This document shows positions 1 through 64,000 of a stretch of 64,000 nucleotides of DNA, piece by piece. Source of the DNA: Tetrahymena thermophila SB210 (taxonomy: Eukaryota > Ciliophora > Oligohymenophorea > Hymenostomatida > Tetrahymenidae). Position 1 is the first letter of the stretch. Each line of letters starts with the position of its first letter. Both the position numbers and the translations under genes were made by a program. The notes beneath the pieces are model-generated. The model had not been told where the DNA came from. It saw only the letters and a list, made by a program, of their open reading frames with translations, and ran no database searches. Location: positions 372,001 through 436,000 of the forward strand of contig NW_002476495.1 of assembly GCF_000189635.1 (NCBI RefSeq), read 5' to 3'.

Positions 1-3000
1 CAATAAAATAACTTTATCAAACAATAATTTTTATACTACGGCTTCATATTTATTTTTTGATGCAATCTATTCAATTAATCCTGCTCCTTAACACACCCTA
101 ATAATGAACGATTTAATGTTTTATAATAATACTTATCTGCCTTCTTCTACAGTGTAAACAGAAGTAAATATGGAAATTACTTAATTTGTTCTGTTAGAAA
201 AAATTCAAAGTGTAAATTTATCTTAAATCACCATGAAAAATCATCAAGAAATAGCCTTTTGCTCCATATCAAAATCATAAATTATTTAAATCAGCTATAT
301 TAATTGCTTAAATGAAAAAAATTTTTATAACAGTTTAGGTTAAAAATAATATGCTGGATGTTTAATTTTTAATGAAGTGAAATAACTCACCTTATCTAAT
401 CTTTTATCAAGCTATATAAAAAGTATTAATAACTCTATCTTTTTTATCTAAAATTAGATTTACACAAATACATTAATAACTCTTTAAAAAATCTAAATAT
501 TTAATTGCTATTTTGAATAAAACTAAATTAATTCATCAGCTAATCCAATTATAATAACATCTATAAATTATTCAGATATAAAAATAGATTCATCATAATT
601 TTATTCAAATAAATTAAATGGATTATAAGGTCCTTAACTTTAATCCACCACTGCGATACAAATATAAAATCCATTAGGAACAATAAATCTACTTAATAAC
701 TAATTTAATAATTCAAAATCAAATTCAATTTATAATTTCGTATATTTAATAGCTTTGAATGTTACTTTAAATTAAATAAGCTTTTAGTAATCCTCCTTTG
801 ATTTATAAGACATCTAATCAAAATTTGTTTAGTTAGGAGGTTGTCTAAGAGTTAAAACATAACTTTTAAATATTTAATCATCTAATTTTAGTTAATCTAC
901 TGCAAATAAAGGTTCTTTTCTTTATATAGAGAATATAAGTAATCAAATCAATATTACAATCGAAGATTGTTTATTTAAAGAAGGTTATGCTGAAGATGGT
1001 GGAGCAATTTATATAGATTCTTAGAACTCTAATTTTAATTTTGTTAGTAAAAAATCAAATTTTAGTGATATTTATATTTTTAAAAGTAACTCAGCTTCAA
1101 TATCAATCAAGTAAATAAATATTTCATATTTAATATTTAGTTAATTTTTAGTTTATTCCCATTCACTAGAATCAACTTATTTTATAAATTTGATAAAAAT
1201 TATTTTTATTTTAAACATTAAACATTTATAGATAATCATAAAAAACACTTGGAACAAACTCAATAATACTTGACTAAGGAATTTATAAAAATATAATTGG
1301 ACCAATAAATTCAGTTTTTTCAGATGTTATAAATACAAATATCACAATTTAAGGTATAGAAAACATAGGATTTAATGGAATTTATCCTGATTATTTAAAT
1401 ACTATATTTAAAATTACAGATCTTTAATCTGTACTATTTCTTTAAACTGAATCATCGACAATTCAATTATCAAATTGTAAATTCTAAAACATTACAGTAA
1501 AAAGTTATTAATAAAGTATCCCTATCTTACTAAATTCCACATTATCAAAAATAACTTTATAGTAAGTAATTATATAAAACTCATCATTTTATACAAGCCT
1601 AATAAGCTCACTTTAAGGATAGATTTCTATTATAGACTCTTAATTTATAAATATAACATAATTCAATAACAAAAGAATATTATAGGCAACTAATCAAATA
1701 GATTTTTTAGGAAATTCTTTAATTTTACTTACATCTTCAAAATTAATTGTGCAAGGATAATCTATTTTTTCATAAATTTCTTGTATTTAGTGCTTTGGTT
1801 CAACTTTATAGTTAGTAAGTACCTAATTTAACATTTAAGATGCTATATTCTAAGACTCTAAAGTAATTATTTTAATTAAATATTAAATATAAAAAAGAAT
1901 ATTTTATATTAGGCAAACAATGGTGGAGCAATTACACTTAATGGATTATCTTCTCAATAAAGTGTAATTCATAATACATAATTTATACGAAATACAGCAC
2001 TAATTAATGGAGGAGCTTTATATATTAAAGCACTTATAAAAGATGTAAGTTTTCAACACTTTATTACACTCATGATAGTATTATAAAATAAATAGGTATT
2101 TAGTTTAACTTTATCTGATTGTAGCATAACAGAAAATAAAGCTTTAACAGGAAATGGTGGTGCCTTGTTTATACGCTCTGATAGTGAATCATCAAAATAA
2201 CAAATTATAAATTTTTAAAACACTAAATTAACTAAAAATTAAGCTATTATAGGAGGATGTATTGACAATTAAGTTATAAACCCAAGCTTTGATTCAAAGT
2301 GTATAATATAAGAAAATTAAGCTGAGTTATATGGTGATGACTATAATTCATATCCTAGTCATTTAAATTTAATAGAAACACCAGAATTAAGTTAATACTA
2401 TAACTCATCTACAAATAAATTATCTCTAAAAAATATTAAAAGTGGATCACAAATACCATTTTTATATTTCGAATTAAGAGATGGGACAAGTAAACCAATA
2501 TTTCCTAAAGATGCTAATAAAATAAATGTTTATGTGCAATTCAGCAATAAAACCTATAATATATCCAATTATTATGTTAGAGGAAATACCAAAGCATTTG
2601 TGGATTTATAATAAAAGTAATTTCTATTTTAAGATTTATAATTAGTAGGTACACCTAATTCAAATGCTATCTTAGAATTCAAATCTGATGCTATTAAAAT
2701 ATTAAATGAATAAACTAACTAATATGAATCTAACTATTCGTATGAAGTACAAGTTTATTTCAGGAGGTGCTAATATGGCGAAATTGAGAATTCCTATAAT
2801 ACTTATAAGGAATGCATAGTTTGTGATTAAGATAAGTATTCTTTAGATAATTAATAGTGTTACTCATGTCCTTAAGGAGCAAAATGTAAAAATGGTTTAA
2901 TATTTGTCAATTAAGGTTTTTGGAGAAGAAATGAGAGTAGTCCTCTTGTAATTGAATGTATAAATAGGCCATAAAACTGTGTTGGAGATACTTATGGTAA

Positions 3001-5067
3001 TAAAGTATGCTTTGAAGGTTATATAGGACCTCTTTGTGAAGAATGTGATGTAAAATAATTTTTTTTAACTTTCAAATTTAATTTAGACATTTAAAAAGAT
3101 TTATGGAAGTTATTGGGGATAAAACTATTCTAAAGTAGGATCTTATCAATGTGGATTGTGCAAAGATTTAGGATCTTATTTGTGGAAAGCTATTTTAACA
3201 ATAATTTGGACATTGTTTTCGATTCAGCTAGCTATAAGAGGAGATTTAGAGGAATAAACAATAATAGCTGTTTAGTTAGCTTTGAAAAGACATTCAACAA
3301 TAGATTATAAAAAGATCTCTACTAACGAGCAGAAATATCGTAAAAAGAAAAAAAAATTTATGAAGAAATATCATAAAAATAAGAGTTCTATAAGTGAAGA
3401 GAAAGCTAGTGTTTATATAAAAGTATTTACTAATTATTTGTAAATTATAGGATCAATAGTGACATTTAACATAAAATTAACTACGAGTAAATTATTAACT
3501 ATTATTTAAAATTATATCAAAAAAAAATCTTTTTCAATTTTAATTAATATATCTAAGCTAAATTTATAATTATAAAGATATTTTTGATACTTCCCAGTAT
3601 TTAGGAACACCAGTAAAGTAATAAATGAATTCCCTTGACTGTACTTTAAAAGATATTTAAACAGATATTCCTATAATCTATCTTAGACTCCTTTTTACTC
3701 TAATAGTACCAATTGCATATTTATTTGCTTTTATAATAGGTTTAGTTTTCTAAAAGATATTTACAAAAACAAAAGTTCATTTATATTCAATATGCACTGC
3801 TATGATATTTATATTTATTTTAGTCTAACCAGACTTAGTTTCATAAATGATAGCCATTCTTTCTTGCAGATAAATTGGTGATACAAGTTACATTCTCTTC
3901 AATGTTAATTACGAGTGTAATTCTGATTAGCATATCAAATACAGCACTATTTTAGTTACTCCTAGTTTACTAGTGTTTGCATTCATCATACCAATTGTGT
4001 TATTTTACATTCTATATAAAAATAGAAAAGAATTATAAAGCATATCAATCAATAAAAAATATGGTTTTTTATTTAGAGAATATAAAAAAGAAATGTATTA
4101 TTGGGAATTTATAAAAATGTTTGAAAAAATAATGATAATAATAGTTCTTAACTTTTATTCACAAAACATAAATGTTAAAGGTGTACTAATGTTTATGATA
4201 ATAACTCTCTATGGAATATTTTCAAGTATCTTACAGCCTTATAGCCAATAGGGCTATAATCTAGTAGATTTTTATTAGAATAACGTATGTGCTATCACAG
4301 TACTTCTGTGTTTATTTATTAATAATAATCCTTTTAATTATTTTGTAATTACTTCAATTATAGCCATAATATTAGTTAATATTTGGTTTATTGCTGTCAT
4401 AATCTAAAGAGTAGTAAAAGGATATTTAACATAATTCAAGGATATCATTTTAAGAATAGGCTAAAAATTCTCATTTACTTAAAAATTAATAAAAAAATAC
4501 CATAAGTAATTCAATCCTGAATTAAAGGCTAAAATAAAATAAAAATTATTATTATTTTCATAACTTGATGAGGAAAAAAGATATGAACTTTTCTTATCAG
4601 GATTAAAAGAATAAATTAGTAAAATTAATTTTAATTTTTATTATTTTTAATTTTAAATATTTTTTAAGAGAGAGATCACTCTAGGTTATTTAAAAATTCT
4701 TTGAAAGATTAAGAAGAAAAGAATAGTGAAAAGATTAATTTAGACGAAGAAAATTAGTTAAAGCATAAACTTTAAAAGAAAAATAGTTCTGATATTGAAG
4801 GGAATGCTCCTTAAACTATTTTTACAAACTATAACAGTAAATCCTCAAATTAATAAGGTAAAATTTTACTTAATAAAATTTCATTTATTTGTATTAAAAT
4901 AATTTCTAGAATTAGTGCCATTAGATATAGCCATAGATTTCAAAGAGTCTCAAGAAGAAGGAAAGCAAGATATTAATTATTTTAATAATGAATAAAATTA
5001 AAGTAAAAATAAATAGGATGATTTAATAAATTTTACTTAAGATAGTGATAATTCCTCAAATGATTGA
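1..5067 (+). CDS. Gene A: large family II surface protein (beta-helix, Cys-rich module, multi-pass membrane C-terminus), 5' end missing
   Basis: This is the 3' part of a family II gene read with TAA/TAG as Gln. The reading frame begins at base 2, and exons are 2-1110, 1232-1862, 1913-2044, 2096-3049, 3099-3486, 3578-4618, 4675-4857 and 4910-5067, ending in TGA at 5065-5067. All intron phases agree, giving 1,531 residues in the window. The first half is Asn/Ser/Ile-rich with GG[AC] motifs (NNGGAI, INGGAL, GNGGAL, IIGGC) typical of PMP-like/beta-helix repeats. Exon 2096-3049 ends in a Cys-rich module with CPQGAKCKNG, NQGFWRRNESS and GYIGPLCEECD, a pattern common in large ciliate membrane proteins. 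About eight hydrophobic helices follow between 3150 and 4440, then a charged tail. It is the most diverged of the five family II copies, with no broken frame. Function and ligand are unknown; a cell-surface receptor or adhesin is inference. Confidence 0.85.
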
Positions 5068-6509
5068 ATTTAGCTAGCTAATATTTTCAAATCTATCACA
5101 TTTATATTATTTAAATTTAAAATTTAATTATGTGTAGACAAAGTTAATTTATGAAATAGTATATATATGTAAAATATTTCATTCTTTTATTTATTTCAAA
5201 AATTGATGAAACTTATTGAACTTTACATAAAAGGACTTCTTTAATACAAAAAATCAAAAATCTTGATCTCTTTAACAGAAAAATGATAAAAGGTTTTATT
5301 CTAATTAAATGAAAAACTAAAAATAATAGCCTAAAATAGATTTTTCCTAAAAGACTTCAAGAACTTTTTAATATTGTTTTGGTAAATTAGCCTTCATCAA
5401 TAAAAAAAATTTAGTAAGAGTATTCAGTTATTAAATTTCTGGATATTTAAATACATAAGAAGGTTAAAATTAGCTCAGGAAGCTAAGTGATTTTGAATTC
5501 TTTTACTAAAACTAATTAATTTAAGGTAAATCGTACTATTTTTTAAAAAAATCAAACAAAAAATTTTAATAAGTAACAAACAATTAAATGCTACTATTTT
5601 ATAAATTATCAAGCAAAAATAATAAAATCATTTCTAAAAATATTTATATATTAGAATAAAAAGTATTAGCTCTAATTAATTAATACACTTTAATTAAATA
5701 TAAAATTAAGATTTTTAGAAGAAAAAAAATGAAAGATATTTAAATATTCTCTAAGCTTTTCTTAATTTTTTGCTATTTATTTAAATTTAGCAATACAATT
5801 TTATACAATCTTTCAAAAAAATCATAATTATAAATATTTATCTTATTATTTATTAATATTCAAAGATATGCTTCGAGCAAATAAGATAATTTAAAAATAT
5901 ATAAATAAAATTTAATAGAATAAATTTTTCTGACTCAAAAAGTTTTTATAATATTAAATTGGATATTTTGTTAAATAAGAAAACTAATTAATATATTATA
6001 TCCTTCAAATTAATTCAAAATATATTTTATATTTGAAAAAAATTGTTAAAAATAATATAATTTTTATAACTATGTATCATTAATATATTTTTAGATCACA
6101 ATTATTATTTAAAAAAATTTGAATTTCTAAATTAGAATTAAAAAAAATATAATATAAAATAAGATATATGTAATATTTTGGCTAAGTGGTTGTAATCTTC
6201 ATTTCAAAAAAAATCAAACAGTATTAATTGATATATTAAAAAAATTATGATTAATTTTAAGACACTTAAATTAATCTATATTAATAAATTTTTAAATTCA
6301 TCTATTTCTATTAAATACAAATTTTAATGATTAAGGGTTGGGATATTAAATAATATTTAAGTATTTTGCTTTGATATATTTTAATTCCTTTATTGAAATC
6401 TGACATTTTATTTGCATAGAAAAAGAAGGTTTAAAAGCAAACATTTTGATAATTCATAATAACAAAATTAACTTAATAATTGTTAGTAGTTGATCTTAAA
6501 ATTTATTTA
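5068..6509. other. Intergenic spacer A-B with one doubtful open frame
   Basis: This is an AT-rich spacer between A and B. From about 5500 onward it resembles the spacer upstream of gene C (about 13350-14480), including a shared stretch near 5693 and 13671 and another near 6215 and 14205, so B and C were duplicated with over 1 kb of upstream DNA. On the + strand a frame from the ATG at 5309 stays free of TGA for about 310 codons. Only its first part, to a possible splice donor near 5530, has a mixed amino-acid composition; the rest is Asn/Lys/Ile low complexity as expected from random AT-rich DNA. The homologous region upstream of C does not keep the frame, so I do not call a gene. Confidence 0.5.
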
Positions 6510-6616
6510 GGATTTTCTATCTCACCAATGTTTATAATAAAGAGTTAAATTACTTCTCTTTGCATCATAATATGAGTTTCAATCTAAATAATAAATTTCT
6601 CTTTCTGATTGCATCA
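6510..6616 (+). promoter_or_regulatory. Block conserved upstream of gene B (match at 14486-14592)
   Basis: This roughly 107-bp block lies 85 bp before the B start codon. It is far more conserved with the block at 14486-14592 upstream of C than the surrounding spacer, including the core CTCACCAATGTTTATAATAA and TTTGCATCATAAT. A block under such constraint just 5' of two paralogous start codons is probably a promoter or 5' UTR element. No specific factor site is recognised. It contains ATG triplets, so a short upstream open frame is another possibility. Confidence 0.45.
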
Positions 6617-6700
6617 ATAATCAAAATCAATAAAAAAAGATTCTAATTCTGGTTTAATTAATATAGAGGAAAACTAATAAATAATATTCAAAAACTAGAA

Positions 6701-9700
6701 ATGCTTAATAAATTCGCAACTATTCTATTTATCTTTCTATAAATATTTAGTAACTTTAGTATTTTATCACTGATTTATGAAAATCATTAAATTTTAGTTG
6801 ACATATAAATAAGATTTATTTAATATTTTGATTTAAAATAGGAGAAGTAGCATCCTAAGTATCTATCATTAAAAAAGACTTTCTTTAATATAACTGCTTA
6901 AGTAGTACCAATGGTACGTGGTAATCACTAGATGATGGATTGGCTGTGACAAATTGCAATAATGGCTGCTATTTAAAAGGTAGCCCAAGCTCCCCAATTG
7001 GCTTATTAATTGACACAAGATTAACAGTGAGCGGAAATATAGTATATAGCTATAATATAGGAAGTTTGACTTAATATGCAGTAATTGTAGTAGATGTTTT
7101 ATATTATATTAACAATGGAGCCTATTTAAAAATAGATATAAATTCTTAGGTTTCTCAGACTTTTAACCCAGGTTCTTAATCTTTGTACGATGATGCAATT
7201 ACTGTAGTATGTAGTGGCTAATAACAATATATTTAAAAAGCCTCTATAAGTCTAAATAGAGGATCGAATCAACTTATAAATAATAATTTATAAATTACAT
7301 TCTCTAAAATTATTTCTAGTAACCCTAATACATCTATTTTAGGAATAAAGTCAATTTCAGTTTGGTTGAGCTGCTCAATAAACTGCAAAGTATGTTCAAA
7401 TGAATTAAATTGCTAATCTTGCAAAAATGGCTTCAAACTCTTTACACTTCCCTCAGGATAAATTGTATGTTAGTAAACTTAAGGATGCTCTAATAACTGT
7501 TATTTATGTGCTGTAAGCTCATCTGAAAATGTTTGTGCATAATGCAAACCGGGTTATCAACTCTCTAATAGTAACTGTGTTTTACCTGCTTCAAGTTAAG
7601 CTTGTGCATAAGGTAATTTAATTCTTAAAAATTAAATTGAAAATTACAAAAAATAAAATTGTTTTTATAAAATTAGGTCAATATTTCGAATCTGGATCAT
7701 GCATACCTTACAGTTAATAGTGTACTTAATATTACTCTGGTAATAGTTATGGTAGTTGTGCTGCATAAGAAACATTAGCGCAGTATAGTTGTCCTTATGA
7801 ACAATATGTAATAATTTATCCGGATAGTAACCACTCTACTTATAGATGCGGTTGCAAGATGAGTTATTGTATAGATTGTTATCCTGTTGGTCCTGGTGGA
7901 TCATGCAATTCGTGTGATGATGGATACAATTTTTCACCATAAAATACTTGTTAGTCTATATGTAATAGTAATTAATACTTAAGCAGCTAACTAGATTGTA
8001 TTGATTGTGGTTAAAATTGCATAAAGTGTAATTAAAATGGTTGCTTACAATGCACGAATTCATCATATTACATAGATTCTAATAATTAATAAAATTGCAT
8101 ATAATGTTAGATAGATAAGTGTAGTGTCTGCTCTTCAAATGGTAAATAATATTGATAAATTAATAATTTGAATGAGTAATTTCTGTTTTTTAAAATAAAA
8201 AATATTTTTTGAAGATTATAAATAAATTTAGATTTTATTAAATAAGTTAATTAATTAAATTGAAGAGTTATTTACCACTCATTTAAATTACTCCAAAAAT
8301 ACGAAACTATTTTTTTTAATATCAAATGAATTAATAAATAGGTAAGTGCTCTATTTGTAATTCTGGTTATTAATTAAGCTCAGATTTCTTAACATGCTAA
8401 CCACCATGTGCTTCACCAAACTGCGCAACTTGTTTACAAGGAAGTTCAACTAATTGTTAAACATGTAATTCTTAATATATAGTAAATCCAAGCACTAATC
8501 AGTGCATATCTATAAATTCTTGTATAGTTGCTAATTGCTAGACATGTGTTTCTTAAAACCCCTTGACTTGCAGTACCTGTTCTCCTAACTTTTACCAAAA
8601 TTCAGATTCCAGTTAATGTTTATCATGTGCTGTACAAAATTGCTTATATTGCCTTTCAAATAATTACTAAAAGTGTTCCTAATGCAACTCAAATTTTTAT
8701 TTAAATTCAGATAAGAGTTAGTGTCTTCCTTGTAATGTAGCTAATTGCTTTTAATGCATTTCTAGTAATTATTTATAATGTCAAAAATGTGTAACTGGGT
8801 ACTATCTCAGCATAGATTAATCCTAATGTAAATTATGTAGTGTAAGTAATTGCGCTACTTGCTAAGATAACAATTATTAACTTTGTAAAACTTGTTAAAG
8901 TAATTATTATATCTCTGCAGATTAGCAAAATTGTATTTCCTGCACAGTTCCTAATTGTAATTTATGTGCAACAAATTTAAATTTATGTCAAACATGCAAT
9001 AATAATTTTTTTTTATCTGCTGATTAATCCTAATGCCTATCTTGCTAAGTGAATAACTGTTAGCAATGTACAGGATCATATGATAAATGCTAAAATTGTT
9101 ATAATAATTTTTATTTAACTGCAGATTAATCCTAATGCCTATCTTGTTAAGTAAATAATTGTTAGCAATGTATAGGATCATATGATAAATGCTAAAATTG
9201 TTAGAATAACTTTTATATAACAGCAGATTAATCCTAATGTCTTTCATGCTAAGTAAATAATTGTTAGTAATGCATAGGATCATATAATAAATGTTAAAAT
9301 TGTTAGAATAACTTTTATTTAAATTCAGATTAGACTTAATGTCTTCCTTGCGGTGTAGCTAATTGCTCTTAATGTATTTCTAATAATTATTTATAATGCT
9401 AAAAATGTGTTACTGGGTATTATCTTAGTATAGATTAATATTAATGTGAATTATGTGGTGTAAGCAATTGCACTACTTGCTAAGATAATAATTACTTGCT
9501 TTGTAAAACTTGTTAGAATAATTATTATAATTCTGCAGATTAAAAGTCTTGTGTTGCATGCACAGTTCCTAATTGTAATTTATGTGGAGCAAATTAAAAT
9601 ATATGCCAAGCATGCAATAATAATTTTTATTTATCTGCTGATTAATCCTAATGCCTGCCATGCTAAGTAAATAATTGTTAACAATGCATAGGATCATTTG

Positions 9701-12616
9701 ATAAATGCTAAATTTGTTAGAATAACTATTATCTAAAAGCAGATTAGTCTTAATGCCTACCTTGTTCAATACATAATTGTTAATAATGTATAGGATCATA
9801 TAATAAATGCTAAAATTGTTAGAGTAACTTTTATTTAACAGTAGATTAAACCTAATGCCTACCATGCCAAGTAAATAATTGTTAGTAATGCATAGGGTCA
9901 TATAATAGATGCTAAAAATGTTAGAATAACTTTTATTTAACTGAGGATTAATCATAATGCTTAACTTGTTAAGTGAATAACTGTTAATAATGTGATGGGG
10001 CATACAATAAATGCTTGAAATGTATAAATAACTTTTTACCTAATAGTGATAGCACTGATTGCCAGATATGTCAAGTTAAAAATTGCTAACAATGCTCAAG
10101 TTAGAATTATAATATTTGCTAATAATGCTCATAAAATTACTATTTAAACTCTTCTGAAACTTAATGCTAATCTTGTGGTGTTTAGAACTGTAAATAATGT
10201 TTTGCAAATAATTATCAATTATGTTAAATATGCAATGACGGATATCAAATATCATCAGATAAATTGTAGTGTACTTTAGCAATCATCCCAACTCCTTAAT
10301 AAAACTCATTTTAAATTAAATAATAATTGTTGGATAATGGATATAATGTAACTATAAATTTTAAATATCAACTCCAATAAAATAGCATGACATAGTCTTA
10401 ATTATTAAGTAAATAAAATTTATTTTTCCCAAATTTTTACTTTGAAAATAATTTTGATTAGAATTTAAAAATATTAATTTAAAAATTTTCAAATTTTAAA
10501 AAAATAAAAAATAGGTATATTCAGTATTTCTATTTCTGGCTTTACTTAGGATCAATATATCAAGACTTTATAACAATAATCAAATTCTACCATAACTATC
10601 ATAATTAACCCTTCAACTAATATAAAAAACTCTAAAATAAATGTAACAATTGTTGACAAAAGTTTTAGTTATTAAAATTCTATTTCTGTTGTTACACAAA
10701 CATAAGATCTAATTCCTTATGTATTTTTGTCTGAGTCTCAAATTTAGGTTTCTTAAAAAATAGCTAGTGTAGGATAAGGAATATCAATAACTTTGATATC
10801 TTCTATCATACCATCTATGTTTTTAGGAAATATTTATATCATCTGTAATACACTCGATATTACTGGTTTCTTATACTATCTTATGTTTTTAAATATTAGA
10901 TTCCCTTTAAATATAGTGAATTTTTATGAGCTATTTAAAAACTTTAATTTCCCATTTGTGCCTAATCTTTTCTCTTTTATTGTAGATCCTAACTATTACT
11001 AAGAGTCACCACCCAAATTTATGGAAATGAACACTGATAATTATTTTTTGAATAATTCTGGGTAATATTTTACAATTTACTTAGCAGGTTTCGGATTGTA
11101 TCTTTTAGCTAAAATATTTTCTAAAACTTCTATAAAATATATAAGTTCTTATTGTCAAAGAGCGATTAAAGAAACATGGGAATATGGAGCAATTATTGAT
11201 TTAAGTTGGTCATTCTATATCTACTTAGTTGTAGGAATACTTATTTAATTTAAAACATACAACTTTGATGACAAAAACTCATACATAGTTAACTATATAT
11301 TCCACTCATTGTGTTTTATAGTATTTTTTGGTGTCCCTTTTTTCTATCTTTATAAAATTTATAAGAACTAAAATATCAGTATTGATAAGGATTTTCAAAC
11401 AAAATATTCTTCTTTAATAAACGGATTAAAGCTCCCTGAAATTCCAAGTGATGATAAACCTTTGAAAGAAAATGAAGTAATAGATTTATAAAATTATGAT
11501 TTTTAAGCAAAGTCTGTTAAAAACGAAAATTAATTTGAAGATAAAAACTTCAATTAAATATTTAATTAAAAAATATGTGAGGCTCCTGAAGAATAAGAAG
11601 TAATAGAATAAAATAATGGTAAATAATTTAGTGTTTACAAGCAAGAATTTACTAAAAAAAGAACTAAATTTACCTCAGTATCTCCTTAGATTTCAGATAT
11701 AAGATTGAGATAGTTTTCTAGCTTTTTAATTAATTTCTCTGAAGAGAAGAAATCTTTTAGAGAGTTGTTGATTTACAAGTTTAGTAAGTATTATAATGTG
11801 ATCTTATACTTCAGAAAAATTCTATTTTGTATTGTAATAAGCTTTATGTATGACTATACATACACTTAAATTACCTTGATAAATATCCTTAGTATATTAA
11901 TAATAATTTACTTATCAGTATTGACTCCATTTAAAAGTAAATACGAAAATGTACAATTTATCACATAGGAAATTTTAATGATTGTCATTTAAATTTGTGC
12001 TTCCTTGCTTGTTAAGGATAGTTAAGATGAAAACGAAGATACAAGAATGAAAATTGGATGGATAATTGTTGCTATTAGTGGATTTTTAATAGCATATTTT
12101 ACACTTTTTATTATTAAGGATATTATAGTATCTATTTTTTAATTAGTTAAGTCACTTATCATATAAATTAAAAATAAAAAAAGTAAATCTAAGGTATAAC
12201 CAGCTATATTAAACTCAATCCCTATATAAATAAACAAAGAAATAGATTAAAATATATTTAATAATGGCAAGCTGGATAAAAATTTAGGCAATAATGAAGA
12301 TGTATAATCAACTAGTATAATCTATCAAACTCCTAATGTGTAAAGCTAGCCATAAATTAGTTCTTAAAAATAATTAAATTTGTAAATAGGTAAAAGAAAA
12401 AGGAACTCAGTTTTTTCCTAAAGCATTTACAAAAGTAGTCATAGCCTATAATCTACACAACCATGTAGTATCTAAAAAGTTGAAACACAATAATTGCAAA
12501 CTAATGTATTTAACACAAATTAAAACCTAACTAGCTTTAATAGAAAAAGAAGGTCAAAATATTTTATTGATTCTTAGTTCAACATAATTAGCCCTGATTA
12601 AGAAACAAAAAAATGA
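6701..12616 (+). CDS. Gene B: family I Cys-rich repeat (furin/GFR-like) multi-pass membrane protein
   Basis: Five exons (6701-6749, 6842-7612, 7677-8141, 8342-10408, 10515-12616) give 1,817 residues with consistent phases and a TGA stop. The start was chosen because MLNKFATILFIFLQIF is a signal peptide and gene C has the equivalent start and a first exon of equal length. Residues about 17-270 form an ectodomain without recognised homology. From about residue 210 the protein becomes Cys-rich, and exon 4 encodes about 18-19 units of about 34 residues with the pattern CxxC-x4-CxxC-x6-CxxC, resembling furin-like/growth-factor-receptor repeats. Exon 5 encodes about eight hydrophobic helices, including the YYLMFLNIRFPLN and WIIVAISGFLIAYF segments, with a Gln/Ser/Lys-rich cytosolic tail at the C-terminus. 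The likely location is the cell surface or secretory membranes. Ciliates hold many such proteins of unknown function. Gene C is its tandem neighbour and paralogue. Confidence 0.88.
8342..10264 (+). repeat. Coding tandem repeats, 102 bp (34 aa, six Cys per unit), in gene B
   Basis: Successive units such as CQVNNCQQCIGSYDKC recur at exactly 102-bp spacing (for example at 9031, 9133 and 9235). A higher-order duplication is also visible: the stretch starting near 8723 recurs near 9341, 618 bp later (six units), with the same order of unit subtypes. Gene C carries only one copy of this super-block, which accounts for most of its shorter exon 4. The unit length preserves the reading frame, so copy number can change without breaking the protein. 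Confidence 0.85.
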
Positions 12617-14485
12617 AACTAGTTATATAAAAATAGAATTTATGTTCATTTTTACTTAATAAATCAATTTAAATACTAACTAATAATTAACTGATTAACT
12701 GAGTATAATTTTTTTTGTTTTAATAATTTTATCAATGCTTATATTTTTTCGGATTAATAAATTTTATTTTTGCTTATCAGATATTAATACTTAATTTATT
12801 AAAAAATATCATCATGTTATCAATCCCAATCATAACTAATCCAAATTTGAAAACTGTAGGGTTCCCTTATGTGTTAGGGTTTTTAAATTTAATTTAAATT
12901 TTGAAAAATTAATTATAAGTGTATTAAATTTATTTTAAAAACTATAAACATATATTAGAAAATAAATTAATAATGATAAAACTATGTAAAATTGCTGACT
13001 TTATAACTCATATTAGTTTAGGTAACATCACTAATTTATAAATTTTGGAAAGAAAAAATAAAATTTGCAATTCGTTATAGTAGTGCGCAAATTTTAAGAA
13101 ATTAGAGCTTTTTGTTACTTTATAATAAAAATTCTAATTAAAAGAATTTATTGTTTGAAAATTCTTAAAAATTAGCATTTAATTTTTTTTTAATTTTTGA
13201 AAATTTTTAATCTTTTCATCAATCATTAGTAGAGGAGGGTTGAATTTACATCTGAAATATGTATTAATTTAGAAAAATTTTAAATTAAAAATATTTTTAT
13301 ATCAAAGATATTATTTAAAAATTAAAATTATACAAGCAATTAAATAATAATTTAAAATGAGAAAAAAATTAGAATCAATAAACCTAATAAAATAAATTGA
13401 AGTTATGTAAAATAGTATATTTCTTAAAAATATCTAATCAAAAAGTAAGTTTATTAATTAATTAATTAAATATTAATATGAAATTTAATATTCTTTAATT
13501 AATAAAGTATATTTTAAAAATATTTCGAATAATAAATGTTAATTAATAACAAAGAATTATATATAAATATTTTATAGATTATTAAGCAAAATAATAAAGT
13601 AATTTACTCAAATATTTATATTTTTTAATATTAATTTTTGCTCTAGTTAATAAATATAAATTCTAATTAAATATAAAATTGAGATTTTTAAAAAGAAAAA
13701 AAATAAATTATAAATTACTTAAAATATTTTTAAAAGTTTTTTTTATTTGTTACAAATTTATATCTAGAAATAAAATTGTGTATTATTTAAGAAAATATAT
13801 ATGATGCATTTTTAGCTTAATTATTTGTTAATAATCAAAAGGTATTAGAACCAACAATAAATATTATTAAATATTATAAAATAAATAAATTTTTGTAGAA
13901 TATTTTTTTATAACTCATAAAAGTTTTCTCAATACCAAAATATAATATTTTGTTTAAAGAATATTAAACTAATTTATATTATTATATTCCTCAAATTAAT
14001 TTAAAATTTATATTTATTCAAATTTAAAAATAATACTAAATAAAATGATATACATTTTCTAATTTTATATTTTTAATAAACTCTTAAATCATTTTTATTA
14101 TTAACCAAAATTTAAATTGTTTAGTTATTAAAAAATATATGACTAAATGTAGATGTTTTTAATTTATTCGATATATAGCTACAATATTAATTTCAAAAGA
14201 AATCAAACAGTATCAATGGATATATCAATGTAATCAAAGATTATATTTGAATATGATCATATTAATGTTTATTAATAATTTCTAAAATTGATATATGTTG
14301 TATTTATTCATAATAATAGTTGGGGGGAAAAACTACTTTTAAATTAATATTTGAGAATCTTATATGTAATTCCTTACATGATGTATCATTCATTTTATTT
14401 ATAAATGTCTTAATAGACAAAGTGCTAATACATGAAAAAAAATTTAACTTACTAATTATTATTAATTGAGCTTAAATCTTATTTT
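12617..14485. other. Intergenic spacer B-C
   Basis: This is an AT-rich spacer with no supportable gene. It includes a short perfect 9-bp inverted repeat at 13060-13095 (listed separately). The distal part (about 13350-14485) is alignable with the spacer upstream of B. Two isolated TAGGGTT words near 12856-12885 are not ciliate telomere repeats. Confidence 0.5.
13060..13095. repeat. Hairpin: 9-bp perfect inverted repeat in the B-C spacer
   Basis: AAAATTTGC and GCAAATTTT pair perfectly around an 18-bp loop. The right arm and loop contain TAGTGCGCA, whose complement TGCGCACTA also occurs in the left terminal repeat of the small element at 26364-26486. A 9-mer with five G/C is rare by chance in this AT-rich sequence, so this may be a relic of the same element type. 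The link is weak. Confidence 0.35.
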
Positions 14486-14592
14486 GGATTTTTTGTCTCA
14501 CCAATGTTTATAATAAAGAGTTAAATTACTTTTCTTTGCATCATAATGTGAATTTCAATCTAAATAATAAATTTCTCTTTCTGATTACATCA
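14486..14592 (+). promoter_or_regulatory. Block conserved upstream of gene C (match at 6510-6616)
   Basis: This is the counterpart of the block before gene B. It again ends about 85 bp before the start codon and is clearly more conserved than the flanking spacer. It is probably a promoter or 5' UTR element shared by family I genes; no specific site is recognised. Confidence 0.45.
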
Positions 14593-14676
14593 AAAAACAA
14601 AATAAGTAAAAAAAGAATCAAAGTTTAATTTAATTAAAAGAAGCAAAACTAACAAAAGGTATTAAAAAAGTTAGAA

Positions 14677-17600
14677 ATGGATAATAAATATGCAACTATT
14701 CTATTTATCTTTCTAGAAATATTTAGTAATTTAAGAATTTTATTACTTATTTATTTAAATTATTAAATTTTAGTTGACATATAAATAAAATTTAATTAAT
14801 ATCTTCGATTAAAAAAGCAAAAGTAGCCTCATAAGTATCTATCATTTAAAAAGATTTCCCTAGCTAACAAAGTTGTTTAAGTGGTACAAATGGTACTTGG
14901 TATTCATTAGATGATGGATAGGCTATAACAAATTGCAATACTAGCTGCTATTTAAATGGTGATCCAACCTCTCAATTTGGTTTAGTAATCGACACTAGGT
15001 TAACAGTGAGCGGAAATATAGTATATAGCTATAATATTGGAAGTTTTATTTAATATGCAGTAGTTGGAGTCGATATTTTATATTATATAGATAATGGAGC
15101 CTATTTAAAAATAGATATAAATTCATAGGTTTCTTAGACATTTAACCCAGGTTCTTAGTCTTTGTACGATGATGTAAATACTTTAGTATGTAATGGCAAA
15201 TAATAATATATTTAAAAGGCCTCTATAAGTCTAAATAGAGGTTAGAATCAACTTACAAATAATAATTTAATTATTACATTCTCTAAAATTATTACTAGTA
15301 ATCCTAATACATCTATTTTAGGAATAAAGTCGATTTCTATTTGGTTGAGCTGCTCAATAAACTGCAAAATATGTACAAATTAATTAAATTGTTAGTCTTG
15401 CAAAAATGACTTCAAGCTCTCAACTCTACCTTCTGGATAAATAGTATGCTAGCAAACTTAAGGATGCTCTAATAACTGTTATTTATGTGCTGTAAGCTAA
15501 TCTGAAAATATTTGTGTTTAATGCAAACCAGGTTATTAACTCTCTAATAATACTTGTGTTTTATCTTCAAATCTTTTCATTTGTGGATAAGGTAATTTAT
15601 TTAAAAATTAAGATGCAGGAATTATATAAACTAAATATTATTTTATATAAAAATTAGATTAGTATTTCGACTATCCATATTGCTAACCTTACAGCTTTAA
15701 TTGCGCTCTATATGATTCTGCTTCCTAGACTTATGGTAATTGTTCTGGATAGGAAAATTTATCTCAGTATAAGTGTCCTTATTATTAATTTGTATTAATT
15801 TATCCAGATAATAACCATTCTTCATATAGATGTGGCTGCATGACAAGTAACTGTTTTGATTGCTATCCTTATGGATTTTGTAATTCGTGTGAATTTGGAT
15901 ACAGCTTATCACCAACAAATACTTGTGGTTCTGTGTGTAATAGTAATTAATATTTAAATAGCAATTCAATTTGTACTGGTTGTGGTTAAAATTGCATAAA
16001 ATGCAATTAAAATGGTTGCTTATAATGCGCTAATTCTTCATATTACATAGACCCTATTAATTAATAAAATTGTCTTTAATGCTAGATAGCTAACTGTAGT
16101 ATCTGCTCTTCTAATGGTAATTAAATTTGTTTTTAAATTAATAATTTCGAATGAGTAATTTATATCTAAAAGTTACAATAGAATCAATTGTTATTTGAAA
16201 AATTAAAAATATATAGATGCAAATTTTACTTATTAAATTAATTAATTAGATTACTGTATTAATTACCACTCATTTAAATTGGATCTAAATTTACAAAATT
16301 TATTTTTTGAATTTACATTATTAATATTTACAAAATAATTAATAAAGGTAAGTGCTCTATTTGTAATTCTGGTTATTAATTAAGCTAAGATTTCTTATCT
16401 TGCTAATTACCATGTACTTCACCAAATTGCGCAACTTGTTTACAAGGAAGTTCAACTAATTGCTAAACCTGCATTTCTTAATATGTCGTAAATCCAAGCA
16501 CTAACCAATGCATATCTATAAATTCTTGTATAGTTGCAAATTGCTAGGCATGTGTTTCTCAAAATCCCCTTGCTTGCAGTACATGTTCTCCTAATTTATC
16601 CCTAAATTCAAATTAGAGTTAATGTCTTCCTTGTAGTGTAGCTAATTGTTCTTAATGTCTTTCTAGTAACTATTAATAATGCCAAAAATGTGTTACTGGG
16701 TACTATCTTAGTGCAGATTAATCCTAATGTAATTTATGTGCTGTAAATAATTGCGCTACTTGCTAAGATAATAATTATTTACTTTGTAAAACTTGTTAAA
16801 GTAATTATTATATTTCTGTTGATTAAAAATCATGTGTTGCATGCGCAGTTTCTAATTGTAATTTATGTGGAACGAATTTATATGAATGCCAATCTTGCAA
16901 TAATAATTTTTATTTAACAGCTAATAAATCTTAATGCCTACCATGCTAAGTAAATAATTGTTAGCAATGTATAGGATCATATGATAAATGCTAAGTTTGT
17001 TAGAATAACTATTTTCTAAAAGCAGATTAGTCTTAATGCCTACCTTGTTCAGTAAATAATTGTTAATAATGTATAGGATCATACAGTAAATGCTAAAGCT
17101 GTTAAAATAATTTTTATTTAACAGCAGACCAATCCTAATGTCTACCATGCTAAGTAAATAATTGTTAGCAATGCTTAGGATCATATAATAAATGCTAAAA
17201 CTGTTAGAATAACTTTTATTTAACAGCAGATTAGTTATAGTGCTTAACTTGCTAAGTGAATAATTGCTAACAATGCGATGGAGCATACAATAGATGCTTG
17301 AAATGTTTTAATAACTTTTTACCTAATAGTGATAACACTGATTGCCAAATATGCCAAGTTAAAAATTGCTAACAATGCTCAAGTTATAATTATAATATTT
17401 GCTAATAATGCTAATAAAATTACTATTTAAATTCTTCACAAACTTAATGCTAACCTTGTGGTGTTTAGAACTGTAAATAATGTTTGGCGAATAATTATCA
17501 AGCATGCTAAATATGCAATAATGGATATCAAATTTCATCAGATTAATTACAGTGCACTTTAATAATTATCCCAACTCCTTAATAAAATTCATTTTAAATA

Positions 17601-19932
17601 AAATAATAATTGCTAGATAATGGATACAATATAACTTTAAATTTTTAATATCAACTCCAATAAAATAGCCTTGCATAGTCTTAATTATTAAGTAAATAAA
17701 ATTTATTTTTCCCAAATTATTAATTATTTTTTTAAAAAAATAAATTTTATTTTAAAAATTTTTTTGAGTGGAATTAAAAAAAAATAATTTTAAAATTTCT
17801 AACATTTTATTGAATTTAAAATAGGTATATTCAGCATTTCTATTTCTGGTTTTACTTAGAATCAATATACCATGACTTTATAATAATAATCTAATTCTAC
17901 TATAATCATTTTAATTAATCCGTCAATTAACATAAAAAACTCTAAAATAAATGTAACAATTATTGACAAAAGTTTTAGCTATTAAAATTCTATTTCTGTT
18001 GTTACACAAACATAAGATCTTATTCCCTATGTATATTTGTCTTAATCTCAAGTTTAGGCTGCTTAATAAATAGCTAGTGTAGGATAAGGAATATCCACAT
18101 CTTTGATATCATCTATTGTACCTTCTGTGTTTTTTGGAAATTTTTATATCGTCTGTAACACCCTCGATATTACCGGTTTCTTATACTATCTTATGTTTTT
18201 AAATATTAGATTCCCTTTAAATATAATGAAATTTTATGAGCTGTTTAAAAACTTTAATTTCCCGTTTGTGCCTAATCTTTTCTCTTTTATTGTAGATCCT
18301 AACTATTATTAAGAGTCACCACCCAAATTTATGGAAATGAACACTGATAATTATTTTTTGAATAACTCTGGTTAATACTTTACAATTTACTTAGCAGGTT
18401 TCGGATTGTATCTTTTAGCTAAAATATTTGCGAAAACTTCTATCAAATATATCAATTCTTATTGTCAAAGAGCTATTAAAGAAACTTGGGAATATGGAGC
18501 AATTATTGATTTGAGTTGGTCATTCTACATATACTTAGTTGTAGGAATACTTATTTAATTTAAGACCTACAACTTTGATGACAAAAACTCATATGTAGTA
18601 AACTACACATTCCACTCTCTTTGCTTTATTATATTTTTTGGCATCCCTTTTTTATATCTTTATAAGATATATAAGAATTAAAATATAAGTATTGATAAGG
18701 ATTTTCAGACAAAATATTCTTCTCTTATAAATGGATTGAAACTCCCAGAAATTTCAAGTTACGACAAGCCTTTGAAAGAAAATGAAGTAGTCGATTTATA
18801 AAATGATGATTTTTAAACAAAATCTGTTAAAAATGAAAACTAGTTTGAAGTAAAAAACTTAGCTCAAATATTTAACTAAAAAATATCTGAGGTCCCTGAA
18901 GAATTATAAACTATAGAATTAAATAATGGTAAAAGATACTATACACGCAATCAAACACTAAGGAGAAAAAGAACTAGATTTACCGCAATATCTCCCTCAC
19001 TTTCGGAAATAAGATTGAAATCGTTTTCTAGCTCATTAACTAATTTATTAGAAGGGAAAAAAACTATAAGAGAGTAGTTAATTTTCAAGTTTAGCAAGTA
19101 TTATAATGTGGTCTTATACTTCAGAAAAATTCTATTTTGTATGGTGATAAGTTTTATGTATGACTATACATACATATAAATTTCCTTTATATGCGTTCTC
19201 AACATATTTATAATAATATACTTATCAGTAGTGACTCCTTTTAAAAGTAACTTCGAAAATGTGTAATTTATTATTTAGGAAGTTTTAATGATAGCCATTT
19301 AAATTTGTGCTTCATTGTTAGTTAAGGATAGTTAAGATGAAAACGAAGATACAAGAATGAAAATTGGATGGATAATTGTTGCTATTAGTGGATTTTTAAT
19401 AGCATACTTTACTATTTTTATTATTAAAGATCTCATAGTATCTATTTATCAATTAGTTAAATCACTAGTAATGTACATTAAAAATAAAAAGAGTAAATCT
19501 TAGGTATAACCAGCTATCTTAGAATCCTCACCTGTATAGCTTAACAAAAATATGGATTAAAATATAGTTAATAATAACAATCTAGATAAGAACTTAGATA
19601 ATAAAGAAGAAATATAATCAATTAGTATTATCTACCAAACTCCTAATGTATAAGGCGAGCAACAAATTAATTCTTAAAAATAAATAAATTGGTAAATAAA
19701 TAGAAGAAAAAGGAACTCTGTTTTTTCTTAAAGCATTTACAAGAGTAGTCATAGTTTATAATCTACACAGCCAAGTAGTAAAAACATCTAAAAAGTTGAA
19801 CAATAATAATCTGAAACAAATATATATAACATAAACTAAAACCTAGATAGTACAAATAGAAAAAGAAAGTCAAAATATTATTTTGATTCTTAGTAGATCA
19901 TATTTAATCCTGATACAGAAAGAAAAGAATGA
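14677..19932 (+). CDS. Gene C: family I Cys-rich repeat multi-pass membrane protein, shorter paralogue of B
   Basis: Five exons (14677-14725, 14818-15591, 15658-16116, 16348-17691, 17825-19932) give 1,577 residues. Phases are consistent, and the TGA stop at 19930-19932 sits in the same place as in B. The N-terminus (MDNKYATILFIFLEIF) is a signal peptide. The layout follows B, but exon 4 holds about 12 Cys-rich units instead of about 18-19, a loss or lack of 241 residues. The intron between exons 4 and 5 contains an in-frame TGA, which confirms that it is spliced; the equivalent B intron lacks one. The C-terminal half is close to B, with about eight helices and a polar tail with Arg/Lys clusters. 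The 3' third of C-type genes recurs as relics at 44101-45395 and 58328-58940, and an internal fragment recurs at 31428-31723. No broken frame was seen in C itself. Confidence 0.88.
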
Positions 19933-20200
19933 AACTAATTAAATATAAAAAAGATTCTAAATATTTGTTCTTTAAAGATTATAAATGAATTTTAAAATAT
20001 TATAATAATTAATTGATTCATTTTATTTCTTATTAATATAATTTATATATAAGTGTATTCATTATTTTGAATTGACAAATTTTTTTTAATTACATATAGA
20101 AACATATATTTAATAAAGCTATCAAAAATCCATTTAAAAATAAGTATTCAAATAGTAATTCAAATTTTTATTAATTGTTATTAGAGGTAGCTTTCTAGAT
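19933..20200. other. Gene C 3' flank
   Basis: This is an AT-rich 3' flank ending in ATTAGAGGTAGCTTTCTAGA just before the satellite. The same flank is found after the two C-type pseudogenes (around 45400-45850 and 58940-59390), so the C 3' end, flank and satellite moved as one block. Confidence 0.6.
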
Positions 20201-21530
20201 ATATATTGTAGATAAAAGAATAGAATAAGAAACATCAAAAATAATAATTAATCAACATTTGAAGTTATTTAAAAAACTCCACACCAAATAATTCAATAAT
20301 CTTATACCAAAACCTATATTTGAATTAAAAATAGTAAAAGAAAAGAATAAGAAACATCAAAAATAATAATTAATCAACATTTGAAGTTATTTAAAAAACT
20401 CTCCACGAAATAATTCAATAATCTTAACCTATATTTGAATTAAAAACAGAATAATAGAAGGTTTAAAGAATATTTTTTAGTTTTTTTAGATTAATTTCAA
20501 TAATAATAGAAGTGTACATTTAAATCCTAAATTTGAGATATAAGAATAAAAGAAAAGAATAAGAAACATCAAAAATAATAATAGATAAACATTTGAAGTT
20601 ATTTAAAAAACTCTCCACGAAATAATTCAATAATCTTAACCTATATTTGAATTAAAAACAGAATAATAGAAGGTTTAAAGAATATTTTTTAGTTTTTTTA
20701 GATTAATTTCAATAATAGAAGTGTACATTTAAATCCTAAATTTGAGATATAAGAATAAAAGTAAAGAATAAGAAACATCAAAAATAATAATAGATAAACA
20801 TTTGAAGTTATTTAAAAAACTCTCCACGAAATAATTCAATAATCTTAACCTATATTTAAATTAAAAACAGAATAATAGAAGGTTTAAAGAATATTTTTTA
20901 GTTTTTTTAGATTAATTTCAATAATAGAAGTGTACATTTAAATCCTAAATTTGAAATATAAGAATAAAAAAAAAGAATAAGAAACATCAAAAATAATAAT
21001 TAATCAACATTTGAAGTTATTTAAAAAACTCCCCACCAAATAATTCAATAATCTTATATAAAAACCTATATTTGAATTAAAAACAGAATAATAGAAGATT
21101 GAAAGCATATTTTTTAGTTTTTTTAGATTAATTTCAATAATAGAAGTTAACATTTAAATCCTAAATTTGAGATATAAGAATAAAAGAAAAGAATAAGAAA
21201 CATCAAAAATAATAATTAATCAACATTTGAAGTTATTTAAAAGCTCTCCACGAAATAATTCAATAATCTTAACCTATATTTGAATTAAAAACAGAATAAT
21301 AGAAGGTTTAAAGAATATTTTTTAGTTTTTTTAGATTAATTTCAATAATAATAGAAGTGTACATTTAAATCCTAAATTTGAGATATAAGAATAAAAGAAA
21401 AGAATAAGAAACATCAAAAATAATAATAGATAAACATTTGAAGTTATTTAAAAAACTCTCCACGAAATAATTCAATAATCTTATACCAAAACATATTTGA
21501 ATTAACAATAGTAATAATAGAAGGTTTAAA
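20201..21530. repeat. Satellite array 1, about 211-bp unit, upstream of gene D
   Basis: Seven units begin with AGAATAAGAAACATC near 20222, 20344, 20556, 20765, 20974, 21190 and 21401. Spacings are about 122, 212, 209, 209, 216 and 211 bp, so a full unit is about 211 bp and a shortened unit is about 122 bp. Each unit carries AATAATAGAAGGTTTAAAGA, and the final truncated unit runs directly into the sequence before the D start codon, where the same motif is found. The array thus looks like a local expansion of the family II upstream region. Confidence 0.85.
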
Positions 21531-21544
21531 AAATATCTATTAGT

Positions 21545-24500
21545 ATGAGTAAATCATTCTTTACTTTGAATTTAACAGTCATAATCTTATTGTAATCAAT
21601 ACAAAATTTAAATGCTTAAATATGTTAAGCTTTTTCTAGTCAGCACCGTAAGATTAAATTAATATTTTAATTCATTATGATATAAATTTTAAAAAACAGA
21701 GGCTAAATATTTTGAGAACTATATTCCTATTAATTTTTTGAAGTTGCCTAACACTAATATACTTTTGATAAACACTATACGTTTTATTGGCGGTGTATAG
21801 TCTTAGAGTATAGTATATTACAATGATATTTCTAGTGAAATTGATAATATTGTGAATGCTGTTAAGAGTAAATTTAAATAATAGTTTATACTTTTAAAAA
21901 ATAATTTTTATTTTATTAAAGCTAAATACGTTATAAATCAAATGGAGTATGTACAAGAAAGAAATCAAATTTTAGTTCTGAATTCATAATAGCTAATATA
22001 CGCAGATCCTTATACTCTTGAATCTTAATAAACGCTACCATTCACTGATTTAGAGACTATGCATTTCATCAAAGGATCTAATTATTGTGTCTTAAAAAGT
22101 GCAACATATTTCTTATATGTTGTTGACTTTGTAGAAGGAAAATTAATTCTATCTTTGAATATTTTAGTTTTTAATTCTGACATTTATAATATTATTGTGT
22201 CTGCAAAGTTACTTTAGCTTTAAAATGGTTAGAATTTTATAGCAGTAGTTGATTATTATGGTGCTTACACTTGGTCAATTGATTTTAAAACTTTTGAATT
22301 CTCATTCAATGGATATTATTCGAAAGATTGTATAATTAATTTTTTAAGTCTTTTAAAGAATAGTATTTCACTCTATTTTATTTTATAGTTTAAGATTATT
22401 ACTTAATAGATCTCCACTAGAGTTATGATATTATATTTTTAGCAGGAGCCCATTGTTAAATCAATGCTTTCTAGATCATTAATTTATAAGCGAATTAGAT
22501 AAAATTAATCAAGACCGATTGTAGATTAAATATAATAATAATTTTCATTATAAATTTCTTAAAATTTTAAAAAATAGATGTACCAATTGGTTTTTCAGGA
22601 TATAATGTAATCAGTTTTAGCTTTGTAAATTCTAAAAATAATTTAGGCAGTTTATACATAAGTAACGCTAGTTATATTTATAGAATAGATTTAAATTTTG
22701 TCTATAATTAGAATACAAATACATTTGATTCTTTTAGCTTTGCTAATATCAATAAACCTTTTATTGTTAAACCACCTGGAAATCTAATATATGAATGGTA
22801 TCATTTGGAAGAAAGTCAATAATTTTTAATACCATACAGTGATGATTAAGAATTATAATAAGCTATATTTGTTTATTCATATAGTACAGACACTTCGCTC
22901 ACTCGTTTTGGTAAAAATAAAATTTCAAAAATAAATTTACTTTAACCATTGTACTATAAAACTTAAGCTTTAAATTCTATATGGTAAACAAAAACATTTA
23001 GTTTCTAACTCAATTAAGAAATATACTTTGCTGTAACTACTACATAAGATGAAATAGTAGTCACTAAAGATTCTCCAAGTAACCTAAAATCTATCCTTAC
23101 TTATCCTCTTATTTAGTCAATCAAAGCAAGATAAAATACATTTTTTTCTGTAAAAAACTGTGATACTTGTTTTATTGCTATGCATGATGCTACATACTTA
23201 GCATTTTATAAAGTAATGGACTCATCATTCACTCCTTAAGTAATTATTTCTTTCTTTCTATCTTAATCAAAAATATTAAAGTTATTATAAATATAAAAAC
23301 AGGTATACGATTTAAGTTAGATAAATCTTGATACTGATTCAATAAGCTTCAATATTGATCCCTACTAAGATATTAATCAAGCTGTTTGGGTTATTGTAGG
23401 AATACCTAATAAATAAAATAATGAAAATTTCTTATTTTATGCTATAAGTATTACCTCTTAATAATAGTTTTAATTGCTCTCTGATAAAGTAGAAGACAAT
23501 AATGAAAATACAAGTTATGCTCTCTATTCCTAAGAAGATTAAGAAATTGTTGGAATAGCTGTTAATGGAAGTATTTTTGTTTGGAATTCTATAGACCTTT
23601 CATTCAAATACTCAATAGGTAATCTTACAATAAAATCAAACATAAAATTCAAAATGGGAATTAATTTCATTTTATTTTAGATGAAAATAAACTAATCAAA
23701 AAAAAAATCCTATCCCAACAGTTAAATGTTTTTTTTCATTAATTTAAAAAAAATATTAATAAAATATTTTTAAAATTATTTTATTTATTTATTTATTTAA
23801 AAATTAATTTTGATAAAAGCGTCCGATTGTTCAGGCTCAATAATTGGTTAATTATTTCATACTGACGATAATAAATTTCTAATAATAGTTTGTGGTGATT
23901 ACAGTCTAATTATCTATAATTTCTCTAAAAAAACATTTAAACCATTAATGAAACTATTGTCAAATCCATTCTATTTAAATGTATTGAATAAAATTAATAT
24001 GTTTGGAGTTGGAGATAATATGAGCGGAGATGTTTATTTATGGAGTTTTAATACAGTTACTTAATAATTTGAATAATTTATGCATTTCCAGTCTCCTTCT
24101 TTAACAGATGTTGGAAATAATATTCAGTATATAGAAATGACTTAGGTTTTATTTATTTAGTATTAATATAGTAATACATTTTTCCCTATTGGATAATGTC
24201 TTTAAAATTTGCCTAGTTGTACTTAGAAATGCTAAATGTAGTTTTATTTTAATACTACTGAAACTACTGATACTAAAGGTCTATATGGGATAGGTTCTTT
24301 TGAATATCCTTTTACATCTTCTTTGAGTATAATTTCATCTTTACTTTTAGTAAATCTCTAGATTAAAATAAATATTTTACCAAAGTATTTTTCTATTTAA
24401 AAATAATATTTTCATTTTAAAAATAGGTTAAATAATATTTCGAATTAATAAACGGATTTGAAATTCTAAACGTTAATATATTAGTGAGCAACTAAAATTA

Positions 24501-27500
24501 GATGGTATTTTACAATGAACTGCTAACTTTGTAAGTTTTTGCATAAACAAATTTAACAATTTAGAGCTGGAATAATAATCAATTAGCTTAAATTAATGTA
24601 AATTAGTTGCTCCAATTCTCGGGTCTATTTATGCTAAGCATTGATGATATACTTTTTAATTTTATTATTAGTAGCTCCTAATAAAAGTGTGGGTTCTATT
24701 TTGATGGTATTACTTCAAGTGCTACTATAGATAACATAAGTATATCTTCAACAGATGGAACATCTGATTGCTTCTTTTTTTAAATAAATAATTCTTTCTT
24801 GACTTTTAAAAATATAAACATAAAAAGTTTAGATTTTTCAAATAAATCAACTTTAATAACAATAGTTAATTCTTAATAGGTAATTTTTTTAATTTTAAAT
24901 TAAAAATAAAATATTTTTATTATATTAAATAGATTGCACTTTAAAATATTCTAATAGATAGTTGTAAATTAAGTGAAAAATTCAGTATATTAACCTAATA
25001 GAGCGATGTTAATGTTATTATTGATACTTTTATAATTTAAAATAATCTATGCGATATAAATTAAATTTACTATCCACAATTCTCTGGTTAGCTATTTGAA
25101 GCTGGTGAATTCAATGTAGCTAATATGACTATATCCAATAATCAGTTTTGTAATTTATAGATATTCTCAACTGCCAGCACAATCTAACAAAAAAATTAAA
25201 CATTTTAGTTCTAGAATATAACTATGTACAATAACTCATTTTATACAACACACAATTATCTCTTTTTTGATGCTATTTATTCAATAAATCCTCTTCCCTA
25301 ACACACTTTAAATATGAGTTATTTAAATTTCACAGATAATTCTTACTTTCCCTCTTCTTAAGTTTAATCAGACATCTACCTCGGAATTACTTAATTAGTT
25401 CTAACTGAACAAATTTTTTCAGTTTTAATAACAGAAGTTACAGTAAAAAACCAATAAGAAATAGCATTTTGTTCATTATCCTAATCTTCTCTAGTCTCAA
25501 TTAGCAATATTTCTTGCTTAAATGATAAACAATTTTTTGATAGTTTAGTCAATAGAGAATATGGTGGATGTTTAATTTTAAATGAAATAAAAAAGATTAG
25601 CATAACTAATCTATAATCAAGCTATATAAAAGCAATAAGTAATTCTATTTTAGTAATAAAAAATTATGCTTACACAAATTCGGTAATAAATTTATCAAAA
25701 GTAGTTATCACAAGTTCATATTTTGAATAAATTTAAACTAACTCCTAAGCTAATCCAATTTTTATTACTTCCACTTATACTTCTAATATAACAATAAGCA
25801 ACTCAATTTTTAGCTAAAATAGATTAAATGCAAATCCTAATACATAAACTTATTCAACTTCTGCAATTCAGGCAATTAATCCATTAGGTTCTATATATTT
25901 AGTTAATAACCAATATATTAATTCAGTATCTAGTAGTATCTTTAATTTTCAATATATAGTTGGTCTTAATATAACTATTATTAATGCTAATTGCAAGCAA
26001 TCTTCATTTAATATCACAGATAATGTAACAACTTTAATATAATAAGGAGGTTGCTTAAGGGCTAAATCAAGCAATTTATAAATTCTTTCTTCAAATTTTA
26101 GCCAATCCACAGCAAGCTAAGGCTCATTTATTTACTTAGAGAGTCTTAGTTCAGAAACAAATATTTTTATAGAAAAATCTTCTTTTGTAGAAGGTTATGC
26201 TTAGAATGATGGTGGTGCATTTTACATAAATTCACAAAACTCAAATTTAAGTTTTGTGTGTAAATCATCTAACTTTAGTAATATCTATACACTTAGTTCT
26301 TATTCTTCCTCAATTTCAATAATGTAAATTATTTTAATTTAAGATAAAAATGGTAACTTTGTATAAATGCGCACTAGTGAGCGGAATCAAAAATTTTAAA
26401 AATGCTCATTTAATTTTAATTTATGCACACCTATTACCTGCTTTATAAATTTTGATTTTTTTTTGAGCACCAGGTGCACATTTAATCAATGGATTCGATA
26501 AAAATATTTATCAACATAAAGTTATAACCATAAAATAAAGAAAATTAAATATAATATTAAATTTTTTTTTTAATCAATATTCAGATAATCAGAAAATTAG
26601 AATTTATTAAACTAGATTCTATTCTATGAAGGAGAGTTAACCAATATTTTAGGCTAGGCCAACTCATATTTTTTGAATATCTAAAATTCTAATGTTACTC
26701 TTTTTAATATTCATAATAATTTTAACTAAACCTATCCTGATTATTTGAATCAAATAACTAAGCTATCTGACATCTAATCAGTGTCATTTTTCTAACTTTA
26801 AAAATCTATGCTCTCAATTGTTGATTGTGGATTTTAAAATTTAATAATAAAAAATTTACAAAATACTTCCCCTCTTCTAATTAATGGTATTAATACGAGT
26901 ATTATAATTTAAAGATTAATAATTAAAGACTCTACGTTTTCCACATACTTAATTAGTGTCAATTAAGGATCTCTAACAATTGAAGATTCCTAATTTATAA
27001 ATATAAATTAGATATCCTCAAAACGAGTATTACAATCCTAGATTTCTCTGATAAATTCAGGAGCACTTATATCACTATATTAATCTAAATTATAAATATA
27101 ATAATAAACAATATTTTAGAAAATAATTTGCATGCTATGCTTTGGCTCTATACTTTAGTTGAACTAAACACAATTTTTTATATCTGACTCTATATTTTTA
27201 GAATCAAAAGTGATTAAAATAATTTAATATCATACAAGCTTTTATGTAATTTAAATATTTATTAAAAATAGGCCAATAACGGTGGTGCTATATCAGTTAA
27301 TGGTTTGGTTTCTAATCTTAACTACATACAAAATACTCAAATGATTAAAAATACTGCCATATCAGATGGAGGAGCTATGCTTTTAATAGCCTAAAAAGAT
27401 GATGTAATACTTCTTTTTTTTAAATAATTTAAAATTTTTAATCATACAATTAATAGATTTTTACTTTAACTTTGTCTAATTGCTAAATTACTGACAATCA

Positions 27501-30500
27501 ATCTTTAAATGGAAGTGGTGGGGCTTTATTTATTAGCTCAGAAAATGAATCAACAGTACAGTAATAGATCAAAATTTATAAAACAAATCTATCAAATAAC
27601 AAAGCAGTTACCGGAGGATGTATTAATAATCTAGGTATAAATCCAGTTATAGACTCTTAAAGCATTATATTGAATAACTAGGCCATTCTTTATGGAGATA
27701 ATATCAATTCATATCCTGATCATTTAGGTTTGATCATGACAACAGATTTAAATAAATATTTCAATTAGTAAACTAATTCTTTAATTTTATCCAATATTAA
27801 AAGTGGAGGATAAATTCCAGATATAATCTTTTAGCTAAGAGATTAAACTGCTAAACCAATATTTCCATTAGATGCTGATAAAATAATGATTTAAGCATAA
27901 TTTAGCAGCAAAACAAAAAATATATCAAATTATTACATTAGAGGAAATTCTACAGCATTTGTAGATTTAAAATAAAAATAATTTGTTTTTTAAGGTATGT
28001 AATTAATAGGGATTCCAAATTCATAAGCAATAATTGAGTTCAAATCTGATGTTATAAAAATTTTAAATAAATAAACTAATTAATTTTAGTCAAACTATTC
28101 TTATGAATTAGAAGTTTATTTTAGAAGTTGTAATTATGGTGAAACTCAGAATTTTTACAATACATATACAGAATGTGTTGTCTGTGACTAAGATAAATAC
28201 TCTGTCGATACACAATAATGTTATTCATGTCCTTCTGGAGCAAAATGCAAAAATGGAATTATATATGTAAATTAAGGATTTTGGAGAAAAAATGAAAGTA
28301 GTCCTCTAGTTATAGAATGTGTAAATAAGCCTTCAAACTGTATTGGAAATACTTATGGGAATTAAGTATGCTTAGAAGGTTACATAGGACCTCTATGTGA
28401 ATAATGTGATGTAAATACAACTTTTTAAATATTACTTTAACAATAAATTTAAAATTAATAAGATTTATGGAAGCTATTGGGGAGAGAGCTATTCTAAAAT
28501 TGGATCTTATTAATGTGCGTAATGTAAAGAATTGAGTACTTTATTGTGGAAAGCAATCTTAATAGTAATCTGGACTTTATTTTCAATTCGACTTGCCATA
28601 AAAGGAGACTTAGAGGAATAAACAATAAATGCTTATTAAGTAGCTCTGAAAAGACACTTATCAAAGAATAATCAAAGCACTTCCTTAAAAGGGACTAAAT
28701 ATTAATCTAAATTAAATGTCAAATATGATAACCAAAAAGATAGAAAATCTCGAAATGGAGAAAAAGCTAGTGTTTATATTAAAGTATTAGTTAACTATTT
28801 ACAAATAATAGGATCAATTATTACTTTCAATATAAAAATAACTACAGGTAAAAAAATTAAAATTTTTTAATTTTAAAATTATTAATTTATCTATCAATCA
28901 AGATTATTTATTTATATAAACTAATTTTTTTAAGATGAAAATAATATTTTAAATTTTATCAACAAAAGATGTATTTGAAACTTCATAGTATTTAGGAGCA
29001 CCTGTAAGATAATAAATGAATTCTGCTGAATGTATATTAAAAGATATGTAAACAGATATACCAATGATATATCTTAAACTACTATTTACTCTCATAGTTC
29101 CAATTGGCTATTTAATGGTGTTTATACTTAGCTTAATTTTATAAAGGGTATTTACAAATATAAAAGTTCGTTATTATTCTATTTGTACTGCTGCAATCTT
29201 TATATTTATTTTAGTTTAGCCTGATTTAGTTTCTCAAATGATAGCTATTCTTTCATGTAGGGTAATTGGAGATTCTAGTTATATACTCTATAATATAACT
29301 TATGAATGCAACACTAGCCAGCACTAGAGATATAGTTCTACCTTAGTAGCTCCTTGCTTATTAGTGTTTGCTTTTATTATACCTATTGGACTTTTTTATT
29401 TACTATACAAAAATAAAAATGACTTGCAAAACATTTAAGTATATAAGAAATATGGCTTTTTATATAAAGAGTATAAAAGCCAAAATTATTATTGGGAATT
29501 CGTGAAAATTTTAGAAAAAATTTTAATCATTATAATTCTTAACTTCTATTCCCAAGAAACTAATATTAAAGGAGTGCTAATTTTTATGATGATTACTCTC
29601 TATGGGATAGCATCTAGTGTTTTATAACCCTATCGTTTGAGTGGGTACAATACAGTTGATTTCTATCAAACAAACGTGTGTGCAGTTTCTGTATTACTTT
29701 GTTTATTCATTTACAATAATCCCTTCAATTATTATGTAATCACTTCTATTATAATTATAATCACAATCAATGCTTGGTTTATTATTTTAGTAATTAAAAG
29801 AGTTATTATAGGACTTTTAATATAATTTAAGAATGTTATCATTTCATTTTTTTAAAAATTTTCTTATACAAAGTTGCTTGTTCAAAAGTTTCAAAAATAA
29901 AAATTAAATCCTTAATTGAAAGCTAAAATAAAAAGAATTTTTTAAGAATTTTTAAATCTTAGTGAAGAGCAAAAGTATGATCTCTTATTATCTGGTGTTA
30001 AGATATAAATAGGTATTAAAACTCTTGTCATTTGTTATATTTAATATATTTAATTTATAGGTAAAAATCATAAAAGACTATTTAAAGATTAGTAGATTAA
30101 TTAGACTATTAAATAAAATAAACTAAATGACTTAGCTACTAAAAATTAATAAAAATTAAACTCAGAAAGTGATTACTTTGATAAAGATAATGAAAATAGC
30201 CCAAATACTGTATATACCAACAAGATAAACTAATCTCCTATTTTTTTATGTAATATTTTTGATTGTTTTTTTTTATCATTAAATTTTTTAATTAAATATT
30301 AGAATTCGAAGAATTAAATTTAGTAATGAATTAGATAGAAAGTTAAAATGATAAAGAGGATAACTCTAATAAATTAATAAAATTAAAACAAAAATACTTA
30401 GATACTGTAAATTAACAAAACTTAAACACTGAATGCGATTACTTTGATAAAGATAATGAAAATAGTCCAAATAATGTATATAGCAGCTAGATAAACTAAT

Positions 30501-30571
30501 CTCCTACTTTTTTATGTAATATATATAATAGTTTTTTTTTAATCATTAAATTTTTTAATTAAATATTAGGA
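21545..30571 (+). CDS. Gene D: complete family II surface protein (propeller-like, beta-helix, Cys-rich module, about 8 TM helices)
   Basis: I resolve 17 exons: 21545-21647, 21700-21867, 21922-22329, 22389-22520, 22578-23239, 23303-23618, 23820-24349, 24427-24879, 24933-26323, 26585-27209, 27272-27403, 27457-28410, 28463-28847, 28969-30012, 30061-30249, 30303-30515 and 30570-30571. All phases agree, giving about 2,568 residues. The start gives a signal peptide ending near LQSIQNLNAQ. Residues about 35-770 are WD-like strands (for example NGSIFVWNS, SGDVYLWSF). Residues about 770-1750 are beta-helix/PMP-like (DGGAFY, NGGAIS, DGGAML, SGGALF, TGGC). A Cys-rich module follows (CPSGAKCKNG, NQGFWRKNESS, GYIGPLC), then about eight helices at about 1975-2400 with the conserved LSGYNTVDFYQTN loop, and a polar tail. 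The TGA stop is split by the last intron (T30515 + GA30570). Surface location is likely; function is unknown. Confidence 0.87.
26364..26486. mobile_element. Small inverted-repeat (MITE-like) element in an intron of gene D
   Basis: About 120 bp inside the intron 26324-26584 begins TAAATGCGCACTAGTGAGCG and ends GAGCACCAGGTGCACATTTA. The two ends are imperfect inverted repeats of about 30 bp, and the match continues inward to AATCAAAAATTTTA and TAAATTTTGATT. It carries no coding capacity. The homologous E intron keeps only the left tip, and the F intron lacks it entirely. This presence, footprint and absence pattern supports a mobile element. The superfamily cannot be named. Confidence 0.7.
30137..30569 (+). 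repeat. Tandem duplication of an exon-intron segment in the tail of gene D (266-bp offset)
   Basis: The end of exon 14 plus the next intron is repeated 266 bp downstream: donor sites at 30250 and 30516 follow nearly identical exon ends (AATCTCCTA(T/C)TTTTTTAT) and near-identical introns. Gene F has the segment once, and its final exon then reads through to a TGA. In D and E the second copy splices T to GA, which creates a stop codon at the junction. Gene E carries the same duplication (donor after 42054). Confidence 0.75.
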
Positions 30572-31315
30572 TTTAAAAAATTAAATATAGCAATTGATTA
30601 GAAAGAGAGTTAAAAGATAAAGAGGATAACTCTAATGAATTAATAAAATGAAATTCTATTAACCAGGTGGATAAAAATAATAATTTAATTTATTTTACTG
30701 AATATGAAATAGATAATATGTTAAATATCTGAAAATTATTATTAAATGTTAATAATATATATTATTTATTTGTTATTAACTAAAAAGATTTATTAATTTT
30801 AAATTTCGTTTTTCCCTATTAATAATATATTTATATTAAATATTAAGCTTTATTTATTCTGTAAGTAAAATAAAAAACTAATTATTTTTATTTAAGAATT
30901 TAAAATAAATATATTATGAAATATTACTTCGACTAAAAAAATTAAAATGTTTTTATTATATTATTTTTTTCAAAAAATAAACTGATATTTAATATTATTT
31001 TGGGTTTAGTTTTTTTTTTTAACTAATTTAATATATAAATAATTAACATAATAGAAACATAACAAATATATCATAAATCAACCACTAATTTGAATTAAAA
31101 CTTTAATTTTCTAAATAGTTTTATTAATAGTTCATTTTAAATTAAATTAAATTTGAACGATATAAACTTAAATATATAGTTTAAAATTTATAAGGTTTAA
31201 TTTTCATTTAATTTATTAGGTAGTAGTTATATTTGAAATACCTAATGTGCTTCCTAAATTGGTAATATATTATTAAAAATTTGTTAAAAATGTTTTTTAA
31301 AAAGTCTTAAAAAGT
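30572..31315. other. Gene D 3' flank and spacer up to a duplication breakpoint
   Basis: The first 160 bp are the former last coding exon, left outside the frame by the new stop. The spacer matches the E downstream spacer until about 31275 (GGTAATATATTA), where the two diverge abruptly; that point marks one edge of the D/E segmental duplication. No gene is seen. Confidence 0.6.
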
Positions 31316-31412
31316 AGCCCTCCGAGTGAAATACTTGGAAGGCGAAAAAAATAGTAGGCAGAGAGGTTTTTACTGCCTACTGATCTAAAAAAGCCCCTAT
31401 TGTTATTTCTCT
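31316..31412. other. GC-richer double-hairpin island of unknown nature
   Basis: Two hairpins stand in tandem. The first, around 31318-31346, pairs GCCCTCCGAGT with ACTTGGAAGGC (one mismatch, one G-T pair) around GAAAT. The second, 31353-31381, pairs AGTAGGCAG perfectly with CTGCCTACT. The stretch is clearly richer in G+C than its surroundings, has no match elsewhere in the window and sits between a duplication breakpoint and a transplanted gene fragment. It might be a small structured RNA, an element end or foreign DNA; I cannot identify it. Confidence 0.5.
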
Positions 31413-31427
31413 TTTGATAATCTAAAT

Positions 31428-31723
31428 ATCATATGATAAATGCTAAGTTTGTTAGAATAACTATTTTCTAAAAGCAGATTAGTCTTAATGCCTACCTAGT
31501 TCAGTAAATAATTGTTAATAATGTATAGGATCATACAGTAAATGCTAAAGCTGTTAAAATAATTTTTATTTAACAGCAGACCAATCCTAATGTTTACCAT
31601 GCTAAGTAAATAATTGTTAGCAATACATAGGATCATATAATAAATGCTAAAACTGTTAGAATAACTTTTATTTAACAGCAGATTAGTTATAGTGCTTAAC
31701 TTGCTAAGTGAATAATTGCTAAC
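31428..31723 (+). pseudogene. Internal fragment of a gene C-type Cys-repeat exon
   Basis: These 296 bp match gene C 16976-17271 base for base in length with only a handful of substitutions, and they keep the Cys-repeat reading frame (CQQCIGSY units). There is no start, no membrane region and no stop. The fragment ends in TTGCTAAC and abuts ATATTGTAGATAAAAG, which in gene C lies about 2.9 kb downstream at the start of its satellite. The simplest reading is a formerly complete C-type gene that suffered a large internal deletion here. Confidence 0.85.
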
Positions 31724-33168
31724 ATATTGTAGATAAAAGAAAAGAATAAGAAACATCAAAAATAATAATAAACATTTGAAGTTATTTAAAAAACTCTCAA
31801 CGAAATAATTCAATAATCTTAACCTATATTTGAATTAAAAATAGTAATAATAGAAGGTTGAATGAATATTTTTTAGTTTTTTTAGATAAATTTCTATAAT
31901 AGAAGTGTACATTTAAATCCTAAATTTGAGATATACAAAGAAAAGAATAAGAAACATCAAAAATAATAATAGATAAACATTTGAAATTATTTAAAAAACT
32001 CCCACCAAATAATTCAATAATCTTATACCAAAACCTATATTTGAATTAAAAATAGTAAAAGAAAAGAATAAGAAACATCAAAAATAATAATTAATCAACA
32101 TTTGAAATTATTTAAAAATCTCCCCACCAAACAATTCAATAATTTTATCTCAAAACCTATATTTGAATTAAAAACAGAATAATAGAAGGTTGAAAGAATA
32201 TTTTTTAGTTTTTTAGATTAATTTCAATAATAGAAGTGTATATTTAAATCCTAAATTTGAGATATAAGAAGAAAAGAATAAGAAACATCAAAAATAATAA
32301 TTAATCAAAATTTGAAGTTATTTAAAAAACTCTCCATGAAATAATTCAATAATCTTAACCTATATTTGAATTAAAAACAGAATAATAGAAGGTTGAAAGA
32401 ATATTTTTTAGTTTTTTAGATTAATTTCAATAATAGAAGTGTATATTTAAATCCTAAATTTGAGATATAAGAATAAAAGAAAAGAATAAGAAACATCAAA
32501 AATAATAATTAATCAAAATTTGAAGTTATTTAAAAAGCTCCCCACAAAGCAATTCAATAATCTTATCTCAAAACCTATATTTGAATTAAAAACAGAATAA
32601 TAGAAGTTTGAAAGAATATTTTTTAGTTTTTTTAGATTAATTTCAATAATAGAAGTGTATATTTAAATCCTAAATTTGAGATATAAGTATAAAAGAAAAG
32701 AATAAGAAAATTCAAAAATAATAATAGTTAAACATTTGAAGTTATTTAAAAAACTCTCGACGAAATAATTCAATAATCTTATACCAAAACCTACATTTTA
32801 ATTAAAAATAGTAAAAGAAAAGAATAAGAAACATAAAAAATAATAATTAATCAACATTTGAAATTATTTAAAAAGCTCCCCACAAAGCAATTCAATAATC
32901 TTATCTCAAAACCTATATTTGAATTAAAAACAGAATAATAGAAGGTTGAAAGAATATTTTTTAGTTTTTTTAGATTTATTTCAATAATAGAAGTGTACAT
33001 TTAAATCCTAAATTTGAGATATAAGAATAAAAGATAAGAATAAGAAACATCAAAAATAATAATTGATAAACATTTGAGGTTATTTAAAAAACTCTCCACA
33101 AAATAATTCAATAATCTTATCTCAAAACTTATATTTGAATTAACAATAGTAATAATAGAAGGTTTAAA
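31724..33168. repeat. Satellite array 2, same unit as array 1, upstream of gene E
   Basis: Eight units start near 31743, 31944, 32065, 32275, 32483, 32699, 32820 and 33037. Spacings alternate between about 201-217 bp and about 121 bp, so the shortened unit has been re-amplified within the array. It runs directly into the sequence before the E start codon. Confidence 0.85.
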
Positions 33169-33182
33169 AAATATCAATTAGT

Positions 33183-36100
33183 ATGAGTAAATCATTCTTT
33201 ACTTTGAATTTAACAGTCATAATCTTATTGTAATCAATACAAAACTTAAATGCTTAAATATGTTAAGCTTTTTCTCGTCAGCACCGTAAGATTAAATTAA
33301 TATTTTAATTCATTATGATATAAATTTTAAAAAACAGAGGCTAAATATTTTGAGAACTATTATCCTATTAATTATTTGAAGTTGCCTAACACTAATATAC
33401 TTTTGATAAACACTATACGTATTATTACTTATACATAGTCTTAGAGTATAGTATATTACAATGATATTTCTAGAGAAATTGATAATATTGTGAATACTGT
33501 TTAGAGTAAATTTAAATAAATAGTTTATACTTTTATAAAATAATTTTTATTTTATTAAAGCTAAATACGTTATATTTCAAATGGAGTATGTACAAGAAAG
33601 AAATCAAATTTTAGCTCTGAATTCATAATAGCTAATATACGCAGATCCTTATACTCTTGAATCTTAATAAACGCTACCATTCGCTGATTTAGATAGTATG
33701 CATTTCATCAAAGGATCTAAATATTGTGTCTTAAAAAGTGCAACATATTTATTATATGTTGTTGACTTTGTAGAAGGAAAATAAATTCTATCTTTGAATA
33801 TTTTAGCTTTTAAATCTGACAGTACTAATATTATTAATTCTGCAAAGTTATTTTAGCTTTAAAATGGTTAGAATTTTATAGCAGTAGTTGATTAATAAGG
33901 TGCTTACACTTGGTCAATTGATTTTAAAACTTTTGAATTCTCATTCAATGGATATTATTAGAAAGATAGTATAATTAATTTTTTAAGTCTTTTAAAGAAT
34001 AGTATTTCACTCTATTTTATTTTATAATTTAAGATTATTACTTAATAGATCTCCACTAGAGTTATGATATTATATTTTTAGCAGGAGCCAATTGTCAAAT
34101 CAATGCTTTCTAGATCATTAATTTATAAGCGAATTAGATAAAATTAATCAAGACTGATTGTAGATTAAATATAATAATAATTTTCATTATAAATTTCTTA
34201 AAATTTTAAAAAATAGATGTACCAATTGGTGATTCAGATTCAATATAAGATGTAATCAGTTTTAGCTTTATAAATTCTTAAAATAATTAAGGCAGTTTAT
34301 ACATAAGTAGTAGTAGCAAAAAGTTTATTTATAGAATAGATTTAAATTTTGTCTATAATTAGAATACAAATACATTTGATTCTTTTAGCTTTGCTAATAT
34401 CAATCAACCTTTTATTATTTAATCACCTGGAAAACTATTATATGAATGGTATCATTTGGAAGAAAGTCAATAGTTTTTAATACCATACAGTGATGATTAA
34501 GAATTATAATAAGCTATATTTGTTTATTCATATAGTACAGACACTTCGCTCACTCGTTTTGGTAAAAATAAAATTTCAAAAATAAATTTACTTTAACCAT
34601 TGTACTATAAAACTTAAGCTTTAAATTCTATATGGTATACAAAAACATTTAGTTTCTAACTCAATTAAGAAATATACTTTGCTGTAACTACTACATAAGA
34701 TGAAATTTTAGTCACTAAAGATTCTCCAAGTAACCTAAAATCTATCCTTACTTATCCTCTTATTTAGTCAATCAAAGCAAGATAAAATACATTTTTTTCT
34801 GTAAAAAACTGTGATACTTGTTTTATTGCTATGCATGATGATACATACTTAGCATTTTATAAAGTAATGGACTCATCATTCACTCCTTAAGTAATTATTT
34901 CTTTCTTTCTATCTTAATCAAAAATATTAAAGTTATTATAAATATAAAAAAAAACAGGTATACGATTTAAGTTAGATAAATCTTGATACTGATTCAATAA
35001 GCTTCAATATTGATCCCTACTAAGATATTAATCAAGCTGTTTGGGTTATTGTAGGAATACCTAATAAATAAAATAATGAAAATTTCTTATTTTATGCTAT
35101 AAGTATTACCTCTTAATAATAGTTTTAATTGCTCTCTGATAAAGTAGAAGAAAATAATCAAAATACTAGTTATGCTCTCTATTCCTAAGAAGATTAAGAA
35201 ATCGTTGGAATAGCTCTTAATGGAAGTATTTTTGTTTGGAATTCTATAGACCTTTCATTCAAATACTCAATAGGTAATCTTACAATAAAATCAAACATAA
35301 AATTCAAAATGGGAATTAATTTCATTTAATTTTAGATGAAAATAAACTAATGAAATATCAAATCCTATCCCAACAAGTTAAAAGTTTTTTTTCATTAATT
35401 TTAAAAAAATAATAATAAAATATTTTTAAAATTATTTTATTTATTTATTTAAAAATTAATTTTGATAAAAGCATCCGATTGTTCTGGCTCAATAATTGGT
35501 TAATTATTTCATACTGACGATAATAAATTTCTAATAATAGTTTGTGGTGATTACAGTCTAATTATCTATAATTTCTCTAAAAAAACATTTAAACCATTAA
35601 TGAAACTATTGTCAAATCCATACTATTTAAATGTATTGAATAAAATTAATATGTTTGGAGTTGGAGATTCAAAGAGCGGAGATGTTTATTTATGGAGTTT
35701 TAATACAGTTACTTAATAATTTGAATAATTTATGCATTTCCAGTCTCCTTCTTTAACAGATGCTGGAAATAATATTCAGTATATAGAAATGACTTAGGTT
35801 TTATTTATTTAGTATTAATATAGTAATACATTTTTCCCTATTGGATAATGTCTTTAAAATTTGCCTAGTTGTACTTAGAAATGCTAAATGTAGTTTTATT
35901 TTAATACTACTGAAACTACTGATACTAAAGGTCTATATGGGATAGGTTCTTTTGAATAGCCTTTTACAACTTCTTTGAGTATAATTTCATCTTTACTTTT
36001 AGTAAATAAATATCTAGATTAAAATAAATATTTTACCAAAGTATTTTACTATTTAAAAATAATATTTTCATTTTAAAAATAGGTTAAATAATATTTCGAA

Positions 36101-39100
36101 TTAATAAACGGATTTGAAATTCTAAACGTCAATATATTAGTGAGCAACTAAAATTAGATGGTATTTTACAATGAACTGCTAACTTTGTAAGTTTTTGCAT
36201 AAACAAATTTAACAATTTAGAGCTGGAATAATAATCAATTAGCTTAAATTAATGTAAATTAGTTGCTCCAATTCTCGGGTCTATTTATGCTAAGCATTGA
36301 TGATATACTTTTTAATTTTATTATTAGTAGCTCCTAATAAAAGTGTGGGATCTATTTTGATGGTATTACTTCAAGTGCTACTATAGATAACATAAGTATA
36401 TCTTCAACAGATGGAACATCTGATTGCTTCTTTTTTTAAATAAATAATTCTTTCTTGACTTTTAAAAATATAAACATAAAAAGTTTAGATTTTTCAAATA
36501 AATCAACTTTAATAACAATAGTTAATTCTTAATAGGTAATTTTTTAAAATGTAAATTTAAAATAAATGAAATATTTTTATTATATTAAATAGATTGCACT
36601 TTAAAATATTCTAATAGATAGCTGTAAATTAAGTGAAAAATTCAGTATATTAACCTAATAGAGCGATGTTAATGTTATTATTGATACTTTTATAATTTAA
36701 AATAATCTATGCGATATAAATTAAATTTACTATCCACAATTCTCTGGTTAGCTATTTGAAGCTGGTTAATTCAATGTAGCTAATATGACTATATCCAATA
36801 ATCAGTTTTGTAATTTATAGATATTCTCAACTATAAGCACAATCTAACAAAAAAACTATACTTTTTAGTTCTAGAATATAACTATGTACAATAACTCATT
36901 TTATACAACACACAATTATCTCTTTTTTGATGCTATTTATTCAATAAATCCTCTTCCCTAACACACTTTAAATATGAGTTATTTAAATTTCACAGATAAT
37001 TCTTACTTTCCCTCTTCTTAAGTTTAATCAGACATCAACCTCGGAATTACTTAATTAGTTCTAACTGAACAAATTTTTTCAGTTTTAATAACTGAAGTTA
37101 CAGTAAAAAACCAATAAGAAATAGCATTTTGTTAATTATCCTAATCTTCTCTAGTCTCAATTAGCAATATTTCTTGCTTAAATGATAAACAATTTTTTGA
37201 TAGTTTAGTCAATAGAGAGTATGGTGGATGTTTAATTTTAAATGAAATAAAAAAAATAAGCATAACTAATCTATAATCAAGCTATATAAAAGGAATAAGT
37301 AATTCTATTTTAGTAATAAAAAATTATGCTTACACAAATTCGGTAATAAATTTATCAAAAGTAGTTATCACAAGTTCATATTTTGAATAAACTTTAACTA
37401 ACTCCTAAGCTAATCCAATTTTTATTACTTCCACTTATACTTCTAATATAACAATAAGCAACTCAATTTTTAGCTAAAATAGGTTAAATACAATTCCTAA
37501 TACATAAACTTATTCAACTTCTGCAATTCAGGCAATTAATCCATTAGGTTCTATATATTTAGATAATAACCAGTATATTAATTCAGTATCTAGTAGTATC
37601 TTTAATTTTCAATATATAGTTGGTCTTAATATAACTATGATTAATGCTAATTGCAAGCAATCTTCATTTAATATCACAGATAATGTAACAACTTTAATAT
37701 AATAAGGAGGTTGCTTAAGGGCTAAATCAAGCAATTTGTAAATTCTTTCTTCAAATTTTAGCCAATCCACAGCAAGCTAAGGCTCGTTTATTTACTTAGA
37801 GAGTCTTAGTTCAGAAACAAATATTTTTATAGAAAAATCTTCGTTTGTAGAAGGTTATGCTTAGAATGATGGTGGTGCATTTTACATAAATTCACAAAAT
37901 TCAAATTTAAATTTTGTGTGTAAATCATCTAACTTTAGTAATATATATACACTTAGTTCTTACTCTTCCTCAATTTCAATAATGTAAATTATTTTAATTT
38001 ATGATAAAAATGGTAACTTTGTATAAATGCGCACTAGTGAGCGGAATAGATCCGATAAAAATATTTATTAACATAAAGTTATTACCATAAAATAAAGAAA
38101 ATTACATATAATATTAAATTTTTTTATTAATAAATATTCAGATAATCAGAAAATTAGAATTTATTAAACTAGATTCTATTCTATGAAGGAGAGTTAACCA
38201 ATATTTTAGGCTAGGCCAACTCATATTTTTTGAATATCTAAAATTCTAATGTTACTCTTTTTAATATTCATAACAATAATTTTAACTAAACTTATCCTGA
38301 TTATTTGAATCAAATAACAAAGATATCTGACATCTAATCAGTGTCATTTTTCTAACTTTAAAAATCTATGCTCTCAATTGTTGATTGTGGATTTTAAAAT
38401 TTAATAATAAAAAATTTACAAAATACTTCCCCTCTTCTAATTAATGGTATTAATACGAGTATTATAATTTAAAGATTAATAATTAAAGACTCTAAGTTTT
38501 CCACATACTTAATTAGTGTCAATTAAGGATCTCTAACAATTGAAGATTCCTAATTTATAAATATAAATTAGATATCCTCAAAACGAGTATTATAATCCTA
38601 GATTTCTCTGATAAATTCAGGAGCACTTATATCACTATATTAATCTAAATTATAAATATAATAATAAACAATATTTTAGAAAATCATTTGCATGCTATGC
38701 TTTGGCTCTATACTTTAGTTGAACTAAACACAATTTTTTATATCTGACTCTATGTTTTTAGAATCAAAAGTGATTAAAATAATTTAATATCATTGAGCTT
38801 TTTATGTAATTTAAATTTTTATTTAAAAATAGGCCAATAACGGTGGTGCTATATCAGTTAATGGTTTGGTTTCTAATCTTAATTATATACAAAATACTCA
38901 AATGATTGGAAATACTGCCATATTAGATGGAGGAGCTATGTTTTTAAAAGCCTAAAATAATGATGTAATACTTCTTTTTTTTTAAAATAATTTAAAATTT
39001 TTAATCATATAATTAATAGGTTTTTACTTTAACTTTGTCTAATTGCTAATTTACTGACAATCAATCTTTAAATGGAAGTGGTGGGGCTTTATTTATTAGC

Positions 39101-42100
39101 TCAGAAAGTGAATCAACAGTACAGTAATAGATCAAAATTTATAAAACAAATCTATCAAATAACAAAGCAGTTATCGGAGGATGCATTAATAATCTAGGTA
39201 TAAATCCAGTTATAGACTCTTAAAGCATTATTTTGAATAACTCGGCCACTCTTTATGGAGATAATATCAATTAATATCCTGATCATTTAGGTTTGATCAT
39301 GACTACAGATTTAAATAAATACTTCAATTAGTAAACTAATTCTTTAATTTTATCCAATATTAAAAGTGGAGGATAAATTCCAGATATAATCTTTTAGCTA
39401 AGAGATTAAACTACTAAACCAATATTTCCATTAGATGCTGATAAAATAATGATTTAAGCATAATTTAGCAGCAAAACAAAAAATATATCAAATTATTACA
39501 TTAGAGGAAATTCTACAGCATTTGTTGATTTAAAATAAAAATAATTTGTTTTTTAAGGTATGTAATTAATAGGGATTCCAAATTCATAAGCAATAATTGA
39601 GTTCAAATCTGATGTTATAAAAATTTTAAATAAAGAAACTAATTAATTTGAGTCTAACTATTCTTATGAATTAGAAGTTTATTTTAGAAGTTGTAATTAT
39701 GGTGAAATTGAGAATTTTTACAATACATATACAGAATGTGTTGTCTGTAACTAAGATAAATACTCTGTCGATACACAATAATGTTATTCATGTCCTTCTG
39801 GAGCAAAATGCAAAAATGGAATTATATATGTAAATTAAGGATTCTGGAGAAAAGATGAAAGTAGTCCTCTTGTTGTAGAATGTGTAAATAAGCCTTCAAA
39901 CTGTATTGGAAATACTTATGGGAATTAAGTATGCTTAGAAGGTTACATAGGACCTCTATGTGAATAATGTGATGTAAATACAACTTTTTAAATATTAATT
40001 TAACAATAAATTTAAAATTAATAAGATTTATGGAAGCTATTGGGGAGAGAGCTATTCTAAAATTGGATCTTATTAATGTGCGTAATGTAAAGAATTGAGT
40101 GCTTTATTGTGGAAAGCAATCTTAATAGTAATCTGGACTTTATTTTCAATTCGACTTGCCATAAAAGGAGACTTAGAGGAATAAACAATAAATGCTTATT
40201 AAGTAGCTTTGAAAAGACACTTATCAAAGAATAATCAAAGCACTTCCTTAAAAGGGACTAAATATTAATCTAAATTAAATGTCAAATATGATAACCAAAA
40301 AGATAGAAAATCTCGAAATGGAGAAAAAGCTAGTGTTTATATTAAAGTATTCGTTAACTATTTACAAATAATAGGATCAATTATTACTTTCAATATAAAA
40401 ATAACTACAGGTAAAAAAAATTAAAATATCAATCAAGATTATTTATTTATTTATATAAACTAATTTTTTTAAGATGAAAATAATATTTTAAATTTTATCA
40501 ACAAAAGATGTATTTGAAACTTCATAGTATTTAGGAGCACCTGTAAGATAATAAATGAATTCTGCTGAATGTATATTAAAAGATATATAAACAGATATAC
40601 CAATGATATATCTTAAACTACTATTTACTCTCATAGTTCCAATTGGCTATTTAATGGTGTTTATACTTAGCTTAATTTTATAAAGGGTATTTACAAATAT
40701 AAAAGTTCGTTATTATTCTATTTGTACTGCTGCAATCTTTATATTTATTTTAGTTTAGCCTGATTTAGTTTCTCAAATGATAGCTATTCTTTCATGTAGG
40801 GTAATTGGAGATTCTAGTTATATACTCTATAATATAACTTATGAATGCAACACTAGCCAGCACTAAACCTATAGTTCTACCTTAGTAGCTCCTTGCTTAT
40901 TAGTGTTTGCTTTTATTATACCTATTGGACTTTTTTATTTACTATACAAAAATAAAAATGACTTGCAAAACATTTAAGTATATAAGAAATATGGCTTTTT
41001 ATATAAAGAGTATAAAAGCCAAAATTATTATTGGGAATTCGTGAAAATTTTAGAAAAAATTTTAATCATTATAATTCTTAACTTCTATTCCCAAGAAACT
41101 AATATTAAAGGAGTACTAATTTTTATGATGATTACTCTCTATGGGATAGCATCTAGTGTTTTATAACCCTATCGTTTGAGCGGGTACAATACAGTTGATT
41201 TCTATCAAACAAACGTGTGTGCAGTTTCTGTATTACTTTGTTTATTCATTTACAATAATCCCTTCAATTATTATGTAATGACTTCTATTATAATTATAAT
41301 CACAATCAATGCTTGGTTTATTATTTTAGTAATTAAAAGAGTTATTATAGGACTTTTAATATAATTTAAGAATGTTATCATTTCATTTTTTTAAAAATTT
41401 TCTTATACAAAGTTGCTTGTTCAAAAGTTTCAAAAATAAAAATTAAATCCATAATTGAGAGCTAAAATAAAAAGAATTTTTTAAGAATTTTTAAATCTTA
41501 GTGAAGAGCAAAAGTATGATCTCTTATTATCTGGTGTTAAGATATAAATAGGTATTAAAACTCTTGTTATTTGTTATATTTAATATATTTAATTTATAGG
41601 TAAAAATCATAAAAGACTATTTAAAGATTAGTAGATTAATTAGACTATTAAATAAAATAAACTAAATGACTTAGCTACTAAAAATTAATAAAAATTAAAC
41701 TCAGAAAGTGATTACTTTGATAAAGATAATGAAAATAGCCCAAATACTGTATATACCAACAAGATAAACTAATCTCCTATTTTTTTATGTAATATTTTTG
41801 ATTGTTTTTTTTTATCATTAAATTTTTTAATTAAATATTAGAATTCGAAGAATTAAATTTAGTAATGAATTAGATAGAAAGTTAAAATGATAAAGAGGAT
41901 AACTCTAATAAATTAATAAAATTAAAACAAAAATACTTAGATAATGTAAATTAACAAAACTTAAACACTGAATGCGATTACTTTGATAAAGATAATGAAA
42001 ATAGCCCAAATAATGTATATAACAGCTAGATAAACTAATCTCCTACTTTTTTATGTAATATATATAATAGGTTTTTTTTAATCATTAAATTTTTTCATTA

Positions 42101-42110
42101 AATATTAGGA
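33183..42110 (+). CDS. Gene E: family II surface protein, near-identical duplicate of D
   Basis: E starts with the same signal peptide as D and follows the same exon plan to a TGA split by the last intron (T42054 + GA42109-42110). Differences from D are scattered substitutions, small in-frame changes and intron indels. An A-run at 34946-34954 is 4 nt longer than in D. This would break the frame if it were exonic, but it falls in a 63-nt (D) or 67-nt (E) GT...CAG interval whose removal restores the frame in all copies, so I treat it as an intron and E as intact. Domains are those of D: propeller-like region, beta-helix with GG[AC] motifs, Cys-rich GYIGPLC module, about eight helices and the LSGYNTVDFYQTN loop. 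The close similarity, upstream satellite included, indicates a recent duplication or gene conversion. Confidence 0.8.
38024..38046. mobile_element. Footprint of the small inverted-repeat element in the gene E intron
   Basis: Only the left terminal repeat (AAATGCGCACTAGTGAGCGG) of the D intron element remains at the orthologous position; the roughly 105 bp that follow it in D are missing. This indicates insertion before the D/E duplication and later partial deletion in E. Confidence 0.65.
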
Positions 42111-44100
42111 TTTAAAAAATTAAATATAGCAATTGATTAGAAAGAGAGTTAAAAAGATAAAGAGGATAACTCTAATGAATTAATAAAATGAAATTCTATT
42201 AACCAGGTGGATAAAAATAATAATTTAATTTATTTTACTGAATATGAAATAGATAATATGTTAAATATCTGAAAATTATTATTAAATGTTAATAATATAT
42301 ATTATTTTTTTGTTTTTAAAATAAGATTTATCAATTTTAAAGTTCATTTTTCCCTATTAATAATATATTTATATTAAATATTAAGCTTTATTTGTTTTGT
42401 AAGTAAAATAAAAAACTAATTATTTTTATTTAAGAATATTATTTATAGAATTTAAAATAAATTTTCTTCAAAGACAAAAAAAATTAAAATGTTATTATTA
42501 TATTATTTTTTCAAAAAATAAACTGATATTTAATATTATTTTGGGTTTAGTTTTTTTTTTTAACTAATTTAATATATAAATAATTAACATAATAGAAACA
42601 TAACAAATATATCATAAATCAACCACTATTTTGAATTAAAACTTTAATTTTCTAAATAGTTTTATAAATAATTCATTTTAAATTAAATTAAATTTGAACG
42701 ATATAAACTTAAATATATAGTTTAAAATTTATAAAATTTAATTTTGATTTAATTTATTAGGTAGTAGTTATGTTTGAAATACCTAATATGCTTCCTAAAT
42801 TGGTAATATATTAAGTAGATTATTAAAGCTATTATATTTATAAATAAAAAATTACAAACTCTATATTATAAAAATAAATTTACATGAAGATTGTAATGAA
42901 GGGTTCAAATTAAATTGTGATTTAGTTTGATCACCAGAATTGTTGTCTTGAGCCAAATATCCCTCTACTTATTTTTCTAAATTTTCTATGCCTGATTCTT
43001 GAAAATAAAATAAATTTTAATGATGAATAAACTAATTAACTTTGTTGAAAATTCAAATTTAATTGAAGCAGAAAATTAAAATATTGTATTATCTAAAGAT
43101 TGCATAACACAAATAAAACCTTAAGCTAGCTTTTCATAAATTTTAAACAATAATTATTGGCATTAGATTATAAATTATGAATTCAATATTATAATTTACT
43201 CAATTCATCAAATGAAGATTGATATCTTAATTACAAAGTCTTTAATTTAAGTTAGTAAGTATCGTGAATAGAATTAAGAGATTCTGCTAATTATGCTTTA
43301 ACTTTGGCTGACATTACTTAATATTCCTATTTATATAGCTTCTTTTATACTAATATTTGCAAAACTTTTATTGTTATTTATAATCTAAAGTTATTATTTA
43401 TTTATTTTTATAAACAAAACAAAAACTGATTTAAAAATAGATAGATATTAATTAAATAAAAGATTTGAATATTTACAATGAATGAATGTATTGAATATAA
43501 AAAATTTAATAATCTTCTCTAAACATGTATTAAATTTCGTATTTAATAAATTTTAGTAACTAAGTATATTTGAATACCAAATTATTTTATTAATGTTATG
43601 CAAATTTTATCAATAAACCATAGATAATTTTATAAATTTTGTTGATTTATCTATCAGTCATTTGTATATCTTATAAAAGTCATTATATTTACAATTATTA
43701 CATGACATACCTATAATTAAAAGAATTTTATTAATAATTACATGCCTATGTAAGGTATCTATCTACTCTTAGCATATTAAATTTTCATATATTGCTATCT
43801 GCAGCAAATTTTTTCTGTAGCTGAGAAGCTACATGTTAAAATTTAATAAAAAATAAATTAATTAATTAATTTTTAAATTTTATGTTATTTTATATTTATG
43901 TATTTATTTGTTTACTAAATAATTTTTATTTTAATTTTATTTTTTTGAAATTAAAAAATAATATATAAATTTATTGATAATTAGTTTTATGTTGTTTTTC
44001 TTTTTCTTATTTTATTTAATTAAATATTAATTAATTTATATATAAATAAATTGTGAAATCTATCATTATATTAATAATTTATTTTTAAATTCATTGTTTA
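42111..44100. other. Spacer E to C-type pseudogene
   Basis: The first 160 bp are the abandoned last exon of E. To about 43490 the spacer is shared with the region after F (about 55250-55790). From 43500 to 44100 I see only AT-rich sequence, with small hairpins (for example GTAGCT-GAGA-AGCTAC near 43815) and no gene. Confidence 0.5.
42888..43488 (+). pseudogene. Possible relic of another membrane-protein gene
   Basis: Two ciliate-code frames are suggestive. One begins MKIVMKGSNQIVIQFD, with a hydrophobic NIPLLIFLNFLCLIL stretch also conserved after gene F near 55410. The other, about 43060-43488, reads through a long hydrophobic stretch to INKTKTDLK...LNKRFEYL and TGA. The latter loosely resembles the family II motif KNKNDLQ...KKYGFLYKEY that follows a membrane helix. 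The equivalent region after F lacks about 225 bp (43037-43262) and is frame-shifted. TGA-free frames are common by chance in such DNA, so this remains tentative. Confidence 0.3.
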
Positions 44101-45395
44101 TTTCTACATATTCCACTCTTTTTGCTTTATCATATTTTTAGGCATCCCTTTTTTATATCTTTATATGATATATAAGAATTAAAATATCAGTATTGATAAG
44201 GATTTTCAGACAAAATATTCTTCTCTTTTAAATGGATTGATTGAAAGAAAATAAAGTAGTCGATTTATAAAATGACGATTTTTAAACAAAATCTGTTAAA
44301 ATGAAAACTAGCTTGAAGTAAAAAACTTAGCTCAAATATTTAACTAAAAAATATCTGAGGTTCCTGAAGAATTAAAAATTATAGAATTAAATAATGGTAA
44401 AAGATATTATACACACAATTAAACACTAAGGAGAAAAAAACTAGATTTACCGCAACACCTCCTCGGTTTCAGAAATAAGTTAGAAATCGTTTTCTAGCTC
44501 ATTAACTAATTTATTAGAATGGAAAAAAACTATAAGAGAGTAGTTAATTTTCAAGTTTAGCAAGTATTATAATGTGGTCTTATACTTCAGAAAAATTCTA
44601 TTTTGTATGGTGATAAGTTTTATGTATGACTATACATACATATAAATTTCCTTTATATGCGTTCTCAACATATTTATAATAATATACTTATCTGTAGTGA
44701 CTCCCTTTAAAAATAACTTCGAAAATGTGTAATTTATTATTTAGGAAGTTTTAATGATAGCCATTTAAATTTGTGCTTCATTGTTAGTTAAGGATAGTTA
44801 AGATGAAAACGAAGATACAAGAATGAAAATTGGATGGATAATAGTTGCTATTAGTGGATTATTAATAGCATACTTTACTATTTTTATTATTAAAGATCTC
44901 ATATTATCTATTTATTAATTAGTTAAATCACTAGTAATGTATATTAAAAATAAAATGAGTAAATCTTAGGTATAATCAGCTATCTTAAAATCCTCACCTG
45001 TATAACTTAACAAAAAAATGGATTAAAATATAGTTAATAATAACAATCTGGATAAGAATTTAGATAATAACGAAGAAATATAATTAATTAGTATTATCTA
45101 CCAAACTCCTAATGTACAAGGCAAATCACAAATTAATTCTTAAAAATAAATAAATTGGTAAATAAATAGAAGAAAAAGGAACTCTGTTATTTCTTAAAGC
45201 ATTTACAAGAGTAGTCGTAGTTTATAATCTACACAGCCAAGCAGTAAAAACATCTAAAAAGTGAATAATAATTATCTCAAACAAATATTTATAACATAAA
45301 CTAAAACCTAGATAGTACGAATAGAAAAAGAAAGCCAACATATTATTTCGATTCATAGTAAATAATATTTAATCCTGATACAGAAAGAAAAGAGC
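44101..45395 (+). pseudogene. 3' third of a gene C-type family I gene, decayed
   Basis: This aligns with gene C from about 18605 to its end. It has no signal peptide and no Cys-repeats. It carries a 31-bp deletion near 44230 (after AATGGATTGA), several single-base deletions, and loss of the TGA (GAATGA is now GAGCGA). The membrane segments and tail are still recognisable at DNA level, including AAAATTGGATGGATAAT. It marks the former family I partner upstream of F. Confidence 0.85.
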
Positions 45396-45854
45396 GAAAC
45401 TAATAAAATATAAGAAATAGTCATTATATAAATTATTAAAAGATTATAAATCAATTTAAAATATTCTAATAATTAGTTGATTCATTCATAGCATTTTCTT
45501 TTTAATTTAATTAATTTATAAGTATTTTCATTATTTTGAATTGACAATTTTTATTTAATTATAGAAACAAATTTTTTATAAAACTATCAAAAATCCTTTT
45601 TAAAAACTAAGCATAGAAAGTATTTCAAATTTATATTAATCTTAATTTACTTTTTTGATAGTATTTATGTCGATTTATTTATTTTTGAAAGAGATATTAA
45701 ATTTAAAAATTATAAAATTAAACTGGTAAAAATTATTTTATACATAAATAATATAAACTAATTTACAATAAATTTTTTATATTAAAAATTTTGAGATTAG
45801 TATTTTATTATTATAAGAAGTAGCTTTATAGATACTTATTGTAGATATTTCTAC
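45396..45854. other. C-type 3' flank before gene F
   Basis: This AT-rich flank resembles the 3' flank of C (19933-20200), with extra sequence shared with 59190-59340. No gene is seen. Confidence 0.5.
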
Positions 45855-46106
45855 CATCTTTTATTAATAGTAAAACAAAAATTATATATTTTTAGTTTTC
45901 TTAGATACATATCAATAATAGAAGTGTTCATTTTAAATCCTACATTTGATATATATGAATAAAAGGTAAGAATAAGAAAAATCAAAAATAACAATTCATT
46001 AATTTTTGAACTTTTTTAACAAACGTTCCACTTAATAAATTCAATAATCTTATCTCAAAACCTATATTTTAATTAAAATATAGTAATAGAAGGTTGACAA
46101 AAATAA
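45855..46106. repeat. Single diverged satellite unit upstream of gene F
   Basis: One degenerate unit (GGTAAGAATAAG, AATAACAATTC, TATCTCAAAACC, ATAGAAGGTTGA) lies directly before the F start codon. The absence of an array here suggests that the single unit is the ancestral upstream region and that arrays formed by expansion in other modules. Confidence 0.65.
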
Positions 46107-46118
46107 ATATCTATTAGT

Positions 46119-49100
46119 ATGAGTAAATCATTATTTATTTTGAATTTAACAGTCATAATCTTAATGTAATCAATATAAAACCTAAATGCTTAAATATGTT
46201 AAGCATTTTCTAGGTAGCACCGTAAGATTAAATTAATATTTTAGTTTATTATAACGTAAATTTTAAAAATAGTGCCTAGATTTTTTGATGGCTACTATGC
46301 TTCTAATTATTTGAAGTTGCCTAACACTAATATACTTTTGATAAATACTATATCTTATTAAAATTCCGTAGAATCTTCGAGTATAGTATATTACAATGAT
46401 ATTTCTAGTGGAACTGATAATATTTTAAATGTGGTTAAACGTAAATTTAAATAAATACTTTATACTTTTTTAAAACAATTTTTATTTTATTAAAGCTAAC
46501 TATGTTATAGTTCAGATGGAGTATATACTCTAAAGAAATAAAATTTTAGTTCTAAATGCAGAATAGCTAATATACGCAGATCCTTATACTCTTGAATCAA
46601 AATAAACACTACCATACAGTAGATTAAAAAGAATGCATTTCATCAAAGGATCTAACTACTGTGTTTTATAAACATCTCTATTTTTATTATATATTGTTGA
46701 CTTTGTAGAAGGAAAATAAATTCTAGCATTGGATATTTTACCTTTTAATTCTGATTATGGTAATTATATTACTTCTGCAAAGATATTTTAGCTATAAAAC
46801 GGTTAGAATTTTATAGCAGTAATTGATTTGTATGGTGCTTATACTTGGTCAATTGATTTTAAAACTTTTAAATTTTCATTCAATGGATATTATTCGCAAT
46901 AGTGTAAAATTAATTTTTTAAGTTTTTTAAAGAATAATATTTCATTTTATTATATTTTATAGATCCCTAAAGTATCTCTAATTATAGATTAATAGATTTC
47001 CACAAGAGTTATGATATTATATTTTTAGCAGGAGTCTACTATGAAATCAGTGCTTTCTAGATCATTAACTTATAAACGAATTAGATAAAATTAATATAGA
47101 CTAATTGTAGATTAAAAAAAATAATAATATTAATTACTAATTTCTTTAAATTTAAAAAAATAGAACTACCAAATAGTAATTCAGGAGATGTTTTTCTCAG
47201 TTTAAGCTTTATAAATTCTTAAAATAATTAAGGCAGTTTATACCTAAGTAGCTAGGCGTTTATTTATAGAATAGATTTAAATTTTTTATATAATTAGAAT
47301 ACAAATACGTTTGATTCTTTTAGCTTTACTAATATCAATAAACCTTTTACTGTTTAACCACCTGGATATCAATATTATGAATGGTGTCATTTGGAAGAAA
47401 GTTAATAATTTTTAATACCATTCGACACTGGATACTTTTACTAATCAGCTCTATTTGTTTATTCATATAATACGAACACATAGCTCACTCGTTTTAGTAA
47501 AAATAAAATATTTCAAAAATAAATTTACTTCAACCATTATAACTATAAAAATTAAGCTTTTGCTTCTGCAGGTTTTACAAAAATATTTAGTTTCTAACTA
47601 AATTAAGAAATATACTTTGTTGTTCCTAGATTAAATTAAATTTTACTCACTAAAGATTCTCCAAGTAACCTATAATCTCTCCGTTCTTTTCCTCTTTTTT
47701 AGGAAATCAAAGCAAGATAAAATACCTTTTTTTCTGTTAAAAACTGTAATAATTGTTTTGTTGGTATGTTTGATGATACATACTTAGGATTTTATAAAGT
47801 AATGGACTACTCATTCACCCCTTAAGTTATTATTTCTTTGTTTTTATCTTAATCAAACATATTGAAGTTATTTTAAATATAAAAACAGGTATACGATTTA
47901 AGTAAGTTAAATCTTAATGTAGATTAAATAAGCTTCAATATTGATCCCTACTAAGATGTTAATCAAAATATTTGGGTTATTGTAGGATTACCTTTTAAAA
48001 AAAATAATGAAAATTTATTATTTTATGCTATAAATATTACCTCTAAATAATAGTTTAAATTGCTCTCTGATTAGAAGAAAATAGTCAAAAAACAAGTTAT
48101 GCTCTCTATTCATATGAAGATTAAGAAATCGTTGGAATAGCTGTTAATGGAAGTATTTTTGTTTGGAATTCTACAGACCTTTCATTCAAATACTCAATAG
48201 GTAGCAATCTTACTTATTCTCAATTAAATCAAACATTATATTCAAAAAGGGAATTAATTTAATTTTAGATGATAATAAAAAAATGAAATATAAAATTTTA
48301 TTCCAATTTAAAAAAAATTTTTTTTCATTATTTTAAAAAAAATAATAGTAAAATATTTTTAAAATTATTTTATTTAAAAAAATTGATTTTGATAAAAAGT
48401 CTTGTCTTTGTCTGATTGTTCTGACTCAATAATTGGTTAATTATTTCATACTGTTGATAGTAAGTTTCTAATAATAGTTTGTGGTGATTACAATATAATT
48501 AGCTATAATTTCTCTAAAAAAACATTTAAACCTCTAATGAAACTATAGGCAAATCCATACTATTTAAATGTATTCAATTAAATTAATATGTTTGGAGTCG
48601 GGGATTAATTAAGTGGAGATGTTTATTTATGGAGTTTTAACACAGTTACTTAATAATTTGAATTATTTATGCATTTCCAATCTCCTTCTTATACAGATAT
48701 TGTAAGTAATATTCAGTATATAGAAAAGACTTAGGTTTTATTTATTTAGTTTTACTATAGCAATACATTTTTCCCTATTGGATAATGTCTTTAAAATTTG
48801 ACTAGTTGTAACTCGAAATGCTAAATGTAGTTTTATTTTAATACTACTGAAACTACTGACGCTATAAGTCTATATGGGATAGGTTCTTTTGAATAGCCTT
48901 TTACCACTTCTTTGAGTATAATTTCATCTTTACTTTTAGTAAATAAATATCTTAATTAAAATAAATATTTTATCAGAGTATTTTACAATTTAAAAATAAT
49001 ATTTTGATTTAAAAATAGGTTTAATAATATTTCCAATTAATAAACGGATTTGAAATTCTAAACGTTTATATATTAGTGAGTAACTAAAATTAGATGATAT

Positions 49101-52100
49101 TTTACAATGAACTGTTAACTTTATAAGCTTTTGCATCAACAAATTTAACAATTTAGAGCTGGAATAATAATCAATTAGCTTAAATTAATGTAAATTAGTT
49201 GCTCCAATTTTCGGGCCTCTTTATGCTAAACCTTGATGATATACTTATTAATTTTATTATTAGTAGCTCCTAATAAAAGTGTGGGGTATATTTCGATGGT
49301 ATTATTTCTAGTGCTACTATAGATAACATAAGTATATCTTCAACAGGTAGTTAATCAGATTGTTTCTTTTTTTAAATAAATAATTCTTACTTGACGATTA
49401 AAAATATAAACATAAAAAGTTTAGATTTTTCAAATACATCAACGTTAATAACAATCCTTAATTCTAAATAGGTAATTTTTTAAATTTTAAATTAAAAATT
49501 AAATATTTTTATTATATTTAATAGATTGCACTTTAAAATATTCTAATAGATAGCTGTAAATTAAGTGAAAAATTCAGTATATTAACCTAAGAGAGCGATG
49601 TAAATGTTATTATTGATACTTTTGTAATTTAAAATAATCTATGTGACATAAATTAAATTTACTATCCACAATTCTCTGGTTAGCTATTTGAAGCTGGTTA
49701 GTTCAATGTAGCTAATATGACAATATCCAATAATCAGTTTTGTAATTTATAGATATTCTCAACTGTAAGCACAATCGAACAAAAAAACTATATTTTTTAG
49801 TTCTAGAATATAAGAATGTACAATAACTCATTTTATACAACATACAATTATCTCTTTTTTGATGCTATTTATTCAATAAATCCTCTTCCCTAACACACTT
49901 TAAATATGAGCTATTTAAATTTCACTGATAATTCTTACTTTCCCTCTTCTTAAGTTTAATCTGACATATATCTCGGAATTACTTAATTAGTTCTAACTGA
50001 ACAAATTTTGTCAGTTTAAATAACTGAAGTTACAGTAAAAAACCAATAAGAAATAGCATTTTGTTCATTATCCTAATCTTCTATAGTCACACTTAGTAAT
50101 ATTTCTTGCTTAAATGAAAAAAAATTTTTTAATAGTTTAGTCAATAGAGAGTATGGTGGATGTTTAATTTTGAATGAAATAAAAAAGATTAGCATAACTA
50201 ATCTATAATCAATCTATATAAAAGGAATAAATAATTCTATTTTGGCAATAATAAATTAAGTTTACACAAATTCAGTAATAAATTTATCAAAAGTAGTTAT
50301 CACAAGTTCATATTTTGAATAAAATTAAACTATCTCCTAAGCAAACCCAATATTAATTACTTCCTCTTATACTTCTAATATAACAATAAGCAACTCAATT
50401 TTTAGCTAAAATAGATTAAATGTAATTCCTAATGCATAAACCTATTCAACTTCTGCAATTCAGATAATTAATCCATTAGGTCCTATATATTTACTTGATA
50501 ACCAATTTATTAATTCAGTATCTAGTAGCATCTTTAATTTTCAATATATAGTTGGTCTTAATATAACTATCATTAATACTATTTGCAAGCAATCTTCATT
50601 TAATATCACAGATAATACAACAACTTTAATATAATAAGGAGGTTGCTTAAGAGCTAAATCAAGCAATTTGTAAATTCTTTCTTCAAATTTTAGCCAATCC
50701 ACAGCAAGCTAAGGCTCGTTTATTTACTTAGAGAGCCTTAGTTCAGAAACAAATATTTCGATAGAAAAATCTTCATTTATAGAAGGCTATGCTTAAAAGG
50801 ATGGCGGTGCATTTTACATAAATTTATAAAACTCAAATTTAGATTTTGTTTGTAAGTAATCTAACTTTAATAATATCTATACACTCAGTTCTTATTCTTC
50901 CTCGATTTCAATAATGTAAATTAATTTAAATTAAGATTTAAGAAAAAATTTTAAATTAAAATAATTATCAACATAAAGTTATTATCATAAAATAATAAAA
51001 AATAAATAAAATATTTAATTTTTTTTAAATAAATATTCAGATAATCAGAAAATTAGAATTTATTAAACTAGATTCTATTCTATTAAGGAGAGATAATTAA
51101 TATTTTAGGCAAGGCCAACTCATATCTTTTGAATATCTAAAATTCTAATGTTACTCTTTTGAATATTCATAATAATAATTTTAACTAAACTTATCCTGAT
51201 TATTTGAATCAAATGGCTAAGCTACCTGACATCTAATCAGTGTCATTTTTCTAACTTTAAAAATCAATGTTATCAATTGTTGATTGTGGATTTTAAAATT
51301 TAATAATAAAAAATTTACAAAATACTTCCCCTCTTCTAATTAATAGTATTAGTACGAGTATAATAATTTAAAGATTAATAATTAAAGACTCTACTTTTTC
51401 CACATACTTAATTAGTGTCAATTAAGGATCTCTAAGAATTGAAAATTCTTAATTTATTAATATAAATTAGATATCTTCAAAACGAGTATTACAATCATAG
51501 ATTTATCTGATAAATTCAGGAGCTCTTATATCACTATATTAATCTAAGCTATAAATATAATAATAAACAGTATTTTAGAAAATAATTTGCATGCTATGCT
51601 TTGGCTCTATACTTTAGTTGAATTAAACACAATTTTTTATATCTGACTCTATCTTTTTAGAATCAAAAGTGATTAAAATAATTTAATATCATACAAACTT
51701 TATGTAATTTAAATATTTATTAATAAATAGGCCAATAACGGTGGTGCTATTTCAGTTAATGGTTTGGTTTCTAATCTTAATTATATACAAAATACTAAAA
51801 TGATTGGAAATACTGCCATATAAAATGGAGGAGCTATGTTTTTAATGGCCTAAAATGATGATGTAATACTTCTTTTTTTAAATAATTTCAAATTTTTAAT
51901 CATACAATTAATAGGCTTTTACTTTAACTTTGTCTAATTGCTAAATTACTGACAATCAATCTTTAAATGGAAGTGGTGGGGCATTATTTATTAACTCAGA
52001 AAGTGAATCAACATAACAGTAACAGATCAAAATTTATAAAACAAACCTATCAAATAACTAAGCAGTTATCGGAGGATGCATTAATAATTTAGGTATAAAT

Positions 52101-54939
52101 CCAATTATAGATTCTTAAAGCACAATATTGAATAACTAAGCCATTCTTTATGGAGATGATATCAACTCTTATCCTGATCATTTAAGTTTGATAATGACTA
52201 CAGATTTAAATAAATATTTCAATTAGTCAACTAATTCTTTAGCCTTATCAAATATTAAAAGCGGAGCATAAATTCCAGATGTTATCTTTTAGCTAAGAGA
52301 TTAAACTGCTAAACCAATATTTCCATTAGATGCTGATAAAATAATGATTTAAGCATAATTTAGCAGCAAAACAAAAAATATATCAAATTATTACATTAGA
52401 GGAAATTCTACAGCATTTATTGATTTAAAATAAAAACAATTTATTTTTTAAGGTTTGTAATTAGTTGGGATTCCAAATTCATAAGCAATAATTGAGTTCA
52501 AATCTGATGTTATAAAAATTTTAAATAAATAAACTAATTAATTTGAGTCTAACTATTCTTATGAATTAGAAGTTTATTTTAGAAGTTGTAAATATGGTGA
52601 AATTCAGAATTTTTATAATACATTTACAGAATGTGTTGTCTGTGAATAAGATAAATACTCTCTTGATACACAATAATGTCATGTCCTTCTGGAGCAAAAT
52701 GCAAAAATGGAATTATATATGTAAATTAAGGATTTTGGAGAAAAAATGAAAGTAGTCCTCTAGTTATAGAATGTGTAAATAAGCCTTCAAACTGTATTGA
52801 AAATACTTATGGTAATTAAGTATGTTTATAAGGTTATATAGGACCTCTATGTGAAGAATGTGATGTAAATACAACTTTTTAAATATTAATTTAACAATAA
52901 GTTTAAAATAAATAAGATTTATGGAAGTTATTGGGGAGAAAGCTATTCTAAAGTTGGATCTTATCAATGTGGGTAATGTAAAGAATTGAGTACTTATTTG
53001 TGGAAAGCCATCTTAACAATAATCTGGACTATATTTTCAATTCAGCTTGCTATAAGAGGAGACCTAGAGGAATAAACAATTATTGCTGTTTAAGTAGCTC
53101 TGAAAAGACACTCATTAAAGAATAATCAAAGTACTTCCTCAAAAGAGACTAAATATTAATCTAAATTAAATGTCAAATATGATAACCAAAAAGAAAAAAT
53201 ATCTCCAAAAGAAGAAAAAGCTTGCGTTTATATTAAAGTATTCACAAACTATTTATAAATTATAGGATCAATTATTACTTTTAACATAAAATTAACTACA
53301 GGTAAATAAAACAAACATTTTTTAATTTTAAATTTATTATTTTAGTAACATTAATTTGAAAAATCATATGTGTTTACATAAAACTACATTTTTTAGGATG
53401 AAACTAATATTTTAAATTTTATTAAATAAAAGATATATTTGATACTTCATAGTATTTAGGAACACCTGTAAGATAATAAATCAATTCCCTTGACTGTACA
53501 TTAAAGGAGATATAAACAGATATACCAATAATATATCTTAGACTCCTATTTACTCTAATTGTCCCAGTTGGCTATTTAATGACGTTTGTGCTTGGTTTAA
53601 TTTTATAAAGGTTATTTACAAATAAAAAAGTTCATTTATATTCTATTTGTACGGTTGCGATCTTTATATTTATTTTAGTTTAGCCTGATTTAGTTTCTCA
53701 AATGATAGCTATTCTTTCATGCAGAAAAATTGGAGATACTAGTTATATACTCTACAATATAGATTATGAATGCAATACTAGTCAGCACTAGAAATATAGT
53801 TCTACCTTAGTAACTCCTTGCTTATTAGTTTTTGCCTTTATTATACCTATTGGACTTTTTTACATCCTATACAAAAACAAAAATGACTTGTAAAGCATAT
53901 AAATCAATAAGAAATATGGCTTTTTATACAGAGAGTATAAAAGCAAAAAATATTATTGGGAATTCGTGAAAATTTTAGAAAAAATTTTAATCATTATAGT
54001 TCTTAACTTCTATTCCCAAGATATTAATGTTAAAGGAGTGCTAATGTTTATGGTAATTACTCTCTATGGGATAGCATCTAATATTTTATAACCCTATAGT
54101 TTGAGTGGGTACAATACAGTTGATTTCTATCAAACAAACGTGTGTGCAGTTTCTGTATTACTTTGTTTATTCATTAATAATAATCCCTTCAATTATTTTG
54201 TGATCACTTCTATTATAATTATAATCATAATTAATGCTTGGTTTATAATTGTAATAATTAAAAGAGTTATTATAGGTCTTTTAATGTAATTTAAGGATGT
54301 TATCATATAAATTTCTTAAAAATTTTCTTTTACAAAGAAGCTTGCTCAAAAGTTTTAAAAATAAAAATTAAATCCATAATTGAAAGCTAAGATAAAAAGA
54401 ATTCTTTAAGAATTTTTAAATCTTAGTGATGATCAAAAGTATGATCTTTTATTATCTGGCTTAAAGATATAAATAGGTATTAAAACTCTTGTTATTTTTT
54501 ATATTAAATAAAATTTAATTTATAGGTAGAGATCATAAAAGACTGTTTAAAGATTAGTAGATTAATTAAACTATTAAATAAAATAAACTAAAAAACTCAG
54601 CTACTGAAAATTAACACAAATTAAACTCTGAAAACAATTACTTTGAAAAAGATAATCAAAATATCCCAAAAACTGTATCTAGTAACTAGATAAACTAATC
54701 TCCTATTTTTTTATGTAAATATAATAGTTTTTTATTTAGTCTTTAAATAATTTTTTTATTAAATATTAGAATTGGAAGAATTAAATATAGCAATGGATTA
54801 GAAAGAGAGTTAAATAGATAAATAGGATATTTAAAATGGATAAATAAAATTAAATTCTGTTAATCAGGAAGATTAAAATGATCATTTAATTAATTTTACT
54901 TAAGATGAATTAGATATAGATAATACATCAAATATCTGA
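46119..54939 (+). pseudogene. Gene F: family II gene with two frame-breaking 4-nt deletions
   Basis: F keeps the signal peptide start, the family II exon plan and a terminal TGA at 54937-54939, but two coding indels relative to D, E and G break it. One is a 4-nt loss near 48071 (CTCTGATTAGAAG against CTCTAATATAGTAGAAG in G), in the propeller region. The other is a 4-nt loss near 52680 (AATGTCATGTCC against AATGTTATTCATGTCC), inside the CPSGAKC Cys module. I found no alternative splice that rescues either. Elsewhere a +2 and a +1 indel near 47500-47550 cancel, so constraint acted earlier. The tail has the single, unduplicated last exon. The intron holding the small element in D lacks it here. 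Sequencing error is possible; otherwise this is a young pseudogene. Confidence 0.75.
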
Positions 54940-55806
54940 AAATTATTATTAAAGATTAATATTACAAGTATAATAAAGTTTTTAACAAAAATTATTAACA
55001 ATTTTCAAATTTTTTTTACTCCATTAATTATATTTAACTATTAAATCTTAAAATATCTTATGAAATATTAAGCTTTATATGTTCTGTAAAATAAAATACT
55101 AATTATTTTATTTATGAATATTATTTCTAGAATTTAAAATATATTATGAATATATTACTTCAAAGACAAAAATAAATAAAAATGTTTTTATAAAATTATT
55201 TTTTTCCAATAAAAACTGATTTTTAATATTTTTTGTGTTTAATATATAGTTTAATGCTTATAAAGTTTAATTTTCATTTATTTTATTAGGTAGTAGTTAT
55301 GTTTGAAACGCCTAATGTACTTCCTAAATTAGTAATATATTAAGTAGATTATAAAGTTATTTTATTTATAACTAATAAACTACAAACTCTATATTATAAA
55401 AATAAATTACATGAAAATTCTAATGAAAAATTCAAATTAAATTGTGATTTATTTTGATTGCCAGAATTAATGTCTTGAGCTAAATATTCCCCTACTAATT
55501 TTTCTAAATTTTCTATGCCTTATTCTTGAAAATAAAATAAATTTTAATGATGAATAAACTAACATTGATTTAAAATTAAATTAAGAGATTCTGCTAATTA
55601 TTCTTTAATTTGACTGACATTACTTAATATTTTTATTTAAATAGCTACTTTTATAATATTATTTGCAAAACTTTTTTTGTGATTGATAATCTAAAGTTAT
55701 TATTTATTTTATAAACAAAACAAAAACTACTTTAAAAATAGATAGATATTAATTAAATAAAAAATTTGAATATTTACAATGAATATACTGAATATATAAT
55801 GAAAAA
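54940..55806. other. Gene F 3' spacer
   Basis: This is AT-rich spacer homologous to the spacer after E, with internal deletions. It ends abruptly at the left end of the transposon relic. No gene is seen apart from the shared hydrophobic frame near 55410 discussed for 42888-43488. Confidence 0.5.
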
Positions 55807-56099
55807 TACCATCTGGATAATTTACATCATTGTTATTATATTTTTATACTCAACCAGGATAAGGTGATTAACCTGTAATAGTATTTTAAGAATCTGTTTG
55901 TTCTTAAATATGTTTTAAATATATTAAATTAACTTTATAAAATACTTTAAAATTTATTCATATAAGTTGTATTGTTTTATAATCTGCTTGCATTTATTGT
56001 TTTGTCTTAAAAATTATTATTACACTTGATGAGTCTTAAATTTTTTATTATAAATAAACTAACAAAGATGTTTAATCTATTTATATTCTAATTTATTAA

Positions 56100-56540
56100 A
56101 TTATTTTCAGAATTATCAAGATTGTTAGAAATTCCACACTTTTTAAATCCTTTTATAATTCATTCTGCTTTAATTTTATTTAATAAATTCATTATAAATT
56201 ATTAAAAACCATTTACAGACAAACTAGAATTAATTCCTAATTTAATTAAATCCATTAATTAAACTATCTAATAATACCATCTTTAAAAGGTTATTAACCA
56301 CAACATCTAAGACTTAAACTAAATAAATTGCTCCTGCTGGAATACAAAATACTACTATATTTTCCAACAAAAAGAATTAATTAATAGATGGAGTAATGTG
56401 TAATCTTGCCTAATCATGTATTAAGCATGCTTACATATTTTTAGAATCAAAATTTATATTACCTATGATAGACTTTAGATAAATTAAATAAAAGTCTTCA
56501 TTTTTATTTTTATTTACAACTTTTGATAAAGTTATTAAAG
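56100..56540 (-). pseudogene. Relic of DDE_1 (pogo/Tigger/jerky-like) transposase, C-terminal catalytic part
   Basis: On the minus strand with the ciliate code one frame reads CLIHDQARLHITPS, then VVFCIPAGAIYLVQVLDV and NNLLK. These match the family patterns around the second and third catalytic Asp (D..R.H.T and IPxGxTxxxQPLDV.vN..FK). The Asp codons at 56413-56415 and 56305-56307 are separated by 35 residues. After a frameshift the adjacent frame reads KGFKKCGISNNLDNSENN, the characteristic end of DDE_1 transposases. The first catalytic Asp and most of the N-terminal half were not found. QPLD has become QVLD, and the frame break confirms decay. It would cut and integrate DNA if intact; here it is a relic. 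Confidence 0.75.
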
Positions 56541-56781
56541 ATATATTGTTTTTTTAAATAATGAGTTAAAATTATAAGCAGATAAACAAACAAACATACA
56601 ATATGTATTTACTTTAAATATATCATTTAATAATGTAAACTAAATTAAAGTTTGCTACAATTATGAATTTGAGTGATAATAAAATAATATTTTTAATGAG
56701 TTTTTGTTCTAACAATTTGTAATTAATTTTTTATTTTGTTTAACTGATTAGCTAAAATCTTTTTTACTTGCTTAGCTTTTT

Positions 56782-57220
56782 TCATTGTCTTAACTTTACG
56801 AAATTGTTAGAGAATAGCTAAAAGTTTTCAATAATACTTAATACCTTTTTAAGCTGCTACTTCATTTATTCATTTTAAAGTTATTAGATATTATTTTTTA
56901 ATTAGAGTTATGATATTTAAACTTCTTTATCTGCTAAATTTAATTGTAGATCAGCAATATCTCTCTTTTTTTATGATAATTATATTGAAAGGTTTTAAAT
57001 AAAAGAATCAAACTTTTAATTAAAAATTTGTTTTTGTTTGTAAAATTTTATTTTTGCTATTACTATTGTGGTTGAATTTAACATGAGTTATTCAATTTAC
57101 TAATAATTTAACAATTTCCTTTTCTGAACCAGAAAACTTTCTTTTTTGATTTTATTCTTATTAATGATTAGAATCTTCTGTTTTAGCTAATAATTATTCA
57201 AGTTTTTTAACTTTATTTCA
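56782..57220 (-). pseudogene. Coiled-coil frame inside the transposon relic
   Basis: The minus-strand frame contains a clear heptad-rich stretch (KKRDIADLQLNLADKEVQI, then LQNEQMKQQLKKVLSI) ending at TGA 56782-56784. Neighbouring frames are also helix-rich (KVKKLEQLLAKTED near 57200; MKKAKQVKKILANQLNK near 56770), as expected for one coiled-coil region broken by frameshifts. It may be part of the transposon protein or a second gene of the element. I do not recognise a family. Confidence 0.35.
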
Positions 57221-57769
57221 TATATTTACATCGTTTTATAATTCTTAGTGTTCAGTTTTAAATTTACTGATACTAGTAATAATAGAATTATTTTATTTTG
57301 ATAACAAAAATTATTATTGCTTTAGCAAGAATGGTGTTATTAAGATACTAGTTTTTAACTCTATTTATTGGTATTGATTGTATCAGTATTGGTAACAAAA
57401 TGAGGAAAGTTTATAAATTAATCTACAATATAATAAGATAAAGTATAATTTGCAGTGCTTTGAGCAGTTGGTAGAAGAGTTAAAAATCTTACATTTCTTG
57501 TATTTTATTACTAAAATTATCTATTTTATTCAAAATTCTCATCTTAAACCAGTTCATTAGAAATATTTAATTCACTTTACTTTATTTCTTAATAAAAATA
57601 GTTATGGGCTTTATTAGAAATAAAATAACTATTATTTATTTACTTGCTTAAAATTCAAATAAAAATTTTCAAAAAAATTTTTTTTTTCTCTTAAAAAATT
57701 AAATTGATGCTAATCTAAATTAGCTTCACTTTTACTTTAATTCAATTTTTATGTACTTTGTTTATCTCC

Positions 57770-58308
57770 TCAAATATTTAATATTTCTTAATAAATGTTT
57801 TTGCTTTATTCTTTAAAATATAATTCTTACTCTTTAAAGCTTTGGTTTTATTCTTTGAAGCTTTAATCATTATTTTAAAGATTTGATTTCATTCTTTAAA
57901 ACTTTAATTTTCTTAATTAAAACTTAAATTCTGTTAATCTGTTTTAAAATTATTCTAATTTTGATAATTATCTTATTTCTTTTAATTATTTTTTAGGAGC
58001 TAATTTTTAGGGATAACATAAAGTCTTACTTATTTTTTTAAATTTATACATAAGAACATAAGAAGAGTTGTTTTGATTTATTCCAAAATTAAAATAATGT
58101 TAAATATTTGTATTTCCTGTGGATGATTCAGTTGGAGAGTGGGTTCTTTGAATTTCTCTGACCACTATTGATAACTTTTCTCTTTAATTACTATCATTAT
58201 TTTATCTTGAATTGTATTGTTGAGAAAACTAAGAAGAGTTTTTGTTCAAAAAATTATGTTTTTTCGCTAATAAAAATTAAAATTTTTGCTATGAAATTGA
58301 TGTCAAGC
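57770..58308 (-). pseudogene. Possible N-terminal transposon ORF (about 180 codons)
   Basis: A minus-strand ciliate-code frame runs from near the right end of the element to TGA at 57770-57772. It is basic and Gln/Ser-rich, with a possible helix-turn-helix-like NFGINQNNSSYVLMYKF segment and a helical Lys/Glu/Gln C-terminal half with repeated QSFKEQ. No start codon is certain. Its position at the 5' end of the element suggests the DNA-binding part of a transposase, but this is inference. Confidence 0.3.
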
Positions 58309-58327
58309 ATCTTTATCAGATGTGGTA

Positions 58328-58940
58328 GATTATTAGGAAGTTTTAATGATAGCCATTTAAATTTGTGCTTCCTTGTTAGCTAAGGATATTTAAGATTAAG
58401 ATAAGAAACAAGAATGAAAATTGGATGGATAATTGTTGCTATTAATGGATTTTTAATAGCGTATTTTACTATTTTTATTATCAAAGATCTCATGGTATCT
58501 ATTTATTAATTACTTAAATCACTAGTAATGTACATTAGAAATAAAAAGAGTAAATCTTAGGTTTATCCAACTATCTTAAAATCCTCACCTGTATAGCTTA
58601 ACAAAAAAATGAATTAAAATATAGTTAATAATAATGTATTATCTACCAAACTCTTAATGTACAAGGCTAGCCACAAATGAATTCTTAAAAATAAATAAAT
58701 TGGTAAATAAATAGAAGAAAAAGCAACTCTTTTTTTCTTAAAGCATTTACAAGAGTAGTAATACTTTATAATCACAGTTAAGCAGTAAAAACATCTAAAA
58801 AGTTGAACAATAATTATCTCAAACGAATATATATAACATAAACTAAAACTTAAATAGTATGAATAAAAAATAAAAGTCAAAATATTATTTTTATTCTTAG
58901 TAGATCTTATTTAATCCCTATAATAAAGAAAAGAATGAAA
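58328..58940 (+). pseudogene. 3' end of a second C-type family I gene, decayed and truncated by the transposon
   Basis: From ATTAGGAAGTTTTAATGATA onward this aligns with gene C from about 19270 to its end. It has several substitutions, a deletion of about 60 bp after AATAGTTAATAATAATG, and a degraded stop region. The 5' part is missing: homology starts immediately at the right TA boundary of the transposon relic. It marks the former family I partner upstream of G. Confidence 0.82.
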
Positions 58941-59389
58941 TTAATTAAATATAAAAAAGATTCTAAATATTTGTTCTTTAATGATTATAAATGAATTTTA
59001 AAATATTATAATAATTTATTGATTCATTTTATTTTCTTTCTTTTTAATATAATTGATATATAAGTGTTTTCATTATTTTGAATTGACAATTTTTTTTTAA
59101 TTTTCTAAACATAAATTTAATAAAGCTATCAAAAATCCATTTAAAAATAAGCATTCAAATAGTAATTCAAATTTTAATTAATTTGAATATACTTTATCAA
59201 TAATAAATATGTTCAAATTATTTTTTCTTAGAGAATTTAAAGTTAAAAATTATAAAATTAAATTAGTAAAAATTATTTTATACTTAAGTAATTTTAAAAA
59301 AATTACTTTAAATTTTTTATATTAAAAATTTTGAGGATAGTATTTTATTATTATTATTATTATTAGAGGTAGCTTTTTAGATATATATT
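58941..59389. other. C-type 3' flank before gene G
   Basis: This flank is homologous to the C 3' flank and to that before F. It includes a TTA microsatellite and the ATTAGAGGTAGCTTTTTAGA marker just before the satellite. No gene is seen. Confidence 0.5.
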
Positions 59390-60172
59390 GTAGATAAAAG
59401 AAAAGAATAAGAAATGAAACATAAAAAATAATAAATAAACAAATAATCTTATCTCAAAACCTTTATTGGAATTAAAAATAGTAATAATTGAAGATTGAAG
59501 TAATATATTTTAGCTTTTCTAGAAAATTTCTTTTAAGAAAGCATACATTTAAATCCTAAATTTGAGATATTAGAAGAAAAGAATAAGAAACATCAAAAAT
59601 AATAATAAATCATCATTTTAAGTTATTTAAAAAACTCTCCACTAAATAATTCAATAATCCTATCCAAAATCTACATTTGAATTAAAAATAGTAAAAGAAA
59701 AGAATAAGAAACATCAAAAATAATAATTAATTAACATTTAAAGTTAGTTAAAAAACTCCCCACCAAATGATTCAATAATCTTATCTCAAAACCTTTTTTT
59801 GAATTACAAATAGTAATAAAAGAAGGTTGAAGAATATATTTTTTAGTTTTTTTAGATTAATTTCAATAATAGAAGTGTACATTTAAATCCTAAATTTGAG
59901 GTATAAGAATTAAAGAAAAGAATATAAAACATCTAAAATAATAATCGATAAAAATTTGAAGTAATTTAAAAACTCTCCACCAATTAATTCAATAATCTTA
60001 TCTCAAACCTATATTTGAATTAAAAATAGTAAAAGAAAAGAATAAGAAACATAAAAAATAATAATTATTCAACATTTGAAGTTATTTAAAAATCTCTCCA
60101 CGAAATAATTCATTAATCTTATCTCAAAACCTATATTTGAATTAAAAATAGTAATAATAGAAGGTTGAAAAA
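59390..60172. repeat. Satellite array 4 upstream of gene G
   Basis: About five diverged units start near 59401, 59579, 59699, 59924 and 60036, with mixed full and shortened lengths. They end directly before the G start codon, as in arrays 1 and 2, and are more diverged from one another than the units of arrays 1 and 2. Confidence 0.75.
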
Positions 60173-60184
60173 ATATCTATTAGT

Positions 60185-63100
60185 ATGAGTAAATCATTCT
60201 TTACTTTGAATTTAATAGTCATAGTCTTATTGTAATCAATACAAAGCTCTAATTCTTAAACATGTTAAGCATTTTCTAGGTAGCACTGTAAGATTAAATT
60301 AATATTTTAATTCATTATGATATTTAAATTTTAAAAAAAGAGCCTAGATTTTTTGAGGGCTATATTGCTTCTAATTATTTGAAGTTGCCTAACACTAATA
60401 TACTTTTGATAAACACTATATGTTATTAAAATGGTGTATAGTCTCAGAGTATAGTATATTACATTGATATTTCTAGTGAAATTGATAATATTGTGAATGT
60501 GGTTAAGAGTAAATTTAAATAAATTGTTTATATATTTTTATAACAATTTTTATTTTATTAAAGCTAAATTCGTTATATTTCAAATGGAGTATGTACTATA
60601 AAGAAATCAAATTTTAGTTCTGAATTCAGAAGGGCTAATATACGCAGATCCTTATACTCTTGAATCTAAATAAACACTACCATATAGTCTTTTAGAAAGT
60701 ATGCATTTCATGAAAGGATCTAATTATTGTGTCTTAAAAAGTATAGTATATTTATTATATGTTGTTGACTTTATAGAAGGAAAATAAATTCTAGCTTTGA
60801 ATATTTCACCTTTTAATTCTGACAATATTAATCGGATTACCTATGTAAAGTTACTTTAGCTTTAAAATGGTTAGAATTTTATAGCAGCAATTGATTAGTA
60901 TGGTGCTTATACTTGGTCAATTGATTTTAAAACTTTTAAATTCTCATTTAACGGATATTATTCGATAGATTGTATAACTTATTTTTTAAGTCTTTCAAAG
61001 AATAATATTTCACACTATTTTATTTTATAGATTATAATTATAGTTTAATAGATTTCCACAAAAGTTATGACATTATATTTTTAGCAGGAGCTAATTGTCA
61101 AATCAATGCTTTCTAGATCATTAATTTATAAGCGAATTAGATAAATTTAATCAAGACTGATTGTAGATTAAATATAATAATAATTTTCATTTTAAATTTC
61201 TTAAAATTTTAAAAAATAGATCTACCGAATGGTCAATCAGATAATATAGTCAGTTTAAACTTTATAAATTCTTAAAATAATTAAGGCAGTTTATACATAA
61301 GTAGCTAAACGCTTATTTATAGAATAGATTTAAATTTTATCTATAATTAGAATACAAATACATTTGATTCTTTTAGCTTTGATAATATCAATCAACCTTT
61401 TACTGTTTAACTACCTGGAAATCCATGTTAAGAATGGTATTATTTTGAAGAAAGTCAATAGTTTTTAATACCATACTACACTGGATACTTTGGATAATCA
61501 GCTCTATTTGTTTATTCCTATAGTACAAACACTTAGCTCACTCGTTTTAGTAAAAATAAAAATTTCATAAATAAATTTACTTTAACTATTCTACTATAAA
61601 ATTAAGCTTTTCCTTCTGCAGGTTTTACAAAAATATTTAGTTTCTAAATCAATTAAGAAATATACTTTGCTGTTGCTACATTTTACTAAATTATAGTCAC
61701 TAAAGATTCTCCAAGTAACCTAAAATCTATCCTTACTTATCCTCTTATTGCGTAGATCAAAGCAAGATAAAATACATTTTTTTCTGTAAAAAACTGTATT
61801 ACTTGTTTTATTGCTATGCATGATTATACATACTTAGTATTTTATAAAGTAATGGACTCATCATTCACCCCTTAAGTTATTACTTCTTTCTTTCTATCTT
61901 AATCAAAAATATTAAAGTTATTATAAATATAAAAACAGGTATATGATTTAAGTTAGTTAAATCTTGATAATGATTCAATAAGCTTTAATATTGATCCCTA
62001 CTAAGATATTAATCAAGTTATTTGGGTTATTGTAGGATTACCTTAAAAATAAAATAATGAAAATTTTTTATTTTATGCTATAAATATTAGCTCTTAATAA
62101 TAGTATAAATTGCTCTCTAATATAGTAGAAGAAAATAACCAAAAAACAAGTTATGCTCTCTATTCCTAAGAAGATTAAGAAATCGTTGGTATAGCTGTTA
62201 ATGGAAGTATTTTTGTTTGGAATTCTACAGACCTTTCATTCAAATACTCAATAGGTAATCATACAATAAAATCTAACATAAAATTCAAAAATAAACTAAT
62301 GAAATATCAAATCTTATCCCAACAAATTTTCAGTTTTTTTCTTTAATTAAAAAATAATAATAATAAAATATTTTAAAAATTATTTAATTTATTTATTCAA
62401 AAAATTAATTTTTATAAAAAGCATCTGATTGTTCTGGCTCAATAATTGGTTAATTATTTCATAATGATGATAATAAATTTCTTATAATAGTTTGTGGTGA
62501 TTACAGTTTAATTGTCTATAATTTCTTTAAAAAAACATTTTAAACATTAATGAAACTATAGGCAACTCCATACTATTTAAATGTATTCAATAAAATTAAT
62601 ATGTTTGGAGTTGGAGATTAAATGAGTGGAGATGTTTATTTATGGAATTTTAATACAGTTAGTTAATAATTTGAATTATTTATGCATTTCCAGTCACCTT
62701 CTTTAACAGATTGTGGAAGTAATATTCAGTATATAGAAAAGACTTAGGTTTTATTTATTTAGTATTACTATAGTAATACATTTTTCCCTATTGGATAATG
62801 TCTTTAAAATTTGCCTAGTTGTACTTAGAAATGCTAAATGCAGTTTTATTTTAATACTACTGAAACTACTGATACTTAAAGTCTATATGGAATAGGTTCT
62901 TTTGAATAGCCTTTTACAACCTCTTTGAGTATAATTTCATCTTTACTTTTAGTAAATATCTAGATTAAAATAAAAATTTTACCAAAGTATTTTTCTATTT
63001 AAAAATAATATTTTCATTTTAAAAATAGGTTAAGTAATATTTCGAATTAATAAACGGATTTGAAATTCTAAATGTTAACTTATTACTGAGCAACTAAAAT

Positions 63101-64000
63101 TAGATGGTGTTTTACAATGAACTACTAACTTTGTAAGTTTTTGCATAAACAAATTTAACAATTTAGAGCTAGAATAATAATCAATTAGCTTAAATTAATG
63201 TAAATTAGTTGCTCCAATTCTCGGATTTCTTCATGCTAAACATTGATGACATACTTTTTAATTTCATTATTAGTAGCTCCTAATAAAAGTGTGGGGTCTA
63301 TTTCGACGGTATTGTTTCAAGTGCTATTATAGATAACATAAGTATATCTTCAACAGTTAATACATCGGATTGCTTCTTTTTTTAAATAAATAACTCTTTC
63401 TTGACTATTAAAAATATAAAAATAACAAGTTTAGATTTTTCAAATGCATCAACGTTAATAACAATCGTTAATTCTTAATAGGTAATTTTTTAAAATGTAA
63501 ATTAAAAATGAAATATTTTTTTTATATTAAATAGATTGTACTTTAAAATTTTCTAATAGATAGCTGTAAATTAAGTGAAAAATTCAGTATATTAACCTAA
63601 GAGAGCGATGTAAATGTTATTATTGATACTTTTGTAATTTAAAATAATCTATGTGACATAAATTAAATTTACTATCCACAATTCTCTGGTTAGCTATTTG
63701 AAGCTGGTTAGTTCAATGTAGCTAATATGACAATATCCAATAATCAGTTTTGTAATTTATAGATATTCTCAACTGTTAGCACAATTTAATAAAAAAACTA
63801 TTCATTTTAGTTCTAGAATATAAGTATGTACAATAACTCATTTTATACAACACACAATTATCTCTTTTTTGATGCTATTTATTCAATAAATCCTCTTCCC
63901 TAACACACTTTAAATATGAGTTATTTAAATTTCTCTGATAATTCTTACTTTCCCTCTTCTTAAGTTTAATCCGACATCTACCTAGGAATTACTTAATTAG
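60185..64000 (+). CDS. Gene G: family II surface protein, 3' end outside the window
   Basis: G starts with the family II signal peptide (MSKSFFTLNL...; exon 1 is 60185-60287, 103 bp as in D and F) and follows the D exon plan through the propeller-like region into the first large beta-helix exon, where the window ends. All inspected exons are open, including the spot near 62115 where F has lost 4 nt. A +1 and a -1 indel near 61560-61605 cancel locally. G is closer to F than to D/E at several positions (for example the PRFF motif after intron 1). The membrane domain is not in view, so intactness of the whole gene is unknown. Confidence 0.83.

Follow-up and report, generated by a model that had tools for sequence, protein, structure and literature searches.

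A Tandem Array of Very Large, Probable Surface Receptor Genes in Tetrahymena thermophila with Probable Scars of Unequal Recombination

Organization of the Array

The window, the whole 64,000-nucleotide stretch analysed, is Tetrahymena thermophila macronuclear DNA carrying a tandem array of very large receptor-like genes. The plus strand carries all of its parts, as the original prediction had it: five genes of family II (A, D, E, F and G), two full genes of family I (B and C) and three fragments of family I. The gene order is II-I-I-II-II-II-II from A to G, not the alternation of families that had been claimed. Genes A and G extend past the window edges. The models listed below are predicted and were built in this analysis.

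1..5067, plus strand: gene A, a family II copy that is older and divergent; its model begins 3.67 kb before the window
6701..12616, plus strand: gene B of family I; model of 1820 aa in which Cys-rich (VSP/furin-like) repeats are followed by a multi-TM region and a tail
14677..19932, plus strand: gene C of family I; model of 1596 aa
21545..30248, plus strand: gene D of family II; model of 13 exons, joined exons without TGA; the end given is where the aligned query stops, and tail exons go on
33183..41787, plus strand: full-length family II gene E, with a single uncompensated frameshift near 34945
46119..54713, plus strand: full-length family II gene F, frameshifted near 48069 and again near 52680
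60185..64000, plus strand: gene G, family II, joined exons without TGA; reaches at least 68728 in window numbering

The modelled starts of D to G (21545, 33183, 46119 and 60185) are 11,638, 12,936 and 14,066 bp apart, which agrees with the predicted spacing. The assignment to Tetrahymena is borne out: stretches of TERT exons agree with 6d6v_A, the TERT chain of T. thermophila, with no mismatch except at exon ends, and CCCCAA telomere repeats are present.

Architecture of the Two Families

Genes B and C, the only full family I genes of their kind, are placed head to tail, with the Cys repeats in exons preceding the TM exon. The repeat exon of B passes the Pfam VSP profile (PF03302) with 57.1 bits against a curated cut-off of 31.4. 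Both proteins have several hydrophobic TM segments, and their C-terminal ends are ...QETKK and ...TERKE. The B/C omega is 0.27.

The family II proteins, each some 2,440 aa long, follow a plan consisting of a signal-peptide-like start, an N-terminal ectodomain, a beta-helix-like stalk, a Cys-rich segment, a multi-TM region and a cytoplasmic tail. The TRP/flavin carrier-like profile (PF06011) matched 13 of 14 family II TM exons with E values no higher than 1, the best being 5.3e-5; one member, with a reported score of 19.3 bits, missed the curated cut-off of 28.5 bits. When the beta-helix was checked, the sole match was a Chlam_PMP repeat in A, at 19.6 bits against a cut-off of 20.6. By eye only, the N-terminus appears beta-propeller-like. 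Sequence searches for solved relatives, using a TM profile of each family and family II exon 4, gave no meaningful match. A common origin of the TM regions of both families was also considered, but comparing their profiles aligned 33 columns only, with a probability of 2% and an E of 0.024.

Family I Fragments, Satellites and Junctions

The sequences upstream of D, E, F and G contain the following features.

20203..21544, plus strand: satellite with a period of about 209 bp; its last base directly precedes the start of D
31428..31724, plus strand: family I fragment before E, an internal Cys-repeat piece corresponding to C 16976-17272; satellite directly adjoining
31724..33182, plus strand: satellite before E
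44104..45640, plus strand: family I 3' fragment preceding F, matching C at the DNA level from 18603 on
45884..46118, plus strand: short satellite match before F; the match ends at 46097
56543..58329, plus strand: family II 3' flank running into the shared junction; long matches confined to this array
58330..59183, plus strand: family I 3' fragment before G, matching C from 19270; junction common to ten units
59337..60184, plus strand: satellite before G

The same block of C-type 3' end, flank and satellite had been predicted before D, E, F and G. A tandem repeat does lie immediately 5' of all four starts. The rest of the claim fails at E, which differs from D, F and G in that its upstream piece is internal to C, with no C 3' end found there; moreover, the fragments before E, F and G start at different C positions (about 16976, 18603 and 19270, respectively). 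A possible further short, weak piece of the F fragment is visible at 43896-43963.

Family I fragments precede 13 of the 15 recent family II copies found in the genome. Ten of the 12 relics of the C 3' end start at one C position, within 5 bases, and the same family II flank adjoins all ten (one of them being the query's own place). This shared junction was confirmed base by base in six units, and other breakpoints were observed at E, F and C391. On contig C174, a copy of the flank at 655.4k lacks the shared junction and continues into other sequence, and an extra internal C piece lies next to an extra family II 3' part at 707.3-708.2k; in the unit at 666.7k a relic was searched for and none was detected. 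The identities of relic to C (91-96%) and of D to the family II copy (93-96%) were similar in all eight units tested; since they are so close, the relic and the family II gene plausibly moved together. A role of the relics as small working genes was also considered. Within the leading 660 bases of eight relics, F, I, C354 and C391 each have one TGA-free frame, as does C174_700, and three have none; but the genome search finds TGA or short frames in several matches, and the idea was dropped as unsupported.

The original prediction attributed the pattern to the duplication of a two-gene module, family I plus family II, with the family I half lost repeatedly. The abundance of the fragments fits such a module, as do the three left borders beyond the shared one (E, F and C391) and the internal pieces before E and at C174:707.3-708.2k, which have no 3' end, as a deletion might leave them. 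Set against this, most duplicated segments begin inside C at a single junction common to ten units, a flank copy without that junction persists on C174, and the sole intact family I gene adjoining a recent family II copy is C, before D.

Copy Number and Timing of the Duplications

The array runs to the end of the contig and goes on in four other contigs, which may be parts of the same locus, and upstream it continues as an older run of family II only. The recent family II copies number about 15 over five contigs (C71, C354, C391, C174 and C262). The older upstream run on C71 comprises about seven family II genes (seven TM-exon matches), and family I matches sought on C71 upstream of B were not found. 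At least 138 TM-exon matches of the family II type exist in this genome. A simple assembly artefact is unlikely, because the compared copies differ by a dS of 0.03-0.18 and have different junctions; a single 435-bp N run lies inside the unit of H, the next copy downstream of G.

The dS values were 1.36 for A/D, 0.38 for B/C and 0.03-0.18 for recent family II pairs. A and D thus split long before B and C. Two families duplicated at such different times, and an upstream family II run with no family I match, again speak against the two-gene module, which we consider highly improbable. The broader claim of a tandem duplication of a block holding family I sequence plus a family II gene is borne out.

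Evolution of the N-Terminal Ectodomain

21700..23320, plus strand: rapidly evolving part of D, its N-terminal ectodomain (exons 2 to 4, about residues 30-450)

Among the recent family II copies, omega was about 1.2-1.5 over residues 30-450, against about 0.35-0.4 beyond residue 700. The N-terminal dN was 0.137, compared to a dS of 0.092 and an intron divergence of 0.093; over residues 700-1450 the dN was 0.039. Bootstrap values of omega ranged from 1.15 to 1.99 for the N-terminal part and from 0.32 to 0.52 for residues 700-1450. Maximum likelihood gave N-terminal values of 1.17, 1.33 and 1.53 under three codon models, and about 0.35 for the helix part under both models run on it. Twice the log-likelihood difference from omega = 1 was about 1.1 (GY), 3.8 (MG) and 8.3 (MGK, the model with the best likelihood), so that an N-terminal omega above 1 depends on the codon model.

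The array could also be a decaying repeat, in which alignment errors, a relaxation of constraint or gene conversion by divergent donors account for the N-terminal replacement excess. Several copies are indeed damaged: E, F and H are frameshifted (H twice in this assembly), the C391 and C174_682 copies have an early in-frame TGA, and the I and C174_700 copies show frame events without TGA. A compensated frame stretch is present at residues 317-335, the nearest neighbour switches along the gene in several copies, and omega = 1 survives the GY model. On the other hand, the signal was kept in a set of six copies open over the compared part, with residues 310-345 left out, and the N-terminal dN exceeds the intron divergence. 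The N-terminal dS is not elevated, and old divergence is therefore not the cause of the replacement excess. We regard this alternative as unlikely, though less improbable than the two-gene module.

Discussion

We consider, with a probability of about 0.7, that family II, whose members are probable surface receptors, is expanding and diversifying and bears scars of unequal recombination. Family II is an old tandem group of genes for very large membrane proteins, and one of its branches recently grew to about 15 copies. Copy D lies just downstream of the family I pair B and C. We propose that a tandem duplication or unequal recombination broke the sequence once within C and once in a family II 3' flank, and so produced a copied segment composed of the 3' end of C, the satellite and a family II gene. 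Most other copies would derive from one unit carrying such a junction, and the family I fragments would therefore be duplication scars. The history was not one clean event, because the C174:666.7k unit has no detected relic, the scar at E required an extra deletion and additional pieces are found at C174:707.3-708.2k.

Judging from their sequence, the family II proteins are probably located at the cell surface, where the fast-evolving N-terminal tips may bind something variable (other cells, prey or particles) and the conserved TM and tail part may pass the signal on. A variable surface repertoire, as proposed earlier for both families, is supported for family II only, since the N-terminal omega is high there and the B/C omega is 0.27. 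It is doubtful, though conceivable, that the recent family II branch serves a free-living cell as a live repertoire of recognition receptors, for telling self from non-self or for recognising prey. In that case, proteins with rapidly diversifying tips on near-constant stalks and TM parts would be the pectin-lyase-fold partners of Cys-rich TM proteins, B and C for example, in complexes like that of mating-type recognition. Literature searches by terms other than gene identifiers gave no paper recognised as dealing with this array or its role.

Tetrahymena has many large membrane proteins of the family II design. Only the outermost domain outpaces the introns, which points functional tests to a single subfamily and a single domain of it. 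The junctions show that gene fragments can be carried as scars of a neighbour's amplification, and these can be mistaken for paired gene loss.

Comparison with Known Systems

Giardia VSPs end in a single C-terminal TM helix and a CRGKA tail; B and C do not have this end, as they contain several TM segments and no CRGKA tail. Like these VSPs, the Ser surface antigens of T. thermophila (PMC4136848) are surface proteins rich in Cys, and family I may be of that kind too. The Ser proteins are GPI-linked, and the multi-TM region and long hydrophilic tail of family I speak against such a linkage.

The Tetrahymena LRR gene clusters (PMC6564038) resemble the array in their recent, lineage-specific tandem growth of repeat proteins, but belong to another protein family whose hallmark is tandem 90-bp LRR exons. 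The mating-type genes MTA and MTB (PMC3608545) also combine a conserved TM part with a diversified, tandemly multiplied ectodomain. They are placed head to head, with furin repeats within the TM exon and one pair kept at the somatic locus, whereas the array here is head to tail, with Cys repeats before the TM exon and about 15 macronuclear copies.

The closest designs are found in the mating-type recognition complex of T. thermophila (PMC10901506). There, MRC2 is described as having a pectin-lyase-fold domain and eight TM helices, and MRC1, in one complex with MRC2, as having a growth-factor-receptor (Cys-rich) domain and five TM helices. Family II resembles MRC2 and family I resembles MRC1, a likeness drawn by description only. 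At about 2,440 aa, the family II proteins are bigger than the members of this complex (given as 92-212 kDa). The sole published complex found to contain both designs is the one that distinguishes Tetrahymena mating types.

Array Order and Extent

Self-comparison of the window bore out the repeated blocks expected from the original prediction. The supposed alternation of two families was contradicted, the observed order being II-I-I-II-II-II-II, where family II (A, D, E, F and G) comprises very large multi-TM genes and family I (B and C) cysteine-rich multi-TM genes. The main features are as follows (window numbering unless a contig is named).

Window: C71:372001-436000 (contig 471,083 bp)
Family I gene B: 1820 aa, 157 cysteines, then a multi-TM region
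Family I gene C: 1596 aa, 114 cysteines, then a multi-TM region
Family II modelled start codons: D, 21545; E, 33183; F, 46119; G, 60185

The genome searched comprised 101.0 Mb in 445 contigs. The GC content of the window was 16–26% per 2-kb step and its large reading frames were opened by the ciliate code. Contig C4 begins with CCCCAA repeats and carries them a second time, on the opposite strand, at 465.6–465.9 kb (all places listed being on C4). The solved chain 6d6v_A, which we take to be T. thermophila TERT, showed no mismatch to the TERT exon stretches of the genome, exon ends excepted. On these grounds we read the window as macronuclear DNA of T. thermophila.

With a 4-kb query from family II, contigs C71, C174, C262, C354 and C391 yielded 14 full-length matches, plus one that was split and one fragment, hence approximately 15 recent copies. 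This is a lower bound, because C71, C391 and C354 end within family II copies. The family II TM exon had at least 138 matches across the genome (137 of 516 candidates scored), many of them forming tandem runs on other contigs. Seven of these matches lay upstream of A on C71, from 300616 to 365758, two of them sharing one gene model, and one additional model there was without a listed TM exon. The genes upstream of A are thus about seven older ones, all relatives of family II, and no family I match was found in this run. A 495-aa model in the same flank (C71:303001-304869) resembled an M28 peptidase by eye and differed from the adjacent family II genes.

The genome DNA search found no full family I gene of the B/C kind besides B and C. 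More distant relatives were located on C125, at C262:309-482k and elsewhere (64 of 116 candidates scored). They formed separate clusters at C125:172898-200051 and C262:308800-482050, with no family II match nearby among the matches listed. No other site with both families adjoining appeared among the listed family I and family II TM-exon matches.

Gene Models and Coding Status

Models were predicted from DNA alone with a purpose-made gene finder and a frameshift-tolerant protein-to-DNA aligner. Because the gene finder is unable to put a stop within a model, B and C are called "open" only in the sense that an open model can be drawn. The cysteine region of B matched Giardia VSP repeats (57.1 bits, Pfam cut-off 31.4). 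The family II protein (2,439 query residues over 13 exons) displayed a hydrophobic start, a cysteine-rich segment, a multi-TM part and a tail whose exons are repeated in tandem. The multi-TM part weakly resembled PF06011 in 13 of the 14 copies tested, the single score given being below the cut-off; gene A showed a weak match to Chlamydia PMP (beta-helix) repeats, also under the cut-off.

D and G were free of TGA across the joined exons. One uncompensated frameshift was present in E, and two frameshifts each in F and in H, the next copy downstream. The following copy, I, and C174_700 (copies elsewhere are named by contig) had frame events, TGA being absent. Partial copies C262_1152, C262_1166, C262_1138 (3' part), C354a, C354b and C174_670 lacked TGA in the part compared, and an early TGA was seen in C391 and C174_682. 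Some of the frameshifts may be assembly errors. The alignment of gene A extended along the whole gene; its single event fell near residue 424, where conservation is poor. Its coding status is not proven, because the exons joined from the aligner include an in-frame TGA, which is bridged by introns in the gene finder model.

At residues 317–335 the frame varied among copies and was compensated in several. Here (window 22919-22972) several recent copies carried compensating indels relative to G over approximately 18 residues, so that different copies read the same DNA in different frames. The C-terminal tail exon of family II sits in a 266-bp exon-plus-intron tandem repeat (window 30112-30653), hence a motif whose core is ESDYFDKDNENSPNTVY varies in number from copy to copy.

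Junctions Preceding the Recent Copies

Each recent copy was considered with its preceding flank as a unit. Among the 15 units, full C preceded one (D), an internal cysteine-repeat piece of C another (E), and a C 3' fragment 12; no preceding family I fragment was detected at the C174:666.7k unit. The view that one and the same block precedes D to G failed on the internal piece at E and on the differing left borders of the E, F and G fragments. In ten of the 12 C 3' fragments the match began at base 5771 or 5776 of the query (window 19270-19275), two of these ten being split; the others started at 5104 (F) and 5689 (C391). A search with the left-hand flank of the G fragment showed this same flank adjoining the fragment in all ten shared-start units, G having supplied the query. 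The junction was the same base by base in six units (G, H, I, C262, C174 and C354). C391 keeps collinearity with C beyond this point. At C174:655.4k the flank continues into different sequence and looks like the unrearranged state. The E fragment, 99% identical to C, is joined to the satellite, which reads as a further deletion. A short weak C match lies left of the F fragment (window 43896-43963).

Fragment-to-C identity (91.1–95.6%) and adjacent family II-to-D identity (92.6–96.0%) were similar in all eight units tested. We read the C-type fragments as the probable left ends of duplicated segments. Apart from the 15 units, C174:706078-708196 contains an internal C piece (707.3–708.2k) next to an additional TM exon of family II and looks like a further recombination scar. 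Between H and I, a gene model (C71:460776-462310) resembles a protein kinase fragment by eye and is fused to a family I relic; the F–G interval had no match to this stretch.

The satellite (periods of 120, 209 and 338 bp) separates the C-type sequence from the family II start; at D, E and G it terminates at or beside the start codon. The 29 matches listed were confined to the array contigs, save one of 101 bp on C40. It may constitute a repeated promoter or leader.

Timing and Selection

Duplication of a two-gene module as one unit, as originally proposed, implies matching dS for both families. The values disagreed: dS was 1.36 for A/D versus 0.38 for B/C. Recent family II pairs showed 0.03–0.18 among the pairs listed. 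F adjoined the outgroup A in the trees of two regions (support 0.99 and 0.97). In several copies the nearest neighbours shifted along the gene, which suggests recombination among family II copies.

With every pair of the 15 recent copies counted, broken copies among them, residues 30–330 had dN 0.145, dS 0.102 and omega 1.42; omega was 0.90 at residues 330–700 and 0.36–0.57 in the regions from 700 on. A restricted set comprised six copies open over the compared part, with residues 310–345 dropped. It gave dN 0.137, dS 0.092 and omega 1.50 (bootstrap 1.15–1.99) at residues 30–450, and omega 0.41 (0.32–0.52) at 700–1450. Mean intron divergence of these pairs was 0.093 (first seven introns minus those of unlike length).

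Maximum-likelihood codon omega for the N-terminal part was 1.17 (GY), 1.33 (MG) and 1.53 (MGK), compared with 0.47 (GY) and 0.62 (MG) at residues 450–700 and approximately 0.35 (GY, MG) in the helix part. Twice the log-likelihood difference from omega = 1 varied from about 1.1 (GY) to 3.8 (MG) and 8.3 (MGK), so the N-terminal excess above 1 is model-dependent; the contrast with the remainder of the gene does not depend on the model. The share of positions with at least three residues among 13 copies fell from 24–35% (residues 30–450) to 8% (700–1400). In family I every region was under purifying selection (B/C omega 0.21–0.46 by region and 0.27 for the whole). The idea of a variable repertoire thus gains support for family II, whose N-terminus changes faster than its introns, and not for family I.

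Comparison with Known Systems

Family II has been amplified, leaving scars, and its N-terminal segment outpaces the introns on a conserved frame. We infer that its proteins would lie at the cell surface and bind variable partners. The nearest functional lead for the array is the mating-type recognition complex. As far as the published description goes, MRC2 combines a pectin-lyase fold with eight TM helices and MRC1 a cysteine-rich receptor domain with five (PMC10901506), a likeness of design to the array. When tested for the arrangement of the MTA/MTB locus as described (PMC3608545), family I genes B and C departed from it. With the array as a whole, this locus would have a common principle, namely TM parts that are shared and ectodomains that are diversified.
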